In this document: piece by piece, positions 1-64,000 of the stretch
Layout of the letters: each line of letters opens with the position of its first letter
Position numbering within the stretch: position 1 is the first letter of the stretch
Assembly: GCF_034424315.1 (NCBI RefSeq)
Contig: NZ_CP139972.1
Coordinates: forward strand, 7,200,501 to 7,264,500
Length of the DNA: 64,000 nt
Direction: 5' to 3'
From: Chitinophaga sancti
Lineage (GTDB): Bacteria > Bacteroidota > Bacteroidia > Chitinophagales > Chitinophagaceae
Made by a program: the position numbers and the translations under genes
The notes under the pieces: generated by a model
What the model was told of the DNA's origin: nothing
The model's database searches: none
The model's input: only the letters and a program-made list of their open reading frames with translations

Positions 1-16
1 TGAGTAAATCCTTCAG

Positions 17-91
17 GGGTGCCTCAAAAGTAAATTGTAACCTGGTTTCTGACTGTTAACAATTTACTTTTGAGATACCCTTTTCCTTTTT
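17..91 (+). terminator. Long stem-loop terminator of a gene left of the window
   Basis: Arms at 17-38 and 59-80 pair at 20 of 22 positions around a 20-base loop and are followed by the T-rich run 81-91. It lies before the first gene, so it probably ends an upstream plus-strand gene. The right arm also contains TACTTTTG (65-72), which fits the Bacteroidota -7 box TAnnTTTG, so a promoter for the next gene could be nested in the same arm; that second role is inference. Confidence 0.7.
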
Positions 92-99
92 ATAACACT

Positions 100-669
100 A
101 TGGAAAGACTGCTACAACATGTACAACGTTATGTAGAATTAGACAGCGAAGAACAGGAGTTGTTATTGTCCTGCATGCGCTATGTAGAGGTGAGGAAGAA
201 AACACATTTGCTGAAACAGGGTAAGATTTGCACGGCAAGATATTTTGTATTGAAGGGATTGTTGCGCCAGTATATCATTGGTGAAAACGGGGCGGAGCAA
301 ATCACGCATTTTGCCCTGGAGAACTGGTGGGTGGCGGATTATGATAGCCTGGACAGGCAACAGCCTTCGGAGTTTTGCATACAGGCAGTAGAGCCGTCTG
401 AATTGCTGGTATTGGATAAGGAGATGGAAGAAGAATTATTTAAGAAATTGCCTAAGATGGAGCGGTATTTCAGGCTGGTATTACAGCGGTCATATGCTGC
501 TTCGATGATGCGGATCAAGTATATTTTTACGACGGGCGGGGAGGAGAGATATAATCATTTTAATAGTTTGTTTCCTGAATTTATACAACGTATACCCCAA
601 TATATGTTAGCTTCCTACCTGGGTTTCAGTGCCGAGTTTCTAAGTAAAATAAGGGCTAAGCGATCTTGA
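100..669 (+). CDS. Crp/Fnr-family transcriptional regulator
   Basis: A one-component DNA-binding regulator of the Crp/Fnr superfamily, of the short type common in Bacteroidota. The N-terminal part is a cyclic-nucleotide-binding-like beta-roll, including the typical stretch HFALENWWVADYDS. The C-terminal part carries a helix-turn-helix around IPQYMLASYLGFSAEFLSKI. The effector is unknown; many Bacteroidota relatives lack cAMP-binding residues. I chose ATG 100 over the TTG at 70 because the TTG lies inside the preceding terminator arm, and 100 gives a normal N-terminus. It precedes an AhpD-like gene by 65 bp, with a perfect 16-bp palindrome at 665-680 overlapping its stop codon. This suggests that it controls the neighbour, itself or both. 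Function in redox or stress response is inferred from context only. Confidence 0.85.
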   Translation: MERLLQHVQRYVELDSEEQELLLSCMRYVEVRKKTHLLKQGKICTARYFVLKGLLRQYIIGENGAEQITHFALENWWVADYDSLDRQQPSEFCIQAVEPSELLVLDKEMEEELFKKLPKMERYFRLVLQRSYAASMMRIKYIFTTGGEERYNHFNSLFPEFIQRIPQYMLASYLGFSAEFLSKIRAKRS

Positions 670-680
670 ACTAGTTCAAG
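665..680. promoter_or_regulatory. Perfect 16-bp palindrome, candidate operator
   Basis: CTTGAACT/AGTTCAAG is an exact inverted repeat with no loop. It overlaps the stop codon of the Crp-like gene and lies about 23 bases upstream of a possible -7 element (CAACTTTG, 703-710) of the AhpD-like gene. It has no T-run, so it is not a terminator. Symmetric sites of this size are typical for dimeric Crp-type regulators; the pairing with this regulator is inferred. Confidence 0.45.
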
Positions 681-734
681 AATTTCAGGGGTGATCCTGA
701 TGCAACTTTGTGTTAACAACAAAAACATAAAGAA

Positions 735-1172
735 ATGCAAAACAGAATTAACCTTGGTAAAGTAGAACCTGAAGCGTATAAAGTCATGATGGCTTTTGAG
801 AATTATTTACTTGGTACGAAACTGACTCTTATTCAGCGTGAATTAATTAAGATCAGGGCTTCACAGATAAATGGGTGTGCATATTGCCTGGATATGCATG
901 CGAAGGATGCGCGTAATCTGGGTGAAACGGAGCAGCGAATCTATACTTTGTCTGCCTGGAGAGAAACGCCGTTTTTTACTGCGGAAGAGAGGGCTATACT
1001 GGCGCTGGTGGAGGAAGTGACAGAGATCAGCAAGGGGCATGTGAAGGATGAGACGTATGCGGCGGCAGCGAAGGTGTTGGATGAACAGACGATTGCACAG
1101 GTGATTATGGCAACGATTGTGATAAATAGCTGGAACAGGATTGGGATTTCAACGAATATGCAGCCAGAATAA
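735..1172 (+). CDS. Carboxymuconolactone decarboxylase / AhpD-like family protein
   Basis: A 145-residue AhpD-like protein. The redox signature CAYCLDMH gives C48, C51 and H55, the CxxC-x3-H arrangement of alkylhydroperoxidase D-type proteins and of carboxymuconolactone decarboxylase family members with peroxidase activity. The CxxC would be expected to be reduced by a thiol donor and to destroy organic peroxides; the substrate here is not known. The length is normal for single-domain members and no signal peptide is seen, so it should be cytoplasmic. The A-rich stretch just before ATG 735 fits Bacteroidota translation starts. The gene lies immediately downstream of a Crp/Fnr-type regulator and ends in a strong stem-loop, so it is probably a monocistronic target of that regulator. 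Confidence 0.88.
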   Translation: MQNRINLGKVEPEAYKVMMAFENYLLGTKLTLIQRELIKIRASQINGCAYCLDMHAKDARNLGETEQRIYTLSAWRETPFFTAEERAILALVEEVTEISKGHVKDETYAAAAKVLDEQTIAQVIMATIVINSWNRIGISTNMQPE

Positions 1173-1177
1173 AAATA

Positions 1178-1226
1178 TGCACGAAAATGCCCATTCTGCC
1201 TTTGGTGGAATGGGCATTTTCGTGCG
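1178..1226 (+). terminator. Terminator after the AhpD-like gene
   Basis: Arms 1178-1196 and 1208-1226 pair at 18 of 19 positions around an 11-base loop, starting 6 bp after the stop codon at 1172. No long T-run follows on the plus strand, but AAAAATAT precedes the stem, so it may work in both directions. Confidence 0.75.
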
Positions 1227-1229
1227 TAT

Positions 1230-1579
1230 TGCAATTTCAGTTAGCGGCCGGATGGCATTATTTTATTAAGCATCCGGCAGGGGGTAGTTGCTTTTGATCT
1301 TTGAGCCGGGGGGCTGAGTTCAGAAGGGAATGGGTAGGCGGTCACCGCTTCCATGGTGTAATGTTGGCCATATACCATGGATGCGAAGCACAGATAAACG
1401 CTGTTAGTAAAGATGGTTTGTGCAGGCATTATCTGGTTTACAATGGTGGCCAGGATGGCGGCGGGGCTAAGATAATGTCAATTCTCAAAGAATGCAGCTA
1501 AACATCGCTGAGGCATGATACGTCAGCGGTGTTTAGTTGTGGACCTGCATTAATTAATCAAAAACCAATTACTGTGGAA
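1230..1579. other. Intergenic region with a second stem-loop
   Basis: No convincing gene is seen. Short open frames exist on both strands (plus 1301-1501 from TTG, minus 1241-1429), but neither shows a recognisable domain, signal or good start context, and they may be decayed sequence. A hairpin with arms 1498-1511 and 1523-1536 (one G-T pair) lies 44 bp beyond the end of the minus-strand response regulator and is the best candidate for its terminator. Confidence 0.5.
1498..1536 (-). terminator. Stem-loop downstream of the response regulator
   Basis: Arms CTAAACATCGCTGA (1498-1511) and TCAGCGGTGTTTAG (1523-1536) form a 14-bp stem with one wobble pair and an 11-base loop. It sits between the end of the minus-strand regulator gene (1580) and the plus-strand region before it. 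There is no strong T-run on either side, so the terminator function is likely but not certain. Confidence 0.5.
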
Positions 1580-2245
1580 TTAAGATTTTTGTTGCTGGAT
1601 AATGTTCCTGATCACGAATTCGGTGAGTGCGTTACGGCCGGCAACACCTAGTTTACCGGCAATTCTGTAGCGATGATTCTCGATTGTGCGGATAGACACG
1701 CCCAGTTCTTCTGCCATTTGCCTGGTACTTTTACCTTCAGCGATCATTTTGATGATTCTGTTCTCAGCTTTACCCAATCTGTGATACAAGGTTTGTTGTG
1801 CAGTGTTGGGATTAGCCAGTGAGACGGTACTAGTTTCTTCAGGTGGTCTGACATGGTTAAATTTAGCGAAGCGGCCCAGGCGGGAACGGATACTGAGGAG
1901 TAGATCCCGTTTTCGGAAGGGTCTGGCCAGGTAGTCGTCGGCGCCCAGGTTCATGGCCATACGCATCTCCTGCCGGTTGTCCCGCAAGCTGATGAATATG
2001 AGCGGGATGTGATCATAGGCCGGATCATTTCTGAGGGCCATGATAAAATGGTGGCCTCCGGTACCGCGTAAGTGGGCACCACAAATGATAAGGTCTGGTT
2101 GATGTTGTTGACAGATGATGATCCCTTCTTCCTCAGACGCGGCTGTATATGTGTCATATGATTGTGATACAAGCAACTGACGCGTTTGTCTTACAAATAC
2201 CTGGTCTTCATCTACAAGTAATATTTTATAGACTGCAGTGTTCAT
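1580..2245 (-). CDS. LuxR-type response regulator with degenerate receiver domain
   Basis: A receiver-like domain (about residues 7-125) followed by a LuxR/GerE helix-turn-helix (about 155-215, with GKSTRQMAEELGVSIRTIEN). The fold-specific acidic triad start DED is present (12-14), but the phosphoacceptor aspartate expected in the motif PDLIICD is Gly56 (PDLIICG), and the conserved KPF lysine is arginine (RPF). It therefore resembles an atypical or pseudo-receiver regulator that cannot be phosphorylated in the usual way. No histidine kinase lies next to it. ATG 2245 is preceded by a possible -7 element on the minus strand (ATACTTTG, complement of 2293-2300). The long gap upstream separates it from the divergent operon at 3588. 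DNA-binding function is well supported; signal input is unknown. Confidence 0.85.
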   Translation of the reverse strand: MNTAVYKILLVDEDQVFVRQTRQLLVSQSYDTYTAASEEEGIIICQQHQPDLIICGAHLRGTGGHHFIMALRNDPAYDHIPLIFISLRDNRQEMRMAMNLGADDYLARPFRKRDLLLSIRSRLGRFAKFNHVRPPEETSTVSLANPNTAQQTLYHRLGKAENRIIKMIAEGKSTRQMAEELGVSIRTIENHRYRIAGKLGVAGRNALTEFVIRNIIQQQKS

Positions 2246-3587
2246 TAGAAAAGTTGATATACAGGTATGAAAAATTTAACAAGCGCAACGTTCAAAGTAT
2301 TGCCTGCTCATGCCTGGGTAAATAAATGGGGACTGGAACTGAGTCTTGATAGCGCATAACGCCCGAAAAAAACGGTGTAATCGTGTACATCTTTTACTTG
2401 GTTAATATTAAGATTTTTACTTCTGGTGACATGCAGAAAAAAACGGGCAATTTTTGGGTGCCTGTAACAGTCTGCCTCCATCAGTTGATATAGTCAGGTT
2501 TCTTATAAAAAAGATATGGGAGTGGTCTTTCTTCTGCGTAAATATGTGTGAAATAACGGGTGTGACTTCAAGGAATACTATTGCATACCTGTAAAATAAG
2601 CGCTAGTACTCAAAAACAGATGTGCTGATACTCATTTTAAACAATAGCCAAACGTAAGAATTCCGCTTCCAGCTTGATTTAACAACTTTGCCAGGCGCTC
2701 AAAATAAGCACACCAATATCCTTATGACCACTCACCGGCCTGGTCTACCTGAGTACGCCAGGCTTTGTTTTATAACCTTCCTCATTTTCTTGTTGCTATG
2801 GGAACATAGCCTTTATCTACTTCACAGAAATTAGACCATTTGCTTATAAACCAGTTCATTATCGAATAAGCGGGCCACAAATGCATTAGTAAATATACTA
2901 ATTTTTAAAGTTCTCAGTCAATGATCTGTAATTATAAAAGTATGTTAAAATAATATCATATTAAAGATTCACATTCTTTTGGACCCCTTGTTTTATAAAA
3001 AAAGTTATCCACATTGTACGCATTTCCTAAAGGGGCAAATTGGGTATAATTCTGCCCTTAAAACTGATATATACTTACTCTTATGCCTATCCGAAAAACT
3101 ATAGAGCGGAACATATTATAATTTCCAGCAATCCTTTACGGGGATTACTTATTGGGCTAAAAGGTGGTGATGAGTACTACTCATTTAATATAATTATAGA
3201 CATGATTTTTATTGGAACCCTACCTGGTATGAGGAGTGAATAAATCTGTAATAGTTTGATTTATAATAATCAAATGGGGGTATTTATGGGGCATTAATTT
3301 TCTAAAAAATATTGTTTTATCAATAAATATAGATATTTTTATATTCGAATTAACTATATCCTTGACATTCGGGAATTTATAGTAAAAAAACCATAACCAA
3401 TGATAAACGCTGCATTATATCAGATCTGGACCGCTCTGAACGAGTTGCTGAGGGGGCCATCTAACCGCCTCAGACCTGTGCGGGTACATTACATATATAA
3501 TAAGGAGAGGGAGCAACGTCGGTTCATGTAACTGAGCAATCATTGGGACAAAGCATTCGAAACTTACCACTAGTTTATAGTAATCCT
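2246..3587. other. Long AT-rich divergent intergenic region
   Basis: About 1.3 kb between the divergent regulator and operon A, with no convincing gene; the only sizeable frame (3040-3243, plus) has AT-driven composition and no recognisable domain. Small hairpins are present at 2795-2810 (GCTATG/CATAGC) and 2885-2902 (ATTAGTA/TACTAAT, followed by TTTT). Another (CTGAGG 3448-3453 / CCTCAG 3468-3473) lies in what may be the 5' leader of operon A. A purine-rich AAGGAGAGGG occurs near 3501. Nothing else is clear. Confidence 0.4.
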
Positions 3588-5348
3588 ATGCCTATGCGCA
3601 AACATTACAATTCCGCTCGTTTTACCCTGCCGGTTCACAGGCAGCAGCGAGTAGGTCTGATTCACACTGGCGTTAAAAATATCACAGATTATTGTCTGGC
3701 TCTGTTCCTGCTTTTTGCGGGTCTGGCCTGGATACCTGCCAGTGCAGCTACTACTGTAGCGAAAAATAGCGGCCGCCCTACAGCTGGTACCGTTTCCACC
3801 TACATTACGGCAACCCCAGCCAGTACTCCAACGGGAGCAGGTGGAACTTATGCAAGCGGTAACAACATTACTTATACCGTTTATGTAACTAACAACGGTG
3901 CTGCTCCCCTCACCAATGTGACTGTAGTAGACTCTGTGCCAGCAAACACTTCATATTATGGAGGTCTGAACGGTGTAACACCGGATGCTAATGGCAAGAT
4001 TACCTTTACCATTCCAAGCATAGCTGCGAACGGTACGGGTGTTGTTTACTTTACCGTAACGGTTGGCTCCAATCTTACCGGTGTTGCATACATTAATAAT
4101 ACGGCTTATGTAGATGCAAATGATGGGAATGGGTTATTACCAACCCCGGGTACTAAGAATGGTACTTATACCGGTTGGCCTGCAGTTGCCTCAGCAGTAG
4201 ATAATGGTGCTAACTCCGTAGCATGGTTAAGTGTTACGTCTTCCAGTTCTGCTGCCTCAGTTACTGCCAATGATGTACTCACTTATACTGTACACATCCG
4301 TAACACCGGTACTGTCAACCTGAGCAACCTGGTGATTTACGCTTATGTACCAGCTTATACCACTTTTGTAGACGCCGATGGAGGTGTGACTGAAGGTGCG
4401 GGTGGTTTGGTTACATGGACAATACCAAGTCTGCTGGTAAATAGTGCAGATGTGATAAAGTCATTCCGGGTAAAAGTATCTTCTGACCTCACGGGTGCTT
4501 CTGCCATTACGAATACAGCAGCTGTAGACAATGGAAATGGTAAGGGCAAAATAAATACTTATCCTGCTGCAGCAGGTGATGCCGGCAATCCGAATACTAC
4601 TTCTAACCTTGGTAATTCTACTTCATTATCAATTTCTACCTCATCCAAGTTTGAAACATGGATGGTGGTTTTGAACGAAAACCTGAATAGTTACGTATCC
4701 GCCGGCGATGTACTGACATATTATATATATACACGCAATACGGGAACTGTTACTATTCCAAAATTACAGATCAACGTATTGGTGCCAGAGGGAACAACCT
4801 ATACACAGGGTTATGATGGTGCTACGCACCCGCAGAACACTGATGTTCAAACCGTGTACTGGACCGTCACTAACCTGATAGCCGCTAATATTAGTTATGT
4901 GCGCTATACTGTTACTGCCCAAAATGATCTTTCAAAAATTAAAGCCATCACAAGTACTGCAACAGTTAACAACGGTGATACCATTAAAAAAACAATGAAC
5001 TGTGACCCTGCTGAAAGTGGTTGTGAAGGGAAGACAGTTACAAGTATCACTGTACAGGGTACCACGCCGGGTTTGTTTGTAAGTAATGTGGTGACAGCAA
5101 ATAGCGATGGTAAGAACGATTACTTCTATATCAGAAACCTTGACGATTATCCTGGCTCCAGGCTGTATATCTTCAACCGCTGGGGTGCGCAGGTTTATTA
5201 CTCCAATAACTATCAGAACGACTGGAAAGGAACAGGGCTAGCAGAAGGAACCTATTATTATAAAATTGAATTACACACCCCCGCTACTGCAACTGGTGGA
5301 GTTGATACTTATACCACCTACAAGGGTTGGGTCATGATTATTAGATAA
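3588..5348 (+). CDS. DUF11-repeat surface protein with type-B T9SS sorting domain
   Basis: A secreted surface protein. A signal peptide-like segment (ITDYCLALFLLFAGLAW, ending near PASAA) is followed by about three DUF11-type beta-sandwich repeats (conserved repeat family TIGR01451; recognisable by ITYTVYVTNNG, LTYTVHIRNTG and LTYYIYTRNTG). The last roughly 90 residues are a gliding-motility-associated C-terminal domain (CHU_C, T9SS type B): NSDGKNDYFYIRN then IFNRWGAQVYYS. The start is uncertain: the frame opens at TTG 3543, but ATG 3588 or 3594 gives a more normal signal peptide, and no ribosome site decides it. It heads an operon with a PorP/SprF protein 4 to 31 bp downstream and an OmpA/PD40 protein. 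Type-B cargos of this kind need SprF-like partners in Flavobacterium, so a cognate pairing is likely. Structural or adhesive role is inferred. Confidence 0.8.
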   Translation: MPMRKHYNSARFTLPVHRQQRVGLIHTGVKNITDYCLALFLLFAGLAWIPASAATTVAKNSGRPTAGTVSTYITATPASTPTGAGGTYASGNNITYTVYVTNNGAAPLTNVTVVDSVPANTSYYGGLNGVTPDANGKITFTIPSIAANGTGVVYFTVTVGSNLTGVAYINNTAYVDANDGNGLLPTPGTKNGTYTGWPAVASAVDNGANSVAWLSVTSSSSAASVTANDVLTYTVHIRNTGTVNLSNLVIYAYVPAYTTFVDADGGVTEGAGGLVTWTIPSLLVNSADVIKSFRVKVSSDLTGASAITNTAAVDNGNGKGKINTYPAAAGDAGNPNTTSNLGNSTSLSISTSSKFETWMVVLNENLNSYVSAGDVLTYYIYTRNTGTVTIPKLQINVLVPEGTTYTQGYDGATHPQNTDVQTVYWTVTNLIAANISYVRYTVTAQNDLSKIKAITSTATVNNGDTIKKTMNCDPAESGCEGKTVTSITVQGTTPGLFVSNVVTANSDGKNDYFYIRNLDDYPGSRLYIFNRWGAQVYYSNNYQNDWKGTGLAEGTYYYKIELHTPATATGGVDTYTTYKGWVMIIR

Positions 5349-5379
5349 TTGAATGAACTGTATTTCTAAAAGTGCAAAC

Positions 5380-6390
5380 ATGTACACAAGAAAAAATTGG
5401 TTTACTGTAGTATTATTACTTTGTCTGGGAGCAGGCGCCAAGGCACAACAAAGTGTTCAGTTCAGCCAGTATATCTTTAATGGCCTGTCAGTAAACCCTG
5501 CCTACGCCGGTTATAAAGATGTAATGTATCTGAATGCAACCTACCGCGATCAGTGGAGTGGTTATCCGGGTGCACCTAAAACGGGAATGGTATCCCTGGA
5601 TGGACCGCTGAAGCGTCCGAACAGAGATGCAAACGTTGGTTTAGGTGTGCAGGTTATGATGGATAAACTGGGTCCTCAGAATGCTATTTCCCTGTATGGA
5701 TCTTATTCTTACCGTATTCGCCTGGACGATGAAGATACCAAGCGTATCTGCTTCGGTATCGGTGTGGGAGCTACCCAGTATAGCCTGGATGGTAACCAGC
5801 TCCAATACCTAGACCAGGGTGACCGTATAGTTCCTGATGGGGTTGCAAAAGAGACTGCTCCTGACGCACGTGTAGGTATTTACTATTATTCTCCTACCTT
5901 CTATTTTGGTGTATCTGCACTGGATCTGTTCTCCAAATTTACCAGTAGTGGTTATAAATGGAGAGGGTATACTTATGAGAGCATTCGTAGAAGACAGTCT
6001 ATTTACCTGACTGCCGGATATATGTATAGCCTGTCTGAACAGGTATCATTGAAACCTTCTGTGATGTTTAAGAGTGACTTCGCAGGTCCTGCGGGTTTAG
6101 ACCTGAACCTGATGATGTACATCGATAATCTGCTGTGGATCGGCGGATCTTACAGAACGAACGTAGGCGTATTAACAAACAAGGCGATTACTGCCGCTAC
6201 ACCGGTAGAATCAAACAACGCTGCAAGTGCTATATTAGAGTACTACATTACGAGCAAATACCGCATCGGCTATTCCTATGATATGACTTTAAATAAACTG
6301 GCTGGTATGCAAAGCGGCAGCCATGAGATTTCAATCGGCATCCTATTTAATTCTAAGCAATACAGTACTTCCAATCCCCGGTATTTTTAA
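5380..6390 (+). CDS. PorP/SprF family type IX secretion outer-membrane protein
   Basis: A predicted outer-membrane beta-barrel of the PorP/SprF family. After a clean signal peptide (WFTVVLLLCLGAGAKA) come the family hallmarks QFSQYIFNGLSVNPAYAGYKD and YRDQWSGYPGAP, then alternating amphipathic strands up to the C-terminus. In Flavobacterium johnsoniae SprF is needed for secretion and attachment of the type-B cargo SprB. Here it directly follows a type-B cargo gene, so it most likely serves that cargo. The frame can also begin at ATG 5353, only 4 bp after the upstream stop; ATG 5380 is preferred because it follows an A-rich stretch and starts the signal peptide directly. The next gene begins 21 bp on, so translation in one operon is expected. 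Confidence 0.88.
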   Translation: MYTRKNWFTVVLLLCLGAGAKAQQSVQFSQYIFNGLSVNPAYAGYKDVMYLNATYRDQWSGYPGAPKTGMVSLDGPLKRPNRDANVGLGVQVMMDKLGPQNAISLYGSYSYRIRLDDEDTKRICFGIGVGATQYSLDGNQLQYLDQGDRIVPDGVAKETAPDARVGIYYYSPTFYFGVSALDLFSKFTSSGYKWRGYTYESIRRRQSIYLTAGYMYSLSEQVSLKPSVMFKSDFAGPAGLDLNLMMYIDNLLWIGGSYRTNVGVLTNKAITAATPVESNNAASAILEYYITSKYRIGYSYDMTLNKLAGMQSGSHEISIGILFNSKQYSTSNPRYF

Positions 6391-6411
6391 TCTTAAGATC
6401 ATCGAATTAAT

Positions 6412-8748
6412 ATGTTACGTTGTTACGCAATTTTATTATGCACACTCCTGGTCGTTCCAGCCGCACTCTTTGGGCAGGAATCAAAGAGTGTGCGTGAGTT
6501 GGCTGACGAGGCTTACGAGCGGCAGGAATTTGCCACTGCAGGCTCCTTATATTCGAAAATGGCTAATAAGCAACGTAATAAGAATAACATCGAGTTGCTG
6601 CAAAAAATTTCAATGTGTTACCGTGAGGTAGGCTACTATGAAGAAGCTGCCAACTGGTTCAAAAAACTCGATGCTTTACCTAATTGTCCTAACGTTGCAC
6701 ATCTGTTGTATGGAGAAACACTAAAAAACCTGCAGAAATATGAGCAGGCAAAAGTACAGCTAGCAAAATTTATTACCACAAAGCCAGATAGCCTACGATT
6801 GAAGAATGTAATGATGGCAGGCTGTGATAGCGCCATTATGTGGAAAGCGGATCGTGTTGATATGGCGATGGAAGACATTAAAGAATTGAGCTCCTCCGGC
6901 TCCGACTACGTAAGCGGGGTAACCAGGCAGGGGCTTTTGCTTGTATCAAATGGTTACCGGAAAATGGCGATCTCCAATGCTCCGGAAAAAGCGCCACAGA
7001 TTGATACACGCACAGGGCAGCCTTATTTTAAAGCATACCTTTTTAAACAGTATGCACAGGGTGTTGCCAACACATATGTAGAAGAGATCTTACCGGAACT
7101 GCTGGGCAAAATACCTTATCACGTAGGCCCTGTATGTTTTAATCCAAGAGAAGATACAGTGTATGTAACACTGAACTCCTGGCAGCAGGATATCGCTAAC
7201 AAAACAAAGCGTGGTCCTGTAAACGGTGAGCGTGTGATGATCGTATTCTGGTCTTATAAAACAGGTGATAGCTGGGCTCCGCTGGAACCACTGAAAGAAA
7301 TTAACGCGCCAGGGTTTTCCTCCGGTCACGTTGCACTGAGCCGCGATGGCCAGCTGATGTATTTCACTTCTGACAGGAAAGGTAGTGTGGGTGGTTACGA
7401 TATCTGGTATAGTGAGAAACAAAAGAATGGTAAATGGGGCAAGCCTAAGAACTGTGGTCCTATTCTCAATACACCGTTTGACGAAGCATTCCCTACTTAC
7501 AATGAAGCGGGCATGCTCTACTTCTCCAGTAAAGGACATCCGGGTATGGGAGGTTTTGACATTTTCCGTGCAACAGGTGTGGGAAGTAACTGGACCAAGC
7601 TGCAGAACCTGCGCTGGCCGTTTAACTCCGGTGGTGATGACCTGGGTTTCATCATGAAAGCGAATATGTATGAAGGCTACTTCGCCTCTAACCGTCCTGG
7701 TGGCGGCGGTAGCGATGATATTTACCGCTTCATGGATACTCACTTTGCTGAGCGCTTCAATAACGAAGGAGGTATGGCTCCATACCAGGCACCTGCCCCA
7801 GGTTCAGAGCCAGCACCAACACCTGTAATGCTTGCCGCTGCAGATCCTGTAGTGAAGCCTGAGGATGTAAAGACTGAAACGAAGAAAGATAACAAGAAAG
7901 AATCTAAGAAGGATGCTCCTAAAGAAGAAAAGGAGAAACCTTCCAAACATAGCAGGGGAGAAAAAGAGAAAGGAAAATCAGTGCCTGTACCTGTGCCAGT
8001 ACCGGTACCAGTACCAGTACCAGTACCTTCCACGCCAACTCCTGCGCCAACAGTATCAACGCCTCCTCCTAAGGAAGAACCAGTGGTAACCAGTCCGATG
8101 CAACAGGTAACTGTTCCATATACTCAACCAACGGTTACTCCTTCTACACAAACACCGGACCCTGCACCAGCACCAGCAGAACCAGTGAAGGAAGAGCCGA
8201 AGAAAACTGACACTAAAAGGCCGGCTACCAAACAGTCAACGCCTAAGCGTCCTGTAAGGCCTGAACCAAGGGCAACACTGCCTGAACCCAAGCCAGAGCC
8301 GGTTACACCAGTTGCAGAACCAGTACCAGCTCCGACAACAACGCCAGCGGCGGATGAGGAACAACCATTCACTGAAATGGATAACGCGATTATCGATAAG
8401 CTGGAAAAACTGATGTTCTTCTACGACTATAACAGTGCGATTTTGACTACCAAGTCAAGAGATATGCTGGATAGGGTAGCAGTGGTGCTGAACCAGTTCC
8501 CTGCCTGGAAGCTGAAGATCACTTCTTATACTGATAGCCGTGGTTCTGATGCTTATAATAAGGACCTGTCTGCCATGAGATGTTATGCGGTGATTGATTA
8601 CCTGATTAAGAAAGGTGTAGCCAGTAGCAGGCTGTATTATGAAAACATTGGTAAGGATCCGAACGATCCTTGTAAGGGCTCAAACTGTACCGAAGAGCAG
8701 TATAAGTTTAGCAGACGTACCATGTTGAAGATCATTCGTAAGAATTAA
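6412..8748 (+). CDS. TPR/PD40/OmpA envelope protein (PorE-like architecture)
   Basis: A 778-residue periplasmic or outer-membrane-associated protein. It has a signal peptide (ends ALFGQ), TPR-like helices (about 25-110), WD40-like PD40 propeller blades (about 280-460, with LSRDGQLMYFTSDRKGSVGGYDIW) and a charged, proline-rich linker (about 465-650). A C-terminal OmpA peptidoglycan-binding domain follows (about 660-778, with TDSRGSDAYNKDLSAMR and SRRT). This domain order is that of PorE-like proteins, which anchor T9SS parts to peptidoglycan. The linker contains a run of nine Pro-Val units encoded by a 6-bp tandem repeat (7981-8028). It is the last gene of operon A and is followed by a strong terminator. 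It is paralogous in architecture to the 588-residue protein at 42976. Anchoring the cargo/SprF pair to the wall is the likely role. Confidence 0.85.
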   Translation: MLRCYAILLCTLLVVPAALFGQESKSVRELADEAYERQEFATAGSLYSKMANKQRNKNNIELLQKISMCYREVGYYEEAANWFKKLDALPNCPNVAHLLYGETLKNLQKYEQAKVQLAKFITTKPDSLRLKNVMMAGCDSAIMWKADRVDMAMEDIKELSSSGSDYVSGVTRQGLLLVSNGYRKMAISNAPEKAPQIDTRTGQPYFKAYLFKQYAQGVANTYVEEILPELLGKIPYHVGPVCFNPREDTVYVTLNSWQQDIANKTKRGPVNGERVMIVFWSYKTGDSWAPLEPLKEINAPGFSSGHVALSRDGQLMYFTSDRKGSVGGYDIWYSEKQKNGKWGKPKNCGPILNTPFDEAFPTYNEAGMLYFSSKGHPGMGGFDIFRATGVGSNWTKLQNLRWPFNSGGDDLGFIMKANMYEGYFASNRPGGGGSDDIYRFMDTHFAERFNNEGGMAPYQAPAPGSEPAPTPVMLAAADPVVKPEDVKTETKKDNKKESKKDAPKEEKEKPSKHSRGEKEKGKSVPVPVPVPVPVPVPVPSTPTPAPTVSTPPPKEEPVVTSPMQQVTVPYTQPTVTPSTQTPDPAPAPAEPVKEEPKKTDTKRPATKQSTPKRPVRPEPRATLPEPKPEPVTPVAEPVPAPTTTPAADEEQPFTEMDNAIIDKLEKLMFFYDYNSAILTTKSRDMLDRVAVVLNQFPAWKLKITSYTDSRGSDAYNKDLSAMRCYAVIDYLIKKGVASSRLYYENIGKDPNDPCKGSNCTEEQYKFSRRTMLKIIRKN
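7981..8028 (+). repeat. 6-bp tandem repeat encoding a Pro-Val run
   Basis: Variants of the hexamer GTACCN (for example CCAGTA CCAGTA CCAGTA) repeat about eight times in frame. Because the unit is a multiple of three, slippage would change linker length without breaking the frame. The repeat lies in the proline-rich spacer between the PD40 and OmpA domains. Confidence 0.7.
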
Positions 8749-8764
8749 GATAGACATAAAGGAG

Positions 8765-8811
8765 AAAATCCCCGCCGGCACTCCGCCGGCGGGGATTTTT
8801 ATTTTTTTTAA
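8765..8811 (+). terminator. Strong terminator of operon A
   Basis: Arms 8765-8778 and 8786-8799 pair perfectly over 14 bp (GC core CCCCGCCGG) around a 7-base loop and run into a T-rich stretch to 8811, 16 bp after the stop of the OmpA/PD40 gene. Confidence 0.92.
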
Positions 8812-9182
8812 TTTTTGATAGTACCATTTACCCCATCGCCCGACTTCTATATTGTGACTTTATAACCATATTCATTAAGAGAAGATATTATACCAGGTAT
8901 AAGTAGATTGCTTCACCTACCGAACAACCCGGTATTATTATCAAAAACAATCATTCTATTCTGTGAAACACCGGCTTTATTGCCCTGCTATTACAGCTCC
9001 CGAAAAACCTAGAAAATCCGGTACTGTAATTACAATAAAGCATCATCGTCAGAGAGTCAGACGTGTGCCTATACCCGCTACTGCCATTTCAGCCTGAGTG
9101 GATCCCTCCCACCAGAGAGCAAGCAGGTAGATAATGTGAGTGGCGCAGTCCTATCCATATCGTCTACAAAAATCCAGCGATA
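8812..9182. other. Intergenic region before the chitinase gene
   Basis: About 370 bp without a gene or a clear hairpin. It must hold the chitinase promoter and leader, but I see no convincing TAnnTTTG box. The start ATG 9183 follows a short AT-rich stretch (CCAGCGATA) without a clear Shine-Dalgarno site, which is usual in this phylum. Confidence 0.4.
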
Positions 9183-12100
9183 ATGAAAGTAAACTTTACC
9201 TTTCGCAATGCATGGCTATGCACCTATGCAAGACATGCAATTCTTTTCCTCCTGCTAATAACCGGCCTCGGTAAGGCCAGGGCACAAGTAAGCCCTTCTG
9301 TAACTGCTACTACCAAGAACCACAAAAAACAGGTGATAGGTTATATCACCCAGTGGGATGCATGGAAAGAAGTATCGGGTATTGTTCCCAAAGGTGGTTA
9401 CAACCAATTGAATGTGGATTATTCCCAGTACACCATTCTCAACTTCTCCTTCTTTGGGGTTGCTAAAGATGGGTCTCTCCACAGCGGAGATTTCCGCAAC
9501 AAGAACATTTACCAGGTAGGTGCCGTTCAGGAACCCGGCGCCCTGCTAAATGAAGACATTTACAGCAGCTGGGATCTGTACCTCCTGAAAGGAGAACTGG
9601 ATGCTCCGCTTTATTATATCTCAGATGGCAGCTATGCCTATACACTGGGATATCGTAATTCCGGCTCCGGGTGGACTAACGTGAACACCGGCGCTTCCGG
9701 CGCTTTCCCGTTAAGCGTTCCTAAACAGGGTGGTGCACCGGGTCTCATCGACCTTTGTCACCAGAAAGGCATTAAAGTAATGGCCTCTATCGGTGGCTGG
9801 AGTATGTGTAAACATTACCCTTCTACTGCCGCCAGTGCAACCATGCGTGCTAAATTTGTAGCCAACTGTGTTGACCTGATCAACATGGGGTTTGATGGTA
9901 TCGACTTCGACTGGGAATATCCTAACGGAGCTGGTATGAACATCGAAAACTACAGCACTGCTGACTATGCTAACTTCGCTACGTTTGTAGAAGCAGTAAG
10001 AACGGCTATCGGCAGCAGCAAACTGATTACTGCAGCCTTCTCTGCTGTTCCTTCCAAATTGTCAGGTTTTGACTGGACCCGCCTGAACAAATCCATGGAC
10101 TACTTCAACCTGATGACCTACGACTATAATGGTGGCTGGTCAAACATCGCAGGACACAATGCTCCTTTGTATGATTATCCAGGTGCTGAATATTCAGGAT
10201 TCTCTATCGATGCGACTGTTAAAGGTGTGAAAGCGCTGGGTGTAAACATGGCTAAGGTGAACATTGGTGCACCTTTCTATGGCCGTGGTGTAGTATGTAC
10301 CGGTACAGCTGCGCTGAATGGTGCTACTACCAAGCGTGCTGAAACGGTACAGCCGGATGGCCCTATTTCCACCTGTGCGGACTTTACCAACTGGGCACTG
10401 AACCTGTGGGATGGTACACCAAACTATAGCTACATCCTGCAGCAAACCGGCTCCGGCTCTGGTTGGACTGACCACTGGGATGATAACGCGAAGGTGCCTT
10501 ACATGACGAAAGGCAACTACTTCCTGAGCTATGATAATGAAAAGTCTATTGGACTCAAGGCTCAATACATCAATGACAACGGTCTGGCTGGTGTGATTGT
10601 ATGGCAGGTATTCGGAGACATGCTGAATATGACCAGCAGCACTACTGCAAAAGGTAAACTGATCTATTGCCCTAATACTACTTCTCCGCTTGTAAATAAG
10701 CTGAATGCTGTTTTTGCAAACGGTACAGGTAGTACTAACCAGTCACCCACCGTAAGCATCACTTCTCCTGCTGGCGGGGCTTCTTACACTGCTGGTGGTG
10801 CTATCACCATCACAGCTTCTGCTGCTGATGCCGATGGTGCTGTGAGCAAAGTAGTATTCTATAATGGTGCTACTGTATTAGGTACTGTTACTGCTGCTCC
10901 GTATACTTATACCTGGAGCAATGTAAGTGCAGGTAGCTATTCCATCACTGCCGTTGCTACCGACAATGCTGGCGCTACTACCACTTCTACCGCAGTAGCT
11001 GTGACCGTTAAATCATCTTCCAACAATAATTCTTCCGGTAAGGTATTGGTGGGTTACTGGCAAGACTGGAACCTGGCATCTGCTCCTTACATCCGTTTGA
11101 AAGATGTAGATTCAAGATACAATGTAATTGAAGTTGCATTTGCTACTACAGGTAGTGACTACGCTACAGTAAGTTTCACACCTGATGCAAGTCTTACTTC
11201 TGAAAGTGAAATCAAATCTGACATTGCTACTTTACAGGCACAGGGTAGAAAGGTTTTACTGTCTGTCGGCGGTGAAAACGGTACCCTGTTGCTGTCTTCT
11301 GCTACAGCTAAAGCCAGCTTCATCTCCAGCATGAAAGCTGTGTTAGACAATTATAACTTCGATGGTTTCGACCTGGATATCGAAGGTGGTACTTCCCTCC
11401 AGCTGGATAATGGAGATAACAACTTTACAGCGCCTACTACCGCGAAAGTGGTAAACCTGATTGCTGCATGTAAAGAAATTATTTCTTACCGTACAGCACA
11501 GGGTAAAAACTGTTTGCTGACGATGGCACCTGAAACATATTATGTTCAGACTGCTTATGGTGCTACTTATTCTCCACTGGTAGGTGCTTACCTGCCTATC
11601 ATTTATGGTTTGAAGGATCAGCTGTCCTGGATTCAGCCACAGCTGTACAATACTGGTTCAGTAACTGCCCTGGATAATAAAGTTTACAGCTCTGCTACAG
11701 CTGACTTTATCGTATCTATGACAGAAATGCTGATGACAGGTTTCCCTGTTGCCGGCACCAGCCAGACCTTCCCTGCATTGCGTCCTGACCAGGTAGCCTT
11801 TGGTCTGCCAGCGGCTCCGGGTGCAGCAGGTAGCGGATACACTGCTCCTTCAGCTGTATTGAAAGCATTGAATTATTTAGTAAAAGGTCAGTCCTATGGT
11901 GGTACATATACCTTACGTAACAGTGCTGGTTATTCCGGTCTGCGTGGTATCATGACCTGGTCTATCAACTGGGATGCGGTGAATAGCAAAGAATTCGCCA
12001 GCAACTATTATCCATTCTTCTTTGGTTCTACCGGCGGTAATCAGTCACCAACTGTGAGCATCACTTCTCCGGCTGCGAATGCTTCATTTACAGCACCGGC

Positions 12101-13292
12101 TTCTGTGACTATCACAGCTGCTGCTACCGATGCCGATGGTTCTATTGCCAAAGTTGAATTCTACAACGGTTCAACACTGTTGGGTACATCTACTACCAGT
12201 CCCTATACCTATACATGGAGTAGTGTAGCAGCAGGCAGCTATTCCCTGATTGCAAAGGCGACAGACAACGCCGGCGCAACAACGACTTCTGCTGCTGTTA
12301 CAATTGTAGTAACCAGTAGCACAGGTGGTAATACTTGCGACGGTATTGCTGCCTGGACTGCTACTGGTATCTATACCGGTGGCACCAAGGTGGTGTATAA
12401 CAGCAAGATCTACACTGCGAAATGGTGGACACAGAACGAACAGCCTGATACCCACACCGGCGATGGCCAGGTTTGGACATATACAGGTGATTGCTCTGGT
12501 GGTAATACAGGTGGCGGTTCTGCTCCAACTGTAAGCATCACTTCTCCATCTGCAGGTGCTTCTTACACTGCCCCTGCTGCTGTTTCTATCACTGCTGCTG
12601 CATCTGATGCTGATGGCACTATCGCGAGCGTTGCATTCTATAATGGTTCTACCCTGCTGGGTACTGTGACTGCTTCACCTTACACTTACAGCTGGACCAG
12701 CGTAGCTGCAGGTACTTATTCTCTGACTGCAAAAGCAACTGACAACAGTGGTAATTCCACTACCAGCGCTGCAGTAAGCATTACTGTAAGTGGTTCATCT
12801 AACACTGGCAACTGTGCAGGTGTGGCTACTTACCAGCCTTATCCTGCCGTGTACAATGCAGGTGATAAAGTAGTATATAACGGTTACCTGTATGTGAGCC
12901 TTGCAAATGGCCTGTACAACGTAACGCCGGGTACTGCTGACTACTGGTGGCAACCACTGGGTGCTTGTACAGCTTCTGCTGCAAGAACTACCAATACTAC
13001 TGTAGTTGCTGCAGAAACAACTGCCAAAGATCAGATCCTCGTGTTCCCTAACCCGGTAACAGGTAATAACCTGCAGGTAAGCGTCACTGCTGCTGCCGGT
13101 GAAAAGATCTGGGTTGAACTGTGGAGCATCAATGGCAGCACTCCTGCAATCAGAAAGGAATATGTAGCTGGTGCTAAAGGTGCACAGGTGATTACACTGG
13201 ATGTAAGCCGTTTACCTCAGGGTACATGGATACTGAAAACATCCAATGCGAAAACCGGCCGCAATGGTGCTGCGAAAGTGATTAAAATGTAA
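9183..13292 (+). CDS. Secreted double-domain GH18 chitinase with CBM5/12 and T9SS type-A sorting domain
   Basis: A 1369-residue extracellular chitinase. In order: signal peptide (ends GKARAQ); GH18 domain 1 (about 48-510) with SIGGWS and DGIDFDWEYP, catalytic Glu245; Ig-like domain (about 520-610); GH18 domain 2 (about 619-950) with DGFDLDIEGG, catalytic Glu734; Ig-like (about 953-1045); CBM5/12 chitin-binding module (about 1051-1105); Ig-like (about 1113-1205); a second CBM5/12-like module (about 1210-1265); type-A T9SS sorting domain (about 1284-1369, ILVFPNPVTG to the end). Both DxxDxDxE motifs are complete, so both domains should be active, perhaps with different attack modes as in the two-domain ChiA of Flavobacterium johnsoniae. 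It should hydrolyse beta-1,4-linked GlcNAc polymers outside the cell. It heads the enzyme cluster up to 18892. Confidence 0.95.
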   Translation: MKVNFTFRNAWLCTYARHAILFLLLITGLGKARAQVSPSVTATTKNHKKQVIGYITQWDAWKEVSGIVPKGGYNQLNVDYSQYTILNFSFFGVAKDGSLHSGDFRNKNIYQVGAVQEPGALLNEDIYSSWDLYLLKGELDAPLYYISDGSYAYTLGYRNSGSGWTNVNTGASGAFPLSVPKQGGAPGLIDLCHQKGIKVMASIGGWSMCKHYPSTAASATMRAKFVANCVDLINMGFDGIDFDWEYPNGAGMNIENYSTADYANFATFVEAVRTAIGSSKLITAAFSAVPSKLSGFDWTRLNKSMDYFNLMTYDYNGGWSNIAGHNAPLYDYPGAEYSGFSIDATVKGVKALGVNMAKVNIGAPFYGRGVVCTGTAALNGATTKRAETVQPDGPISTCADFTNWALNLWDGTPNYSYILQQTGSGSGWTDHWDDNAKVPYMTKGNYFLSYDNEKSIGLKAQYINDNGLAGVIVWQVFGDMLNMTSSTTAKGKLIYCPNTTSPLVNKLNAVFANGTGSTNQSPTVSITSPAGGASYTAGGAITITASAADADGAVSKVVFYNGATVLGTVTAAPYTYTWSNVSAGSYSITAVATDNAGATTTSTAVAVTVKSSSNNNSSGKVLVGYWQDWNLASAPYIRLKDVDSRYNVIEVAFATTGSDYATVSFTPDASLTSESEIKSDIATLQAQGRKVLLSVGGENGTLLLSSATAKASFISSMKAVLDNYNFDGFDLDIEGGTSLQLDNGDNNFTAPTTAKVVNLIAACKEIISYRTAQGKNCLLTMAPETYYVQTAYGATYSPLVGAYLPIIYGLKDQLSWIQPQLYNTGSVTALDNKVYSSATADFIVSMTEMLMTGFPVAGTSQTFPALRPDQVAFGLPAAPGAAGSGYTAPSAVLKALNYLVKGQSYGGTYTLRNSAGYSGLRGIMTWSINWDAVNSKEFASNYYPFFFGSTGGNQSPTVSITSPAANASFTAPASVTITAAATDADGSIAKVEFYNGSTLLGTSTTSPYTYTWSSVAAGSYSLIAKATDNAGATTTSAAVTIVVTSSTGGNTCDGIAAWTATGIYTGGTKVVYNSKIYTAKWWTQNEQPDTHTGDGQVWTYTGDCSGGNTGGGSAPTVSITSPSAGASYTAPAAVSITAAASDADGTIASVAFYNGSTLLGTVTASPYTYSWTSVAAGTYSLTAKATDNSGNSTTSAAVSITVSGSSNTGNCAGVATYQPYPAVYNAGDKVVYNGYLYVSLANGLYNVTPGTADYWWQPLGACTASAARTTNTTVVAAETTAKDQILVFPNPVTGNNLQVSVTAAAGEKIWVELWSINGSTPAIRKEYVAGAKGAQVITLDVSRLPQGTWILKTSNAKTGRNGAAKVIKM

Positions 13293-13330
13293 TTGACTGA
13301 GCGGACACACGCTCCATCGATCCTTTTATA

Positions 13331-13372
13331 AATTAGGAACTGCGGGTGATTAAAAACCCGTAGTTCCTAATT
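13331..13372 (+). terminator. Stem-loop after the chitinase gene
   Basis: Arms AATTAGGAACTGCGGGT (13331-13347) and 13356-13372 pair over 17 bp with one wobble around GATTAAAA. Only a short TT follows on the plus strand and no long T-run, so it may attenuate rather than fully stop transcription, or protect the mRNA end. Confidence 0.65.
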
Positions 13373-13678
13373 CTGGTTTGAAAAACTACCGCAGTAAGGT
13401 TTTTTACTTTTCCCTCACCGCAGGAACCGCCCTCATAGCGGGGCGGTCTCCGATGCGGCTTTATTCACTCTTTAAAATTGAACTTGCATGAATTGAATCT
13501 TTACACTCCTACCATTTTATCCTCCATTTTTTTCCACGTTAATGCACATTTATAAGGTCGTGTAAGCCTTTCATTAAGCACCGGTATTTCCACGCTGTAT
13601 CAAAACAAGCCTGCAGCCGGTCTGATGAAAGTTAAAGTAATACACCACCATTTATTAACAGGCTAAAATCATTCTTTT
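13373..13678. other. Intergenic region before the GH18-like gene
   Basis: About 300 bp with no gene. A GC-rich patch near 13424-13462 (CGCAGGAACCGCCC, GGGGCGGTCTCC) could form a hairpin through GGAACCGCCC/GGGGCGGTCTCC. No clear promoter box is recognised. Confidence 0.35.
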
Positions 13679-15520
13679 ATGGATGTTAAGAACTGTATCT
13701 TACTGCTGCTTGTAGCGCTATTGAGCCATGCTGCGCTCTTTGCTCAATCAGGTATTTATGCTGGTGGACCTGTCTATAAAAACAGGAGCTACTCCATCAG
13801 TGAACTCAAAAATTCTGGTTTTACATATGTAGTGGTATGGACCATACATATCGATGCCAGCGGCAATTTTAATTTCAATGCCGAATTCCCCTTGGTGCAA
13901 AATGGATCTTATGTCGGTGCCAGCACCTATCCTAATTTTGCAAATGATATTGCCCTGCTCAAGTCTGCTCCCACTACTATTAACAGGGTTGAGTTTTGTA
14001 TCAGCGCATGGGGCTCCGGCACCTTTGCAAATATTAAAAGCCTGATTGCCTCACAGGGTACCGGTAGTACCAGTATCCTGTACAAGAATTTCCAGGCGTT
14101 GAAGAATGCAATTCCTGCTGTAGATGCCATTGCTTTCGATGATGAAAGTACGTATGATATCAGTTCCTCTACTGCACTGGCAGTCATGCTGGGCAACCTG
14201 GGATATAAGGTTACACTGGTACCGTATACCAATGCAAGTTACTGGACCAGCGTAGCTAGTAATACAAACAGCCAGAAGGCAGGCACCGTGACCCGTGTAG
14301 ACCTGCAATGTTATTCCGGAGGAGCAGGCAACAGCCCCTGCAGCAGTACCTGGAGCTTTGGTGCTATTCCTATTTATGCAGGTCTGTGGGATTCAGAAAA
14401 ATCTACATCCCAGGTGACCAGTACTTTGAACGGTTGGAAGAGTAGCTGCAGCAGCAAACTGGGTGGTGGTTTTATCTGGCTGTATGATGATATTGATAAT
14501 TCCAGTTCTACTGCCGGTTATGCAGCTGCTGTAAACAGTGTCTTTGGTGGAGGGAGTAAGAATACGGCGGCCGCTACTTTTTACAAAGATTGTAATTACA
14601 GTGGTTTGGGCATTAGCCTGCCTGCAGGTAATTATACACTTTCCCAGCTCCTATCACATGGTATCCTGAATGATGATATTTCTTCTGTACAGGTAGCCAG
14701 CGGATACCAGACGACTGTTTATTCAGACGATAATTATGGTGGTAGTTCACTGTTGGTGAATGCGAATAATTCCTGCCTGGTGAATAACAGCTTTAACGAT
14801 ATTGTTAGCTCGCTAAAAATATCTGCTGCCACTTCTGCTACTACCAATATAATACAGGCAGAGAACTACAGTTCTATGTCAGGCGTGCAGACAGAGAGTA
14901 CCACTGATACAGATGGTGGTATGGGTGTAGGGTACATTGATACCGGTGACTGGATGGCGTACTCAAATATTACAATTCCTGCAACCGGTACTTATCGTAT
15001 CGATTATCGGGTGGCCAGTGAATCAACCGGTGGTCAGATCTCGCTGGATCTGAATGCGGGTGCAACCGTACTGGGGTACCAGGCCGTTCCCGTAACTGGT
15101 GGCTGGCAAACCTGGCAAACCATATCACAAACGGTGAGTATCACTGTCGGTACTTATGCCTTTGGAATTTATGCACAATCCGGCGGCTGGAACCTGAACT
15201 GGTGGAGTATCACTCCTGTATCTACAGCCAGGATGGTGGAGTCAAAATCAGTTGCCACAACTTCTACTGTAAGCGCTGCTGATATGCATGAGAGCAGCGT
15301 ATTTATATACCCTAATCCTGTAGCAACCGATCTGCACCTGAGAGGGGTGTACACCCAACCAGGCGGTTACCTCACTGTTTACGACCTGAATGGCAAGCAG
15401 GTTTTAAATGTAAAGAGTGGGGTACAGCAGATCGCGGTAGCAGGCTTACCAGCGGGTACTTACCTGTTGATGTATACAAATGGTGAGAAGCGAATCACCC
15501 GGACCTTTGTAAAACAATAA
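13679..15520 (+). CDS. Secreted GH18-like protein with beta/gamma-crystallin, CBM6 and T9SS type-A domain
   Basis: A 613-residue extracellular protein. After a signal peptide (ends LFAQ), residues about 25-290 form a TIM-barrel-like domain that I read as a divergent GH18 relative. The segment DAIAFDDE (149-156) matches the DxxDxDxE catalytic motif except that the second Asp is Ala152; Glu156 would be the acid. Next come a beta/gamma-crystallin Greek-key domain (about 299-385, TFYKDCNYSG and VYSDDNYGG), a CBM6 carbohydrate-binding module (about 390-520, AENYSSMSGVQTE and YIDTGDWMAY), and a type-A sorting domain (about 540-613, VFIYPNPVA). The CBM6 is very similar to that of the following GH16, indicating recent module duplication. 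Glycan hydrolysis is likely but the substrate is unknown; a purely binding role remains possible. Confidence 0.75.
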   Translation: MDVKNCILLLLVALLSHAALFAQSGIYAGGPVYKNRSYSISELKNSGFTYVVVWTIHIDASGNFNFNAEFPLVQNGSYVGASTYPNFANDIALLKSAPTTINRVEFCISAWGSGTFANIKSLIASQGTGSTSILYKNFQALKNAIPAVDAIAFDDESTYDISSSTALAVMLGNLGYKVTLVPYTNASYWTSVASNTNSQKAGTVTRVDLQCYSGGAGNSPCSSTWSFGAIPIYAGLWDSEKSTSQVTSTLNGWKSSCSSKLGGGFIWLYDDIDNSSSTAGYAAAVNSVFGGGSKNTAAATFYKDCNYSGLGISLPAGNYTLSQLLSHGILNDDISSVQVASGYQTTVYSDDNYGGSSLLVNANNSCLVNNSFNDIVSSLKISAATSATTNIIQAENYSSMSGVQTESTTDTDGGMGVGYIDTGDWMAYSNITIPATGTYRIDYRVASESTGGQISLDLNAGATVLGYQAVPVTGGWQTWQTISQTVSITVGTYAFGIYAQSGGWNLNWWSITPVSTARMVESKSVATTSTVSAADMHESSVFIYPNPVATDLHLRGVYTQPGGYLTVYDLNGKQVLNVKSGVQQIAVAGLPAGTYLLMYTNGEKRITRTFVKQ

Positions 15521-15614
15521 TTCCAGCACTCATTTCATACCTATTTATGGAATGAATGTTAGTTATATACCATATCGATTTTTTATTAACCATTTAAAAC
15601 CAAAACCCTCAATT

Positions 15615-16775
15615 ATGATTCGATCCTTGAAATTCCCTCTATTGTTAACCGCTATGCTCGCGCTCACAGGTAGCGCAGCCATGGCACAAAACTGGCAACT
15701 GGTGTGGGCCGACGAGTTCACCAGCAGCATTGGCCCTGACTGGGTATTCGAAACAGGCGCCGGCGGCTGGGGCAACAGCGAGCTGGAATACTACCGGGCA
15801 GAAAATGCCAGTATCGAGAATGGACAGCTGGTGATTACCGCAAAGAACGAGAGCTACGGCGGTGCCAGCTACACTTCCACCCGTATGAAGACTCAGGGCA
15901 AAAAATCATGGACCTACGGCAAAATTGAAGCCCGTATTGCAATGCCCTCATTTTCAGGATCATGGCCTGCATTCTGGATGCTGGGCGATAATATCAATCC
16001 TGTAGGCTGGCCAGCCTGCGGCGAAATCGATATCATGGAGCACATTAATACTGACCCTAATGTGTACGGAACTGTACACTGGGTGGGTACCAATGGTGGC
16101 CAGGCTGACTATGGCAGCAACACGCCTGTATCCGTGACCGGTTACCACGTTTATTCCATCGAATGGACCCCTACTTATATTAAGTGGTTCGTAGATGGTG
16201 CTCAGTTCAATGAAATCAATATCGCTAACAATGTAGGCAGTACTGAAGAATTCCAGAAAGCATTCTTCATCATCCTGAACTTTGCTGTTGGCGGTAACTG
16301 GCCAGGTTTCACCATCAACAATGCTGCATTCCCTGCCAAGATGTACGTGGATTATGTAAGAGTATATCAAGATGGTGGTGGTACCAGCACATTTACCAAA
16401 CAGGTAGAAGCAGAATCTTACAGCTCTATGTCTGGTGTACAAACTGAAACTACTACTGATACCAATGGTGGTTCAAATGTTGGTTACATCGACACTGGTG
16501 ACTGGATGGCTTACAACAGCATCACTATTCCTACTACCGGTACTTACAAAATTGAATACCGGGTAGCCTCCCAGAGTGGTGGTGGTCGTCTCTCTCTTGA
16601 CCTGAATGCAGGTTCTACCGTTTTAGGGTACCTGGATATTCCATCTACAGGTGGCTGGCAGAACTGGACTACGGTTTCCCATACCGTAACTATCAATGCC
16701 GGTACTTACAACTTCGGTATTTACGCCCAAACCGGAGGCTGGAATCTGAACTGGTTCAAGATTACAAAATTGTAA
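15615..16775 (+). CDS. GH16 endo-beta-glucanase (laminarinase-like) with CBM6
   Basis: A secreted glycoside hydrolase family 16 enzyme. It starts with a signal peptide (LLTAMLALTGSAAMAQ), then the GH16 jelly roll (LVWADEF, GNSELEYY, PAFWMLG) with the catalytic motif GEIDIMEH: nucleophile Glu137 and acid/base Glu142 counted from ATG 15615. A CBM6 (AESYSSMSGVQTE and GYIDTGDWMAY) forms the C-terminus. The sequence pattern fits endo-beta-1,3-glucanases that cut laminarin or fungal beta-glucan. Unlike its neighbours it ends in the CBM6 with no type-A sorting domain, so it probably reaches the periplasm or leaves by another route. The frame opens at 15552, but ATG 15615 starts the signal peptide. 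It lies 94 bp after the GH18-like gene and 35 bp before the protease gene, probably in one operon. Confidence 0.93.
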   Translation: MIRSLKFPLLLTAMLALTGSAAMAQNWQLVWADEFTSSIGPDWVFETGAGGWGNSELEYYRAENASIENGQLVITAKNESYGGASYTSTRMKTQGKKSWTYGKIEARIAMPSFSGSWPAFWMLGDNINPVGWPACGEIDIMEHINTDPNVYGTVHWVGTNGGQADYGSNTPVSVTGYHVYSIEWTPTYIKWFVDGAQFNEINIANNVGSTEEFQKAFFIILNFAVGGNWPGFTINNAAFPAKMYVDYVRVYQDGGGTSTFTKQVEAESYSSMSGVQTETTTDTNGGSNVGYIDTGDWMAYNSITIPTTGTYKIEYRVASQSGGGRLSLDLNAGSTVLGYLDIPSTGGWQNWTTVSHTVTINAGTYNFGIYAQTGGWNLNWFKITKL

Positions 16776-16810
16776 AAGAGCATTCGTTTAATCTATCAAC
16801 GTAAACCCTT

Positions 16811-18892
16811 ATGAGCACAATTGTAAAATTTCTATCTGGCGCAACCATGCTGATGATGTCGGCGGCACTTGCTTTCGGGCAACAACAACCTTATCGCTTA
16901 GGCTCCCCTGCGGGCCTTCGTGATGATATCAGAGCACAGGCAAAATCTTCTAATGCACGCCTGACCAGCGCTGCAGAGTTAAAAGTAGGTCCAAATACTG
17001 TATTGACTGGTAAAGTAAATGCACGTCGTACAGACAATAAAACGGAGGAATTCGTGGCTGGCGAAATTGATGGTGTAGCAGGTTCTTCTTTCTACCTGGA
17101 AGTAAAAGGTGAAGAAGTACGCGGTTTCGTAATTCTTCGTAAAACAAAAACAAGCTATAAATACTATACTGAAAACGGTACCGCCTATGTGAAACAGGTA
17201 CCTATTGATTCAGTACTTTGTATTGACTACACACCAGCACCTGCTCCACAGGGAAACGCTAAGGTGGCATCTGCTACTGCAACCAGCAGTGTAGCCGCAC
17301 TGGGTTCACTGCAAAGTTTGCCAAACGCGAATGGCGTGGTACTACTGGATTTCGATGGTCAGGTTGTAACCAGTTCCTACTGGAACAGTGGTGTAACTAT
17401 CAATGCTGCTGCTGCCAACCTGAGCGATGCTCAACAGCTGGAAGTATGGGAGCTGGTAAGTGAAGATTACCGCCCATTCCAACTGAACATCACCAACGAT
17501 GAAGCTGTGTACAATACATATCCTGCAAACAGAAGAATGCGTTGCATTTTCACTCCTACAAACACAGCTGCTCCTGGCAGTGGTGGTGTGGCTTACATCG
17601 GTTCATTCAACTGGGGTAATGAAACACCATGCTGGGTTTTCAACGGAGGTGTAAAAGGTGCCGGTGATGCAGCTTCCCATGAAATAGGCCATACATTTGG
17701 CCTGGGGCATGATGGTCGTACTACTCCTTCTGAAGGTTACTATTTAGGTAATGGTACCTGGGCGCCAATTATGGGGGCTGGTTACTATGTACCGGTTTGC
17801 CAGTGGAGCAAAGGTGAATACCAGTATGCGAACAACACTGAAGATGATCTGGCTAAGATCTCCAGCGCTACTTATGGTGTAGGCTACCGGGCAGATGATT
17901 ATGGTGGCTCCATTGCTACTGCATCTTCACTGGGTGCAAGTGCTACCGGTGCGGTGAATAAAAGTGGTGTAATTGAGCGTACAGGCGATCTGGACTTTTT
18001 CTCATTCACCACAGGTGGCGGTGCACTGTCTTTGAGCATTGCGACACCTACCCGTCAGCCAGACCTGGACATCCTCGCTACCTTGTACAACAGCAGTGGC
18101 AGCGTAGTAGCGACCGGTAATCCTTCAGGTTTGCCATCCACCCTGAGTACAACACTGTCTGCAGGCACCTATTATTTATCTATTACAGGTACCGGTTACC
18201 TGGATCCTGCTACTACCGGTTACTCTAATTATGGTTCACTGGGTAGCTACCAGATCACAGGTACTGTGCCTAGCCCTTCTACAGGTGCGGCTACGATCTA
18301 TAAAGATTGTAACTATGGTGGCTACGCCATTACCCTGGGTGTAGGCAGCTACAATATGGCTGACCTGGTTGCACTGGGTGCAGTGAATGATGATGTTTCC
18401 TCTATGAAGATTGCAAGTGGTTATGAAGTTATCCTGTACAAGGATATCAACTTCTCCGGCGATGCATATTTGTTCAGTGGAAACTGGTCCTGCCTGGTAT
18501 CTGTAGGCCTGTCTGACGGTTCTACTGTAAACCTGAATGACTGGACTACTTCCCTGATAGTTCGTGCTTCAACAGCATCAGCTGCCCGTACCACCGCTAC
18601 TCCTGCTGCTTCTGCAGAGAAAGTACAGGAAGGTGTAACGGAAGAGGCTAAACTACAAACTTCACTCACTGTAACGCCTAATCCAACGGCTAATGAAGTA
18701 CAGGTAAAAGCACCTTCTAAAAACGGCTACCTGTATGTAAGCATCTATACATTGGATGGTAAGACTGTCGTAGCGCCAAAACGTATTGTAAGCGGCGATA
18801 AGGTAGATCTGTCCAAAGTAGCTCCGGGTGTTTATCTTGTGAGAGTGTTCAATGGCCAGGAAACAGCAACAAAAAAGATTGTAAAATACTGA
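16811..18892 (+). CDS. Secreted metzincin-like zinc protease with PPC, beta/gamma-crystallin and T9SS type-A domain
   Basis: A 693-residue extracellular metalloprotease. It has a signal peptide (ends LAFGQ) and a propeptide-like region (about 25-170). The catalytic domain carries the metzincin zinc motif HEIGHTFGLGH (His290, Glu291, His294, His300) and a possible Met-turn in APIMGAGYY. Then follow a bacterial pre-peptidase C-terminal (PPC) domain (about 361-490), a beta/gamma-crystallin domain (about 495-585, TIYKDCNYGG) and a type-A sorting domain (about 618-693, LTVTPNPTANE). The crystallin domain resembles that of the protein at 13679. As last gene of the enzyme cluster it could degrade protein in the same wall matrix that the chitinase and glucanase attack. 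Substrate specificity cannot be read from the sequence. Confidence 0.9.
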   Translation: MSTIVKFLSGATMLMMSAALAFGQQQPYRLGSPAGLRDDIRAQAKSSNARLTSAAELKVGPNTVLTGKVNARRTDNKTEEFVAGEIDGVAGSSFYLEVKGEEVRGFVILRKTKTSYKYYTENGTAYVKQVPIDSVLCIDYTPAPAPQGNAKVASATATSSVAALGSLQSLPNANGVVLLDFDGQVVTSSYWNSGVTINAAAANLSDAQQLEVWELVSEDYRPFQLNITNDEAVYNTYPANRRMRCIFTPTNTAAPGSGGVAYIGSFNWGNETPCWVFNGGVKGAGDAASHEIGHTFGLGHDGRTTPSEGYYLGNGTWAPIMGAGYYVPVCQWSKGEYQYANNTEDDLAKISSATYGVGYRADDYGGSIATASSLGASATGAVNKSGVIERTGDLDFFSFTTGGGALSLSIATPTRQPDLDILATLYNSSGSVVATGNPSGLPSTLSTTLSAGTYYLSITGTGYLDPATTGYSNYGSLGSYQITGTVPSPSTGAATIYKDCNYGGYAITLGVGSYNMADLVALGAVNDDVSSMKIASGYEVILYKDINFSGDAYLFSGNWSCLVSVGLSDGSTVNLNDWTTSLIVRASTASAARTTATPAASAEKVQEGVTEEAKLQTSLTVTPNPTANEVQVKAPSKNGYLYVSIYTLDGKTVVAPKRIVSGDKVDLSKVAPGVYLVRVFNGQETATKKIVKY

Positions 18893-18972
18893 TGATGAAT
18901 TGCTAAGCAAAAAAGGCCTGGAAAGCAGTTGCAGCGTAGCTGCGTTGTGACCAGCAAACCCTGCCAAAAAGT

Positions 18973-19015
18973 AAAACCACCGGTTACATTTGTTAACTGG
19001 TGGTTTTGCTTTTTA
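18973..19015 (+). terminator. Terminator of the secreted-enzyme cluster
   Basis: Arms AAAACCACCGGTTA (18973-18986) and TAACTGGTGGTTTT (18993-19006) pair over 14 bp with one mismatch, a 6-base loop, and GCTTTTT follows. It lies 80 bp after the protease stop codon. Confidence 0.85.
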
Positions 19016-19031
19016 ATACGTACATTACTTT
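19006..19031 (+). promoter_or_regulatory. Candidate promoter of the sigma/FecR/SusCD unit
   Basis: TTG at 19006-19008 and a TTACTTTG element near 19025-19032 are separated by about 17 bases, close to the Bacteroidota TTG / TAnnTTTG pattern. One position of the -7 box is off consensus. A leader of nearly 190 bases to ATG 19224 would result. It is prediction only. Confidence 0.3.
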
Positions 19032-19223
19032 GCATCGATGTTACAAGGCTAAATACATTTCAAATAGTTCTAATTTAATTTTTTATTATAAAATAGTGCA
19101 CAATAAAAAGAAATGTTACTATTTTATCAATCGGATTGATGGAGCCATTGTTTTGAAACCCGGACCCATTAAACAGCCATATAACTTGTATTACAAAAAC
19201 ACGGGTTATATAAATGTCGTGAT

Positions 19224-19814
19224 ATGAATACACAAGATGCCGAGTTAGTAGTATTGTTACAACAGGACGATGTTAGTGCATTTGATTCGCTGTACTGGAA
19301 ATACCACCAGGCAGTGTACCGTAACATTTTCAAGTTTGTAAAGGAACCTATTGGAACTGAGGATATTCTCCAGGAGGTGTTTACCCGGTTGTGGGAGAAG
19401 AGAAAGGAAATTAATGCTACCCAATCGGTGGCCGGATGGTTATTTGTAATCAGCTTTAATTTATCGGTAGATTATGTAAGGCGTAAGCTGCGTGAACAAA
19501 CCATTCACAAGGAGCTATATAATATAAATCCGGAGGAAGACTTCGGACTGGAGAATAAAAATGTATATGAAGAGCAGTATCAGTTGCTCGAAGAAGCGAT
19601 CGCGCAGTTATCTCCCAGGAAAAGAAAGATTGTAACCATGTGTAAACTGGAAGGAAAGACGTATGATGAGGTAGCGGCAGAAATGAATATTTCCCGTAAT
19701 ACGGTGAAGGAACATCTGTCTATAGCGATGGCTAAACTAAATGAATATATTCAAAAAAACAAAGAACATAAATACATAGTATTATTCCTCCTATTCCTGA
19801 ATTATCACGACTAG
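19224..19814 (+). CDS. ECF RNA polymerase sigma-70 factor (Bacteroidota type)
   Basis: A 196-residue extracytoplasmic-function sigma factor. Region 2 (FDSLYWKYHQAVYRNIFKFV, EDILQEVFTRLWEKR) binds core polymerase and the -10 element; region 4 (LSPRKRKIVTMCKLEGKTYDEVAAEMNISRNTVKEHL) is the -35-binding helix-turn-helix. The hydrophobic C-terminal tail (IVLFLLFLNY) is common in Bacteroidota members paired with FecR. A FecR-like gene follows at 20040 and an STN-bearing SusC at 21451. This gives the classic cell-surface signalling set: substrate at SusC, signal to FecR, release of this sigma factor. A terminator-like hairpin at 19840 separates it from fecR, so the two may be transcribed separately. 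Confidence 0.93.
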   Translation: MNTQDAELVVLLQQDDVSAFDSLYWKYHQAVYRNIFKFVKEPIGTEDILQEVFTRLWEKRKEINATQSVAGWLFVISFNLSVDYVRRKLREQTIHKELYNINPEEDFGLENKNVYEEQYQLLEEAIAQLSPRKRKIVTMCKLEGKTYDEVAAEMNISRNTVKEHLSIAMAKLNEYIQKNKEHKYIVLFLLFLNYHD

Positions 19815-19839
19815 GAAGAGCTTTACCCGGTTCTGATCA

Positions 19840-19869
19840 GGCCCTCTTTACAGGAGGGCCTTCTTTTTT
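19840..19869 (+). terminator. Terminator between sigma factor and FecR genes
   Basis: GGCCCTC (19840-19846) pairs perfectly with GAGGGCC (19854-19860) around TTTACAG, followed by TTCTTTTTT. The sigma gene ends at 19814. The fecR start 170 bp downstream therefore probably has its own promoter, or relies on readthrough. Confidence 0.85.
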
Positions 19870-20039
19870 CGTATATACCCGCGTCAAAAGATACCGTTAT
19901 TTCTGCAATTTACAACTGTATCTTTTCACAATTCTATTCGTCCAACATATTAGCATTAAGAATATGTAAATTTTTTTCTAAAACCACCCACCCACATTTA
20001 CTAACTGCACGTATTTAGTATAAATAAGCAATCAAAATA

Positions 20040-21038
20040 GTGCAGAACAGGAAGGAATACTTCAAACATCTGTTGCATAATAGAAGCTGGACACAGGAAG
20101 ACAGAGCGTGGTTTCTGCAATATTTGGATGAAAAAGATCTTACGGAATTACAGGACTACGCCGCAGAGGAATTCAATGCGGACCTGAATGCCGCCGGGCC
20201 GATATTGGCCCGGGAGGATTCTGAGAGGATATTGAACAATATCCATCAGCGCATCGCAGCAAAACCACAACCTGTAGTGAGAAAGCTATGGTGGAAGGTA
20301 GCTGCCGCAGCGATGCTGGTATTGGCGGCAGGGATCGGGTATTACAAAATATCACATCCGCCCCTGAGAGAATTGATTGTATTATCAGGAGAGCAACGAA
20401 AGCAAGTGACGTTGCCGGATGGGTCGAAGGTGTTGCTGGAGCCCGGATCCTCATTAAAATATAAAGGAGATTTTGGAAAAGCGGAGCGCGAGGTTGCATT
20501 GGAAGGGGAGGCGCTGTTTGATGTACAGCACGACAATGCACATCCTTTCGTGGTTGCGTCGCCGCTAATAAACACACGGGTACTGGGTACTTCTTTTAAT
20601 ATAGAAGCCAGGGATGCCAGGGAAGCAAAAGTGGTGGTTTTGACAGGAATGGTACAGGTACAGGCCATAGATGGAAATCGTAAAGATGGGCAGGAACTAA
20701 TCCTCACCGCCAATAAAAGGGCCGTTTACAACAAAACTACCGACCAACTGCAAATGTCAGAAGCTTCCGATGATGCGAGATTTTATTTACAGAAGCAACA
20801 GGGCCGATTTATGTACGAAGGCACTGAAATTATGAAAGTGGTAAACGACCTGCAAAGGTATTACAATATAAATGTTACAGTAGAAAAACGCTTACAGCAT
20901 TGCGCCTTCTATGGTGATTTCAACACTATTGATGAACCGGAGAAAGCCCTGAACGTAATTGCTTTATCGTTGAACGCCAGGATCAATAAAGACAGCACCG
21001 GAAACGGATTCACCATCAGTGGAGGTAGCTGCAGGTAG
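20040..21038 (+). CDS. FecR-family anti-sigma factor
   Basis: A 332-residue single-span inner-membrane sensor. The N-terminal cytoplasmic part (1-80) should bind the sigma factor. A transmembrane helix (about 84-101, VAAAAMLVLAAGIGYY) leads to the periplasmic FecR domain (about 115-215, with VTLPDGSKVLLEPGSSLKY and HPFVVASPLINTRVLGTSFNIEA) and a C-terminal DUF4974 domain (about 258-330). The start is GTG at 20040; no in-frame ATG lies near, and the N-terminus is complete from there. It sits between the ECF sigma gene and a SusC with an STN domain, its expected signalling partners. The long 5' region of susC (412 bp) follows. Confidence 0.92.
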   Translation: MQNRKEYFKHLLHNRSWTQEDRAWFLQYLDEKDLTELQDYAAEEFNADLNAAGPILAREDSERILNNIHQRIAAKPQPVVRKLWWKVAAAAMLVLAAGIGYYKISHPPLRELIVLSGEQRKQVTLPDGSKVLLEPGSSLKYKGDFGKAEREVALEGEALFDVQHDNAHPFVVASPLINTRVLGTSFNIEARDAREAKVVVLTGMVQVQAIDGNRKDGQELILTANKRAVYNKTTDQLQMSEASDDARFYLQKQQGRFMYEGTEIMKVVNDLQRYYNINVTVEKRLQHCAFYGDFNTIDEPEKALNVIALSLNARINKDSTGNGFTISGGSCR

Positions 21039-21450
21039 AAAAAAGTCGGAAAAAGAGACACAAACAGTTAACCGAGACAACCTTATGAGAGGAGAGAACT
21101 AGCATTTTTGTACTGTGAAGGTGCGCCTTGCCAGGGTTTTGTACGCAACCCTGCTACAGGCTGGCCGCCTGACCCTGTACTGCATGATTACAAGTGGCCT
21201 ATTGTGATCGCTGTGAAACCCAACCGAGGTTAGCCTTTTACTGTGAAACGCAAACATTGCAACAACCAAAATGAATCGCAAAAACATGACGAAATCTAAA
21301 CGCACGCCGTCCGGGTAACCATTTTCAAAAAATCGGTTAATCCATAAAAAACTATGTTCTGCACCGCAGCAGGTGCTGCTATTGCCCTGGCTTCACAAGA
21401 GCCGGAATGGGCATTCTATTTCCTGAAACGCACAAAACAATTTATGACCA
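21039..21450. other. Leader region of susC with possible small ORFs
   Basis: This 412-bp gap holds no full gene but shows several unusual items. There are repeated CTGTGAA words near 21113, 21210 and 21240 (CTGTGAAGGTGCGC, CTGTGAAACCCAAC, CTGTGAAACGCAAA). A 30-codon frame from a GTG near 21115 has a hydrophobic end (MITSGLL). A 15-codon ATG frame starts near 21271, and a 34-codon ATG frame at 21354 runs into the susC start. No terminator is visible. Leader-peptide control or a decayed gene start are both possible. Confidence 0.35.
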
Positions 21451-21458
21451 ATGCTTAA
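21354..21458 (+). CDS. Possible 34-residue leader peptide overlapping susC
   Basis: An ATG frame at 21354 encodes MFCTAAGAAIALASQEPEWA and a basic tail ending KQFMTNA, with TAA at 21456-21458. Its end overlaps the susC ATG (21451) by 8 bases in another frame. Such an overlap is typical of translational coupling. I do not recognise the peptide, and chance cannot be excluded for a frame this short. If translated, it could gate ribosome entry to susC. Confidence 0.25.
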   Translation: MFCTAAGAAIALASQEPEWAFYFLKRTKQFMTNA

Positions 21459-24400
21459 AAAGGCGACCCTATTCCTTCAACTAACCGTGTTGGTGTCACT
21501 GTTATCCATACACGCTTCCGGTTTTGGTATACAGGATGCACTTGAAAAGAAAATATCCCTTGAGTTAAAAGACGTGTTGCTCAAAGAAGCATTGGACAAG
21601 ATCGGGAATCTCGCTGACGTATCATTTATATACGCCGGCAACTCTGTCACAGCCATCGACAAGGTCGATGTGAATGCTCATAATGAAAAGGTGGGAATGC
21701 TCCTCAATAGATTATTAAAACCTTATTCTCTGTCGTATACCGTATTGTATGATCGTATCATCATCCGCCAGGCAGAAAAGAAGATCAATTCAAGTGTCAT
21801 CAATACCGGCCATGCCGTGGCCTTCCGCACACAGGACATTAAAGGTGTGGTACTCACCATCAACAACGAACCACTGCCAGGTGTAGCAGTGATGATCAAA
21901 GGGACTACAAGGGGAACAACTACCAATGATAATGGTGTGTTCGAGTTAAAAAATATTCCGGCTAATGCCGTCCTCGTTATCAATCTTACCGGTTATGAAT
22001 CGCAGGAGATTTCACTGGCTACTATCAAAAGAGATCAGTTGACCGTTATACTGAAAGAAAAAACAACCAAGCTACAGGAGGTAGTTGTTACCGGATTTCA
22101 AAACATTGATAAAAATAAGTTTTCTGGTGCTGCTACCCGTATTAAAATGGAGGATGCGAAGATAGACGGTATGGCCGATGTAAGCCGCATGCTGGAAGGC
22201 CGCGTAGCCGGTGTGTCTATTCAAAACGTATCCAGCACATTCGGTTCTGCTCCTAAGATCCGTGTACGTGGCGCAACCTCTATTAATGGTGATAATAAAC
22301 CATTGTGGGTAGTAGACGGTGTTGTACTTGAAGATGTAGTGAACATCAGCAATGATCAGCTGTCCAGTGGAGACCCTACCACGCTGATGGGCTCCTCTGT
22401 TGCCGGTCTGAACCCGAACGATATAGAGAGCTTCGATATTCTGAAAGATGCTGCCGCTACAGCTTTGTATGGTGCCCGTGCTATGAATGGGGTAGTGGTG
22501 ATCACTACCAAAAAAGGTAGGGTAGGTAAACCATCTGTTGTATACAGCGGCAATTTCAGCACCCAGCTGAAACCCAACTATGGTAATTATAATATCATGA
22601 ATTCAGGCCAGCAAATGTCCGTACTGGCAGAACTGGAGCGCAAAGGCGCGCTGACTTCAGATATTCTTTCCCGTGCTGATAACGGGGTCTATGGAAAGAT
22701 GTATGAGCAGCTGAATGCAGATGAAAATGGCAACTTCCCATTAGAAAATACACCGGCGGCAAAGCGTAAGTTTTTGCTTAGATATGCTTCTGCCAATACT
22801 GACTGGTTCAACATCCTGTTCCGTACCAGTTTTATCCAGGAGCACTCCCTCAGTATTTCCTCCGGTACAGACAAGTCTCAGTCCTATTTCTCCACCAGCT
22901 TTTATCACGATAAAGGCTGGACAGTCGCCGACAGGGTAAGCCGGTACACACTCAACTTCCGGAACAACTATAAGTTGTCCGACAAGATCTCGGCCGGCTT
23001 CTCTGTCTTAGGCTCTGTACGTCAGCAGAAAGCACCCGGTGCCCTGAGCCGTACCAGCAATCCTGTAGAAGGGCAGTATGACCGTGATTTTGACATCAAC
23101 CCGTTCAGCTATGCACTGAACACCAGCCGTACGCTGACAGCCTTTGATGAAAGTGGAAAGAGAGAATACTTCAGAAGGAATTTTGCACCGTTCAACATTC
23201 TCACGGAAGTAGAAAATAATTACCTCAAAATAAACATGATGGACCTTCGCCTGCAGGGAGACTTTTCCTGGAAGCTCGCGAAGAACCTTCGCTATGAACT
23301 GGTAGGTGCACTGCGCTATGTAAAGTCATCACGCGAACACCAGATCACAGAGAACAGTAATATGGCGAATGCTTACCGTGCAAACGGGAATTCTACCATT
23401 GCAGAAAACAATAAGTTCCTCTACCGTGATCCGGACAATCCCGACGCATTGCCACAGGTGGTATTGCCTTATGGTGGTTTTTACAACCGTACGGAAGACC
23501 TGCTGGTCAACTACGATTTCCGTAACAGTTTGAACTACTCTCTCAATGTGGCAGACAGGCATAACCTGAATGTACTGGTAGGACAGCAGGTAAAGTATGC
23601 TGACAGGCAGAACTCGTCGAACACCGGTTATGGTTACCAGTATGAAAACGGTGGTGTAGCCTTCACTGATCCCCGTATCCTGAAGCAAACTATCGAGAGC
23701 AATTTTCCATACTATGGTATGAGCCAGGACTACGACCGCTTTGCAGCATTCTATGCCAGTGCCACATATGCTTTCAAAGAGAAGTATAACCTGACAGGTA
23801 CTACCCGCTATGATGGGTCGAACAAACTGGGTCGTTCTAAGAATGCACGCTGGTTACCTACCTGGAGTATATCGGGCAGCTGGAACATAGACAAAGAAGC
23901 ATTTATGAAACAGGCGTCGTGGGTAGATTATCTTGCTTTACGCGCCAGCTATGGTCTGACAGCCAGCATGGGCCCTGCTACCAACTCCAACATTGTTTAC
24001 CAGACTGTGAACACAAACCGCGGTCACCTCGATGAAGTAGAATCAGTTATTAAGATCGCACACCTGCAGAACGATGACCTTACCTGGGAGAAGATGTACA
24101 CCACTAACATTGGGCTGGATGGTACCTTCTTCGACAGACGCTTCAATTTCTCTATCGATGCATACAACAAAAAAAGCTTTGACCTGATCAGCCTGATCAA
24201 AACATCCGGTATAGGTGGTGAACTGTATAAGGCGGCTAACTATGCGGACATGACTTCAAAAGGGATCGAAGTAATGGTAGGCGGTGACATCGTGCGCACT
24301 AAAGACTGGGGCTGGAAAGCAAATGTGACCTTCGGTTACAATACCAACAAGATCACTAATGCAAAGAACATCCCTTCCATCTTTGACCTGGTAGTACCGG

Positions 24401-25086
24401 AAGGTGGTAATAAAGAAGGATATCCTGTCAGAGGCCTGTTCTCTATTAAATATGAAGGCCTGGATCCAAAGAATGGTTATCCCCGTTTCCTGAACCAGAG
24501 TGGTAATAGCAGCCCGGATGTATACCTGCAGGATCTGAATACCTCTCACCTGGTATATGAAGGCCCTGTAGATCCTCCTGCCAATGGTGGTCTGTCCAAT
24601 ACTTTCCGATACAAGAATTTATCCCTGAATGTATTTGTCACTTACCAGTGGGGCAACAAGATCAGGCTGTACCCTGCCTTTAAAACAGCGTACTCTGACC
24701 TGGATGCAATGCCCAAAGAGTTCTATGACCGTTGGGTAATGCCGGGCGAAGAGACCGTGACAAGAACACCTTCTATTCTCGATGCCCTGGAGCAAAATGT
24801 GATTTACGGCACTTATCCATATAACAACTATAACTATTCGACCGATAGAGTGGCCAAAGGAGATATGATCCGTTTGAAGACAGTATCCCTCACATATCAG
24901 CTGCCGCAACACCTGACCAGGAAAGCTGGTTTAAGTAACCTGTCTGTTACCGGTGCTGCCATCAATCCATGGCTGATTTATGCAGACAGTAAGCTGAGAG
25001 GACAGGATCCTGAATTCTTCAATACAGGAGGTGTAGCTCAACCTATTCAAAAGCAATTCACCCTTTCATTAAAAGTAGGACTCTAA
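21451..25086 (+). CDS. SusC/RagA TonB-linked outer-membrane protein with STN domain
   Basis: A 1211-residue TonB-dependent SusC-type transporter. Signal peptide (LFLQLTVLVSLLSIHASG), STN secretin/TonB short N-terminal domain (about 30-108, with ISLELKDVLLKEALDKI), carboxypeptidase-regulatory-like domain (about 128-205, GVVLTINNEPLPGVAVMIKG), plug (about 210-360, VVVTGFQNIDKNKFSGA and NPNDIESFDILKDAAATALYG), then the beta-barrel. The STN domain is the signalling module that contacts FecR, so this receptor should report substrate to the adjacent FecR/sigma pair. A SusD follows 16 bp downstream. The imported substrate cannot be told from the sequence; the following metallohydrolase lipoprotein hints at a peptide, glycopeptide or metal-linked ligand. 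Confidence 0.95.
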   Translation: MLKKATLFLQLTVLVSLLSIHASGFGIQDALEKKISLELKDVLLKEALDKIGNLADVSFIYAGNSVTAIDKVDVNAHNEKVGMLLNRLLKPYSLSYTVLYDRIIIRQAEKKINSSVINTGHAVAFRTQDIKGVVLTINNEPLPGVAVMIKGTTRGTTTNDNGVFELKNIPANAVLVINLTGYESQEISLATIKRDQLTVILKEKTTKLQEVVVTGFQNIDKNKFSGAATRIKMEDAKIDGMADVSRMLEGRVAGVSIQNVSSTFGSAPKIRVRGATSINGDNKPLWVVDGVVLEDVVNISNDQLSSGDPTTLMGSSVAGLNPNDIESFDILKDAAATALYGARAMNGVVVITTKKGRVGKPSVVYSGNFSTQLKPNYGNYNIMNSGQQMSVLAELERKGALTSDILSRADNGVYGKMYEQLNADENGNFPLENTPAAKRKFLLRYASANTDWFNILFRTSFIQEHSLSISSGTDKSQSYFSTSFYHDKGWTVADRVSRYTLNFRNNYKLSDKISAGFSVLGSVRQQKAPGALSRTSNPVEGQYDRDFDINPFSYALNTSRTLTAFDESGKREYFRRNFAPFNILTEVENNYLKINMMDLRLQGDFSWKLAKNLRYELVGALRYVKSSREHQITENSNMANAYRANGNSTIAENNKFLYRDPDNPDALPQVVLPYGGFYNRTEDLLVNYDFRNSLNYSLNVADRHNLNVLVGQQVKYADRQNSSNTGYGYQYENGGVAFTDPRILKQTIESNFPYYGMSQDYDRFAAFYASATYAFKEKYNLTGTTRYDGSNKLGRSKNARWLPTWSISGSWNIDKEAFMKQASWVDYLALRASYGLTASMGPATNSNIVYQTVNTNRGHLDEVESVIKIAHLQNDDLTWEKMYTTNIGLDGTFFDRRFNFSIDAYNKKSFDLISLIKTSGIGGELYKAANYADMTSKGIEVMVGGDIVRTKDWGWKANVTFGYNTNKITNAKNIPSIFDLVVPEGGNKEGYPVRGLFSIKYEGLDPKNGYPRFLNQSGNSSPDVYLQDLNTSHLVYEGPVDPPANGGLSNTFRYKNLSLNVFVTYQWGNKIRLYPAFKTAYSDLDAMPKEFYDRWVMPGEETVTRTPSILDALEQNVIYGTYPYNNYNYSTDRVAKGDMIRLKTVSLTYQLPQHLTRKAGLSNLSVTGAAINPWLIYADSKLRGQDPEFFNTGGVAQPIQKQFTLSLKVGL

Positions 25087-25102
25087 AAAGAAGAAGACTA
25101 AC

Positions 25103-26554
25103 ATGAAAAATTTTACACGGGTATCATTGATCAGTCTGGGCCTGCTTACTATGAGTAGCTGCAGTAAATATCTGGACCAATCTCCTGATAGTACCTGGAC
25201 AGAATTAAATACACCGCAAAAGGTATCCCAGTTATTAGGTACAGCTTATCCGCAGGCTAACTATATCGTGTTTGCTGAAGCGATGTCTGACAACGTAACA
25301 GACAAAGGTGCCGGGGTTATAGAAAGGACAAATGAAGATCCATATTTCTTCAATGATGTAAACGACATTAAAGAAGATTCTCCTGAGTGGTACTGGACAG
25401 CATGCTACAAAGCGATTGCCGCCTGTAACAATGCACTCAAGGCGTGTGAGAACGCGCCTGATTCTTCCCGGTATCGGGCACAAAAGGGAGAAGCGCTGGT
25501 AGCAAGAGCATATGCACACTTTATGCTGGTGAACTTCTTCTCGAAATTTTACAATGCTGCCACAGCCGCTACTGATCCGGGTATCCCATATGTAATAGAA
25601 CCTGAGACAGTAGTATTCGAGCAATACAACCGTGGTACGGTTGCTGAAGTGTATGATAAAATTGAAAAAGATCTGCTGGCTGGCATTCCCCTGATCAACG
25701 ACGAAAAATACGAGGTTCCTCATTACCACTTCAATAAATCAGCGGCTCACGCCTTTGCCACCAGGTTCTACCTGTTTAAGAAAGATTATGCAAAGGTGGT
25801 GGAGTTTGCCAACAAAACATTCCCAAACAATGACCTGGCCAGTTACATGCGTCCATGGAATACGACCTACAGAACAATGACCCCGTCTATGCTGTGGGAA
25901 ACTTATGCCAGGGCTACTGAAAAGTGCAATCTGCTCCTCGTGGAAACACAGTCCACTTACGGCAGAAATCTGGCACGATACCGTTTTGGCCTGGACAATA
26001 ACATTGAAACTTCCGTACTGTCGAAGAATGTGGCAGGTGGTAATTACTCCTATCCAATATACTACTATGGTACCCGCGATTACTTTGTACCAAAGCTGAC
26101 AGAATACTTTGTAAAGGCATCTGTGAACGCGACAATCGGAGATCCTTATGTAATGGTACCCCTGTTTACTACAGAAGAAGTTTTGTTCAACAGGGCCGAG
26201 GCGAACCTTTACCTGGGCAATACTGCTGATGTGCTCTCCGATCTGAACCTGTTTGCCAGCAAGCGTATCGTGAATTATGATGCCGGCAGGCATGCGGTAA
26301 GCGTTGCCAAAGCACAGACGTTTTACAACACATCAAATAGTAACAATGCACTCCTGAATACCATTCTTGATTTTAAGAGAGCAGAGTTTTTACAGGAAGG
26401 GCATCGCTGGTTTGATTTACAACGGTATGGCGTCACCATCACCCACTACGACATCTATGGTAATAAGACAACTGTAGCTGCTGATGATAACCGCCGTGTA
26501 TTGCAGTTGCCATTGTCTGCCCAGACAGCAGGTCTCGCTTTAAATCCAAGATAA
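25103..26554 (+). CDS. SusD/RagB family nutrient-binding lipoprotein
   Basis: A 483-residue surface lipoprotein that lids the SusC barrel. The lipobox is LTMSSC (Cys20), followed by SKYLDQSPDSTWTELNTP, typical of SusD starts. The N-terminal TPR-like part has ACYKAIAACNNALKACE and AQKGEALVARAYAHFMLVNFF; the C-terminal part has ILDFKRAEFLQEGHRWFDLQRYG. Length is normal for the family. It lies 16 bp after susC and 22 bp before the zinc-metallohydrolase gene, so co-transcription is near certain. Confidence 0.94.
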   Translation: MKNFTRVSLISLGLLTMSSCSKYLDQSPDSTWTELNTPQKVSQLLGTAYPQANYIVFAEAMSDNVTDKGAGVIERTNEDPYFFNDVNDIKEDSPEWYWTACYKAIAACNNALKACENAPDSSRYRAQKGEALVARAYAHFMLVNFFSKFYNAATAATDPGIPYVIEPETVVFEQYNRGTVAEVYDKIEKDLLAGIPLINDEKYEVPHYHFNKSAAHAFATRFYLFKKDYAKVVEFANKTFPNNDLASYMRPWNTTYRTMTPSMLWETYARATEKCNLLLVETQSTYGRNLARYRFGLDNNIETSVLSKNVAGGNYSYPIYYYGTRDYFVPKLTEYFVKASVNATIGDPYVMVPLFTTEEVLFNRAEANLYLGNTADVLSDLNLFASKRIVNYDAGRHAVSVAKAQTFYNTSNSNNALLNTILDFKRAEFLQEGHRWFDLQRYGVTITHYDIYGNKTTVAADDNRRVLQLPLSAQTAGLALNPR

Positions 26555-26576
26555 CAACCAAAAAATATTTGCATAT

Positions 26577-27488
26577 ATGAAACCGTTAAACGCATTCTTT
26601 TTCTTTCTGCTGGTGATCGCACTGGCGGCTTGTTCGAAAGAAAACGATGATCTAAGTGGTGTGCAAGATATCCCCGGCCTGGGTGGCGACACCTGGGTCG
26701 AGGATTCTTTAGACAAATGGCTGCATGATTCCCTCACCGTGCCTTACAACATAGAGGTGAAATACAAATGGGATCAGTTTGAATTTGATGTGACAAAAAC
26801 TTTAGTGCCACCCAAAGAAGAAGTGGTGGTTCCTGCTATGCAGGCAATCAGGAAGGTTTGGATAGATAATTATATCAGATATGCCGGAGAACTTTTCTTC
26901 AAAAAGTATTCTCCCAAATTTTTCATCCTCTCAGGTAGTGCCAGCTGGAATGACAATGGTACCATCACCCTGGGTACTGCCGAAGGAGGCCGCAAGGTGG
27001 TCATGTACCTGCTGAACGAATTCCGTACCAAAGGAATGGATGGCTACCGGCTGGGTGATACCGCCAACGTGAAACAGATCTTTCACGTAATAGAGCACGA
27101 ATTCGGGCACATCCTGCACCAGAATGTTATGTATCCAAGCGAGTTCAAAAAGATCAGTGTAGGGCTTTATACGGCCAACTGGAATAATATCTACGATTCC
27201 GATGCGCACCAGGATGGCTTTGTAACCCCCTATGCCATGAGCAGCGAAAATGAGGATTTCGTAGAAATGATCGCCACCATGCTGATTGAAGGGAAGGAGG
27301 GATTTGACAGGATTGTAAACAGTGTGCAGAACAGGACCAGTGACAACGGCACGACCCAGGCACAGGCAGTAGCTGCCCTGCGGCAAAAAGAAGCGATGGT
27401 CGTGAACTATTACAAGTCCGCTTACGACGTGGATTTCTACGCCTTGCAAAAAGCCACCAGGAATAGTATTAACGCACTTTTTTATTGA
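26577..27488 (+). CDS. Substrate import-associated zinc metallohydrolase lipoprotein
   Basis: A 303-residue lipoprotein with lipobox ALAAC (Cys19). The zinc motif is HEFGH (His174, Glu175, His178) inside HVIEHEFGHILHQN; an acidic third ligand may lie in SENEDFVEMIATMLIEG. The pattern fits the family described as substrate import-associated zinc metallohydrolase lipoproteins (TIGR04549), found beside SusC/SusD pairs in Bacteroidota. It is expected on the outer membrane, processing a ligand before or during import; whether it is a peptidase is inferred from the motif. It follows susD by 22 bp and is followed by the DUF4302-like lipoprotein by 24 bp, the usual companion of this family. Confidence 0.88.
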   Translation: MKPLNAFFFFLLVIALAACSKENDDLSGVQDIPGLGGDTWVEDSLDKWLHDSLTVPYNIEVKYKWDQFEFDVTKTLVPPKEEVVVPAMQAIRKVWIDNYIRYAGELFFKKYSPKFFILSGSASWNDNGTITLGTAEGGRKVVMYLLNEFRTKGMDGYRLGDTANVKQIFHVIEHEFGHILHQNVMYPSEFKKISVGLYTANWNNIYDSDAHQDGFVTPYAMSSENEDFVEMIATMLIEGKEGFDRIVNSVQNRTSDNGTTQAQAVAALRQKEAMVVNYYKSAYDVDFYALQKATRNSINALFY

Positions 27489-27512
27489 TGCGCACCAAAA
27501 TCTAAATGCAAT

Positions 27513-28793
27513 ATGAGAACAAATTTATCTCTGTATATATTACTTACTGCATTATTATTTGCCGCCTGTAAAAAGGAGGATGATAACGTATTTAAAAAAT
27601 CGCCCGATGAAAGGCTCAATGAGGTACTTAGTACCTATAGTACTGCACTTACCAGCGCCCCTTACGGATGGAAGGCACTGGTATATCCCTCGGGTTTTCC
27701 TACCCTGCCATTTAGTTTCTATTTTAAGTTCGATACTGCGAACCGGGTACGAATGTATTCGGACTGGGATACAAGCACACTGACCAATGCCCGTGAAAGT
27801 AGTTATCGGCTAAAAGCCCTGCAGCAACCTTGTTTATTATTTGATACCTACAGTTACATTCATATACTCTGCGATCCCGATGCCAGCGTTAACGGCGGAT
27901 ATTATGGCAGCGGTCTGCTGTCTGATTTCGAGTTTATACTGGATGGTATGAGCAGCAATGGTGATACTATTAAACTTACAGGACGTCAGCATGCCAGCAA
28001 GGCCGTGCTCGTCAAAGCTACCTCCAAAGAGGCACAGGATTATTACGATAGAAAACGGAACTGGGACTTTAACTATTCTTCCCGGTTTCTTACTTATTTT
28101 AAAAAGCTGCACACTGGTAAAGGAGATTATGATATCTACATTAACCACAGCTTCAAACGCGTACGTATTGTAAACGCCAACGTAAAATTCAGTGCCGGTT
28201 TTTACCTGACACCCACAGGTGTCGCATTTGATAAACCCTTTACAGACGCCGGAGAAACCATTTATGGATTTGATGATGTCATCTGGTCAGAAAACAATCA
28301 GCTCATGAGCCTCAAGGTCAATGGCAGAGCTGCAACCATCAACAGTGATAAGAAGCCTTATATCGTGGACAGTACTGCCGGCAGCCGCTGGTACAATACC
28401 GCCCTGAATGCGGCCACCTACTTTATCGCGCCCAATGGCATTCATGTAGATGGCCAGGATGATTATTACAATTTAGCATCTGTTCCGGGTTTTACCTACC
28501 TGTTTTACTATCCGAATTTCGGACAGAGCGGGTATGACTTCAATGGACTAATGGAGAAGTCCTACTATGGGCCTGCCTATAAAGCGAAGTTCAGTACTGC
28601 AGGGATTACCACCTTCACCTATGGAGGCACTTTCTACACCATCCCTGACTACAGTACCACCGCTATATCTAACATCGTCACCAAATTCACAGAAAGCGCC
28701 GGTTACTACTTTGTACAAACCAGTGACAACAATACCTATGATATGGTGAATGTAAAAGATGCCCGTAGCTGGATCAGCTGGCAATTGTACTAA
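27513..28793 (+). CDS. DUF4302-like surface lipoprotein
   Basis: A 426-residue lipoprotein with lipobox LLFAAC (Cys19), followed by KKEDDNVFKKSPDERLNEVLSTY and PYGWKALVYPS, which match what I know of the DUF4302 family. The rest is beta-rich with many aromatic residues. The biochemical role of the family is unknown. It occurs with SusC/SusD and zinc-metallohydrolase lipoproteins, so it is probably an accessory binding protein on the cell surface. It lies 35 bp before the giant cargo gene with no terminator between. Confidence 0.75.
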   Translation: MRTNLSLYILLTALLFAACKKEDDNVFKKSPDERLNEVLSTYSTALTSAPYGWKALVYPSGFPTLPFSFYFKFDTANRVRMYSDWDTSTLTNARESSYRLKALQQPCLLFDTYSYIHILCDPDASVNGGYYGSGLLSDFEFILDGMSSNGDTIKLTGRQHASKAVLVKATSKEAQDYYDRKRNWDFNYSSRFLTYFKKLHTGKGDYDIYINHSFKRVRIVNANVKFSAGFYLTPTGVAFDKPFTDAGETIYGFDDVIWSENNQLMSLKVNGRAATINSDKKPYIVDSTAGSRWYNTALNAATYFIAPNGIHVDGQDDYYNLASVPGFTYLFYYPNFGQSGYDFNGLMEKSYYGPAYKAKFSTAGITTFTYGGTFYTIPDYSTTAISNIVTKFTESAGYYFVQTSDNNTYDMVNVKDARSWISWQLY

Positions 28794-28828
28794 TGCATTA
28801 ACCCTAAATAATAGAAAAAGAGAACCAT

Positions 28829-31800
28829 ATGAGAACCAAGCCTGTTTCTGTACGCCCCGGGGCTATCTTATACCTGTTATTGTTGTTGCTGCCGGCCATT
28901 GGCCTGCATGCACAGACTGATATTACCATCGGTCTGGGCAACGGTAGCAACGGTAATACATCCTACCCGTGTCCTATACAACACTGGTACCAGGCCTCCC
29001 GGGCCCAATACCTTTATCGCGCTTCAGAGCTGACTGCCAAAGGCATGGGCCCTGGTATGATCAATGCGGTGAAATTCAATGCTACCTCTGTAGGTAGCGA
29101 TGTTACTGCTTCAGAACAATATGCTATCAAGATAGGCGGCACTACGGTGAGCACACTGTCTGATTCATATTATGAACCTGTAGGTAATAATTTTTATGGG
29201 CCCCTTGATTATTTGCCCGTGGTTGGGAATAACTCCTTTGCCATTCCTTCCGGTTTCTTCTGGAATGGTACGGACAATATCCTGGTAGAAGTATGTAATG
29301 GTGGATCCGGCGAGTATTCACATCATGCTGTATTTCCTTACACAACAGGTCTTGCGTTCAATGGATCTCATACCTATTATCAGGATGCGGGCGCCACTCT
29401 TTGCGGCACCAGTTCTGTGAACTCTGCATCAACTACCCGCCCCGATATTATTTTCAACTGGACTCCTGCAGCTGCGTGTACCGGCACTCCTACCGCCGGT
29501 ACTGCAGCCAGCAGTGCTTCCAGCGTATGCCTGAACGAAAGCTTTACCCTTTCTCTCAGCGGTACCACAGTCGCTTCCGGTCTTAAGTACCAGTGGCAAT
29601 CATCTACAGACAATAGCACATGGACAAATATTCCAAATGATACATTGTCATCACTTACTACCACACAGGCTGTGTCCAAATATTATCGTTGTGTGGTTAC
29701 CTGTTCTGCCAGCGGTAATGCGGCGAACACTACAAGCGTACATGTCACAAGTCCGTCTTTAGTGCATGGTACTTTTACTATTAATAAAGCATTGCCTACA
29801 GGTGCAGGCAACTTCGCCTCATTCAATGATGCTTACAATTATATTAAATGCGGTATCGACGGCGCTGTGATCTTTAATGTAGTTGCGAATGCTGCTTCCG
29901 CTTACAATGAGCAGCTGATCATGACACCAGTGCCTGGTGCATCGGCCACCAATACCGTCACCTTCAATGGTAACAATGATACGATCGCTTACCTCAGCAC
30001 GACAAGTGCAGAGAGAGCTGTGATCAAACTGAATGGCGCAGATTATATTACTTTCAATGATCTCGTGATTCAGGCCAAAGGCAGTACCTCCAGCCAATAT
30101 GGCTTTGGTGTACAATTGATGAACGATGCAGACTTCAATACCATCAATAATTGTAAGATCCTCGTCAATACCACTTCCTCCTCATCTGATTATGCAGGTA
30201 TCGTGGTCAGTTCTTCTGCTACCTCAGCTACCGGTAGCGGTGCCACCAATTCAGACAATAACACCATCAGCAATAATACCATCATAGGCGGCTACTACAG
30301 TATTACACTGGTAGCCAGCGCTACGAACTCAAATGGCAGCAATAAGATCATCAACAACAAACTGCAGGACTTCTACTACTATGGTATCTATATCCTGGGT
30401 GCGTACAACCTGACATTTGAAAAGAATACCATCAGCCGTCCTACACGTACTTCTGTAGATAACTTCTATGGCGTGTATGCAACGGGCCTCAACACCAAAC
30501 TGAACATCAATGCCAACAGGATCACAAACCCATTCGGTGGAAATCCTGCCAGCACCAGCACATTCTACGGTGTTTACTTTACCGGCGTAGATGCATTGAA
30601 TACGCTGGAAAACGTAGTGAGCAATAACCTGATCGCCAACCTCACAGGTAGTGGTTCAGTGTACGGCTTCTACAACAGTTCTTCTGATAACGTTTTCTAT
30701 TATCATAATACCCTTTCACTGGATGGATCTGCAACACCAGGCACATCGTACGTGACAAGAGGTTTCTATCAAACTTCGCAGGCAGCAGGTATTTACCTTC
30801 GAGATAACATGATCACCATTAATCGTGGTGGTCAGAATGCGAAACACGGTATTTACTTCTCGACCACATCAAGCGATATTGTATCTAACTACAACAATAT
30901 TTTCCTGGCCTCAACAGTGGCCAATGCCTATACCGGATACTATTCGGCTAACAGGGCAACACTTACAGACTGGAAAACTGCTGCTTCACAGGATGCGAAC
31001 TCACTGGCTGCAAATCCTATTTACAAGGACAGCACCAATGGCAACTATGCACCCAGCAGCCAGACCGTGAACGACAGAGGTATACCTGTAGGCATTACTG
31101 CCGATATCAACAGCAATACCCGCAGTACTTCCACTCCGGATATGGGTGCTTATGAATTCACCCCTGATCCATGTACTGCACCACCTGTACCAGGCACTTC
31201 TACTGTGAATAAAAACCCGGTATGTGTGGGTACGAGCGTAGGCCTGGGGCTTACCGGAAATAGCAATGGTCTCACACAAACCTATCAGTGGCAATATGCT
31301 GCTGCCGCTGCAGGACCATGGACAAACCTGGGTGCATCACTCAATTATCCTGATACAGTCATTGTTTCTACAGCTACCTTATACTACCGTACAGCAGTGA
31401 CCTGTAGTGGTAATACGGCCTACTCAGCACCTGTGTTGCTGACCGTGAACCCCGCACTGCCGCCAAATACCTATACGGTAGATAAAAATTCACCAGCCAG
31501 CGCGACCAACTATCAGAGCTTTGCAGCGGTGAAAGTAGCACTGGAATGCGGTATCTCCGGCCCTGTGGTATTCAATGTAGTGGCAGGTCGTACACCTTAT
31601 GAAGAAAAGTTCTCGCTGGATTCGGTCAGAGGTACGTCTGCGATCAATACGATCACCTTCCTTGGTAATGGTAACACTATTCACTATAGTTCCAATACCA
31701 CCGATGAGCGTGCGGTTATTAAGCTGAAGCACACAGACCATATCATCTTCGATAGTCTGACCATCGATGCAACTGGTACTGGTACCTATGGCTATGGTGT

Positions 31801-34800
31801 ACAGTTGATAGACCATGCGGATAGCAACGTGGTAAGGCACTGTACTGTCATCTCAAATACTACTGAAAGTTACAATACAAACTTCGCGGGTATCGTTATC
31901 AGTGCATCGGATTCAGATCCGGTTTCATCCGGAGCGACCCGTTGCACCGGCAACCTGATTGACAACAACAAGGTAACGGGTGGTTTCTACAGCGTAACTG
32001 TAGTAGGTGACGATGGTGATCCGGTATATCTGAACTCCATCACTAACAACGTTCTGCAGGACTTCTATTACTATGGTATCTACCTGGAATCTACTTCCGG
32101 TACCACAGTGAAAGGCAATACCATACAACGTCCTACCCGTACTAATGTGAGTTACTACTATGGTTTGTATGCATATGGTGAAAACACCAACCTGAAAGTT
32201 CTGGAAAACAGGTTCACCAATCCATTTGGCGGTGCACCTACCTCCACCAGTTATTTCTATGGCATATATTTCAGCAACGTGTCTGCCAATAATATGACAC
32301 CGATTCTGGTTGCGAACAATATCATGTACAAGACCACAGGTGCGGGATACCAGTATGGTATTTACAACTATAGCTCGCCCAATATTAATTACTACCACAA
32401 TACTATTTCGTTGGATAATACTGGTGGTAGCGCTTCTTATTATTCAAGAGGCTATTATCAGTCCAGTACCACAACTGGTATTAATTTCAAGAATAACATC
32501 ATTACAATCAATAATACCGGTGCTAACTATAAATATGCAGTCTACCTGTCATCAACCGGAACAGAGTTCTTCGCTGATCACAACGACTACTATGTAGCGG
32601 GCGGTGGTAGCAATAAATACATCGGTTACAGCAATAATAACCTGGCAACCCTGGCAGACTGGAGAGGAACCACCGGTCAGGATGCCGCTACCATCAGTAT
32701 AGACCCTATCTATGCCGATGCACCAAATGGAAACCTTACACCTGTGATCTATCCGCTGGATAATACAGGTATCCCATTAGGTATCACCAACGATATCGTA
32801 CATAAAACAAGAAGTACAACTACACCTGATATCGGTGCTTATGAAATAGACATCGTACCATGTGTATCTCCACTGAATCCGGGTACTGCAGTAGTTACCC
32901 CTAACAGTAACATCTGTATGGGTACCCAGATCAGCCTCGATCTCACCAGCAATACACCTGGTGGCCGCATGACCTACCAGTGGCAGGCATCTTATACAAA
33001 CAATGGTCCATGGATCAATGTATCTGATACCCTGTATGTATCTCAGTACAAGATGGAACTGGGCATGCTGAATTACTTCCGTTGTAAGATCGTATGTAGC
33101 GGTACTGACAGTGCCTTCTCGACAGTGGCTGTCGTAAATATGAATGCACCACTGGTAAAAGGATTGTACACCATCGATCCGGCAGGTTCAGGTACCCGCA
33201 ACTTCACTTCCTTCCAACAGGCTGTAACAGCACTGGAATGTGGTATCGCAGGATGGGTCATCTTCGATGTAGTGCCTGGCACTTACACAGAACGGATCCG
33301 TATGCACAAAATTCCTGGTGCGTCAGATACCAGCCGTATTACCTTCCGTAGCCAGAATGGTGCCCCCGCATCTGTAACGCTGACAACAGCACCAACTGCT
33401 GCGAATAACTATGTGCTGAAACTGGATAGCGCAAGCTTTATAACTTATAAGAATATTACCATTAAAGCAACCGGATCTACCTATGCAAGAGTAGTAGAAC
33501 TGGCTGGTACCACCGCGTACGATAGCTTACTTACCAACAATCTGGTGATGCCGGCAACGACTTCGAACAGTACAAATATGACAGGTGTGTATGCAGGTAG
33601 CTTTAAAGGAAACAATAATGCAATTGTCGGGAATACCATCACAAATGGCGCCAGTGGTATCTATTTTACAGGAACCGGTACAAGCGAAATGGCAACGTCC
33701 ATCGTGATAGACAGTAATACGGTAACTGGTTCCTATGTGAATGGTATCTACACGTCTTATGTAGATAGTATTGTGATCACACGCAATAATGTGAAACTCG
33801 CAGCGCCACTGGCCAGCTCTGCATATGGTATTTATAGCTATTATGATGACGGTGCGTTCAAAATAAACCACAACATCGTGAAGATCGGCAGTGCTACCAC
33901 TACTACCTATGGTATCTATACCTATAGTTGTGATGCATCGCAGGCTGATACTGCACAGATAGATGGTAACAAGGTGATTGCCACCACAGGGAATACAGGT
34001 AGCATGTACGGTCTGTACAACCAGTATTCAACCTATGTGAATAACGTAAACAATGTGATCAACATCGCGACATCAGGTAGCAGCTCCTACGGTTTGTACA
34101 GCAGCAGTGATGCGAATAGTGTGTACTACAACAATACAGTACAGAGTGCCGCCACTTCTGCTACCAACAACGTGGCTGCTTACCTGGGACATGCTTCTGC
34201 CGGATACAGCAATGTATTCTTCAGAAATAACATCTTCTCTCATACAGGCGGCGGTTATGCCATGTATGTGACCGGTGTGGAGTATCATAACAGTGATTAC
34301 AACACATTGTATACTTCAGGTACGAACCTGGTTAGAAACGCTAACCTCGCAGTAAACTATACATCGCTGAATGCCTTCGTGACAGCTGCCGATCAGGACA
34401 TACATTCTATCGTGTACAAACCAGCATTCGAAGCAGGTAATGATAATCTGCTACCAGATCTGAATAACCCTGAAGTATGGGCTATCCATGGTCGTGGTGT
34501 ACAGGTAAGAGGTAATAAGCATGACTTCAATGGTGCTTACCGTCCGCAGACACTGGCAGAAGGTGTGCCTGATATGGGTGCGTACGAGTTCCTGCCAGCG
34601 GTAGAACCAGTGTTGTTAACACCAATACCGGCTGCTCCGTCTCCGGGCATTACCCAGACATTCATGTTCGGAACAGATACTGTAGCGAAAATCACATGGG
34701 CATCTTCCGGTGCCGTACCAGCTTCCCTGACGCTGAAACGCTACTCAGGTATCAAACCGCCAAACCTGACGCCGACACAGGAATTCATGTACTTCTATTC

Positions 34801-37756
34801 AGACGTGGATGCCAGTGGTGCATACAGCAACTTCGATTACAAACAATACTATGTGCCTTCATGGCAGGGTACATTCACCAATGAAAAATCCATTCACCTC
34901 GGTAGAACAAACGCCGATTCTGCATGGATCGTAAATGACAGCAGTAAGATCGATACTGACTTAAAGATCATCTCTGAAAATCATTTATCCTATCTCGACA
35001 GATATACCGGTCTCAAAGGCAGCGAGCCTGATGTACCAAGCTTCCCTGCATTGCCGGATAGTTCTAACAGGGGTACCCGCTTCTGGGTGGGCTATGGCCA
35101 CCAGTACTACATGAATCAGGATAACTCACAGAACATGGTGCTGTACCTGAGTGCACAACAACCTGCACATGTGGTGGTGAAGATCCATGGTACCAGCTAC
35201 AGAAAAGAATACACGGTAGCAGCCAACTCAGTATTGGCTACAGACATCATTCCTAAAGCAGGTCTGAGTGATGCCCGCCTGTTAGGTGAAGGTCTGTACG
35301 AACAAGGTATCAGTATAGAAAGTGACGTGCCTATCGTAGCCTATGCCCACATTTATAGCTCTGCTTCTTCTGGTGCAACCATGCTGTTGCCTGTAGGAAC
35401 TTACGGCTATGAATACTATGCGCTGACTTCCCGTCAGAATTATAGCTCCACTTCTTATTCGTGGTTCTATGTCATCGCAGACAATGATAATACAGTAGTT
35501 GAGATTACACCATCTGTACCAACACTGGCAGGTAAACCGGCCAAGGTGCCATTCACGGTGACATTGAACAAAGGCCAGGTGTACCAGGTACTGGGTGCGA
35601 TCATGAGTGGATCGGAAGGATATGACCTGTCTGGTAGTAAGGTGAGATCTATCACCAACGCAGCTGGTAAATGTTATCCGGTAGCTGTCTTCTCTGGTAA
35701 CAGCCGTACTTCCTTAGGTTGTGATGGCTCGGTGGGTTCTTCCGGTGACAACGCCATTCAGCAAAACTTCCCGTCACAGGCATGGGGTATGCATTATCTC
35801 ACAGCGCCTACTTCCAGTTCTGATGATCCGGCTACACTTTCTACGAACATCTTCCGTGTAATGGTGAAAGACACCAATACCGTTGTGAAACTGAATAACG
35901 TGCCACTGACAGGTCTGATCAATGGTCGTTACTATCAATACCAGAGCAATACTGCCGATTACCTGGAGGCTAATAAGCCGGTCATGGTAGCACAGTACAT
36001 GTCTTCTGAAGGTGCTTGTCCGAATACCGGTTCATTAGGTGATCCTGAAATGTTCTATATCAGTCCGCTTGAACAGGGTATCAATGCTGTAGGTCTGTAC
36101 CGCAACGTGGTAGATGACATCGAGGTGAACTATCTCACACTGATCATTCCTACAGGTGGTGTACCATCACTCCTGATTGATAACAGTAACCTCTTCGACT
36201 ATACTTATGCACATCCTAATAAACCAGGATATACAGTAGTCGTGAAGACTTGGCCCGCAGCATCTGCACAGTGTATAGTGACCAGTGACTCCGCCTTTAC
36301 TGCGGTGACCTACGGTATGGGTAGTGTGGAAAGTTATGGTTTCAACGCCGGTACACTGGTAAGAAACCTGAATGCGACAACTTCCTTTAACAATAACTAT
36401 GGCACCGGCGCCAGCTCTAATTATACCTGTGCCGGTACGCCGTTCCATTTCACAGCCATGCTGCCAATCAAACCAGTCTCCATCACATGGGAACTGAGTC
36501 AGGTCAGCAATCTGTTGCCGGCAGGAGATGTTACTCAGACAAACCCTGCAGCACTCGATAGCATTGTAGCCAATGGCAAGACTTATTATAAATATGATCT
36601 CACAGGCGATTACATGTTCACTGCGCCAGGTACTTATTACATCCCGATGAAGATGCAACATCCTGAAATCGAAAGCTGTGACAACAGTTCGGAAGTAGTA
36701 CTTACCATCAAGGTGATCAGAAAACCTGTAGTGGATTATAGTATCGATTACTCCGGTTGTGTGGCAGACATCGCTGAACTGACAGGTACTGTTACCACTG
36801 AAAACAACGCTGCGATCAATACCTGGAAATGGAATTTCGCAGATGGTACGACTGCCGCTACACAAAAGGTAACCAAACAATATCCTGCAGCCGGTACCTA
36901 TGTCGAAGAGCTGCACATCATCACATCAGAAGGTTGTATCGGTGATACTTCGAAAGAAGTGGTAGCGAATGAACCTACTGCTGCAAAACTGGTAACAGAC
37001 AGCTTCACTGTATGCTACAATTCATCTGTCACCTTCACCGTGAAAGATCCGGAAGCAGGTGTAACCTATAGCTGGTTCAACGCGAAAACTGGTGGGGCAC
37101 GCCTGGATACGGGCAAGACCTTTACCATCAACCCGGTGACAACTCCTGGTATCTACTATGTAGAGGCGATGAAGAATGGTTGTGTAAGCACATCCCGTAC
37201 CGCAGCGAAAGTAACCGTACTGCCACAACTGACAGCACCGGTTGTAGAAGTGGACAGCATTGGTGTGAACACCATCCGCTTCAAATGGAATGCGATACCT
37301 GGTGCTACCGGTTACGCAGTAAGTATCGACAATGGTAATACCTGGTCTGATCCATCATCCGGACCGCAGGGTACAGAGCATATGATCACAGGCCTGAGAC
37401 CTGTACAGGAAGTAACGCTGATCGTGAAAGTAAAAGGTTGTGAAGACAAGCTCTCTCTGCCTGTATCAGCTATCACCCTGACCGATGGTATCTATATTCC
37501 AAATGCATTCTCTCCAAATGGTGACGGGTTGAACGATGTGCTGAAAGTATATGGCGCTGTGATCCGCGAAGTACACTTTATGGTGTTCAACCAGTGGGGT
37601 GAGAAGGTATTCGAATCAAATGACCAGTCATTAGGCTGGGATGGTTTCTACAAGAATAAGGCGCAGCCTTCAGGTGTATACATCTATGTAGTGAAACTGA
37701 AACTGATAGATGGTAGTGCAATAGATCGCAAGGGTTCTGTGAACCTGATCCGGTAA
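28829..37756 (+). CDS. Giant beta-helix/IgGFc-binding-like/PKD protein with type-B T9SS sorting domain
   Basis: A 2975-residue secreted surface protein. Signal peptide (ends IGLHAQ), N-terminal beta-sandwich, then three copies of an Ig-like plus right-handed parallel beta-helix unit (helices about 310-720, 876-1280 and 1440-1845). Each opens with phrases such as FASFNDAYNYIKCGI, YQSFAAVKVALECGI and FTSFQQAVTALECGI. A region like the IgGFc-binding protein N-terminal domain follows (about 2080-2500, GTRFWVGYGHQYYM and VPIVAYAHIYSSASSGATMLLPV), then a PKD domain (about 2620-2710), further Ig and fibronectin-like parts, and a CHU_C type-B domain (about 2886-2975, YIPNAFSPNGDGLNDVLKV). It is likely an adhesin or carbohydrate-binding filament held at the surface by T9SS. 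The neighbouring PorP/SprF proteins are its likely partners. Ligand unknown. Confidence 0.85.
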   Translation: MRTKPVSVRPGAILYLLLLLLPAIGLHAQTDITIGLGNGSNGNTSYPCPIQHWYQASRAQYLYRASELTAKGMGPGMINAVKFNATSVGSDVTASEQYAIKIGGTTVSTLSDSYYEPVGNNFYGPLDYLPVVGNNSFAIPSGFFWNGTDNILVEVCNGGSGEYSHHAVFPYTTGLAFNGSHTYYQDAGATLCGTSSVNSASTTRPDIIFNWTPAAACTGTPTAGTAASSASSVCLNESFTLSLSGTTVASGLKYQWQSSTDNSTWTNIPNDTLSSLTTTQAVSKYYRCVVTCSASGNAANTTSVHVTSPSLVHGTFTINKALPTGAGNFASFNDAYNYIKCGIDGAVIFNVVANAASAYNEQLIMTPVPGASATNTVTFNGNNDTIAYLSTTSAERAVIKLNGADYITFNDLVIQAKGSTSSQYGFGVQLMNDADFNTINNCKILVNTTSSSSDYAGIVVSSSATSATGSGATNSDNNTISNNTIIGGYYSITLVASATNSNGSNKIINNKLQDFYYYGIYILGAYNLTFEKNTISRPTRTSVDNFYGVYATGLNTKLNINANRITNPFGGNPASTSTFYGVYFTGVDALNTLENVVSNNLIANLTGSGSVYGFYNSSSDNVFYYHNTLSLDGSATPGTSYVTRGFYQTSQAAGIYLRDNMITINRGGQNAKHGIYFSTTSSDIVSNYNNIFLASTVANAYTGYYSANRATLTDWKTAASQDANSLAANPIYKDSTNGNYAPSSQTVNDRGIPVGITADINSNTRSTSTPDMGAYEFTPDPCTAPPVPGTSTVNKNPVCVGTSVGLGLTGNSNGLTQTYQWQYAAAAAGPWTNLGASLNYPDTVIVSTATLYYRTAVTCSGNTAYSAPVLLTVNPALPPNTYTVDKNSPASATNYQSFAAVKVALECGISGPVVFNVVAGRTPYEEKFSLDSVRGTSAINTITFLGNGNTIHYSSNTTDERAVIKLKHTDHIIFDSLTIDATGTGTYGYGVQLIDHADSNVVRHCTVISNTTESYNTNFAGIVISASDSDPVSSGATRCTGNLIDNNKVTGGFYSVTVVGDDGDPVYLNSITNNVLQDFYYYGIYLESTSGTTVKGNTIQRPTRTNVSYYYGLYAYGENTNLKVLENRFTNPFGGAPTSTSYFYGIYFSNVSANNMTPILVANNIMYKTTGAGYQYGIYNYSSPNINYYHNTISLDNTGGSASYYSRGYYQSSTTTGINFKNNIITINNTGANYKYAVYLSSTGTEFFADHNDYYVAGGGSNKYIGYSNNNLATLADWRGTTGQDAATISIDPIYADAPNGNLTPVIYPLDNTGIPLGITNDIVHKTRSTTTPDIGAYEIDIVPCVSPLNPGTAVVTPNSNICMGTQISLDLTSNTPGGRMTYQWQASYTNNGPWINVSDTLYVSQYKMELGMLNYFRCKIVCSGTDSAFSTVAVVNMNAPLVKGLYTIDPAGSGTRNFTSFQQAVTALECGIAGWVIFDVVPGTYTERIRMHKIPGASDTSRITFRSQNGAPASVTLTTAPTAANNYVLKLDSASFITYKNITIKATGSTYARVVELAGTTAYDSLLTNNLVMPATTSNSTNMTGVYAGSFKGNNNAIVGNTITNGASGIYFTGTGTSEMATSIVIDSNTVTGSYVNGIYTSYVDSIVITRNNVKLAAPLASSAYGIYSYYDDGAFKINHNIVKIGSATTTTYGIYTYSCDASQADTAQIDGNKVIATTGNTGSMYGLYNQYSTYVNNVNNVINIATSGSSSYGLYSSSDANSVYYNNTVQSAATSATNNVAAYLGHASAGYSNVFFRNNIFSHTGGGYAMYVTGVEYHNSDYNTLYTSGTNLVRNANLAVNYTSLNAFVTAADQDIHSIVYKPAFEAGNDNLLPDLNNPEVWAIHGRGVQVRGNKHDFNGAYRPQTLAEGVPDMGAYEFLPAVEPVLLTPIPAAPSPGITQTFMFGTDTVAKITWASSGAVPASLTLKRYSGIKPPNLTPTQEFMYFYSDVDASGAYSNFDYKQYYVPSWQGTFTNEKSIHLGRTNADSAWIVNDSSKIDTDLKIISENHLSYLDRYTGLKGSEPDVPSFPALPDSSNRGTRFWVGYGHQYYMNQDNSQNMVLYLSAQQPAHVVVKIHGTSYRKEYTVAANSVLATDIIPKAGLSDARLLGEGLYEQGISIESDVPIVAYAHIYSSASSGATMLLPVGTYGYEYYALTSRQNYSSTSYSWFYVIADNDNTVVEITPSVPTLAGKPAKVPFTVTLNKGQVYQVLGAIMSGSEGYDLSGSKVRSITNAAGKCYPVAVFSGNSRTSLGCDGSVGSSGDNAIQQNFPSQAWGMHYLTAPTSSSDDPATLSTNIFRVMVKDTNTVVKLNNVPLTGLINGRYYQYQSNTADYLEANKPVMVAQYMSSEGACPNTGSLGDPEMFYISPLEQGINAVGLYRNVVDDIEVNYLTLIIPTGGVPSLLIDNSNLFDYTYAHPNKPGYTVVVKTWPAASAQCIVTSDSAFTAVTYGMGSVESYGFNAGTLVRNLNATTSFNNNYGTGASSNYTCAGTPFHFTAMLPIKPVSITWELSQVSNLLPAGDVTQTNPAALDSIVANGKTYYKYDLTGDYMFTAPGTYYIPMKMQHPEIESCDNSSEVVLTIKVIRKPVVDYSIDYSGCVADIAELTGTVTTENNAAINTWKWNFADGTTAATQKVTKQYPAAGTYVEELHIITSEGCIGDTSKEVVANEPTAAKLVTDSFTVCYNSSVTFTVKDPEAGVTYSWFNAKTGGARLDTGKTFTINPVTTPGIYYVEAMKNGCVSTSRTAAKVTVLPQLTAPVVEVDSIGVNTIRFKWNAIPGATGYAVSIDNGNTWSDPSSGPQGTEHMITGLRPVQEVTLIVKVKGCEDKLSLPVSAITLTDGIYIPNAFSPNGDGLNDVLKVYGAVIREVHFMVFNQWGEKVFESNDQSLGWDGFYKNKAQPSGVYIYVVKLKLIDGSAIDRKGSVNLIR

Positions 37757-37776
37757 GCCTAATAAATAGTTATCCC

Positions 37777-40700
37777 ATGAAGTATCCTGTTTTAAATAGT
37801 ACTGCTTGCTATTGCTCTCCACCTAAGGGTGGGGGCAACAGCGGCAGCTTACAACGGCCCCTGTGGCTCGCATTGCTCTCGTTGTTCATGATGGCGGTAT
37901 CAGGTCATGCACAAAATCTTTCCAACAAGGGAACGGAATTCTGGACAGCATATGGACACCATCAATTCATGGAACCAGGACAGCCCAACTCGCAGGAAAT
38001 GGTATTGTACCTGAGTGCAGAGCAACCGGCAGTCGTAACAGTGTCAGTAGACAGCCTCGGCTGGAGCCGCACTTATTCCATTCCTGCCAATACGGTGATT
38101 GCCACTGATTATATCCCTAAAGGAGGTACTTATGATGCGCGTTTGTATTCCGTGCCGCCAGGCTTTGGTGGTACAGGTGGTGAAGGTGTGTTCAGGTACA
38201 AAGGTATTCATATTGTGAGCGATGTACCCATTGTTGCGTATGGCCATATATTTGGTTCAGCTTCATCAGGTGCCACCACGCTGTTGCCTGTCAATACCTG
38301 GGGGTATTATTATGTATCGCTGAATAGTGAGCAGAATTATGGTTCAGATTGTTTTTCCTGGATGTATGTGATAGCGAGTCACGATAGCACGGTCGTTGAA
38401 ATAACACCTTCTGCGCTGACCCGTAATGGACGCCCTGCCAATGTGCCTTTCACAGTGACATTGAATAAAGGACAGATCTATCAGGTAGTAGGTACTACGA
38501 ATGGCAGCTCAGGCCCTGAATTGACGGGTACCAAAGTTCGCTCCATTGCAAATCCGGGCGACACGTGCTATCCTATTGCCGTATTCTCTGGTAGTAGCCG
38601 TACAGCTATTACCTGTACACCTGGAGGTAGCGGCAGTGGGGATAACAATATGCAGCAGGTATTTCCATCGCAGGCATGGGGTAAGCGTTATCTGCTGGCA
38701 CCTACCAGTACTGATAACAGTCCTTCTACCTTCATGACCAATATTTATAAGGTAGTGGTGAAAGACCCCGCCACAGTCGTGAAGAGAAATGGGGTTGTAT
38801 TGACGGGGTTGATAGGTAATAGTTACTACCGCTTTACAAGTGGTACAGCAGATTATATAGAATCAGATAAACCGGTATTGGTTGCACAATTTATGTCCTC
38901 TTCAGGCTCATGCCCCAATACAGGAGGTCTGGGTGATCCTGAAATGGTGTACCTCAGCCCTATAGAACAGGCTATTAAAAATATCGGTTTCTATAGGAAT
39001 AACAGGGAGTCCATTAACGTAAATTACCTTACCCTGATCATCCCAACTTTAGGCGTGCAATCCTTGAAAATAGACGGGCAGAACAATGCGTGGAATTATA
39101 CTTATGCACATCCCGCCCTGCCTGGTTATTCAGTAGTCATCAAGCGTTGGTCTGCAGCCCAGGCACAATGTCTCGTATCGAGTGACTCGGCTTTTACAGC
39201 AGTTACCTATGGGTTAGGTTCTGTAGAGAGTTATGGCTACAATGCAGGTACACTCATCAACAACCTGAATGCAGTTGGTACTATTCACAACCAGTATGAT
39301 ACTGCCAAATCAAAGAATGATTTTACATGCACGAATACACCTGTAGAATTGTCTGTATTACTGGCATATCATCCCACAAAGATGGTGTGGCAAATCAGTC
39401 AGCTGGGTAGTGCGATCACACCTAACGCCGATGTTGTGATAACGAACCCGGTAAGTACAGGTCAGGAAATTGTAAATGGTGTGCCTTATTTCAAATACAC
39501 CCTTCCTGGCACCTACCAGTTCAGTAATACAGGCACTTACAATATCACAATTACAAACACCAACCCTGAGATTGAAAAATGTGATCATACCGAACAGGTG
39601 AAAATCTCTGTGACCGTTAAGAAGAAACCTTTTGCAAAGTTTACTTATACACATACTGGTTGTACAAAAGACTCTGTTTACTTTACAGGAGACACCAGCG
39701 CGAGCGGATATGATGTTAATCGCTGGAAGTGGACATTCGCAGGACCTGTGTTGGATAGTGGTCAGCATGTAACACATGCATTTGCTCCCGGCCAGCAGAA
39801 TATTAAGCTCAGTGTGATCACGGAAGAAGGTTGTGTGGCTGATACGACCGCATCTATTACTATCTATCCAAGACCAACAGCCAATTTCAATACCAATGTG
39901 CAGAGTGTATGTGAAGGCAGTAATGTGACCCTCACGGATCAGTCAACCTTTGGTGGCAGTGGACCTCTCGTAGGCTGGTACTGGGATGAAGGCAATGGAA
40001 CAACGAATAACAACACCACTGCTGCGGCACAAACAGCGCATTACGATGCATATGGTACTTATAATATCAGGCATGTTGTAAAGGTGAGTGACCTTTGTGT
40101 GAGCGATACTGCCACAAAAACAGTTACGGTGTATGCAAAACCGGTGCCTTCCTTTACCTATCCTGACAATTGTCTGGCTGTAGATGGTATTGTACAATTC
40201 ACCAGTACTACAACAGTACCGGATGCACAGACGCTGAGCTCTTACACCTGGGATTTCGGAGATGCTGCTGCTACACCTGCTAATCCAAATACAAGTACAG
40301 CCGCTAATCCACAACATACATATACTTCCTTTGGTACTTATACGATTAAATATAGTGCCACCACTGCCAATGGTTGTACCAAAGACACAACGGTGACAGC
40401 CATCTTTAAGCTGAAACCAAAACTCAATTTTACAAAACTCGATTCTGTCTGCGTAAACCAGAAAGGTACGCTCGATATCGCAAAAGCTGCGGTGACGAAT
40501 GGGGTAACAGGTACAGGTGTGTATAAAGGTCCGGGAACAAATGCTGCCGGGGTGTTCAGTCCAACAACCGCAGGAGCTGGCACACACACTATCTGGTATG
40601 TATTTACAACTAAGAGTGGTTGTATAGATTCTATTTCTGCCACTATCAAAGTAAATCCAAAACCAGCTGCGGCCTTCACAGCCAATGATGTATGCCTCGG

Positions 40701-41934
40701 CGCGCCTGTGGCGATCAGTGACCAGTCAACGATTTCGGCGGGTACAATCAGTTCCTGGAGCTGGAGCTTTGGTGATGGCAACAGCGAAACGCATACCAAT
40801 AATACAACCTTCAACAAAACATATACTGCCTGGAAGACCTACACTGTGAAACTGGTAGCGGTCAGCGATAATGGTTGCACGAGCGATACCGCTACCAACA
40901 CAGTGGCTGTACACCCGAACCCGACTACCGACTATACACTGCCTGCGCATATCTGTATGCCGGAGGGTATTGCTGCATTCACCAACAACACTTCTACACC
41001 TGATAGATCGGCGATGACTTATCAGTGGAATTTTGGTGACGGCACAGCCAACAGCACTACATCTTCTCCTACGCATGTGTATCAGCAGGCAGGCAGCTAT
41101 ACGGTGATGCTGACCGCTACTACCAAATTTGGTTGTACAAGCAGTAAAGACAAGGTGCTGAGTGCCTTCTTTACACAGCCGGTGGCTAAGTTCTCCGTAT
41201 CGCCTGATACGCTTTGCCAGGGTACAGAAAGTGTATTCACTGATCAGAGTACAGATGCCAGCAATAACATTACTACCTGGAGCTGGACATTCGGTGATGG
41301 CAGTAGTTCTACCAGCCGCAATCCGGTGAAGGAATACACTACGCCGGGAGAATACACAGTTCAGCTTACCGTCACCAACGGTGCAGGTTGTGTATCCACT
41401 ACGGCCAGTGACCAGGTAGTGGTCTACCTGCAACCCGTAATCGATGCAGGCGATGACTTTGTCGTACCACAGGGTACCCTCATTCAATTCAATGCGACTG
41501 CTAACGATAGTACCCAACTGGTATTCCGCTGGTCACCGGGCGAAGGGCTGTCATCTGCCAATGTGCTGAACCCATGGCTGGTGGCAATGGCAGACCAGGT
41601 ATACACCCTCACTGCAATCGGCAAAGGTAGTTGTGGTGCACAGGACAAGATGACTGTAAAAGTGCTGAAACCGGTGAAAATACCGAATGCGTTTTCTCCT
41701 AACGGAGACGGCATGAACGACCGCTGGGTGATTTCCAATCTCGCAGATTACCCGGGAGCCAGCATCGAAGTATTTAACAGGTATGGACAAAGGGTATACT
41801 ATTCTGTGGGCTACGAAACACCATGGGATGGTATGTGGAAAGGCAAGCTGCTACCGCTGGCTACATACTACTACATCATCAAACTGAAAAACGGGTTCGC
41901 ACCTCTCACCGGGTACGTTACAATACTTCAATAA
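37777..41934 (+). CDS. IgGFc-binding-like/multi-PKD adhesin with type-B T9SS sorting domain
   Basis: A 1385-residue secreted protein. After a signal segment (LWLALLSLFMMAVSGHAQ) comes an IgGFc-binding-like region (about 45-470, GTEFWTAYGHHQFM and VPIVAYGHIFGSASSGATTLLPV). It is clearly paralogous to residues 2080-2500 of the preceding giant protein. It is followed by about six PKD-type repeats (phrases such as YTWDFGD, WSWSFGDG, YQWNFGDG and WSWTFGDG) and a CHU_C type-B domain (about 1300-1385, IPNAFSPNGDGMNDRW). PKD repeats usually act as spacers on surface proteins. It starts 20 bp after the giant gene and is followed 17 bp on by a PorP/SprF gene, its probable dedicated partner. The ligand is unknown; adhesion is inferred. 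Confidence 0.85.
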   Translation: MKYPVLNSTACYCSPPKGGGNSGSLQRPLWLALLSLFMMAVSGHAQNLSNKGTEFWTAYGHHQFMEPGQPNSQEMVLYLSAEQPAVVTVSVDSLGWSRTYSIPANTVIATDYIPKGGTYDARLYSVPPGFGGTGGEGVFRYKGIHIVSDVPIVAYGHIFGSASSGATTLLPVNTWGYYYVSLNSEQNYGSDCFSWMYVIASHDSTVVEITPSALTRNGRPANVPFTVTLNKGQIYQVVGTTNGSSGPELTGTKVRSIANPGDTCYPIAVFSGSSRTAITCTPGGSGSGDNNMQQVFPSQAWGKRYLLAPTSTDNSPSTFMTNIYKVVVKDPATVVKRNGVVLTGLIGNSYYRFTSGTADYIESDKPVLVAQFMSSSGSCPNTGGLGDPEMVYLSPIEQAIKNIGFYRNNRESINVNYLTLIIPTLGVQSLKIDGQNNAWNYTYAHPALPGYSVVIKRWSAAQAQCLVSSDSAFTAVTYGLGSVESYGYNAGTLINNLNAVGTIHNQYDTAKSKNDFTCTNTPVELSVLLAYHPTKMVWQISQLGSAITPNADVVITNPVSTGQEIVNGVPYFKYTLPGTYQFSNTGTYNITITNTNPEIEKCDHTEQVKISVTVKKKPFAKFTYTHTGCTKDSVYFTGDTSASGYDVNRWKWTFAGPVLDSGQHVTHAFAPGQQNIKLSVITEEGCVADTTASITIYPRPTANFNTNVQSVCEGSNVTLTDQSTFGGSGPLVGWYWDEGNGTTNNNTTAAAQTAHYDAYGTYNIRHVVKVSDLCVSDTATKTVTVYAKPVPSFTYPDNCLAVDGIVQFTSTTTVPDAQTLSSYTWDFGDAAATPANPNTSTAANPQHTYTSFGTYTIKYSATTANGCTKDTTVTAIFKLKPKLNFTKLDSVCVNQKGTLDIAKAAVTNGVTGTGVYKGPGTNAAGVFSPTTAGAGTHTIWYVFTTKSGCIDSISATIKVNPKPAAAFTANDVCLGAPVAISDQSTISAGTISSWSWSFGDGNSETHTNNTTFNKTYTAWKTYTVKLVAVSDNGCTSDTATNTVAVHPNPTTDYTLPAHICMPEGIAAFTNNTSTPDRSAMTYQWNFGDGTANSTTSSPTHVYQQAGSYTVMLTATTKFGCTSSKDKVLSAFFTQPVAKFSVSPDTLCQGTESVFTDQSTDASNNITTWSWTFGDGSSSTSRNPVKEYTTPGEYTVQLTVTNGAGCVSTTASDQVVVYLQPVIDAGDDFVVPQGTLIQFNATANDSTQLVFRWSPGEGLSSANVLNPWLVAMADQVYTLTAIGKGSCGAQDKMTVKVLKPVKIPNAFSPNGDGMNDRWVISNLADYPGASIEVFNRYGQRVYYSVGYETPWDGMWKGKLLPLATYYYIIKLKNGFAPLTGYVTILQ

Positions 41935-41951
41935 GCAAATATTAACTCGCA

Positions 41952-42959
41952 ATGAAAAATATCATCACCTTCATCCTGCTTTGCCCGCTATTGTTTGTAA
42001 TGGCTGATAAAGCGAATGCGCAATCTGATCCGCATTTTTCCCAGTACTATGTGTATCCCTCCTGGCTGAACCCCGCACTGACCGGTGCTTTTGATGGCGA
42101 TTACAGGGTGTCAGCTATTTATCGTACCCAGTGGGGAAATATCAGCAGCCCCTTTGCTACCTATGGCGTAGCAGCTGATATTACCACTAATAAGCAATTC
42201 AATGTTGGCGCCAGTGTATTGAATCAATCCGCTGGTGATGGTGGATATAATTATACAACCGCTTATGCCAGCGCTTCTTATACAGGTGTGAAGTTCGGCG
42301 CTAACCAGACTCACAGGCTGGTATTCGGTATCCAGGCGGGTTTGATCCAGCGCCGTTTCGATGCTTCTAAACTCACCTTTGGTGATCAGTGGAACCCGGT
42401 GACTGGTTATAATCCAGGTACACCCAGTGCTGAGGTATTGGGCAGAACATCTGCCAGTTCATTCGATGCCGGTGCCGGTGTATTGTACTACGATGCAGAA
42501 CCGGGCAAGAAATACAACATCTTTGGCGGTTTCGGTGTCAGCCATCTCACACGTCCTACCGATCAGTTCAGTGCCAGTGGAGACGCGCGTTTCCCTATGC
42601 GCTTTACCGGTCATGCTGGTGTGAAAATAGCGATCAATGAAACCTTTAGTATCACACCGAATTTATTGTACCTGCACCAGGGTAATGCAGAAGAGAAAAT
42701 GATCGGTGCTTACGGGCAGATGTATGTAACACCGACTGTTGATTTCCTGCTGGGTGTGAACTACCGTTTCAAAGATGCAATTGCCCCTCATGCAGGCTTT
42801 ACCTATGGCGGCTTTACCCTTGGTGCCAGCTATGATATCAATACTTCCGATCTGGGCAAAATAGCCAGGGGCTCTAACAGCTTCGAAATATCTCTCACCT
42901 GGATAGGCAGAAAACTCTTTAAAACACCTGAAGTAGAATTTGTGTGCCCACGTCTCTAA
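41952..42959 (+). CDS. PorP/SprF family type IX secretion outer-membrane protein (second copy)
   Basis: A 335-residue predicted outer-membrane beta-barrel. The signal peptide ends DKANAQ and is followed by HFSQYYVYPSWLNPALTGAFDGDYRVSAIYRTQWG, the PorP/SprF hallmark region. It is divergent from the copies at 5380 and 44749, consistent with a different cargo. It lies 17 bp after the PKD adhesin gene and 16 bp before the OmpA/PD40 gene, inside a tight operon. Confidence 0.9.
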   Translation: MKNIITFILLCPLLFVMADKANAQSDPHFSQYYVYPSWLNPALTGAFDGDYRVSAIYRTQWGNISSPFATYGVAADITTNKQFNVGASVLNQSAGDGGYNYTTAYASASYTGVKFGANQTHRLVFGIQAGLIQRRFDASKLTFGDQWNPVTGYNPGTPSAEVLGRTSASSFDAGAGVLYYDAEPGKKYNIFGGFGVSHLTRPTDQFSASGDARFPMRFTGHAGVKIAINETFSITPNLLYLHQGNAEEKMIGAYGQMYVTPTVDFLLGVNYRFKDAIAPHAGFTYGGFTLGASYDINTSDLGKIARGSNSFEISLTWIGRKLFKTPEVEFVCPRL

Positions 42960-42975
42960 CATCTAATAAAGAACC

Positions 42976-44742
42976 ATGAAAAAGATCTTATTCACAGCAG
43001 CACTGTTAGGTGCAGTATTGGCAGGCAAAGCACAGTTTGCTTACAATTACCTCAAGGCTGCTGACTATTATTTCAGGAACGCGGACTATAATTCTGCTGC
43101 TCAGTATTATGAAAAATACCTGGCAGGTAACCGCTCCATCGTCAGCAATGCTGTATATAAACCCTACAATACACAACAGGTAGCAAGCAAAAAGCAATTG
43201 CCTGTAAGTTCTGAACACCAGGCTATCTATAAGCTGGCAGAGAGTTACCGCTTACTGCATGACTATAGCAAAGCAGTACCCTGGTATGCAGAAGCAATGG
43301 AGTTTGATAAATCAGAATATCCATTAGCACCTTATTACTATGCCGTGTCATTGCGTGCATTAAGTCGCTATGACCTGGCAGAAAAAGCATTCGCTTACTT
43401 CCTCGATACTTATCAGACTGCCGATAAATTCCGTGATGATGCAAAGCGTGAACAGGAGAACCTGCATTTCATTGTGGTACAGCTGGCGCGTCCTGATCTC
43501 TCCCTGTATACAATAGAGAAAGGCAATACCAACCTGAATCCTGAAGGCGCGAATTATGCACCTGCATGGCTTGGTGATACGCTGTTGTTATTTACCTCTA
43601 CAAGACCTGATAATGGTGCTGCAAAGAATCATGTGTTTACCAACAGGGTGTATGGCGTGAAGTTCAATGGTGCTGTGCCGGACAGTATTTCCAGGTTTGC
43701 ATTGCCGCAGCCTAAGAATGAAGAGCAGGGTGTGATCAGCATTAGCCCCGATGGCAATACACTCTTCCTCACAAGGTGGATAAAAAACAAAAAAGCCGCC
43801 ATCTACAGTAGCCATAAAAATGGCGATAACTGGACTGAGCCTGTGCTCCTTGATTCTATTGTGAACGCAGCCGGCTATAGTGCACAGCAACCATTTGTAA
43901 CAGCAGATGGTAAGCGCCTGTTATACGCCAGTGACAGGCCGGGTGGAGAAGGTGGACTGGACATATGGGAAGCACAGCTGAATGGTGATGGTACACCTTT
44001 CTTCACAAAGAACTTAGGTCCTGTGGTGAATACTGCTTCCAATGAACAGGCACCTTATTACCATGCAGCATCGGGTTTATTAGTCTTCTCTACAGATGGC
44101 AGGGTAGGCATGGGTGGTTATGATTTCTTCTATACAAAAGACAGCGCAGGCAACTATACTACTCCTGTTAATTTCGGTTACCCGGTGAACTCTGTGAAGG
44201 ATGATATCTACTTCAGCAGTAAGGGTAGCAAAGACAATATCCTGGAAGGAGTGTGGTTATCATCTGACCGTTCAGCCAGTTGTTGCCTGGAATTGTTTAC
44301 CCTGAACAAGCGTGTGCCACCTCCGCCTCCGCCACCACCACCAGTACCTGAAACCCCTGTAGCTGTGGCACCTCCGCCAGCTGAGGTACCAGTTGTACTG
44401 GACAATGTATACTACGATTTCAGCCAGTCATACCTGCAACCGGCTTCTTACCCTGCATTGGATAAACTGGTCGCCATGCTGCAGGCACATCCTGAAGTGA
44501 AAATAGAGCTGAGCGCACATACAGATAGCAAAGGTTCGGATGCGCTGAACCAGAAACTGTCTGACGCCCGTGCAAAGAGTTGCGTGGATTACCTCGTGAG
44601 CAAGGGAGTTGCAGCCGAACGTCTTACCTGGAAGGGATATGCGGCAACCATGCCGTTAGCACCTAATACCAATGCTGATGGATCTGATAATCCGGAAGGC
44701 AGGGCCAGGAACAGAAGGACGGAATTCAAAGTGATTAAATAG
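42976..44742 (+). CDS. TPR/PD40/OmpA envelope protein (PorE-like, second copy)
   Basis: A 588-residue protein with the same plan as that at 6412. Signal peptide (ends LAGKAQ), TPR-like helices (about 20-150, YYFRNADYNSAAQYYEKYL and LAESYRLLHDYSKAVPWY), PD40 propeller blades (about 190-440, ISPDGNTLFLTRW and ADGKRLLYASDRPGGEGGLDIW), a polyproline linker (nine prolines near 450), and an OmpA domain (about 472-588, HTDSKGSDALNQKLSDARAK and GRARNRRTEF). It should bind peptidoglycan and the outer-membrane complex. It lies between two PorP/SprF genes (16 and 6 bp gaps), so one OmpA-type anchor may serve two barrels. It is shorter than the operon A paralogue because the linker is much reduced. Confidence 0.88.
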   Translation: MKKILFTAALLGAVLAGKAQFAYNYLKAADYYFRNADYNSAAQYYEKYLAGNRSIVSNAVYKPYNTQQVASKKQLPVSSEHQAIYKLAESYRLLHDYSKAVPWYAEAMEFDKSEYPLAPYYYAVSLRALSRYDLAEKAFAYFLDTYQTADKFRDDAKREQENLHFIVVQLARPDLSLYTIEKGNTNLNPEGANYAPAWLGDTLLLFTSTRPDNGAAKNHVFTNRVYGVKFNGAVPDSISRFALPQPKNEEQGVISISPDGNTLFLTRWIKNKKAAIYSSHKNGDNWTEPVLLDSIVNAAGYSAQQPFVTADGKRLLYASDRPGGEGGLDIWEAQLNGDGTPFFTKNLGPVVNTASNEQAPYYHAASGLLVFSTDGRVGMGGYDFFYTKDSAGNYTTPVNFGYPVNSVKDDIYFSSKGSKDNILEGVWLSSDRSASCCLELFTLNKRVPPPPPPPPPVPETPVAVAPPPAEVPVVLDNVYYDFSQSYLQPASYPALDKLVAMLQAHPEVKIELSAHTDSKGSDALNQKLSDARAKSCVDYLVSKGVAAERLTWKGYAATMPLAPNTNADGSDNPEGRARNRRTEFKVIK

Positions 44743-44748
44743 TAAACT

Positions 44749-45774
44749 ATGAAAAGACTCTCACTGCTGTTGTTGCTGCTGGCGGGTTCCGCCAGCAGCA
44801 ACGCACAGCAACAACCGCACTACACCCAGTATATTCTCAATACGTTTATCATCAACCCCGCTGTGGCAGGTATTGAAAACTACTGGGATGTAAAGGCGAG
44901 CCATCGCCATCAGTGGGCTGGATTGAATGGTGCGCCGGTTACTTCATACCTCACCATACACGGCCCTTTACGCAAGAGCGATTATCCTGAAGCGGGTATC
45001 ACCGGTTTGACACCTCCGGGAGAGAATCCAAGGGGAAGAGCTTACTGGCAGCAGTATACCACACCTCCTGCACATGCAGGTGTAGGATTGACAATCCTGA
45101 ATGATAAGACTGGTCCGCTGAACAGGTTTTCTATCACGGGTACTTATGCACACCATATTCCTATTTCAGCCCGTACCAGTGTGAGTGCAGGAATTTCAAT
45201 AGGTATGCAGCAGATGTCGCTGGATGCATCGAAACTGGATTTTGAACAAGCGGGTGACCCGGTGATAGCAGCCAGTACACTGTTGAATAAGTGGCGGCCG
45301 GAAGTGAATGCAGGGTTGATGTTGTACAGCAGTAGTTATTACATCAGTGCGGCGGTGCAGAATATTATTCCGCAGGGAATTGCTTATGACAACGGAAAAG
45401 TGGTAGGCGATTCTTTGTACAGGGGTAAACTGGTACCGCATTTATTTCTCTCAGGTGGGTATCGTGCTTTTATCAATGAAGATCTGAGCGTGTTGCCTTC
45501 TGTGATGGTGAGAATGATTACGGCGGCACCTGTGAGTTTTGATCTGAATACAAAGTTTCAGTATAGAGACCGGATGTGGGTAGGGGCTTCATACCGCATA
45601 CAGGATGGGTTTGCGGCTATGCTTGGAGTGAATATCAATTCAACAATCAATATCGGGTATTCGTATGATTATACTACATCATCATTGAATACGGTGAGTA
45701 AAGGAACGCATGAAGTATTGATTGGGTTCTTAATAGGGAACAGGTATGGAGATCTGTGTCCGCGCAATTTTTAA
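44749..45774 (+). CDS. PorP/SprF family type IX secretion outer-membrane protein (third copy)
   Basis: A 341-residue predicted beta-barrel. Signal peptide ends SSNAQQ, followed by HYTQYILNTFIINPAVAGIENYWDV and HRHQWAGLNGAP, the PorP/SprF signature. The family-typical GLTILNDKTGPLNRFSITGTYAH is present. It begins 6 bp after the OmpA/PD40 gene and ends the tight gene run. Two type-B cargos and two PorP/SprF proteins occur in this unit, so a one-to-one match is possible, with this copy serving either the giant or the PKD protein. Confidence 0.9.
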   Translation: MKRLSLLLLLLAGSASSNAQQQPHYTQYILNTFIINPAVAGIENYWDVKASHRHQWAGLNGAPVTSYLTIHGPLRKSDYPEAGITGLTPPGENPRGRAYWQQYTTPPAHAGVGLTILNDKTGPLNRFSITGTYAHHIPISARTSVSAGISIGMQQMSLDASKLDFEQAGDPVIAASTLLNKWRPEVNAGLMLYSSSYYISAAVQNIIPQGIAYDNGKVVGDSLYRGKLVPHLFLSGGYRAFINEDLSVLPSVMVRMITAAPVSFDLNTKFQYRDRMWVGASYRIQDGFAAMLGVNINSTINIGYSYDYTTSSLNTVSKGTHEVLIGFLIGNRYGDLCPRNF

Positions 45775-45857
45775 TTACTAAGATGGAGATAAACGGTATT
45801 AAAAGGCATTAAAAAATCAAAAAATTCTATCAATAACAAACAATCAAAATTTAAATT

Positions 45858-46391
45858 ATGAAAAAGGTTTTCGGTTATTTATTCGTTGCATGTATGTTCT
45901 CCCTTGCCATTGGAATGACTTCTTGTAAGAAAGGTGATGCAGGTCCTGTAGGTCCGAAGGGTGAGAAAGGTGATACAGGTGTAGCGGGTAATGCAGGTAT
46001 CATTTATTCCGCCTGGAAAGATGCAGCTTTTACCCTTGCATCTGACAATGCAACTTACTTCGTAAATGTAGATGCTCCAAAGATCACTGCTGCTATCCTG
46101 AACAAAGGTGATGTAAAAGTATATACCCAATACTATACAAGTACTGGTGGACTGGTAGTAATGCCATTACCATACTTCAACGGCAATTACATTATCAACG
46201 TTAATCTCTTTGAAGGTGGATTCGAAATCTACAGCAATGCAGACTTCAGCACATCTACTGACGATAATGGAAAAAAATCTTTCCAATACAGATATGTGAT
46301 CATTCCGGGTGGCCAGGCTGCTGCACGCAAGGCTGGGATCGACTGGAACAATTACGAACAGGTAAAAGCTTACCTGCATCTTAAGAACTAA
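45858..46391 (+). CDS. Small lipoprotein with collagen-like triplets
   Basis: A 177-residue lipoprotein with lipobox GMTSC (Cys23), directly followed by eight Gly-X-Y triplets (GDAGPVGPKGEKGDTGVAG) and a C-terminal beta-rich domain (about 50-177, IIYSAWKDAAFT). Short collagen-like stretches after a lipid anchor are frequent in Bacteroidota surface proteins and probably act as a stiff spacer or trimerising element. It lies 83 bp after the third PorP/SprF gene with no terminator visible between, and a terminator follows it. Function unknown. Confidence 0.75.
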   Translation: MKKVFGYLFVACMFSLAIGMTSCKKGDAGPVGPKGEKGDTGVAGNAGIIYSAWKDAAFTLASDNATYFVNVDAPKITAAILNKGDVKVYTQYYTSTGGLVVMPLPYFNGNYIINVNLFEGGFEIYSNADFSTSTDDNGKKSFQYRYVIIPGGQAAARKAGIDWNNYEQVKAYLHLKN

Positions 46392-46430
46392 TTTACTAAT
46401 GACTATCTCCATCAAAACCACAAGTAACAG

Positions 46431-46460
46431 GGCTGCTTTATCGAGGGCGGCCAATTTTTT
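46431..46460 (+). terminator. Terminator after the collagen-like lipoprotein gene
   Basis: GGCTGC (46431-46436) pairs with GCGGCC (46447-46452), with one G-T pair and a 10-base loop, followed by AATTTTTT. The next gene starts 20 bp later. Confidence 0.6.
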
Positions 46461-46480
46461 CAACATCTAATAATCATACC

Positions 46481-47068
46481 ATGAAAAGATATAGTGAATT
46501 GACAGATGAAGAATTAATAAAGCTTTACAGATCGGGAGACGATAGTGCTTTCTCGGTGCTGGTTTACAGGCATAAGAACAGGATCTTTACTACCATCATG
46601 CTGTTAGTAAAAGACCGTCACCTGGCAGAAGATATCTTCCAGGATGTATTTATCAAAATCATTAATGCGCTCAATGAAGGGCATTACCTGGACAACAGCC
46701 GCTTCATTGCCTGGGCAGTGAGGATTGCGCACAACTGCTGTATCAGCCATTTCCGTAAGAAGAATGCACGCCCGTCTTTTGCCCTCATTTACAATGATGA
46801 TATTACCAGTGGGGATAGCCGTATGGACATGAGCCAGGAACAACTCATCATTATCAGGGAAACAAATACCGCAGTACAGGCATTGATGGACCGCCTGCCT
46901 GAAACACAGCGGGAAGCACTGATCCTGCGTTACTATGCAGATCTGAGTTTTAAGGAAATTGCGCAAACCGTCAATGTAGGCATCAACACGGCCTTGGGAA
47001 GGGTTCGTTATGCCATTATCAACATGCGGAAATTGATGGAGCGTGAGGCTGTGGAAGCAGTATTTTAA
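46481..47068 (+). CDS. ECF RNA polymerase sigma-70 factor
   Basis: A 195-residue ECF sigma factor. Region 2: SAFSVLVYRHKNRIFTTIML and AEDIFQDVFIKIINAL; region 4: LPETQREALILRYYADLSFKEIAQTVNVGINTALGRVRYA. It lacks the hydrophobic tail of the FecR-paired sigma factors in this window, and no FecR gene is adjacent, so its regulator is elsewhere or it belongs to a group without FecR. It converges with a histidine kinase gene, the stops being only about 9 bp apart. Target genes are unknown. Confidence 0.9.
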   Translation: MKRYSELTDEELIKLYRSGDDSAFSVLVYRHKNRIFTTIMLLVKDRHLAEDIFQDVFIKIINALNEGHYLDNSRFIAWAVRIAHNCCISHFRKKNARPSFALIYNDDITSGDSRMDMSQEQLIIIRETNTAVQALMDRLPETQREALILRYYADLSFKEIAQTVNVGINTALGRVRYAIINMRKLMEREAVEAVF

Positions 47069-47077
47069 CCAACAACA

Positions 47078-49195
47078 CTATACGTTCAGGCGCGCACCTT
47101 TAACAACAGCTTGCCTTACAGGCTCACAGGGAAGTTCTACATAAAAGGTTGTTTCCTTACCAGGCACACTCTCAAACCACAAATGCCCATTGTGCATTTC
47201 TGCAATTTTTCTGGAGATGGATAACCCCAGTCCAAAGGACTGTTCACCGGCTGTACCGGGTCTTCCCGCAGAAGTATGCATCTCAAAGATCTTTTCCTTT
47301 AATTCCGGCGGAATACCAATGCCTTTATCCTTGATCATAATGGTAAAGGTATTGTCTGTCCGGGTAGCATTGATACTGATCACGGACTTCTCTGTACTGA
47401 ACTTGATCGCATTGTCGATCAGGTTGGTAAAGAGCTGCCAGATCTTATCCCTGTCGAGATTGGAGATGCCTGCGGGTATGCGTCCTACCCTGATGCGCTG
47501 TCTTTTCTGGTGTGCTTTAAACTGCAGCAGATCTATACATTCCATCAAGAGGGGAGGGATATCGGTCAGTTCTGTTTTCAAACCGGCCAGTTGTCCTTTG
47601 TTTTTATTTTCCAGCAGCTGGTTGATGATTTCAAATGCCTGGTTACCGGCGTTGGCAATCATCTGGTACATGGCTTTGCGCTGCACCAGGTCGAATTCTT
47701 CACCATCCAGCAGCAGGCCTGCGATGGCGCCGATATTGCCCACCGGGTTTTTCAGGTCATGAATGATCACTTTGAGCAAGGCCGCATTTTCCTGGTCCCT
47801 GCTTTCCAGGTTACGAAGGGCATTGGTCAGCCTGTCGTTCTGTATGCCTACGAGTTGCAGGTTTTGCTTGGATTTTAGCCAGGTTCGCCAGATCAGGAAC
47901 GAAATCGTGATGACAGAGGCGAGGAAGAGTGTGGTGATGACAAGCAAAATCGTCTTCAGGCGATCATCATTCTTGAGCGCAATGATTTCCTGCTGACGGG
48001 CAACGTTGTCAAATTCCCTGCTGATATCTGCCTCATGGATTTTCCGGTTGCGGCCATCCAGTGAATCTTTGATAGCCGTGAATTCCCTCAGGAAGGCATA
48101 TGCTTTATCAGGCTGATTGTTTTGGGCATACCAGGTTTCTTCAGATTTAAGCCACCTGAGCCGCAGTTCCCTGTCTGGCGTTGCGATTGTATCCAGGGCT
48201 GATTTTATCTTTTTCAATACCTCGAATGCTTCGTTCATCCGGTTGGTATTGATATAAAGATTTGCAAGGCGCAACTGTGTATAAAGGGCATCGTCAATGG
48301 CATAACCAGGCTGGTTATTAATACTGATACTTTCAAGCAGTAGCGGTTCTACACTTGCAGTATCTCCTTTCTTAAGGTACATAAACGACTGATTGCCATA
48401 TATAATACCCTTTGACATGGCCACATAGCGCTGCTGGTTAGCCACAGCAGAGAACCTGGCCTCGTTTGCAGAAATATAACTGAGTGCTTTCTGAAAATAT
48501 AAACCGGCACTATCATAGTTACCGCTACGATCAAAGGCGAGCGCAGTATTATCAATATTTTCCTGGATAAAGGAAAATGCAGCAAAGTCCTGGCTCCCGC
48601 AAACCTGGCGTAAGTGAGTCGCAATTTTGAAATACCTGGCTGCTTCAGTAAACTTATCCTGCTTGTAGCAGATCATGCCCAGCTGATTGTAATATTCTGC
48701 CAGGAAAGCAGTGTCATGAGTGGTTTCACCAATTTGCTTAGCCTTGTAATAATATTCGAAAGCTTCAGTCAGCCGCTTCTGTGCCACCAGTACATCTCCT
48801 TTATTCAAAAGTGCGTTGACATAAAACTTTGTGTACTTTTTATTGTTTGCAAGATCTTTCATTACAGACAGCATGCTGTCGCAATAGATCATACTTTTTG
48901 AGTAGTCTTTGTCGTAATAATATCCTTTTTTGAACAGGTATTTACGATACAGATCGCTGGGACCTGCATGTTGGAAATGATTGTATACTGAATCCAGATA
49001 ACGAAGTCCTCTTTCTCTGTCCAGGTCTGCACCCAGACTGTCGGCATGGTTGATGACAGCTTCGAAATATTTTGGATGATCAACCTCGTCCTGTTGACCG
49101 GGGGTACAGGCATTTGACTCTAAAAGCATGCACACAAACAACACATACCAGAACACTCGCCAGAGGGATAATTCTTTTATACTACAAATAAACAT
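47078..49195 (-). CDS. TPR-containing sensor histidine kinase
   Basis: A 705-residue membrane kinase. The N-terminus has a hydrophobic signal or anchor segment (VFWYVLFVCMLL, with Cys30 as a weak lipobox). A TPR-rich sensing region follows (about 40-390, AEYYNQLGMICYKQDKFTEAARYFKIA), then one transmembrane helix (about 408-430, TILLVITTLFLASVITISFLIW), a short coiled coil, a HisKA-type domain with phospho-accepting His479 (IIHDLKNPVGN), and a HATPase with N, G1 and G2 boxes (LIDNAIKFS, DKGIGIP, GLGLSIS). The TPR region probably reads a protein or peptide partner. No response regulator is adjacent; the regulator at 1580 has no phosphoacceptor, so it is not an obvious partner. It converges with the sigma gene at 46481. 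Confidence 0.9.
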   Translation of the reverse strand: MFICSIKELSLWRVFWYVLFVCMLLESNACTPGQQDEVDHPKYFEAVINHADSLGADLDRERGLRYLDSVYNHFQHAGPSDLYRKYLFKKGYYYDKDYSKSMIYCDSMLSVMKDLANNKKYTKFYVNALLNKGDVLVAQKRLTEAFEYYYKAKQIGETTHDTAFLAEYYNQLGMICYKQDKFTEAARYFKIATHLRQVCGSQDFAAFSFIQENIDNTALAFDRSGNYDSAGLYFQKALSYISANEARFSAVANQQRYVAMSKGIIYGNQSFMYLKKGDTASVEPLLLESISINNQPGYAIDDALYTQLRLANLYINTNRMNEAFEVLKKIKSALDTIATPDRELRLRWLKSEETWYAQNNQPDKAYAFLREFTAIKDSLDGRNRKIHEADISREFDNVARQQEIIALKNDDRLKTILLVITTLFLASVITISFLIWRTWLKSKQNLQLVGIQNDRLTNALRNLESRDQENAALLKVIIHDLKNPVGNIGAIAGLLLDGEEFDLVQRKAMYQMIANAGNQAFEIINQLLENKNKGQLAGLKTELTDIPPLLMECIDLLQFKAHQKRQRIRVGRIPAGISNLDRDKIWQLFTNLIDNAIKFSTEKSVISINATRTDNTFTIMIKDKGIGIPPELKEKIFEMHTSAGRPGTAGEQSFGLGLSISRKIAEMHNGHLWFESVPGKETTFYVELPCEPVRQAVVKGARLNV

Positions 49196-49407
49196 TACAT
49201 CTTATAACGTTAATAATCGCTAAACTATTTTAGCAAAACATTTTGTAACAGGTACTGGTATTGTCCACCGTAGTGTAAGTTAAAGCGTTTTTTGCACTAT
49301 GTATAACAGGGTGGGAAAAATTACATGTAAGTGGTATGTTGATATAAGGATTCATCTTCAGGTAAAAGGGAAATTTAATGTGATAAGGGGCAGGTGATGG
49401 CTTGTAT

Positions 49408-49444
49408 TTGGGGAAAAACTGAGGACCACTTACGTGATCCTCAG
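49408..49444 (-). terminator. Terminator of the OmpA lipoprotein gene
   Basis: CTGAGGACCAC (49419-49429) pairs with GTGATCCTCAG (49434-49444), with one mismatch. Read on the minus strand, the stem is followed by GTTTTTCCCC. It starts 12 bp past the stop of the minus-strand gene at 49456. Confidence 0.85.
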
Positions 49445-49455
49445 CCATCATTTTA

Positions 49456-50310
49456 TTATTTCTTTTCCAACAGTTTGAAGAACTGGTCCAGTTGCGGCAG
49501 AATCACAATCCTTGTCCTGCGGTTGGCAGCTCGTCCTTCCGGTGTGTCGTTAGATGATACAGGCACGTATTCGCTACGTCCGGCAGCAGTGATGCGTGCA
49601 GGGTTGATAGCATAATCGTTCTGTAATATGCGGGTTACGGCTGTTGCTCTCTTCACACTCAGGTCCCAGTTATCCAGCAATACACCTTTTTTGTAAGGGT
49701 TGGTATCGGTATGACCTTCTACCAGGAATTCGATGTTAGGCTGGTTGTTCAGCACCTTTGCCACCTTACCCAATACTTCTTTTGCACGGTTAGTGATGTC
49801 ATAGCTACCACTTTCAAACAGCAGTTTGTCCGAGATGTCTATGTAAACCACGCCCTTATCAACTTTGATGTTAATATCCTGGTCATTCAGGTCGCCAATG
49901 GCTCCTTTCAGGTTCATGACCAGTGCCATGTTGAGGGAGTCTTTTTTAGCGATTGCTGATTGCAGATCCTGGATGTAGGCATCTTTTGCGCCGATGTTAT
50001 CCAATGATTTCTTGATGCTTTCAGCCTGTGAACTACTGATCACAGACAGGTTTTTCAGCTGATCAAGCAACTCGTTGTTGTTCTTTTTCAGCCCTTCTGT
50101 ACGTTCGTCTGCTACATTTCTGCGATGTTCAAAAGCAGCAGTGGAATCACGAAGATTACGCTGGCAATCCTGTAATTGTCCCTGCAGTGCTGCATATTTC
50201 TCACTCAGAGAAACATAGCGCGCTTCCGAAGCTTTATATTTCTTCGTACCAACGCAGGAAAACAATAATACAGGCAACGATACTGCCAAAAATATGATCC
50301 TTAGTTTCAT
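49456..50310 (-). CDS. OmpA-family lipoprotein with coiled coil
   Basis: A 284-residue outer-membrane lipoprotein. The lipobox LLFSC gives Cys19; a coiled-coil-like stretch follows (about 25-125, SLSEKYAALQGQLQDCQRN and LKKNNNELLDQLKNLSVI). The C-terminal OmpA domain (about 150-270) contains VEGHTDTNPYKKGVLLDNWDLSVKRA and GRAANRRTRI, the peptidoglycan-binding signature. It tethers outer membrane to peptidoglycan, a common and usually constitutive role. It is transcribed alone, with its own terminator. Confidence 0.9.
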   Translation of the reverse strand: MKLRIIFLAVSLPVLLFSCVGTKKYKASEARYVSLSEKYAALQGQLQDCQRNLRDSTAAFEHRRNVADERTEGLKKNNNELLDQLKNLSVISSSQAESIKKSLDNIGAKDAYIQDLQSAIAKKDSLNMALVMNLKGAIGDLNDQDINIKVDKGVVYIDISDKLLFESGSYDITNRAKEVLGKVAKVLNNQPNIEFLVEGHTDTNPYKKGVLLDNWDLSVKRATAVTRILQNDYAINPARITAAGRSEYVPVSSNDTPEGRAANRRTRIVILPQLDQFFKLLEKK

Positions 50311-50535
50311 ATAAATTGTATTTTAATTAAATGACGTTCTATTTTATACCTGTAAAGTGCTATTATTCCAAAACCTTGCCATAATCTCTTTTAGCGGGGT
50401 GAAGCATACCTGTAAATTTGTTAAAATGATGAGATTGATGCGAATTTCACCAATTATGATAGTAGTTTACCCGGTAGGGTGTAGTGCGCGACGCTTATAT
50501 TATATTGGATTTTATTCACCACGTATAGGTCTCAT

Positions 50536-51927
50536 ATGAAGAAACTATTCTTTTCCCGCTTACTGGCAGGCGTACTGTGTTTGTCACCAGCCATTTTAAG
50601 CGCACAATCAAAATCGTTATCCACACTTCAGCAACAATTTGTTGACCTGAGGTTTGGGATGTTCATCCACTTCAACATTCCAACATTCATGAACCAGGAC
50701 TGGCCGGACCCTGAAACACCGGCTACTGCATTCAATCCCACTAAACTGGATTGTAACCAGTGGGCCAGCACGGCCAAAGCCGCGAATATGTCTTACGGTT
50801 GCCTGACCACCAAACATCATAGTGGTTTTTGTATATGGGATACGAAGACAACGGATTATAATGTTATGAATAGTCCACTGAAACGTGATGTCGTTAAAGA
50901 ATATGTTACTGCGTTCAGGGCAAAAGGGCTGAAAGTAATGTTGTATTATTCTATCCTGGATACGCATCATAAACTTCGCCCCCATGGCATTACCCGGCAG
51001 GACATTGAAATGATCAAAGCACAGCTTACAGAATTGCTGACAAATTATGGAGAGATCACCGCATTGATTATTGATGGATGGGATGCCCCATGGTCACGTA
51101 TTTCTTATGAAGATGTACCTTTTGATGATATTTATCACCTCGTGAAGACACTGCAACCTAACTGTCTGCTCATGGACCTGAATGCCGCTAAATATCCGAC
51201 AGATGCACTCTTCTACACCGATATCAAATCTTATGAACAGGGCGCAGGTCAGCACATTTCAAAAGAAAGTAATCAACTGCCGGCATTGTCCTGTTTACCT
51301 ATTAATCAGAACTGGTTCTGGAAAACAAGTTTCCCGACCACACCTGTGAAAGATCCCCTGAAACTGGTAAATGATAACTTGGTACAGTTGAATAAAGCAT
51401 GGTGCAATTTTATTCTGAACGTAGCACCTAACAGGGAAGGTTTGATTGATGAGAATGCGGTAGCTGCCTTAACACAAATGGGTAAGCTGTGGAAAAATGC
51501 AGGCCCGCTGCCTGCGCTGCCAAAGGGAGAAGCGCCGATCACTGCACAGAATTTTGCAAAATACCAATACAGCAATTCCAGTTGGAGCGATGATATGAAC
51601 ATCATGGATTTTGCAAATGATGATAATTTCCGGACCAGCTGGCAGTCAAATGCTGTAGTGAAAAATCCATGGTATGAGGTGGATTTTGATCGTGAAAAGG
51701 ATTTCAATATGGTGACGATTGTAGAAGATGGTGATCATATTAAACAATACAGGCTGGAATACAACGATGGTGGTGTATGGAAACCATTGCCAGGCGGTGT
51801 ACAGCAGGGAAAAGTGCGCATCCATCGTTTTGATCGGGTGAGAGGTGGAAAAGTGAGAATACTCATTGATGAAAGTAATGCGGCACCGGCCATCGCGGAA
51901 TTCGGTGTGTACAACGAACGGAAATGA
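50536..51927 (+). CDS. GH29 alpha-L-fucosidase with F5/8-type C-terminal domain
   Basis: A 463-residue secreted enzyme. Signal peptide (ends ILSAQ), GH29 catalytic domain (about 28-335) with RFGMFIHF, TTKHHSGFCIWDTKTTDYNV and the nucleophile candidate Asp180 in LIIDGWDAPW. A C-terminal F5/8 type C (CBM32-like) sandwich spans about 345-460 (NFRTSWQSNAVVKNPWYEVDF). It should release alpha-L-fucose from glycans in the periplasm or at the surface; it has no T9SS sorting domain. The general acid cannot be placed with confidence. It precedes a SusC/SusD pair, separated by a terminator, which suggests a small fucosylated-glycan utilisation locus. The frame just upstream (50357-50539) is probably not a gene. 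Confidence 0.9.
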   Translation: MKKLFFSRLLAGVLCLSPAILSAQSKSLSTLQQQFVDLRFGMFIHFNIPTFMNQDWPDPETPATAFNPTKLDCNQWASTAKAANMSYGCLTTKHHSGFCIWDTKTTDYNVMNSPLKRDVVKEYVTAFRAKGLKVMLYYSILDTHHKLRPHGITRQDIEMIKAQLTELLTNYGEITALIIDGWDAPWSRISYEDVPFDDIYHLVKTLQPNCLLMDLNAAKYPTDALFYTDIKSYEQGAGQHISKESNQLPALSCLPINQNWFWKTSFPTTPVKDPLKLVNDNLVQLNKAWCNFILNVAPNREGLIDENAVAALTQMGKLWKNAGPLPALPKGEAPITAQNFAKYQYSNSSWSDDMNIMDFANDDNFRTSWQSNAVVKNPWYEVDFDREKDFNMVTIVEDGDHIKQYRLEYNDGGVWKPLPGGVQQGKVRIHRFDRVRGGKVRILIDESNAAPAIAEFGVYNERK

Positions 51928-52026
51928 ATAACTTTTTTTAAAAAAGAGAAGGCGCTCTAAGGGGATGTGTCATAAGTAAAATGAAACCCCCGAGATTCGC
52001 TTAAAAAATTCTCTCTCCATCAGGAG

Positions 52027-52059
52027 GGGCTGCCGCAAAACTTTGCGACAGCCCTTTTT
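52027..52059 (+). terminator. Terminator between fucosidase gene and second SusC
   Basis: GGGCTGCCGCAAA (52027-52039) pairs with TTTGCGACAGCCC (52042-52054) over 12 of 13 bp with a very short loop, followed by TTTTT. It ends the fucosidase transcript, so susC downstream has its own promoter. Confidence 0.9.
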
Positions 52060-52187
52060 CTTTGAAAATGATTTTCATGCCCTTGGTGAATGCTCTTTCA
52101 TGAATGTTTTATTCGAAGAAGTAAATCCAATAACTCCCCCGGTTAAAAAAACATAAAAATAATTACCTACTAATTTAGTAGACTTTG

Positions 52188-52195
52188 TATATTTG
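52188..52195 (+). promoter_or_regulatory. -7 box of the second susC promoter
   Basis: TATATTTG matches the Bacteroidota -7 consensus TAnnTTTG exactly. A perfect hairpin CTACTA-ATT-TAGTAG (52167-52181) sits just upstream in the spacer, overlapping where an activator or sigma factor would bind. Transcription would start around 52202, at the edge of the first leader hairpin. No strong TTG -33 element is seen at the usual distance. Confidence 0.5.
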
Positions 52196-52207
52196 CCCCC
52201 GATTCGC

Positions 52208-52313
52208 TACTACTGCCACCAACTGTAGTACAAACAAACCCGCTGCTACCACCAATAGTAGTACTCCTTTTTTTACATGCAATTTTAACTGCTGCTATCG
52301 CCAACTATAGCAG
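52208..52313 (+). repeat. Three tandem hairpins with related loops in the susC leader
   Basis: Hairpin 1: TACTAC (52208-52213)/GTAGTA (52225-52230), loop TGCCACCAACT. Hairpin 2: CTGCTA (52243-52248)/TAGTAG (52256-52261), loop CCACCAA. Hairpin 3: CTGCTAT (52292-52298)/ATAGCAG (52307-52313), loop CGCCAACT. The loops share CNCCAA and the stems share CTGCTA-like arms while differing in sequence, which suggests conserved structure rather than simple repetition. They lie between the promoter and the susC start at 52351. Confidence 0.55.
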
Positions 52314-52350
52314 TCGCCCATGCTTTTTACTTAATTAAACCGACTTCGAG

Positions 52351-55300
52351 ATGCAAAAACAAGGAAGGCGCGGAATGGCTGTACTATTGCCATACCTGAG
52401 CTGTGTATTGATCCTGCTCAGCTGCTTACAATCCATTGCAGCAACGATCCCTATTTCAGGTAAAGTGACTGATGAAAAAGGACAAGCCCTACCCGGTGTA
52501 AGCGTACAGCTGAAAGGTACCGGTATAGGCACTTCTACCGGTACTGATGGTACTTTCAATATCAGTGTACCCGACGACCGGTACGCAGTATTGGTTTTCT
52601 CTTATGTAGGCTATGGCAGACAGGAAATACCTGTGGCTGGCCAGAAACATCTCAGCGTAAAACTCGCCTCTTCAGAAAGTGCACTGAGCGAAGTAGTGGT
52701 CGTAGGTTATGGTACCCAGCAAAAAGGGAACATCCTGGGCGCTGTTACCACTATGCCCACCGGCAACCTGATCGAAAAACCACTGGGTAGAGTAGAACAG
52801 GCGCTGGTAGGACAAATGCCAGGAGTACAGGTGAAACAACAAACTGGTATGCCCGGACAAGGTCTTAGCATCACTGTTCGTGGTGGTGGATCTGTCACCG
52901 CTGGTACCGAACCCCTTTATGTAGTAGATGGGTTCCCGTTAGACGTGGTGAGCAATAATGGATCCGGTGGTTTTACTGCCAGTCCGCTGAACAACCTGAA
53001 TCCAAATGATATCGAAAGTATCCAGGTGCTGAAAGATGCCGCTGCAGGTGCTATCTATGGCTCCCGCGCAGCAAACGGTGTGGTGATCATCACTACTAAA
53101 AGAGGACAGTCAGGCAAAGCGAAAATTGCTTTCAATGCCAATACCGGCTTAAGTAAAATACAACGCAAAACGGATATACTGAGTGCAGAAGAATGGGTGA
53201 AGCTGGCGACTGAAGTAGCGAATACAAACTGGGTTGCTTCCGGCTCCGGCAGAACCGCATCTCAGACAAATGCCGAACGTGCTGCCCTCCTGGGTCTTGC
53301 AAGTGGTGCTGTGAACACTTCTTATATGACGGATGATCGCTGGGCAGAACCCGGTCATCCTGGTCTTACTTATCTCGACTGGCAGGATGAAATTTTCAGA
53401 ACGGCACCTTTTGGCAACTATGAAGTGGCTGCAAGTGGCGGTACTGATAATGTTCATTATTTCATCTCTGGTAATTACCTCAACCAGGATGGTACTATTG
53501 TAAATTCCTCCTACAAGAATTACGGTGCCAGGGCCAATGTGGAAGCGAATGTAGGAAAACATGTGAAAGTAGGACTGAACCTCGCGCCCAGCTACGCTGA
53601 AAACCATGCACCTGATGCAGAAGGTAAAGACAACCAGGTGATGAAAGCCCTGCAAATGGTTCCTGTTGTAGAATCTTCAGCCGGTAATATGACCGGGGCA
53701 GGGGGCCGTTCTACCTATACCTGGTCCAGCCCGAAACTGATCAGTCCTTATGCTTACCTGGCATCGGTTACCAGCCTCGTAAAAACTACCCGTTTGCTGG
53801 GATCCATGTATGGCCAGTATGAGATCATTCCCGGCCTGGTATTGAAATCTACTATCAATATGGACCAGATGAACCTCACGACTAAACGGTATATCCCGGA
53901 TGATGTAGTGGTAGGTGCAGCGACCGAACTGGTCACCAATCCCGGAAAGAATGCTTCCGGTTCTTATGGTGGCTATACCAAACAAAACTTCATCAATGAA
54001 AATACCCTTACCTATTCCAAAACCATTGCAGGAAAACACAATATCGCTGCCGTATTGGGTGAGTCATTCAACAAGGTACATTACGAAAACTTCAGCATTG
54101 CTACAGCAGGTGGTTATGCCAACGATATCATCCAGACGCTGAACAATGCTATTCCGAATAGTGCAGGTGTGACGACTACCGGTTCTACCGGCGAATCTAA
54201 CAACACACTGTATTCCTGGTTTGGCAGGCTACAATATGATTATGCCGGCAAGTACCTGGTAACGGCGAGTTTGAGAAAAGATGCCTCTTCCAGGTTTGGT
54301 GCGGATAGCCGTTGGGGTACTTTCCCTTCTGCATCCATCGGATGGCGCTTGTCAGAAGAACCTTTCCTGAAAAGTGTCAGCTTTATCAATGACCTGAAAC
54401 TGCGTGTGAGCTGGGGTAAATCGGGTAATAACAACATTGGTGATTATGGTTCCATTCCTACACTCACCAGTGCTACATATAGCTTTGGCGGTAACAGTGG
54501 CACTGCGGCTACCGGACAGGTGGTATCAGGCCTGGCCAATCCTAACCTGAAATGGGAAACCTCTTCTACCTGGAACGCCGGTATCGATGGTAGTTTCCTG
54601 CGCAGCCGCCTGAATGTGATCGTAGATGTATACAGGAAGAAAAATACGGATCTCCTGCTGAACCTGCCTGTAGTAGGCGCGAGCGGCTTTACAACCAGTT
54701 TGCAAAACATTGGTGCGGTACAGAACCAGGGTCTTGAAATCGGTGTGAACAGTGTGAACGTTCGCCTGAAAAACTTTGAATGGTCTACGAATGCGAACAT
54801 TGCGTTCAACCAGAACAAGGTATTGGAACTGGGGCCGGATGGGGGGCCTATTGAGATCTCCTCCGCTTACAGTGGCAGCAATGCACCTTACCTGTTAAAG
54901 AAAGGGCTGCCCTTATTCAGCTATTATGTAACGAAGGTAAATGGCCTGCTCACACAGGCGGATATCGATAATGCGAAAGTAGCCAGGGTATCCAAAGAAC
55001 GGGTAGGAGATGCTAAGTATTACGATGCAAATGGAGATGGTTCCATTACTTCTGCAGACAGGGTGGTGTATGGTCAGCCAACACCTAAGTATACCTGGGG
55101 TATCACCAATACTTTTAAGTATAAAGATTTCGACCTGGGTGTAACGGTCTATGGTCAGCATGGTGGTAGCATCCTTTCTTACCTGGGCAGAGCGATCGAC
55201 TTTTCTGGTAGTACAACCGCCAATGCCCTGGGTGTATGGAGAGACAGGTATACGGATGCTAACCAGCATTTCAGCGCACCCCGTGGTAAAGCGGCATCTA

Positions 55301-55596
55301 CTTATACTGTGCCCAACGTGACTTCTGACTGGATTTACAGCACTGATTTCTGGCGTATCCAGAACATTACTTTAGGGTATAACCTGAAACATATTCTCAG
55401 AACAAATGCGATCAGCGGGGCGCGCATCACCGCTTCTTTGCAGAACTGGTTTGGCCATGACAAATACAAAGGCGGCGCAAACCCTGAGGCGCAGAACACC
55501 AATACCAGTGGCAACGGCAGCTATGCATTGCCTGGAGATTATGGTGCTGTACCATTGAGTAAATCAGCAGTGATTGGTTTGAATGTTACCTTCTAA
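52351..55596 (+). CDS. SusC/RagA TonB-linked outer-membrane protein without STN domain
   Basis: A 1081-residue SusC-type transporter. Signal peptide (LLSCLQSIAA), carboxypeptidase-regulatory-like domain (about 32-110, ISGKVTDEKGQALPGVSVQLKG), plug (about 114-250, VVVVGYGTQQKGNILGAVTT and NPNDIESIQVLKDAAAGAIYG) and beta-barrel. It lacks an STN domain, so it is not expected to signal directly to a FecR; regulation more likely acts through the leader hairpins or a distant regulator. The SusD partner starts 13 to 14 bp after it. Together with the GH29 enzyme it suggests import of fucose-bearing oligosaccharides, which is inferred from context only. Confidence 0.94.
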   Translation: MQKQGRRGMAVLLPYLSCVLILLSCLQSIAATIPISGKVTDEKGQALPGVSVQLKGTGIGTSTGTDGTFNISVPDDRYAVLVFSYVGYGRQEIPVAGQKHLSVKLASSESALSEVVVVGYGTQQKGNILGAVTTMPTGNLIEKPLGRVEQALVGQMPGVQVKQQTGMPGQGLSITVRGGGSVTAGTEPLYVVDGFPLDVVSNNGSGGFTASPLNNLNPNDIESIQVLKDAAAGAIYGSRAANGVVIITTKRGQSGKAKIAFNANTGLSKIQRKTDILSAEEWVKLATEVANTNWVASGSGRTASQTNAERAALLGLASGAVNTSYMTDDRWAEPGHPGLTYLDWQDEIFRTAPFGNYEVAASGGTDNVHYFISGNYLNQDGTIVNSSYKNYGARANVEANVGKHVKVGLNLAPSYAENHAPDAEGKDNQVMKALQMVPVVESSAGNMTGAGGRSTYTWSSPKLISPYAYLASVTSLVKTTRLLGSMYGQYEIIPGLVLKSTINMDQMNLTTKRYIPDDVVVGAATELVTNPGKNASGSYGGYTKQNFINENTLTYSKTIAGKHNIAAVLGESFNKVHYENFSIATAGGYANDIIQTLNNAIPNSAGVTTTGSTGESNNTLYSWFGRLQYDYAGKYLVTASLRKDASSRFGADSRWGTFPSASIGWRLSEEPFLKSVSFINDLKLRVSWGKSGNNNIGDYGSIPTLTSATYSFGGNSGTAATGQVVSGLANPNLKWETSSTWNAGIDGSFLRSRLNVIVDVYRKKNTDLLLNLPVVGASGFTTSLQNIGAVQNQGLEIGVNSVNVRLKNFEWSTNANIAFNQNKVLELGPDGGPIEISSAYSGSNAPYLLKKGLPLFSYYVTKVNGLLTQADIDNAKVARVSKERVGDAKYYDANGDGSITSADRVVYGQPTPKYTWGITNTFKYKDFDLGVTVYGQHGGSILSYLGRAIDFSGSTTANALGVWRDRYTDANQHFSAPRGKAASTYTVPNVTSDWIYSTDFWRIQNITLGYNLKHILRTNAISGARITASLQNWFGHDKYKGGANPEAQNTNTSGNGSYALPGDYGAVPLSKSAVIGLNVTF

Positions 55597-55609
55597 TCTT
55601 AAAAGTACA

Positions 55610-57079
55610 ATGATGAAATCAGGATATATTTTTCTATTGGGTTTGCTATTCGCTGCCTGTTCCAAACAGCTGGATCAAAATCCGGTATCCAGTACAACGA
55701 CGACTAATTTTTATTCCACCCAGAACGATTTTGTGCAGGCGGTGAACGGTGTATATGCGGGGTTGAAAAACTACCCTGCTATGGCCCTGTGGCTGGGGGA
55801 AATGCGCAGTGATAATATCAATGCGATCTCTGATGGCAACCGTGACTGGCAGGGAATCAATGATATGTCTCCCGATATAACGGCAGTTACCTTTATCACC
55901 ACTGCATGGCAGAACAATTACAATGGTATCTTCAATGCAAACAGTGCGCTGGATGCCCTGGCGAACAAAGGTAGTGTGGTAACGGATACTACTTTGCGTG
56001 CCAGGCTGACTGCTGAATGCCATTACCTGAGAGCATTTTATTATTTCGAGTTGGTGAAGTTATTCGGGAAAGTACCTTTGATCACCACACCAATGACTTC
56101 TGCAGAAGCAGGTAAGGTAGCGAGAACAGATGTAGCACAGGTGTATGATACCATTATTGCGGATCTCACCTATGCAGGCGTGCATTTGCCGGCAGCTTAT
56201 ACCGGTTCCAATGTGGGCAGGGCTACTTCCTATGCCGCCAAAGGCTTGCTGGGGCAGGTATACCTGACCCGTTCCGGTCCTGACTATGGTATTAGTGGTC
56301 CGGGTTTGAACAGTGGTGAATATGATAAGGCACTGGCATTGTTCAATGAAATCATTGCGGGTGGCAGGTATTCATTTTTGAGCAGTTATCCGGATATCTT
56401 CTCATACACCAATGAGAACAATGCAGAGGTGATCTTTGATGTGCAGTATATCAGTAGTAACAATGGTGCCGGTTTTCCCAGTTACCTGGTACCGGTGGCT
56501 TACTGGACCGGTTTGGGCTTGTCTAATTCATATGGGAATGGATATGGTGCGAGTAATTTTGCAGTGACCAGCAATCTCAAAACTGCTTATGGCAATACTG
56601 ATACACGCAAAACCTTCAATATCGCGACGAGCTATACAGCAGGTCCGTTTATCAAAAAATATATCAATACCACTTACAAGGGTACCAGCGGCACTGACTG
56701 GCCAATCAATTTCATCGTACTGCGCTATACTGATGTATTGCTCATGAAGGCGGAATGTATCCTGCATGGTGCTGCCGGCTCACAGGCTGATGTAGATGCG
56801 GTGGTGAACCAGGTGAGGGCAAGAGCGGGTTTAAATAGCATTTCCAATGTAACGATTGAGCAATTGATGGAGGAGCGGAGAAAGGAGTTCCTGGGCGAAG
56901 GTTTGCGATGGAATGACCTGGTGCGCGAGGGCATGGCAGTTACTACTATGAATGCCTGGATTGCTGCTGATGGGGTAACGAATGTGGAAACAGTGCTACC
57001 TGCTTATATTATTTACCCGGTACCTTCTGCTGAGATCTCAGCAAGCGGCGGTTTGTATGAACAAAATAACGGCTATTAG
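55610..57079 (+). CDS. SusD/RagB family nutrient-binding lipoprotein (second copy)
   Basis: A SusD-type surface lipoprotein of about 489 residues. ATG 55610 starts MMKSGYIFLLGLLFAAC with the lipobox Cys17; the frame also opens at ATG 55583, inside the end of susC, but that would put extra residues before the signal peptide. Family features: ECHYLRAFYYFELVKLFG and MEERRKEFLGEGLRWNDLVREG near the C-terminus. It follows the SusC at 52351 and ends in a terminator. Confidence 0.93.
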   Translation: MMKSGYIFLLGLLFAACSKQLDQNPVSSTTTTNFYSTQNDFVQAVNGVYAGLKNYPAMALWLGEMRSDNINAISDGNRDWQGINDMSPDITAVTFITTAWQNNYNGIFNANSALDALANKGSVVTDTTLRARLTAECHYLRAFYYFELVKLFGKVPLITTPMTSAEAGKVARTDVAQVYDTIIADLTYAGVHLPAAYTGSNVGRATSYAAKGLLGQVYLTRSGPDYGISGPGLNSGEYDKALALFNEIIAGGRYSFLSSYPDIFSYTNENNAEVIFDVQYISSNNGAGFPSYLVPVAYWTGLGLSNSYGNGYGASNFAVTSNLKTAYGNTDTRKTFNIATSYTAGPFIKKYINTTYKGTSGTDWPINFIVLRYTDVLLMKAECILHGAAGSQADVDAVVNQVRARAGLNSISNVTIEQLMEERRKEFLGEGLRWNDLVREGMAVTTMNAWIAADGVTNVETVLPAYIIYPVPSAEISASGGLYEQNNGY

Positions 57080-57107
57080 TACCAATTATCAACCATTTAT
57101 CGGGAAA

Positions 57108-57137
57108 GGGTATCTCATCTGTGAGGTACCCTTTTTT
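57108..57137 (+). terminator. Terminator of the second SusC/SusD unit
   Basis: GGGTATCTCA (57108-57117) pairs with TGAGGTACCC (57122-57131) with one wobble and a 4-base loop, followed by TTTTTT. It lies 28 bp after the susD stop. Confidence 0.9.
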
Positions 57138-57371
57138 CTTGTGTACCGGTTTGAATTTTCAATGTTCCAACATTCACCCGGATCCCCCTGCCGCCGGCTC
57201 GATTAAATTCAAAATGATGCCTCCTCCTTTTAAAATCTAAGGCCGCTTTTTAACCCAATAAAACAGGGTCCGTCTATAGGCCGTCTTTTGTGCTAAATCA
57301 GTACTAATACATCACTAAAAGATCATCTCTATATCACTTCAATATCCAATCGATATAGAAGTGACCTTCTA

Positions 57372-57396
57372 GTGTTAGGTTAATTATTAATTGACG
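57372..57396. repeat. Left terminal inverted repeat of the IS630 element
   Basis: It pairs with 58549-58573 in inverted orientation, with about five differences in 25 positions. The transposase stop codon (57380) lies inside it, as in many compact IS630 elements. Confidence 0.85.
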
Positions 57397-58015
57397 GATA
57401 CAATCTTTTTAACTTCACTCTTGCTTCTTTGTTTGTGAATTGCCAGTTTATTTGGCTGTTCTTATTGTTTCGATGAATTTGCCATTCCGTGACCTCTTCT
57501 TTTACCTTCTCGATTGTAGATATATGCCTGTTCAGGCACTGTCCATTCAATACGTGCAATTCTATTTCGGCCATATTTAACCAGCTTCCATGTTTTGGGG
57601 TATAGATGAATTCAAATCTGTCACACAGCCTTTTTGCTTCTTTGGGTTCAAAGGTCTCATAAAATGCAGCACCCGTGTGCGTTTTTAAATTATCCATCAC
57701 CAGGGTTATCTTTTTCGCTTTGGGATATTTCTTATCTGCGATTTCTTTAATAAACATTGCCCAATCCTTTCTGGCTTTGAATGCTGTTACCTCCACAAAA
57801 CGCTTCCCTTTCAATGGTTCATTTGCTATAAATATATTTACCATGCCATGTCTAACGTACTCGTAATCTACTCTTCTTTCCTGACCAGGCTTCATGGCAA
57901 CTGATTGTCTCACTTCATCGACTAACTGTTTTGGCGACTCGTCCATGCAAATAACAGGATAATCAGCATTATAAGGCCTCTTATATACATCTAACACATT
58001 CTCCATCTTTGCCAC
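57380..58015 (-). CDS. IS630 transposase, catalytic part (ORF B)
   Basis: The DDE catalytic part of an IS630-family transposase: first Asp in ICMDESPKQ, second in LVMDNLKTH, Glu in WLNMAEIEL, with the usual spacing and YTPKHGSWLNMAE context. The open frame continues upstream of ATG 58015 to the A-run at 58077-58084 and encodes family-typical residues there (NELKPWKSKGW, PPHCNSEFVAKMEN). So it is probably made as a fusion with ORF A by -1 frameshifting rather than from its own start. All three catalytic residues are present. Confidence 0.88.
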   Translation of the reverse strand: MAKMENVLDVYKRPYNADYPVICMDESPKQLVDEVRQSVAMKPGQERRVDYEYVRHGMVNIFIANEPLKGKRFVEVTAFKARKDWAMFIKEIADKKYPKAKKITLVMDNLKTHTGAAFYETFEPKEAKRLCDRFEFIYTPKHGSWLNMAEIELHVLNGQCLNRHISTIEKVKEEVTEWQIHRNNKNSQINWQFTNKEARVKLKRLYPSINN

Positions 58016-58041
58016 AAATTCGCTATTACAATGCGGTGGGA

Positions 58042-58512
58042 TTACCCACCCTTTTGATTTCCAGGGCTTAAGTTCATTTTTTTTAAGACCTTTCTTACTG
58101 TTACATGAGAGATCTTTTCTACATACTTTAATTCAACCATCTTGTCTGCCAGGAGCCGTAACGACCATCTAGCAAATCCCTTAGGTGGCTCACTACAGCA
58201 TAATGTGACTAACTTCGCTTCTATATCTCCATCCACTTTAGACTCGTAAATACGATTTGAAGGCCGTCTTTCTAATACCCCTTCAAAGCCTTCTTCTATA
58301 AATTTCTTCTTAACCCGATCTATTGTGCGCATCCCAACTTTCAAAACTTTACTTATTTGCTCGTTGGTCACTTTTTCCGAGTATTTTCCATCATCACAAT
58401 TTAATAGAATATAAGCCATACGAAAGGTTTGAGAAGTATGTGAACCTTTATTTATTATGCTGTGTAATTCTTCAACTTCACTTTTTGTTAATTTAACGGT
58501 ATAGCGTATCAT
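58042..58512 (-). CDS. IS630 transposase, DNA-binding part (ORF A)
   Basis: The N-terminal helix-turn-helix part of the same transposase: VTNEQISKVLKVGMRTIDRVKKKFIEEGFEG and LLADKMVELKYVEKISHVTVRKVLKK. It ends shortly after the slippery A-run, with the family sequence continuing in the -1 frame. Alone it lacks the catalytic triad. ATG 58512 is the natural start. A two-ORF arrangement joined by a frameshift is known in IS630-group elements, so this is not simple decay. Confidence 0.85.
   Translation of the reverse strand: MIRYTVKLTKSEVEELHSIINKGSHTSQTFRMAYILLNCDDGKYSEKVTNEQISKVLKVGMRTIDRVKKKFIEEGFEGVLERRPSNRIYESKVDGDIEAKLVTLCCSEPPKGFARWSLRLLADKMVELKYVEKISHVTVRKVLKKMNLSPGNQKGG
58078..58084 (-). 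promoter_or_regulatory. Candidate -1 ribosomal frameshift site of the IS
   Basis: On the coding strand the zero frame reads TTA AAA AAA ATG, containing the slippery heptamer A_AAA_AAA in the correct phase. Slipping back one base gives KK-NELKPW, which restores the family sequence. A perfect hairpin GGTGGG-TAAT-CCCACC (58035-58050) lies about 27 bases downstream and covers the zero-frame stop; that spacing is longer than usual for a stimulator. Confidence 0.7.
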
Positions 58513-58663
58513 CTCCGGAAATATTTCATCGAATATACATTATATTTACGTCATTTGATATTTAACATAGCACTAGTGTACTTATAATATACTTACAATG
58601 TACTTACCTGAGCCTTGCTTGCCTATACACGCATAGGTGCCGGAATATTTCTACTTTTATAGT

Positions 58664-59344
58664 ATGTTAACTGAACAAGCAGCTATTGAACTACAAAAAG
58701 ACCTTCGGAAGCAATTGATAATCAATGACCAGTTGCCAACTGATCTAAAACTCATAGCCGGGGTGGATGTGGAATACGACAAAGAAACTGACCTGATAGC
58801 CGGTGCTATTGCAGTACTGGATTTTCACACACTGGAGGTAAAGGCTGTGGCTACCCATGTGATGCAGGTGACTTTTCCTTACATCCCGGGTTTATTTTCA
58901 TTCAGGGAAATGCCTGTCCTGCTGGAAGCCTGGAAGAAACTGGCACTGCATCCTGAGCTGATTGTATGTGATGGCCACGGCTTGGCTCATCCAAGGCGAT
59001 TTGGACTGGCTTGTCACCTGGGGATAGTGCTGGACCTTCCTACATTGGGATGCGGGAAAACACGCTTGTTTGGCGATTATGAGCCCGTGGCAGAAGCCCG
59101 GGGAAGTATCTCTCCTTTGTTGGCAGAAGATAACCGGGAGCAGCTTGGTAATGTATTAAGAACACAGGCCGGCATCAATCCTGTTTTTGTATCTCCGGGG
59201 CATAAGATCAGTATCCCTACCGCTACGGACATCGTATTGAAAATGGCGCATGAATACCGTTTGCCCGAAACCACCCGCAAAGCGGATCATTATGGCCGGG
59301 AAGCGATGCTGGCGTATAAGAATAACTATTCTTCTTCTATATAA
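58664..59344 (+). CDS. nfi: Endonuclease V
   Basis: A 226-residue deoxyinosine 3' endonuclease, which nicks DNA near hypoxanthine arising from adenine deamination. Metal-binding acids, counted from ATG 58664: Asp35 in GVDVEY, Glu82 in FSFREMP and Asp103 in CDGHGLAHPRRFG. Further family motifs are PYIPGLFSFRE, VSPGHKIS and LPETTRKAD. The frame can also begin at GTG 58637; ATG 58664 is preferred because it gives the standard N-terminus. Its last 19 bp overlap the end of the convergent FecR gene (59326). It lies 90 bp from the right end of the IS630 element, so its promoter could be affected by the insertion. Confidence 0.95.
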   Translation: MLTEQAAIELQKDLRKQLIINDQLPTDLKLIAGVDVEYDKETDLIAGAIAVLDFHTLEVKAVATHVMQVTFPYIPGLFSFREMPVLLEAWKKLALHPELIVCDGHGLAHPRRFGLACHLGIVLDLPTLGCGKTRLFGDYEPVAEARGSISPLLAEDNREQLGNVLRTQAGINPVFVSPGHKISIPTATDIVLKMAHEYRLPETTRKADHYGREAMLAYKNNYSSSI

Positions 59345-60207
59345 ATCTCGCCAGGATTACGATAAGCGTATTTCAGGTTGAGGGTAGAGGTAATGACTTC
59401 CAGTATATAGTCAAGTGCTTGGTTTTCAAATACGCTGGATATTCTTAGATCTGCCATAGCAGGGTTTTGCAGCACGATCTTTTTATGGTAAGCCATGGAA
59501 AGCCTTTCGATAATGCTGCCCAGTGTATTGTTGTCAAACGTAAAGTGATAGTTTTCAAGTACCAAAGCGCCTGCTTTATAGTATCCCATCTGGCCGGCGG
59601 TAATAATTATTTCTTTGGAGGCTTTATTCATTTTTACCTTTCCGCTGCTCACCTGCACAGTGACGAGCGAATCGTTTTCTTCTACATGAAAAGCGGTGCC
59701 TAGTACGGTGATTTGCACAGGGCCTGCCTGCACCATGAATGGTTTTGCCGGATCGTATTTTACATTAAAGTCACCGTTTCCTTTCAGCTGAATGGTACGG
59801 TTGTTATAGCTGATGCTTCCGCCGGGTGTTATTTTGGCAACGGAGCCGTCGGGTAGTGTTTGTGTAACCGTTTGCTGTGTAGCGGCGATGGTGATGGTGG
59901 CCGGTTTCCTGAGTTGCAGCCATAATAATGCAACGGCTGTCAGCAGGCAGGCTGCCGCCGCTACCCATGGCAGGATGCGTATTTTTCGGCGGGGTCGGGA
60001 GATGGTTTGTTGCCAGATGGCTTGTAAATCTGGTTTTGAATAAGGGTGAGTGCTGGCCATCTGCCATGCATCCCAGCTGGCATTGAAAAGGCTGGCGTTG
60101 TCCGGATGGCTGTTCTTCCAATCATCAATCGCCATTGCTTCTTCAGGGAGAGCCTCCCCGGCAAAGTATTTCGATAGCAGTTCGTCGGTGATTTGAATAT
60201 TTGCCAT
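59326..60207 (-). CDS. FecR-family anti-sigma factor (second pair)
   Basis: A 293-residue single-span sensor. N-terminal sigma-binding part (1-75), transmembrane helix (about 79-98, LPWVAAAACLLTAVALLWL), FecR domain (about 108-205, QTLPDGSVAKITPGGSISY and PFMVQAGPVQITVLGTAFHVEE) and DUF4974 (about 222-290, LGSIIERLSMAYHKKIVL). It starts 2 bp after the sigma gene at 60210 ends, so they are translationally close. No SusC receptor follows in the window; instead the gene overlaps the 3' end of nfi. The receptor must lie elsewhere or has been lost. Confidence 0.92.
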   Translation of the reverse strand: MANIQITDELLSKYFAGEALPEEAMAIDDWKNSHPDNASLFNASWDAWQMASTHPYSKPDLQAIWQQTISRPRRKIRILPWVAAAACLLTAVALLWLQLRKPATITIAATQQTVTQTLPDGSVAKITPGGSISYNNRTIQLKGNGDFNVKYDPAKPFMVQAGPVQITVLGTAFHVEENDSLVTVQVSSGKVKMNKASKEIIITAGQMGYYKAGALVLENYHFTFDNNTLGSIIERLSMAYHKKIVLQNPAMADLRISSVFENQALDYILEVITSTLNLKYAYRNPGEIYIEEE

Positions 60208-60209
60208 AA

Positions 60210-60782
60210 TCAGTGAAAGAATTTTTGAATGTCAGACAATAAACGAAAGGAGATCAGGAGCCAGAACCAGGTCCTGTCAGACAATTTCGTTCTTAAAGTA
60301 CGGAGCGCCCTGCCCATGTGCGCCTCCACCGTTTTCAGGGAGATGTCCAGTTCCTTTGCAATTTCCGGGTAGGTCTTTTCCTCAAATCTGCTCTTGTAGA
60401 ATACCTCCCGGCACTTAGCAGGTAAATCGTCCATTGCTGATAAAACTTCCTGTTTTAGCGCCCGGTAGGATAGTTGCTCTTCATTGTCCGATGTAGTGTA
60501 TTCCTGTCCCTTTACAAACTGATGATAATGCCGCTCCCGGGTTTGCCGGCTTTTAATCCTGTTCAGGCAGTGATTATGTGTAGCGGTATAAAGATAAGCC
60601 CGCACTGATTGAGTGATGGAAAGCGTCTCTTTCTTCTCCCACAGGTGCATAAAGATCTGTTGCACCACATCTTTTGCCTCATCATTGTCGTTCAGCAACG
60701 TATAGGCGTAACGATGCAGTGCTTCGAAATATTCGAAGAAATATTGCGCTATGGCATTGCTATCTGATAATTTTTCTTTCAC
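60210..60782 (-). CDS. ECF sigma-70 factor (second FecR-linked pair)
   Basis: An ECF sigma factor of about 190 residues. Region 2: FFEYFEALHRYAYTLLND and AKDVVQQIFMHLWEKKE; region 4: LPAKCREVFYKSRFEEKTYPEIAKELDISLKTVEAHM. The C-terminal hydrophobic tail (FWLLISFRLLSDI) is typical of FecR-linked Bacteroidota sigma factors. The frame opens at TTG 60815; GTG 60782 (KEKLSDSNAIAQYFF) is a more likely start because it removes an atypical hydrophobic lead. A TACATTTG box on the minus strand (complement of 60981-60988) fits the -7 consensus about 200 bases upstream. Its FecR partner follows 2 bp downstream. Confidence 0.9.
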   Translation of the reverse strand: MKEKLSDSNAIAQYFFEYFEALHRYAYTLLNDNDEAKDVVQQIFMHLWEKKETLSITQSVRAYLYTATHNHCLNRIKSRQTRERHYHQFVKGQEYTTSDNEEQLSYRALKQEVLSAMDDLPAKCREVFYKSRFEEKTYPEIAKELDISLKTVEAHMGRALRTLRTKLSDRTWFWLLISFRLLSDIQKFFH

Positions 60783-61121
60783 GAATGCCCAAAGGTAGAC
60801 AACAGGGAAGAACAATTACCCTTAGAGGTGTAGTTATTTTCGGGGGAGAATACTTTTTTCGGGATACTACTGTACCCTTACCGGGGAGCGGATCAGTTCC
60901 TTTCGCCAGGATTCCAGGCTTTTATGGATGTATTTCTCTTTCGTTCATTTTCTAAGGTTAATAGCTTAAATTAGGTGGAGCAAATGTACGGATAACTTTA
61001 AACCTGGCAGGGTGATGACTGTCTAATCCGGGAGTTGTATTCAATATGAAGTTTGATTCAAAATGAAGAATTGATATAAATAGACTCGTATTCAAATTCA
61101 ACCACCATTATTCTCCTTCAT
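60783..61121. other. Divergent regulatory gap between sigma and small secreted protein genes
   Basis: About 340 bp without a gene. It holds the minus-strand box TACATTTG (complement of 60981-60988) and, nearer the plus-strand gene, two adjacent imperfect direct repeats ATTCAATATGAAGTTTG (61039-61055) and ATTCAAAATGAAGAATTG (61056-61073). These could be a binding site. No terminator-like hairpin is seen. Confidence 0.35.
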
Positions 61122-61559
61122 ATGCAAAACAAGTATCTCGTATCCATGGTGCTTTGCCTGCTGGCATTGCAACCCTCTTTTGCCCAGTCCCTGGGAAATA
61201 TAGATCAACGGGAAGTCGCTACGAACTTTATGGAGTATGTACAGGATGGCAGGCCGGACAGGGCAGCGACATTACTGGATCAGACAAAAGTGAAATACGA
61301 CGATCATTTGAAGTCGAGCATGAAAGGGGCGGCCGAGAGTATCCGGGATGTGGCAGAAATGACTATACCGGCGGTAACGGCGATGAAGACAGATAGCACG
61401 GTGTTTTTCAGGTGCCGGTATTATGCGCCAAGAGATAAATTCCCTGATTATTACCAGGTGGATATTCAATTTGCAAATGAGAATTCCTTAAAGATCAGCA
61501 AGCTAATATTTTATGACAGGGCTACCCTGGTCAAAATGCAAACGGAGAAGAAAGATTAA
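61122..61559 (+). CDS. Small secreted protein of unknown function
   Basis: A 145-residue protein with a signal peptide (LVSMVLCLLALQPSFAQ) and a mature part of mixed alpha/beta character, beginning REVATNFMEYVQDGRPDRAATLLDQ. The overall look recalls small DUF3887/NTF2-like periplasmic domains, with a short helical start and later strands (YYQVDIQFANENSLKISKLIFYD), but this is not certain. It is transcribed alone between a divergent gap and a terminator. Function unknown. Confidence 0.7.
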   Translation: MQNKYLVSMVLCLLALQPSFAQSLGNIDQREVATNFMEYVQDGRPDRAATLLDQTKVKYDDHLKSSMKGAAESIRDVAEMTIPAVTAMKTDSTVFFRCRYYAPRDKFPDYYQVDIQFANENSLKISKLIFYDRATLVKMQTEKKD

Positions 61560-61611
61560 GGTGTTGGATGATTTTATTTATAGAAAATTGAAATAGAAAT
61601 AATGCCGGAAG

Positions 61612-61642
61612 GGGAATCACTATAATGATTCCCTTTTTTTTT
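61612..61642 (+). terminator. Terminator after the small secreted protein gene
   Basis: GGGAATCA (61612-61619) pairs perfectly with TGATTCCC (61626-61633), followed by nine T. The next gene starts 15 bp beyond the T-run, so it must have a very close promoter or depend on readthrough. Confidence 0.9.
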
Positions 61643-61656
61643 ATATTTTTCATTCA

Positions 61657-62721
61657 ATGAAACAGCGCTTACTTTCCCTAGACTTTTTTCGCGGCGTTAC
61701 GGTAGCCGGAATGATCCTCGTGAATAATCCCGGCGACTGGGGCCATATCTACGGCCCACTGGAGCATTCCAAATGGAATGGCTGTACGCCGACTGACCTG
61801 GTATTCCCATTTTTCCTCTTCATGGTTGGGGTAGCGGTATCTTTTGCCCTGAGCAGCAGGCGGGAAGACCCTGCCCTGCATAAATCCCTCATTCTCCACA
61901 TATTTCGCCGTGCGGCTATCATATTTGGCATCGGACTGGCTTTCGGACTCATTCCTAAGTTCGACTTCGCACATGTTCGTATCCCGGGTGTATTGGCCAG
62001 GATTGCGGTCGTATACCTCATTATTTCCCTCCTGTATCTGAAGACCAGCAGCAAAACCCGGATCTGGATCTGTGGTGGTTTATTAATCGTATACTACCTG
62101 CTTATGACCTTTGTACCTGTACCGGGTGTAGGTTTTCCCAACCTGGAACCGGAAACTAACCTGGGTGCATGGCTGGACAGGACGATTCTTACGCCGGATC
62201 ACCTCTGGAAATCATCCCGTACCTGGGATCCTGAAGGGATATTGAGTACCCTGCCTGCGATCGGTACCGGTTTGCTGGGGATTATGGTAGGCGATTGGGT
62301 GCGCAGGAAGGATAAACCTGAAGCAGAGAAAGTGGCCTGGTTATTTACAGCAGGTTTTATCGCTGTACTGGCAGGATTAATATGGGACGGCTTTTTCCCG
62401 ATCAATAAACAATTGTGGACAAGTAGCTTTGTGTTGTTTACAGCTGGCTTAGCCAGCATGGGACTGGCCCTGTGTTACTGGCTGATAGATGTACAGGGAT
62501 ATAAAAAAGGTACAGCACCATTTGTGGCCTTTGGTCGTAATGCGATTACGGCTTATGTACTGTCCGGACTGGTACCAAGAATACACAGCATACCCTCTTC
62601 CCTGTTCATGCCTTTGTTATCACCGCTGAATGCTTCTCTGGCAGCGGCTATCACATTGGTATTACTCATGCTTATACCTGTATGGATTATGTACAAGCGA
62701 AATATTATCGTGAAGATTTAA
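61657..62721 (+). CDS. DUF5009 / HGSNAT-like membrane acyltransferase
   Basis: A 354-residue multi-span inner-membrane protein with roughly ten hydrophobic helices. The start RLLSLDFFRGVTVAGMILVNNPGDWG and the later CTPTDLVFPFFLFMVGVAVSFAL are hallmarks of the DUF5009 / heparan-alpha-glucosaminide N-acetyltransferase-like family. Related mammalian HGSNAT acetylates terminal glucosamine across a membrane using acetyl-CoA. Bacterial members often accompany glycan use, and may N-acetylate or otherwise acylate sugars; the exact reaction here is unknown. The His used by the mammalian enzyme may correspond to one in HSKWNG or nearby, but I cannot confirm this. Confidence 0.85.
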   Translation: MKQRLLSLDFFRGVTVAGMILVNNPGDWGHIYGPLEHSKWNGCTPTDLVFPFFLFMVGVAVSFALSSRREDPALHKSLILHIFRRAAIIFGIGLAFGLIPKFDFAHVRIPGVLARIAVVYLIISLLYLKTSSKTRIWICGGLLIVYYLLMTFVPVPGVGFPNLEPETNLGAWLDRTILTPDHLWKSSRTWDPEGILSTLPAIGTGLLGIMVGDWVRRKDKPEAEKVAWLFTAGFIAVLAGLIWDGFFPINKQLWTSSFVLFTAGLASMGLALCYWLIDVQGYKKGTAPFVAFGRNAITAYVLSGLVPRIHSIPSSLFMPLLSPLNASLAAAITLVLLMLIPVWIMYKRNIIVKI

Positions 62722-62763
62722 GCAGTTTTTTGTATTATTAAGCGTCTTCCAAAATTTAAGCTC

Positions 62764-63378
62764 ATGCAATCGGAGAGTCACGTATTATGGTGGAATGCGT
62801 TTAAACAGGGGGACTGGGATGCCTTTACCGCTCTCTATGGAGAGTTCTACGAACTATTGAATAACTATGGGCGAAAGTTCACGCGCGATGAAGACCTCAT
62901 CCATGATGTAGTGCACGATCTTTTTGTAAGAATATGGACTACGCGTCAACGCCTGGGTGAACCTGTATCTGTAAAAAATTATTTGTACAAAGCATTCCGT
63001 TCTACCTTATTCCGTAAGATCCAGTCTCTTTCCAAATTTGTGGAACTGGACGGGGAAGGCAATGGTTTTACCGTCAACTTTATTCCTGATGCCTCTTTCA
63101 GGCAGGAAGAGCAGGAGCTGAGAAAGCAGGTAATTGAAATGGTGAATACTTTGCCTGCCAGGCAACAGGAAATCATCTTCCTGCGATTTTATGAAGGTAT
63201 GTCCTACGAAGAGATCTCTGTTATTATGGACATCAATATGAGTTCCACGTACAAGTTATTATATAAAGCCCTCGATAACCTCCAAAAGGCCTCCAACAAA
63301 CAAACCTGGCTGCTGATATGCTGCCTTTTTTTCCTGCTGAAAAATATTTCTAAAAAAATTCCGATTCCGGAGGGATAA
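62764..63378 (+). CDS. ECF sigma-70 factor (third FecR-linked pair)
   Basis: A 204-residue ECF sigma factor. Region 2: WDAFTALYGEFYELLNNYGRKF and IHDVVHDLFVRIWTTRQRL; region 4: LPARQQEIIFLRFYEGMSYEEISVIMDINMSSTYKLLYKAL. The tail WLLICCLFFLLKN is the usual hydrophobic end of FecR-linked members. A FecR gene starts 45 bp downstream and is cut by the window edge; a SusC gene is expected further on. It starts 42 bp after the HGSNAT-like gene with no terminator between, so linkage to that gene is possible. Confidence 0.92.
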   Translation: MQSESHVLWWNAFKQGDWDAFTALYGEFYELLNNYGRKFTRDEDLIHDVVHDLFVRIWTTRQRLGEPVSVKNYLYKAFRSTLFRKIQSLSKFVELDGEGNGFTVNFIPDASFRQEEQELRKQVIEMVNTLPARQQEIIFLRFYEGMSYEEISVIMDINMSSTYKLLYKALDNLQKASNKQTWLLICCLFFLLKNISKKIPIPEG

Positions 63379-63423
63379 TTTTTACTATGTCATGTATAAT
63401 ACCAATAAACAGGGGATAGCGTG

Positions 63424-64000
63424 ATGAACAATGATAAATATTTAGACTATTCACTACAGGATTTTTTGGACGATGATGCCTTTATTAAATGGGTATCAGG
63501 TAAAGAACAAGACCCTGTAGCAGCAGAATTCTGGAGCGAATTCCCTGTACTGTATCCTGCAGCAGCTGCCAACTTTAAGTTTGCTGTTACTGTGATCCGT
63601 TCCTATCGGTCACAGGAGTTCTGGAACAATAAAGATAACAAAGCCCGTGTACTCGAAAGGATCACGGCTACTATAGCAACTCAGGGTGCGCGCCCTGTAC
63701 GCATGCGTTGGTTGAACAACTGGGTGCGTGCAGCAGCTGTAGCCCTGGTAATCACTGCCGGTGGATTTATGATTGTGAATCATTATTCACGGCCACACAT
63801 GGAGCAGGTAGCAACTGGTTATGGAGAAATGAGAACAGTGACCTTGCCAGACCACAGCACCGTAACACTCAATGCATCATCTGCCATTTCATTCAATGAA
63901 GAATGGAGTGACAAACAAGCAAGGGAAGTATGGATAGAAGGGGAGGCCTATTTCGATGTAAAGCATATCAACCGAACCGGCCCCGGCCAGCAATTTATAG
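63424..64000 (+). CDS. FecR-family anti-sigma factor, truncated by window end
   Basis: An open frame from ATG 63424 (with GTG 63421 just before it) to the window end, giving 192 residues without a stop. The N-terminal part (1-95) is the sigma-binding region, then a transmembrane helix (about 101-118, VRAAAVALVITAGGFMIV) and the first part of the FecR domain (MRTVTLPDHSTVTLNASSAISF, VWIEGEAYFDVKH). The rest lies outside the window. It follows the sigma gene at 62764 by 45 bp and is its likely regulator. Confidence 0.92.
   Translation, partial: MNNDKYLDYSLQDFLDDDAFIKWVSGKEQDPVAAEFWSEFPVLYPAAAANFKFAVTVIRSYRSQEFWNNKDNKARVLERITATIATQGARPVRMRWLNNWVRAAAVALVITAGGFMIVNHYSRPHMEQVATGYGEMRTVTLPDHSTVTLNASSAISFNEEWSDKQAREVWIEGEAYFDVKHINRTGPGQQFI

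Follow-up and report, generated by a model that had tools for sequence, protein, structure and literature searches.

Ten genes lie on one strand of the window (the whole 64-kb stretch of Chitinophaga sancti DNA that was analysed), at 21451-46391 (+). They run from SusC through SusD, a Peptidase_Mx1 lipoprotein, a DUF4302 lipoprotein, two T9SS cargos, a PorP/SprF-type protein, a PorE-like OmpA protein and a second PorP/SprF-type protein to a collagen-like lipoprotein (Table 1). A sequence-only reading of this DNA had described the first nine open reading frames as a same-strand unit with gaps of 6-35 bp, and all nine are indeed present where it placed them, separated by 16, 22, 24, 35, 20, 17, 16 and 6 bp. 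The gaps had also been called free of terminators, and the hairpin scan of the window found no plus-strand terminator-like site in any of the eight. The extent of the unit was drawn too short, since the tenth gene, the collagen-like lipoprotein, had been overlooked and it is this gene that is followed by a terminator-like hairpin. Note that the window as a whole holds about as many terminator-like hairpins as shuffled sequence (10 against 11.6 expected, and 14 against 10.1), so the argument for an operon has to be carried by conservation. A scan for promoter motifs found essentially none, even 5' of SusC.

Table 1. Features of the import and adhesion unit and its surroundings, in window coordinates
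Feature	Position	Strand	Basis
Chitinase, GH18 x2 + CBM5/12 + type-A T9SS tail; counterpart Cpin_2184, outside core	9183..13292	+	Pfam
Beta/gamma-crystallin-like + CBM6 + type-A T9SS tail; counterpart Cpin_2185, outside core	13679..15520	+	Pfam, gene order vs PMC10449523
GH16 + CBM6, no T9SS tail detected; counterpart Cpin_2187, outside core	15552..16775	+	Pfam
ECF sigma factor 1 (ECF1); counterpart Cpin_2189	19224..19814	+	Pfam
Terminator-like hairpin + T-run 3' of ECF1	19839..19861	+	Hairpin scan
FecR anti-sigma factor; counterpart Cpin_2190	20040..21038	+	Pfam
SusC-type TonB-dependent transporter, weak STN; counterpart FCWusC, Cpin_2191	21451..25086	+	TIGR04056, 637 bits (cut-off 368)
SusD-type lipoprotein (SusD-like_3); counterpart FCWusD, Cpin_2192	25103..26554	+	Pfam
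Peptidase_Mx1 / LP_HExxH_w_tonB (TIGR04549) lipoprotein, HEFGH at residue 174	26577..27488	+	Pfam, NCBIfam
DUF4302 lipoprotein	27513..28793	+	Pfam
Cargo 1, 2975 aa: N-terminal domain, Ig-like/beta-helix stretches, IgGFc_binding, PKD, Ig_7, CHU_C	28829..37756	+	
Cargo 2, 1385 aa: IgGFc_binding, PKD repeats, CHU_C	37777..41934	+	Profile searches
PorP/SprF-type shuttle 1 (PorP1), C-tail ...FVCPRL	41952..42959	+	PorP_SprF profile matches
PorE-like anchor: TPR-like N-terminus (sub-threshold), PD40, OmpA	42976..44742	+	Profile matches
PorP/SprF-type shuttle 2 (PorP2), C-tail ...DLCPRNF	44749..45774	+	PorP_SprF profile matches
Collagen-like (Gly-X-Y) lipoprotein, final unit gene	45858..46391	+	Collagen match below Pfam cut-off
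Terminator-like hairpin closing the unit, 3' of collagen-like gene	46431..46452	+	Hairpin scan
ECF sigma factor 2	46481..47068	+	Pfam

The domains assigned by the sequence-only reading are backed by Pfam and NCBIfam profile matches throughout: SusC, SusD, the HExxH lipoprotein, DUF4302, the CHU_C cargos, PorP/SprF and OmpA/PD40. There are two qualifications. Firstly, the label STN-SusC holds for SusC, but the STN domain itself stays below the Pfam cut-off (24.6 vs 28.4 bits). Secondly, the description of the cargos named their domains correctly and missed IgGFc_binding (PF17517), which both of them share; in cargo 2 this domain is modelled with a pLDDT of 91.6. The first four genes carry TIGR04056, SusD-like_3, TIGR04549 and DUF4302 consecutively and thus form the SusCD/LP_HExxH/DUF4302 cassette. 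Peptidase_Mx1 is a family of putative zinc peptidases, and its HExxH motif is retained in all 46 coupled loci. The sequence-only reading had this metallohydrolase trim a captured polymer, which is not supported in that form, given a family of putative peptidases. The predicted model and fold comparison faintly suggest a calycin-like N-terminal part in the DUF4302 protein. The genes that follow have the composition of a type-B substrate/PorP-SprF/PorE-like operon, i.e. cargos ending in the type-B T9SS signal CHU_C (TIGR04131, 47 and 69.7 bits, cut-off 35), a shuttle directly downstream, and an anchor gene with PD40 and OmpA. The shuttles reach 189 and 270 bits against TIGR03519 (cut-off 90.55); the anchor scores 254 bits against T9SS_PorE of NCBIfam, under the cut-off of 600, and is therefore named PorE-like only. 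The N-terminal part of cargo 1 has matches in 51 of 395 genomes of the phylum, mostly to partial repeat stretches.

Conservation among relatives bears directly on the unity of the ten genes. Absence of this neighbourhood from all relatives, which had been singled out as telling against the unit, is contradicted: all 24 coupled loci mapped in relatives keep the ten genes in order (about 70 DUF4302 loci were listed, of which 40 were mapped), and so do all 46 named coupled loci, each on a single strand and with the collagen-like gene. A terminator-like hairpin lies 3' of that gene in 29 of the 46, as compared to 2 of the 414 ends of the nine earlier genes and to none of the 46 junctions between DUF4302 and cargo 1. 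The trees of the unit genes are correlated (0.72-0.97), as is expected from shared descent alone. Eight of nine gene trees separate the loci that have FecR from those that lack it; the tree of the collagen-like gene does not. Taken as a whole, these sequence comparisons are best explained if 21451-46391 is a single conserved operon coupling outer-membrane nutrient import to surface adhesion, which we consider probable though by no means settled.

The regulatory part of the earlier proposal fared worse. Its statement that everything stands under one sigma/FecR switch does not agree with the relatives, as FecR is present in 34 and missing from 12 of the 46 named coupled loci, nor with the window, where a terminator-like hairpin separates ECF1 from FecR. 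The position of that hairpin is not widely conserved: of 34 named loci, a single one has such a hairpin after ECF1. The second ECF sigma factor is found in the 34 coupled loci that have FecR.

It is instructive to compare the locus with the fungal cell wall locus (FCWUL) of C. pinensis, Cpin_2184-2192. Both contain, in this order, genes for GH18x2-CBM5, beta/gamma-crystallin, GH16-CBM6, ECF sigma, anti-sigma, SusC and SusD; the match to the Cpin_ tags rests on domain order and on strain YS-16 (L131). The SusCD half of the claimed unit is not anonymous, as it matches FCWusCD, published together with its CAZymes. There are two differences. The published locus ends at SusD, whereas the window continues with eight further genes including two giant T9SS proteins, and Cpin_2186, a GH18-CBM6 protein, has no counterpart in the window (no second chitinase of this kind is found among the four genes at 9183-18892), which is why we call the locus FCWUL-like rather than identical. 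Of 10 named coupled genomes, whose contigs were paired by their coordinates, 8 have the GH18 x2 chitinase gene 6.1-8.5 kb 5' of ECF1. In the studied genome and eight relatives, 10.6-10.8 kb separate the end of the GH16 + CBM6 gene from the DUF4302 gene. Only 8 of the 20 other coupled genomes have the fungal CAZymes linked to the unit, so that the ten-gene core extends to more genomes than the fungal-wall locus does. On fungal necromass, cpin_2184, 2186 and 2187 rank in the top 50 of the induced genes, the CAZymes named there rising by over 5 log2 (PMC11497827).

The probable role of the unit is to keep hold of fungal wall through anchored adhesins during the import of glucan by SusCD, and the following course of events can be proposed. 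STN-SusC with FecR/ECF1 would sense a glycan and raise transcription; the two giant type-B proteins would leave the cell through the T9SS and be collected by PorP1 and PorP2; and the PorE-like protein would tie them to peptidoglycan, so that the anchored cargos could grip the fungal wall (chitin, beta-1,3-glucan or mannoprotein) at the cell surface. The secreted GH18 and GH16 enzymes encoded upstream would free beta-glucan fragments for uptake by SusCD, and Mx1 may cleave wall protein.

The display step is open to a second reading, compatible with all other steps, in which the shuttles' C-tail cysteine is linked to the GldK track and the cells move on the fungal surface while feeding. The Cys-Pro-Arg motif is present in all 55 PorP1 and all 53 PorP2 matches from named loci, and such an invariant cysteine may be a sign that the shuttles attach to the gliding track. 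The C-tail cysteine of F. johnsoniae SprF makes a disulfide to GldK (PMC12635249), and this genome encodes GldK. SprB/SprF also resembles the present system in its very large T9SS adhesin and its PorP/SprF carrier. However, SprF has a twin Cys-X-Cys, in contrast to the single CPR cysteine of PorP1 and PorP2, and SprB/SprF differs from our locus in the PorE-like gene and the junction with a PUL found here. The C-tail cysteine is not special either, since among the 15 PorP paralogs that this genome encodes 10 carry one. In F. johnsoniae, the operons of dynamic substrates are reported to lack a PorE-like gene (PMC12618676). Operons of a type-B substrate with SprF-like and PorE-like partners are also reported from that species, as is the static display of one such substrate (PMC12618676). 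An example is Fjoh_3952-3951-3950 (PMC12618676), in which a CHU_C cargo, a PorP/SprF shuttle and a PorE-like OmpA anchor are encoded one after the other on the same strand; our unit has a second cargo and a second shuttle, and its module is placed inside a SusCD operon. Because a PorE-like gene is present, static anchoring appears distinctly likelier than gliding, and we regard gliding adhesins as rather unlikely.

A second alternative concerns the substrate. The core might be mainly a protein or iron scavenger, with Mx1 acting on captured protein or glycoprotein, SusCD importing peptide or iron, and the glucan locus being a local addition. The putative zinc peptidase and the spread of SusCD-Mx1-DUF4302 across Bacteroidota would fit, as would related cassettes. 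According to PMC5429918, the iron capture system (ICS) of Capnocytophaga canimorsus, which takes iron from serotransferrin, is homologous to a Riemerella run of SusC, RagB and a 'substrate import-associated zinc metallohydrolase' that goes up under iron depletion. These systems share with our locus consecutive SusC-like and SusD-like genes plus, in Riemerella, the annotated metallohydrolase; no T9SS module is named for them in that paper's account of the ICS. B. thetaiotaomicron BT_3958-3961 likewise combines SusC, SusD and DUF4302 (BT3961), BT_3960 being taken as the HExxH lipoprotein from its position only, and BT_3958/3959 respond to mucin O-glycans (PMC5238430). On the other hand, recombinant FCWusD (Cpin_2192), from the C. 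pinensis locus that ours matches, was found to bind beta-1,3-linked glucans but no other polysaccharide tested (PMC10449523), and a DUF4302 gene of B. thetaiotaomicron goes down under iron depletion (PMC10434189). The iron responses given in PMC10434189 and PMC5429918 are thus opposite in direction. We consider this alternative unlikely.

We now return to the operon reading and to the place of the T9SS genes in it. Loci that lack the adhesin module often go from SusCD-Mx1-DUF4302 straight to the collagen-like gene; the T9SS genes thus occupy a fixed slot. The slot holds different cargos in Niastella populi and its genus. In a phylum sample outside the studied genome, none of the 25 DUF4302 loci mapped has a PorP, CHU_C or IgGFc match after DUF4302, which sets our locus apart from the B. 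thetaiotaomicron type. Hairpins agree with the slot: among 24 loci with the collagen-like gene only, one follows that gene in 12 and DUF4302 in none, and where both the T9SS module and the collagen-like gene are missing, a hairpin follows DUF4302 in 8 of 21. In the Niastella-type loci the pattern is less clear (after PorP1 in 3 of 9, Mx1 in 1 of 15, the collagen-like gene in 2 of 7). That the two halves are just neighbours is quite improbable. On this view a T9SS module was inserted beside a PUL, is read from a promoter of its own that lies within the DUF4302 gene, and serves something else, for instance biofilm or adhesion in general. In its favour, the module occurs without an adjoining SusCD half in 18 of 64 named cargo-1 loci, of which some are cut off where the contig ends. 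Moreover, of 10 genomes searched that have a stand-alone cargo module, 7 lack any DUF4302 match, so that the module can do without this importer. Against it, no coupled locus examined departs from the gene order, hairpins sit at the end of the unit rather than at the junction, and other genera use the same slot with other cargos.

The slot also has a history. In an early tree (contig-end locus L070 excluded) the coupled loci formed a single clade adjoined by the collagen-only loci, and the coupled cargo-1 proteins fall on one side of a branch with support 0.997. This suggested a single acquisition in Chitinophaga, a reading that was given up once the Niastella loci were found. On the SusD+Mx1+DUF4302 tree (50 chosen loci of the 112 in a larger tree) the T9SS state needs three changes, and a single T9SS clade is rejected with a p-AU of 8.2e-12, for a group named after earlier trees had been inspected. 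The upstream half of NiaA clusters with the other Niastella type, and L238, a locus with PorP2 only, looks like a remnant. The T9SS genes may thus have been gained once and then lost, or gained several times.

The SusCD/metallohydrolase/DUF4302 set, the type-B cargo-shuttle-anchor operons and the FCWUL up to SusD are known; what the present locus adds is their conserved joining. The sequence-only reading had called this fusion undescribed, and we found no description of it in openly licensed papers; the join to a complete cargo, shuttle and anchor module is conserved and recurs with swapped cargos. We speculate, at about even chances, that Chitinophagaceae have 'gripping' utilization operons, in which interchangeable T9SS adhesin-shuttle-anchor sets enter a SusCD operon at the fixed slot that DUF4302 and the collagen-like gene enclose. 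The slot would have gained or lost its contents repeatedly, with cargos swapped, and attachment to prey would be co-expressed with import and perhaps physically coupled to it. Polysaccharide utilization loci are usually described as sensing, cutting and importing, and the holding of solid prey is usually omitted. If the operon is real, attachment would be under the same switch as feeding and the published boundary of the fungal cell wall locus would have to be redrawn; the swapping of cargos in one slot would offer a natural experiment on what adhesins recognise.

Profiles of Pfam and NCBIfam assign the first four genes of the locus to SusC, SusD, Peptidase_Mx1/TIGR04549 (Mx1) and DUF4302, the STN domain of SusC being a sub-threshold match only. 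They are followed by two giant cargos, cargo 1 (2975 aa; beta-helix, IgGFc_binding, PKD, Ig_7 and CHU_C domains) and cargo 2 (1385 aa; IgGFc_binding, PKD and CHU_C), and then by PorP/SprF (PorP1), PD40 plus OmpA, and PorP/SprF (PorP2). The ORF listing of the window returns the nine ORFs and the gaps of the sequence-only reading, which had closed the unit at the ninth gene; the nine genes stand, but the end does not, as a tenth, collagen-like gene comes next and a hairpin after it. The genome is 8.42 Mb in one contig, and its closest named relative among those compared is Chitinophaga silvisoli (locus L155).

Features at the borders of the ten-gene core
Feature	Position	Remark
Terminator-like hairpin	19839-19861	between ECF1 (first flanking sigma gene) and FecR
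Collagen-like gene	45858-46391	177-aa lipoprotein-like product, short collagen-like stretch; Pfam sub-threshold
Terminator-like hairpin	46431-46452	3' of the collagen-like gene
ECF2, second ECF sigma gene	3' of hairpin 46431-46452	

What the locus holds is a genuine composite operon, which is conserved and extends further than first supposed. DUF4302 matches were found in 35 of the 59 genomes searched, all of the same genus and with the own genome counted, and 40 of about 70 listed DUF4302 loci were mapped. The coupled form is present in 24 of the 40, each with all ten genes ordered on one strand by tblastn (the cargo 2 match of L045 covers 67% only). These loci lie in at least 20 of 35 other genomes of the genus, the mapping covering part of the loci. 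In eight further loci the collagen-like gene lies directly 3' of DUF4302 (the SusCD-Mx1 set is whole in seven, and one is cut by a contig end), and in another eight neither module nor collagen-like gene follows. In several coupled loci the two cargo genes are separated by an additional small ORF, of about 113-118 aa in L042, L046, L047, L049-L051, L058 and L059, in most cases weakly similar to T9SS-tail proteins. A scan of named genomes with cargo 1 gave at least 64 loci from the best 80 matches. Among the matches listed, the SusCD half is present in 46 of the 64, and the co-occurrence proposed for relatives is borne out in all 46, with ten ordered genes on one strand; FecR and ECF2 are both found in 34 of these and neither in 12. 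HExxH of Mx1 is retained in 46/46. In the other 18 loci among the matches listed the SusCD half is not beside the cargo, several being cut by contig ends; of ten genomes with a stand-alone cargo module, three have DUF4302 elsewhere and seven have none. [Flexibacter] sp. ATCC 35208 carries the locus twice on one contig (L152, L161), in opposite orientation with matching coordinates, which would be either an artefact of assembly or an inverted duplication.

Hairpin placement is the strongest argument that the junction between DUF4302 and cargo 1 (28793-28829) would be transcribed through, because hairpins skip this junction and sit after the collagen-like gene. Terminator-like hairpins that lie no more than 84 nt from the stop codon follow the collagen-like gene in 29 of the 46 coupled loci (shuffled expectation 0.4), the OmpA gene in two, and each of the other eight core genes in none; they follow ECF1 in 1/34 loci and ECF2 in 5/34. 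A stricter scan gave 0/414 internal gene ends and 6/34 for the collagen-like gene. Loci without the T9SS module show hairpins after the collagen-like gene (12/24) and none after DUF4302 (0/24); where the collagen-like gene is also missing, DUF4302 is followed by one in 8/21. The pattern is weaker in 15 Niastella-type loci (DUF4302 0/15, Mx1 1/15, PorP1 3/9, collagen-like 2/7).

The history of the module is not one simple gain. One Niastella populi locus has SusC-SusD-Mx1-DUF4302, a 4110-aa cargo-1 relative, cargo 2, PorP1, OmpA, PorP2, a further type-B cargo and then a collagen-like ORF (profile match); in its second locus PorP1-OmpA-PorP2 lie directly 3' of DUF4302, and after them come a protein of 714 aa, a pair of other type-B cargos and, last, the collagen-like gene. 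A protein of 714-737 aa, without match to the profiles used, comes right after PorP2 in the Niastella-type PorP-first loci L224/L231 and L233-L236. Among 40 mapped of about 87 listed family loci outside the genus, DUF4302 is followed by a giant cargo-1 relative in eight, the remainder of the module being read in three (L247 up to PorP2; L254 and L257 up to the collagen-like gene), by the PorP-first arrangement in four (collagen-like gene seen in two), by PorP2 alone in one, directly by the collagen-like gene in 15, and by neither in 12. DUF4302 occurs in 22 of 395 genomes of a phylum sample; with the own genome set aside, 25 of these loci were mapped, three of them from the same family, and in none does a PorP, CHU_C or IgGFc match follow DUF4302 within the stretch examined. 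One of the phylum-sample loci, L203, does carry a single OmpA-domain gene of 279 aa. Each half, import set and T9SS module, is of a known kind; for their union, as the sequence-only reading had held, no description was found in openly licensed papers, nor for the slot between DUF4302 and the collagen-like gene with its swapping of cargos.

The genes 5' of SusC encode a chitinase (GH18x2-CBM5), a beta/gamma-crystallin protein, GH16-CBM6, a reprolysin-like T9SS protein, ECF sigma and FecR. Together with SusCD they match Cpin_2184 to Cpin_2192 of the C. pinensis fungal-wall locus as reported in PMC10449523, but a counterpart of the second chitinase is absent from the window. A run at 3543-8748, just 5' of the chitinase gene, consists of a second type-B cargo (DUF11 and CHU_C), PorP/SprF and PorE-like OmpA; an alpha-L-fucosidase with F5/8 domain and, after it, another SusC/SusD pair (50536-57079) form a separate, likely glycan locus. 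On fungal necromass, Cpin_2184, 2186 and 2187 are reported to rank among the 50 most induced genes (PMC11497827); of Cpin_2192 to Cpin_2197, openly licensed papers yielded Cpin_2192 alone, in two papers. In C. pinensis YS-16 (L131) the GH18 gene is 7.1 kb 5' of ECF1 and the ten core genes come after, the single-piece match of cargo 1 covering 51% only. With contigs paired by coordinates, the GH18 gene is linked in eight of ten named genomes examined and elsewhere in two (partial match in L103). In the subclade of the window, the core adjoins a fungal-wall locus whose published boundary is SusD. The core itself reaches wider than fungal CAZymes, because the GH16 gene ends 10.6-10.8 kb 5' of DUF4302 in the own genome and in only eight of 20 coupled relatives.

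The C. pinensis SusD-like protein is reported to have bound beta-1,3-linked glucans and not cellulose, pustulan or the non-glucans tried (PMC10449523). That the core is aimed at a protein or iron target is a live rival, and the import half is versatile, because reports on its relatives differ in substrate and response: the iron capture system of Capnocytophaga canimorsus uses serotransferrin, and its homologues in Riemerella, among them a substrate import-associated zinc metallohydrolase beside SusC and RagB, are all up under iron depletion (PMC5429918). For B. thetaiotaomicron, a response to mucin O-glycans is reported for BT_3958/3959 (PMC5238430), and BT3961 (DUF4302) is down under iron depletion (PMC10434189). 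BT_3960, named a putative calpain-like protease and vesicle-enriched (PMC6222051), would from its gene position be the Mx1 relative.

A type-B substrate is reported to need its cognate PorP/SprF shuttle; in F. johnsoniae, five operons encode such a substrate along with an SprF-like shuttle and a PorE homolog, and one of these substrates is displayed statically (PMC12618676). The two cargos, two shuttles and single PorE-like anchor of the window fit this plan, and the cargos are probably displayed via shuttles and anchor as in F. johnsoniae. Moving display may also occur, because the C-tail cysteine of SprF forms a disulfide to GldK (PMC12635249) and GldK is encoded in the own genome. Among the matches listed, Cys-Pro-Arg at the shuttle ends is invariant in the named loci (PorP1 55/55, PorP2 53/53). 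Of the 15 PorP-family proteins of the own genome (L179-L193), ten end in a C-tail that is short and has one cysteine, followed by proline (Cys-Pro-Arg in seven of them), and four other paralogs have a similar end with the cysteine absent. The C-tail cysteine may mark the shuttles that are able to form the GldK disulfide.
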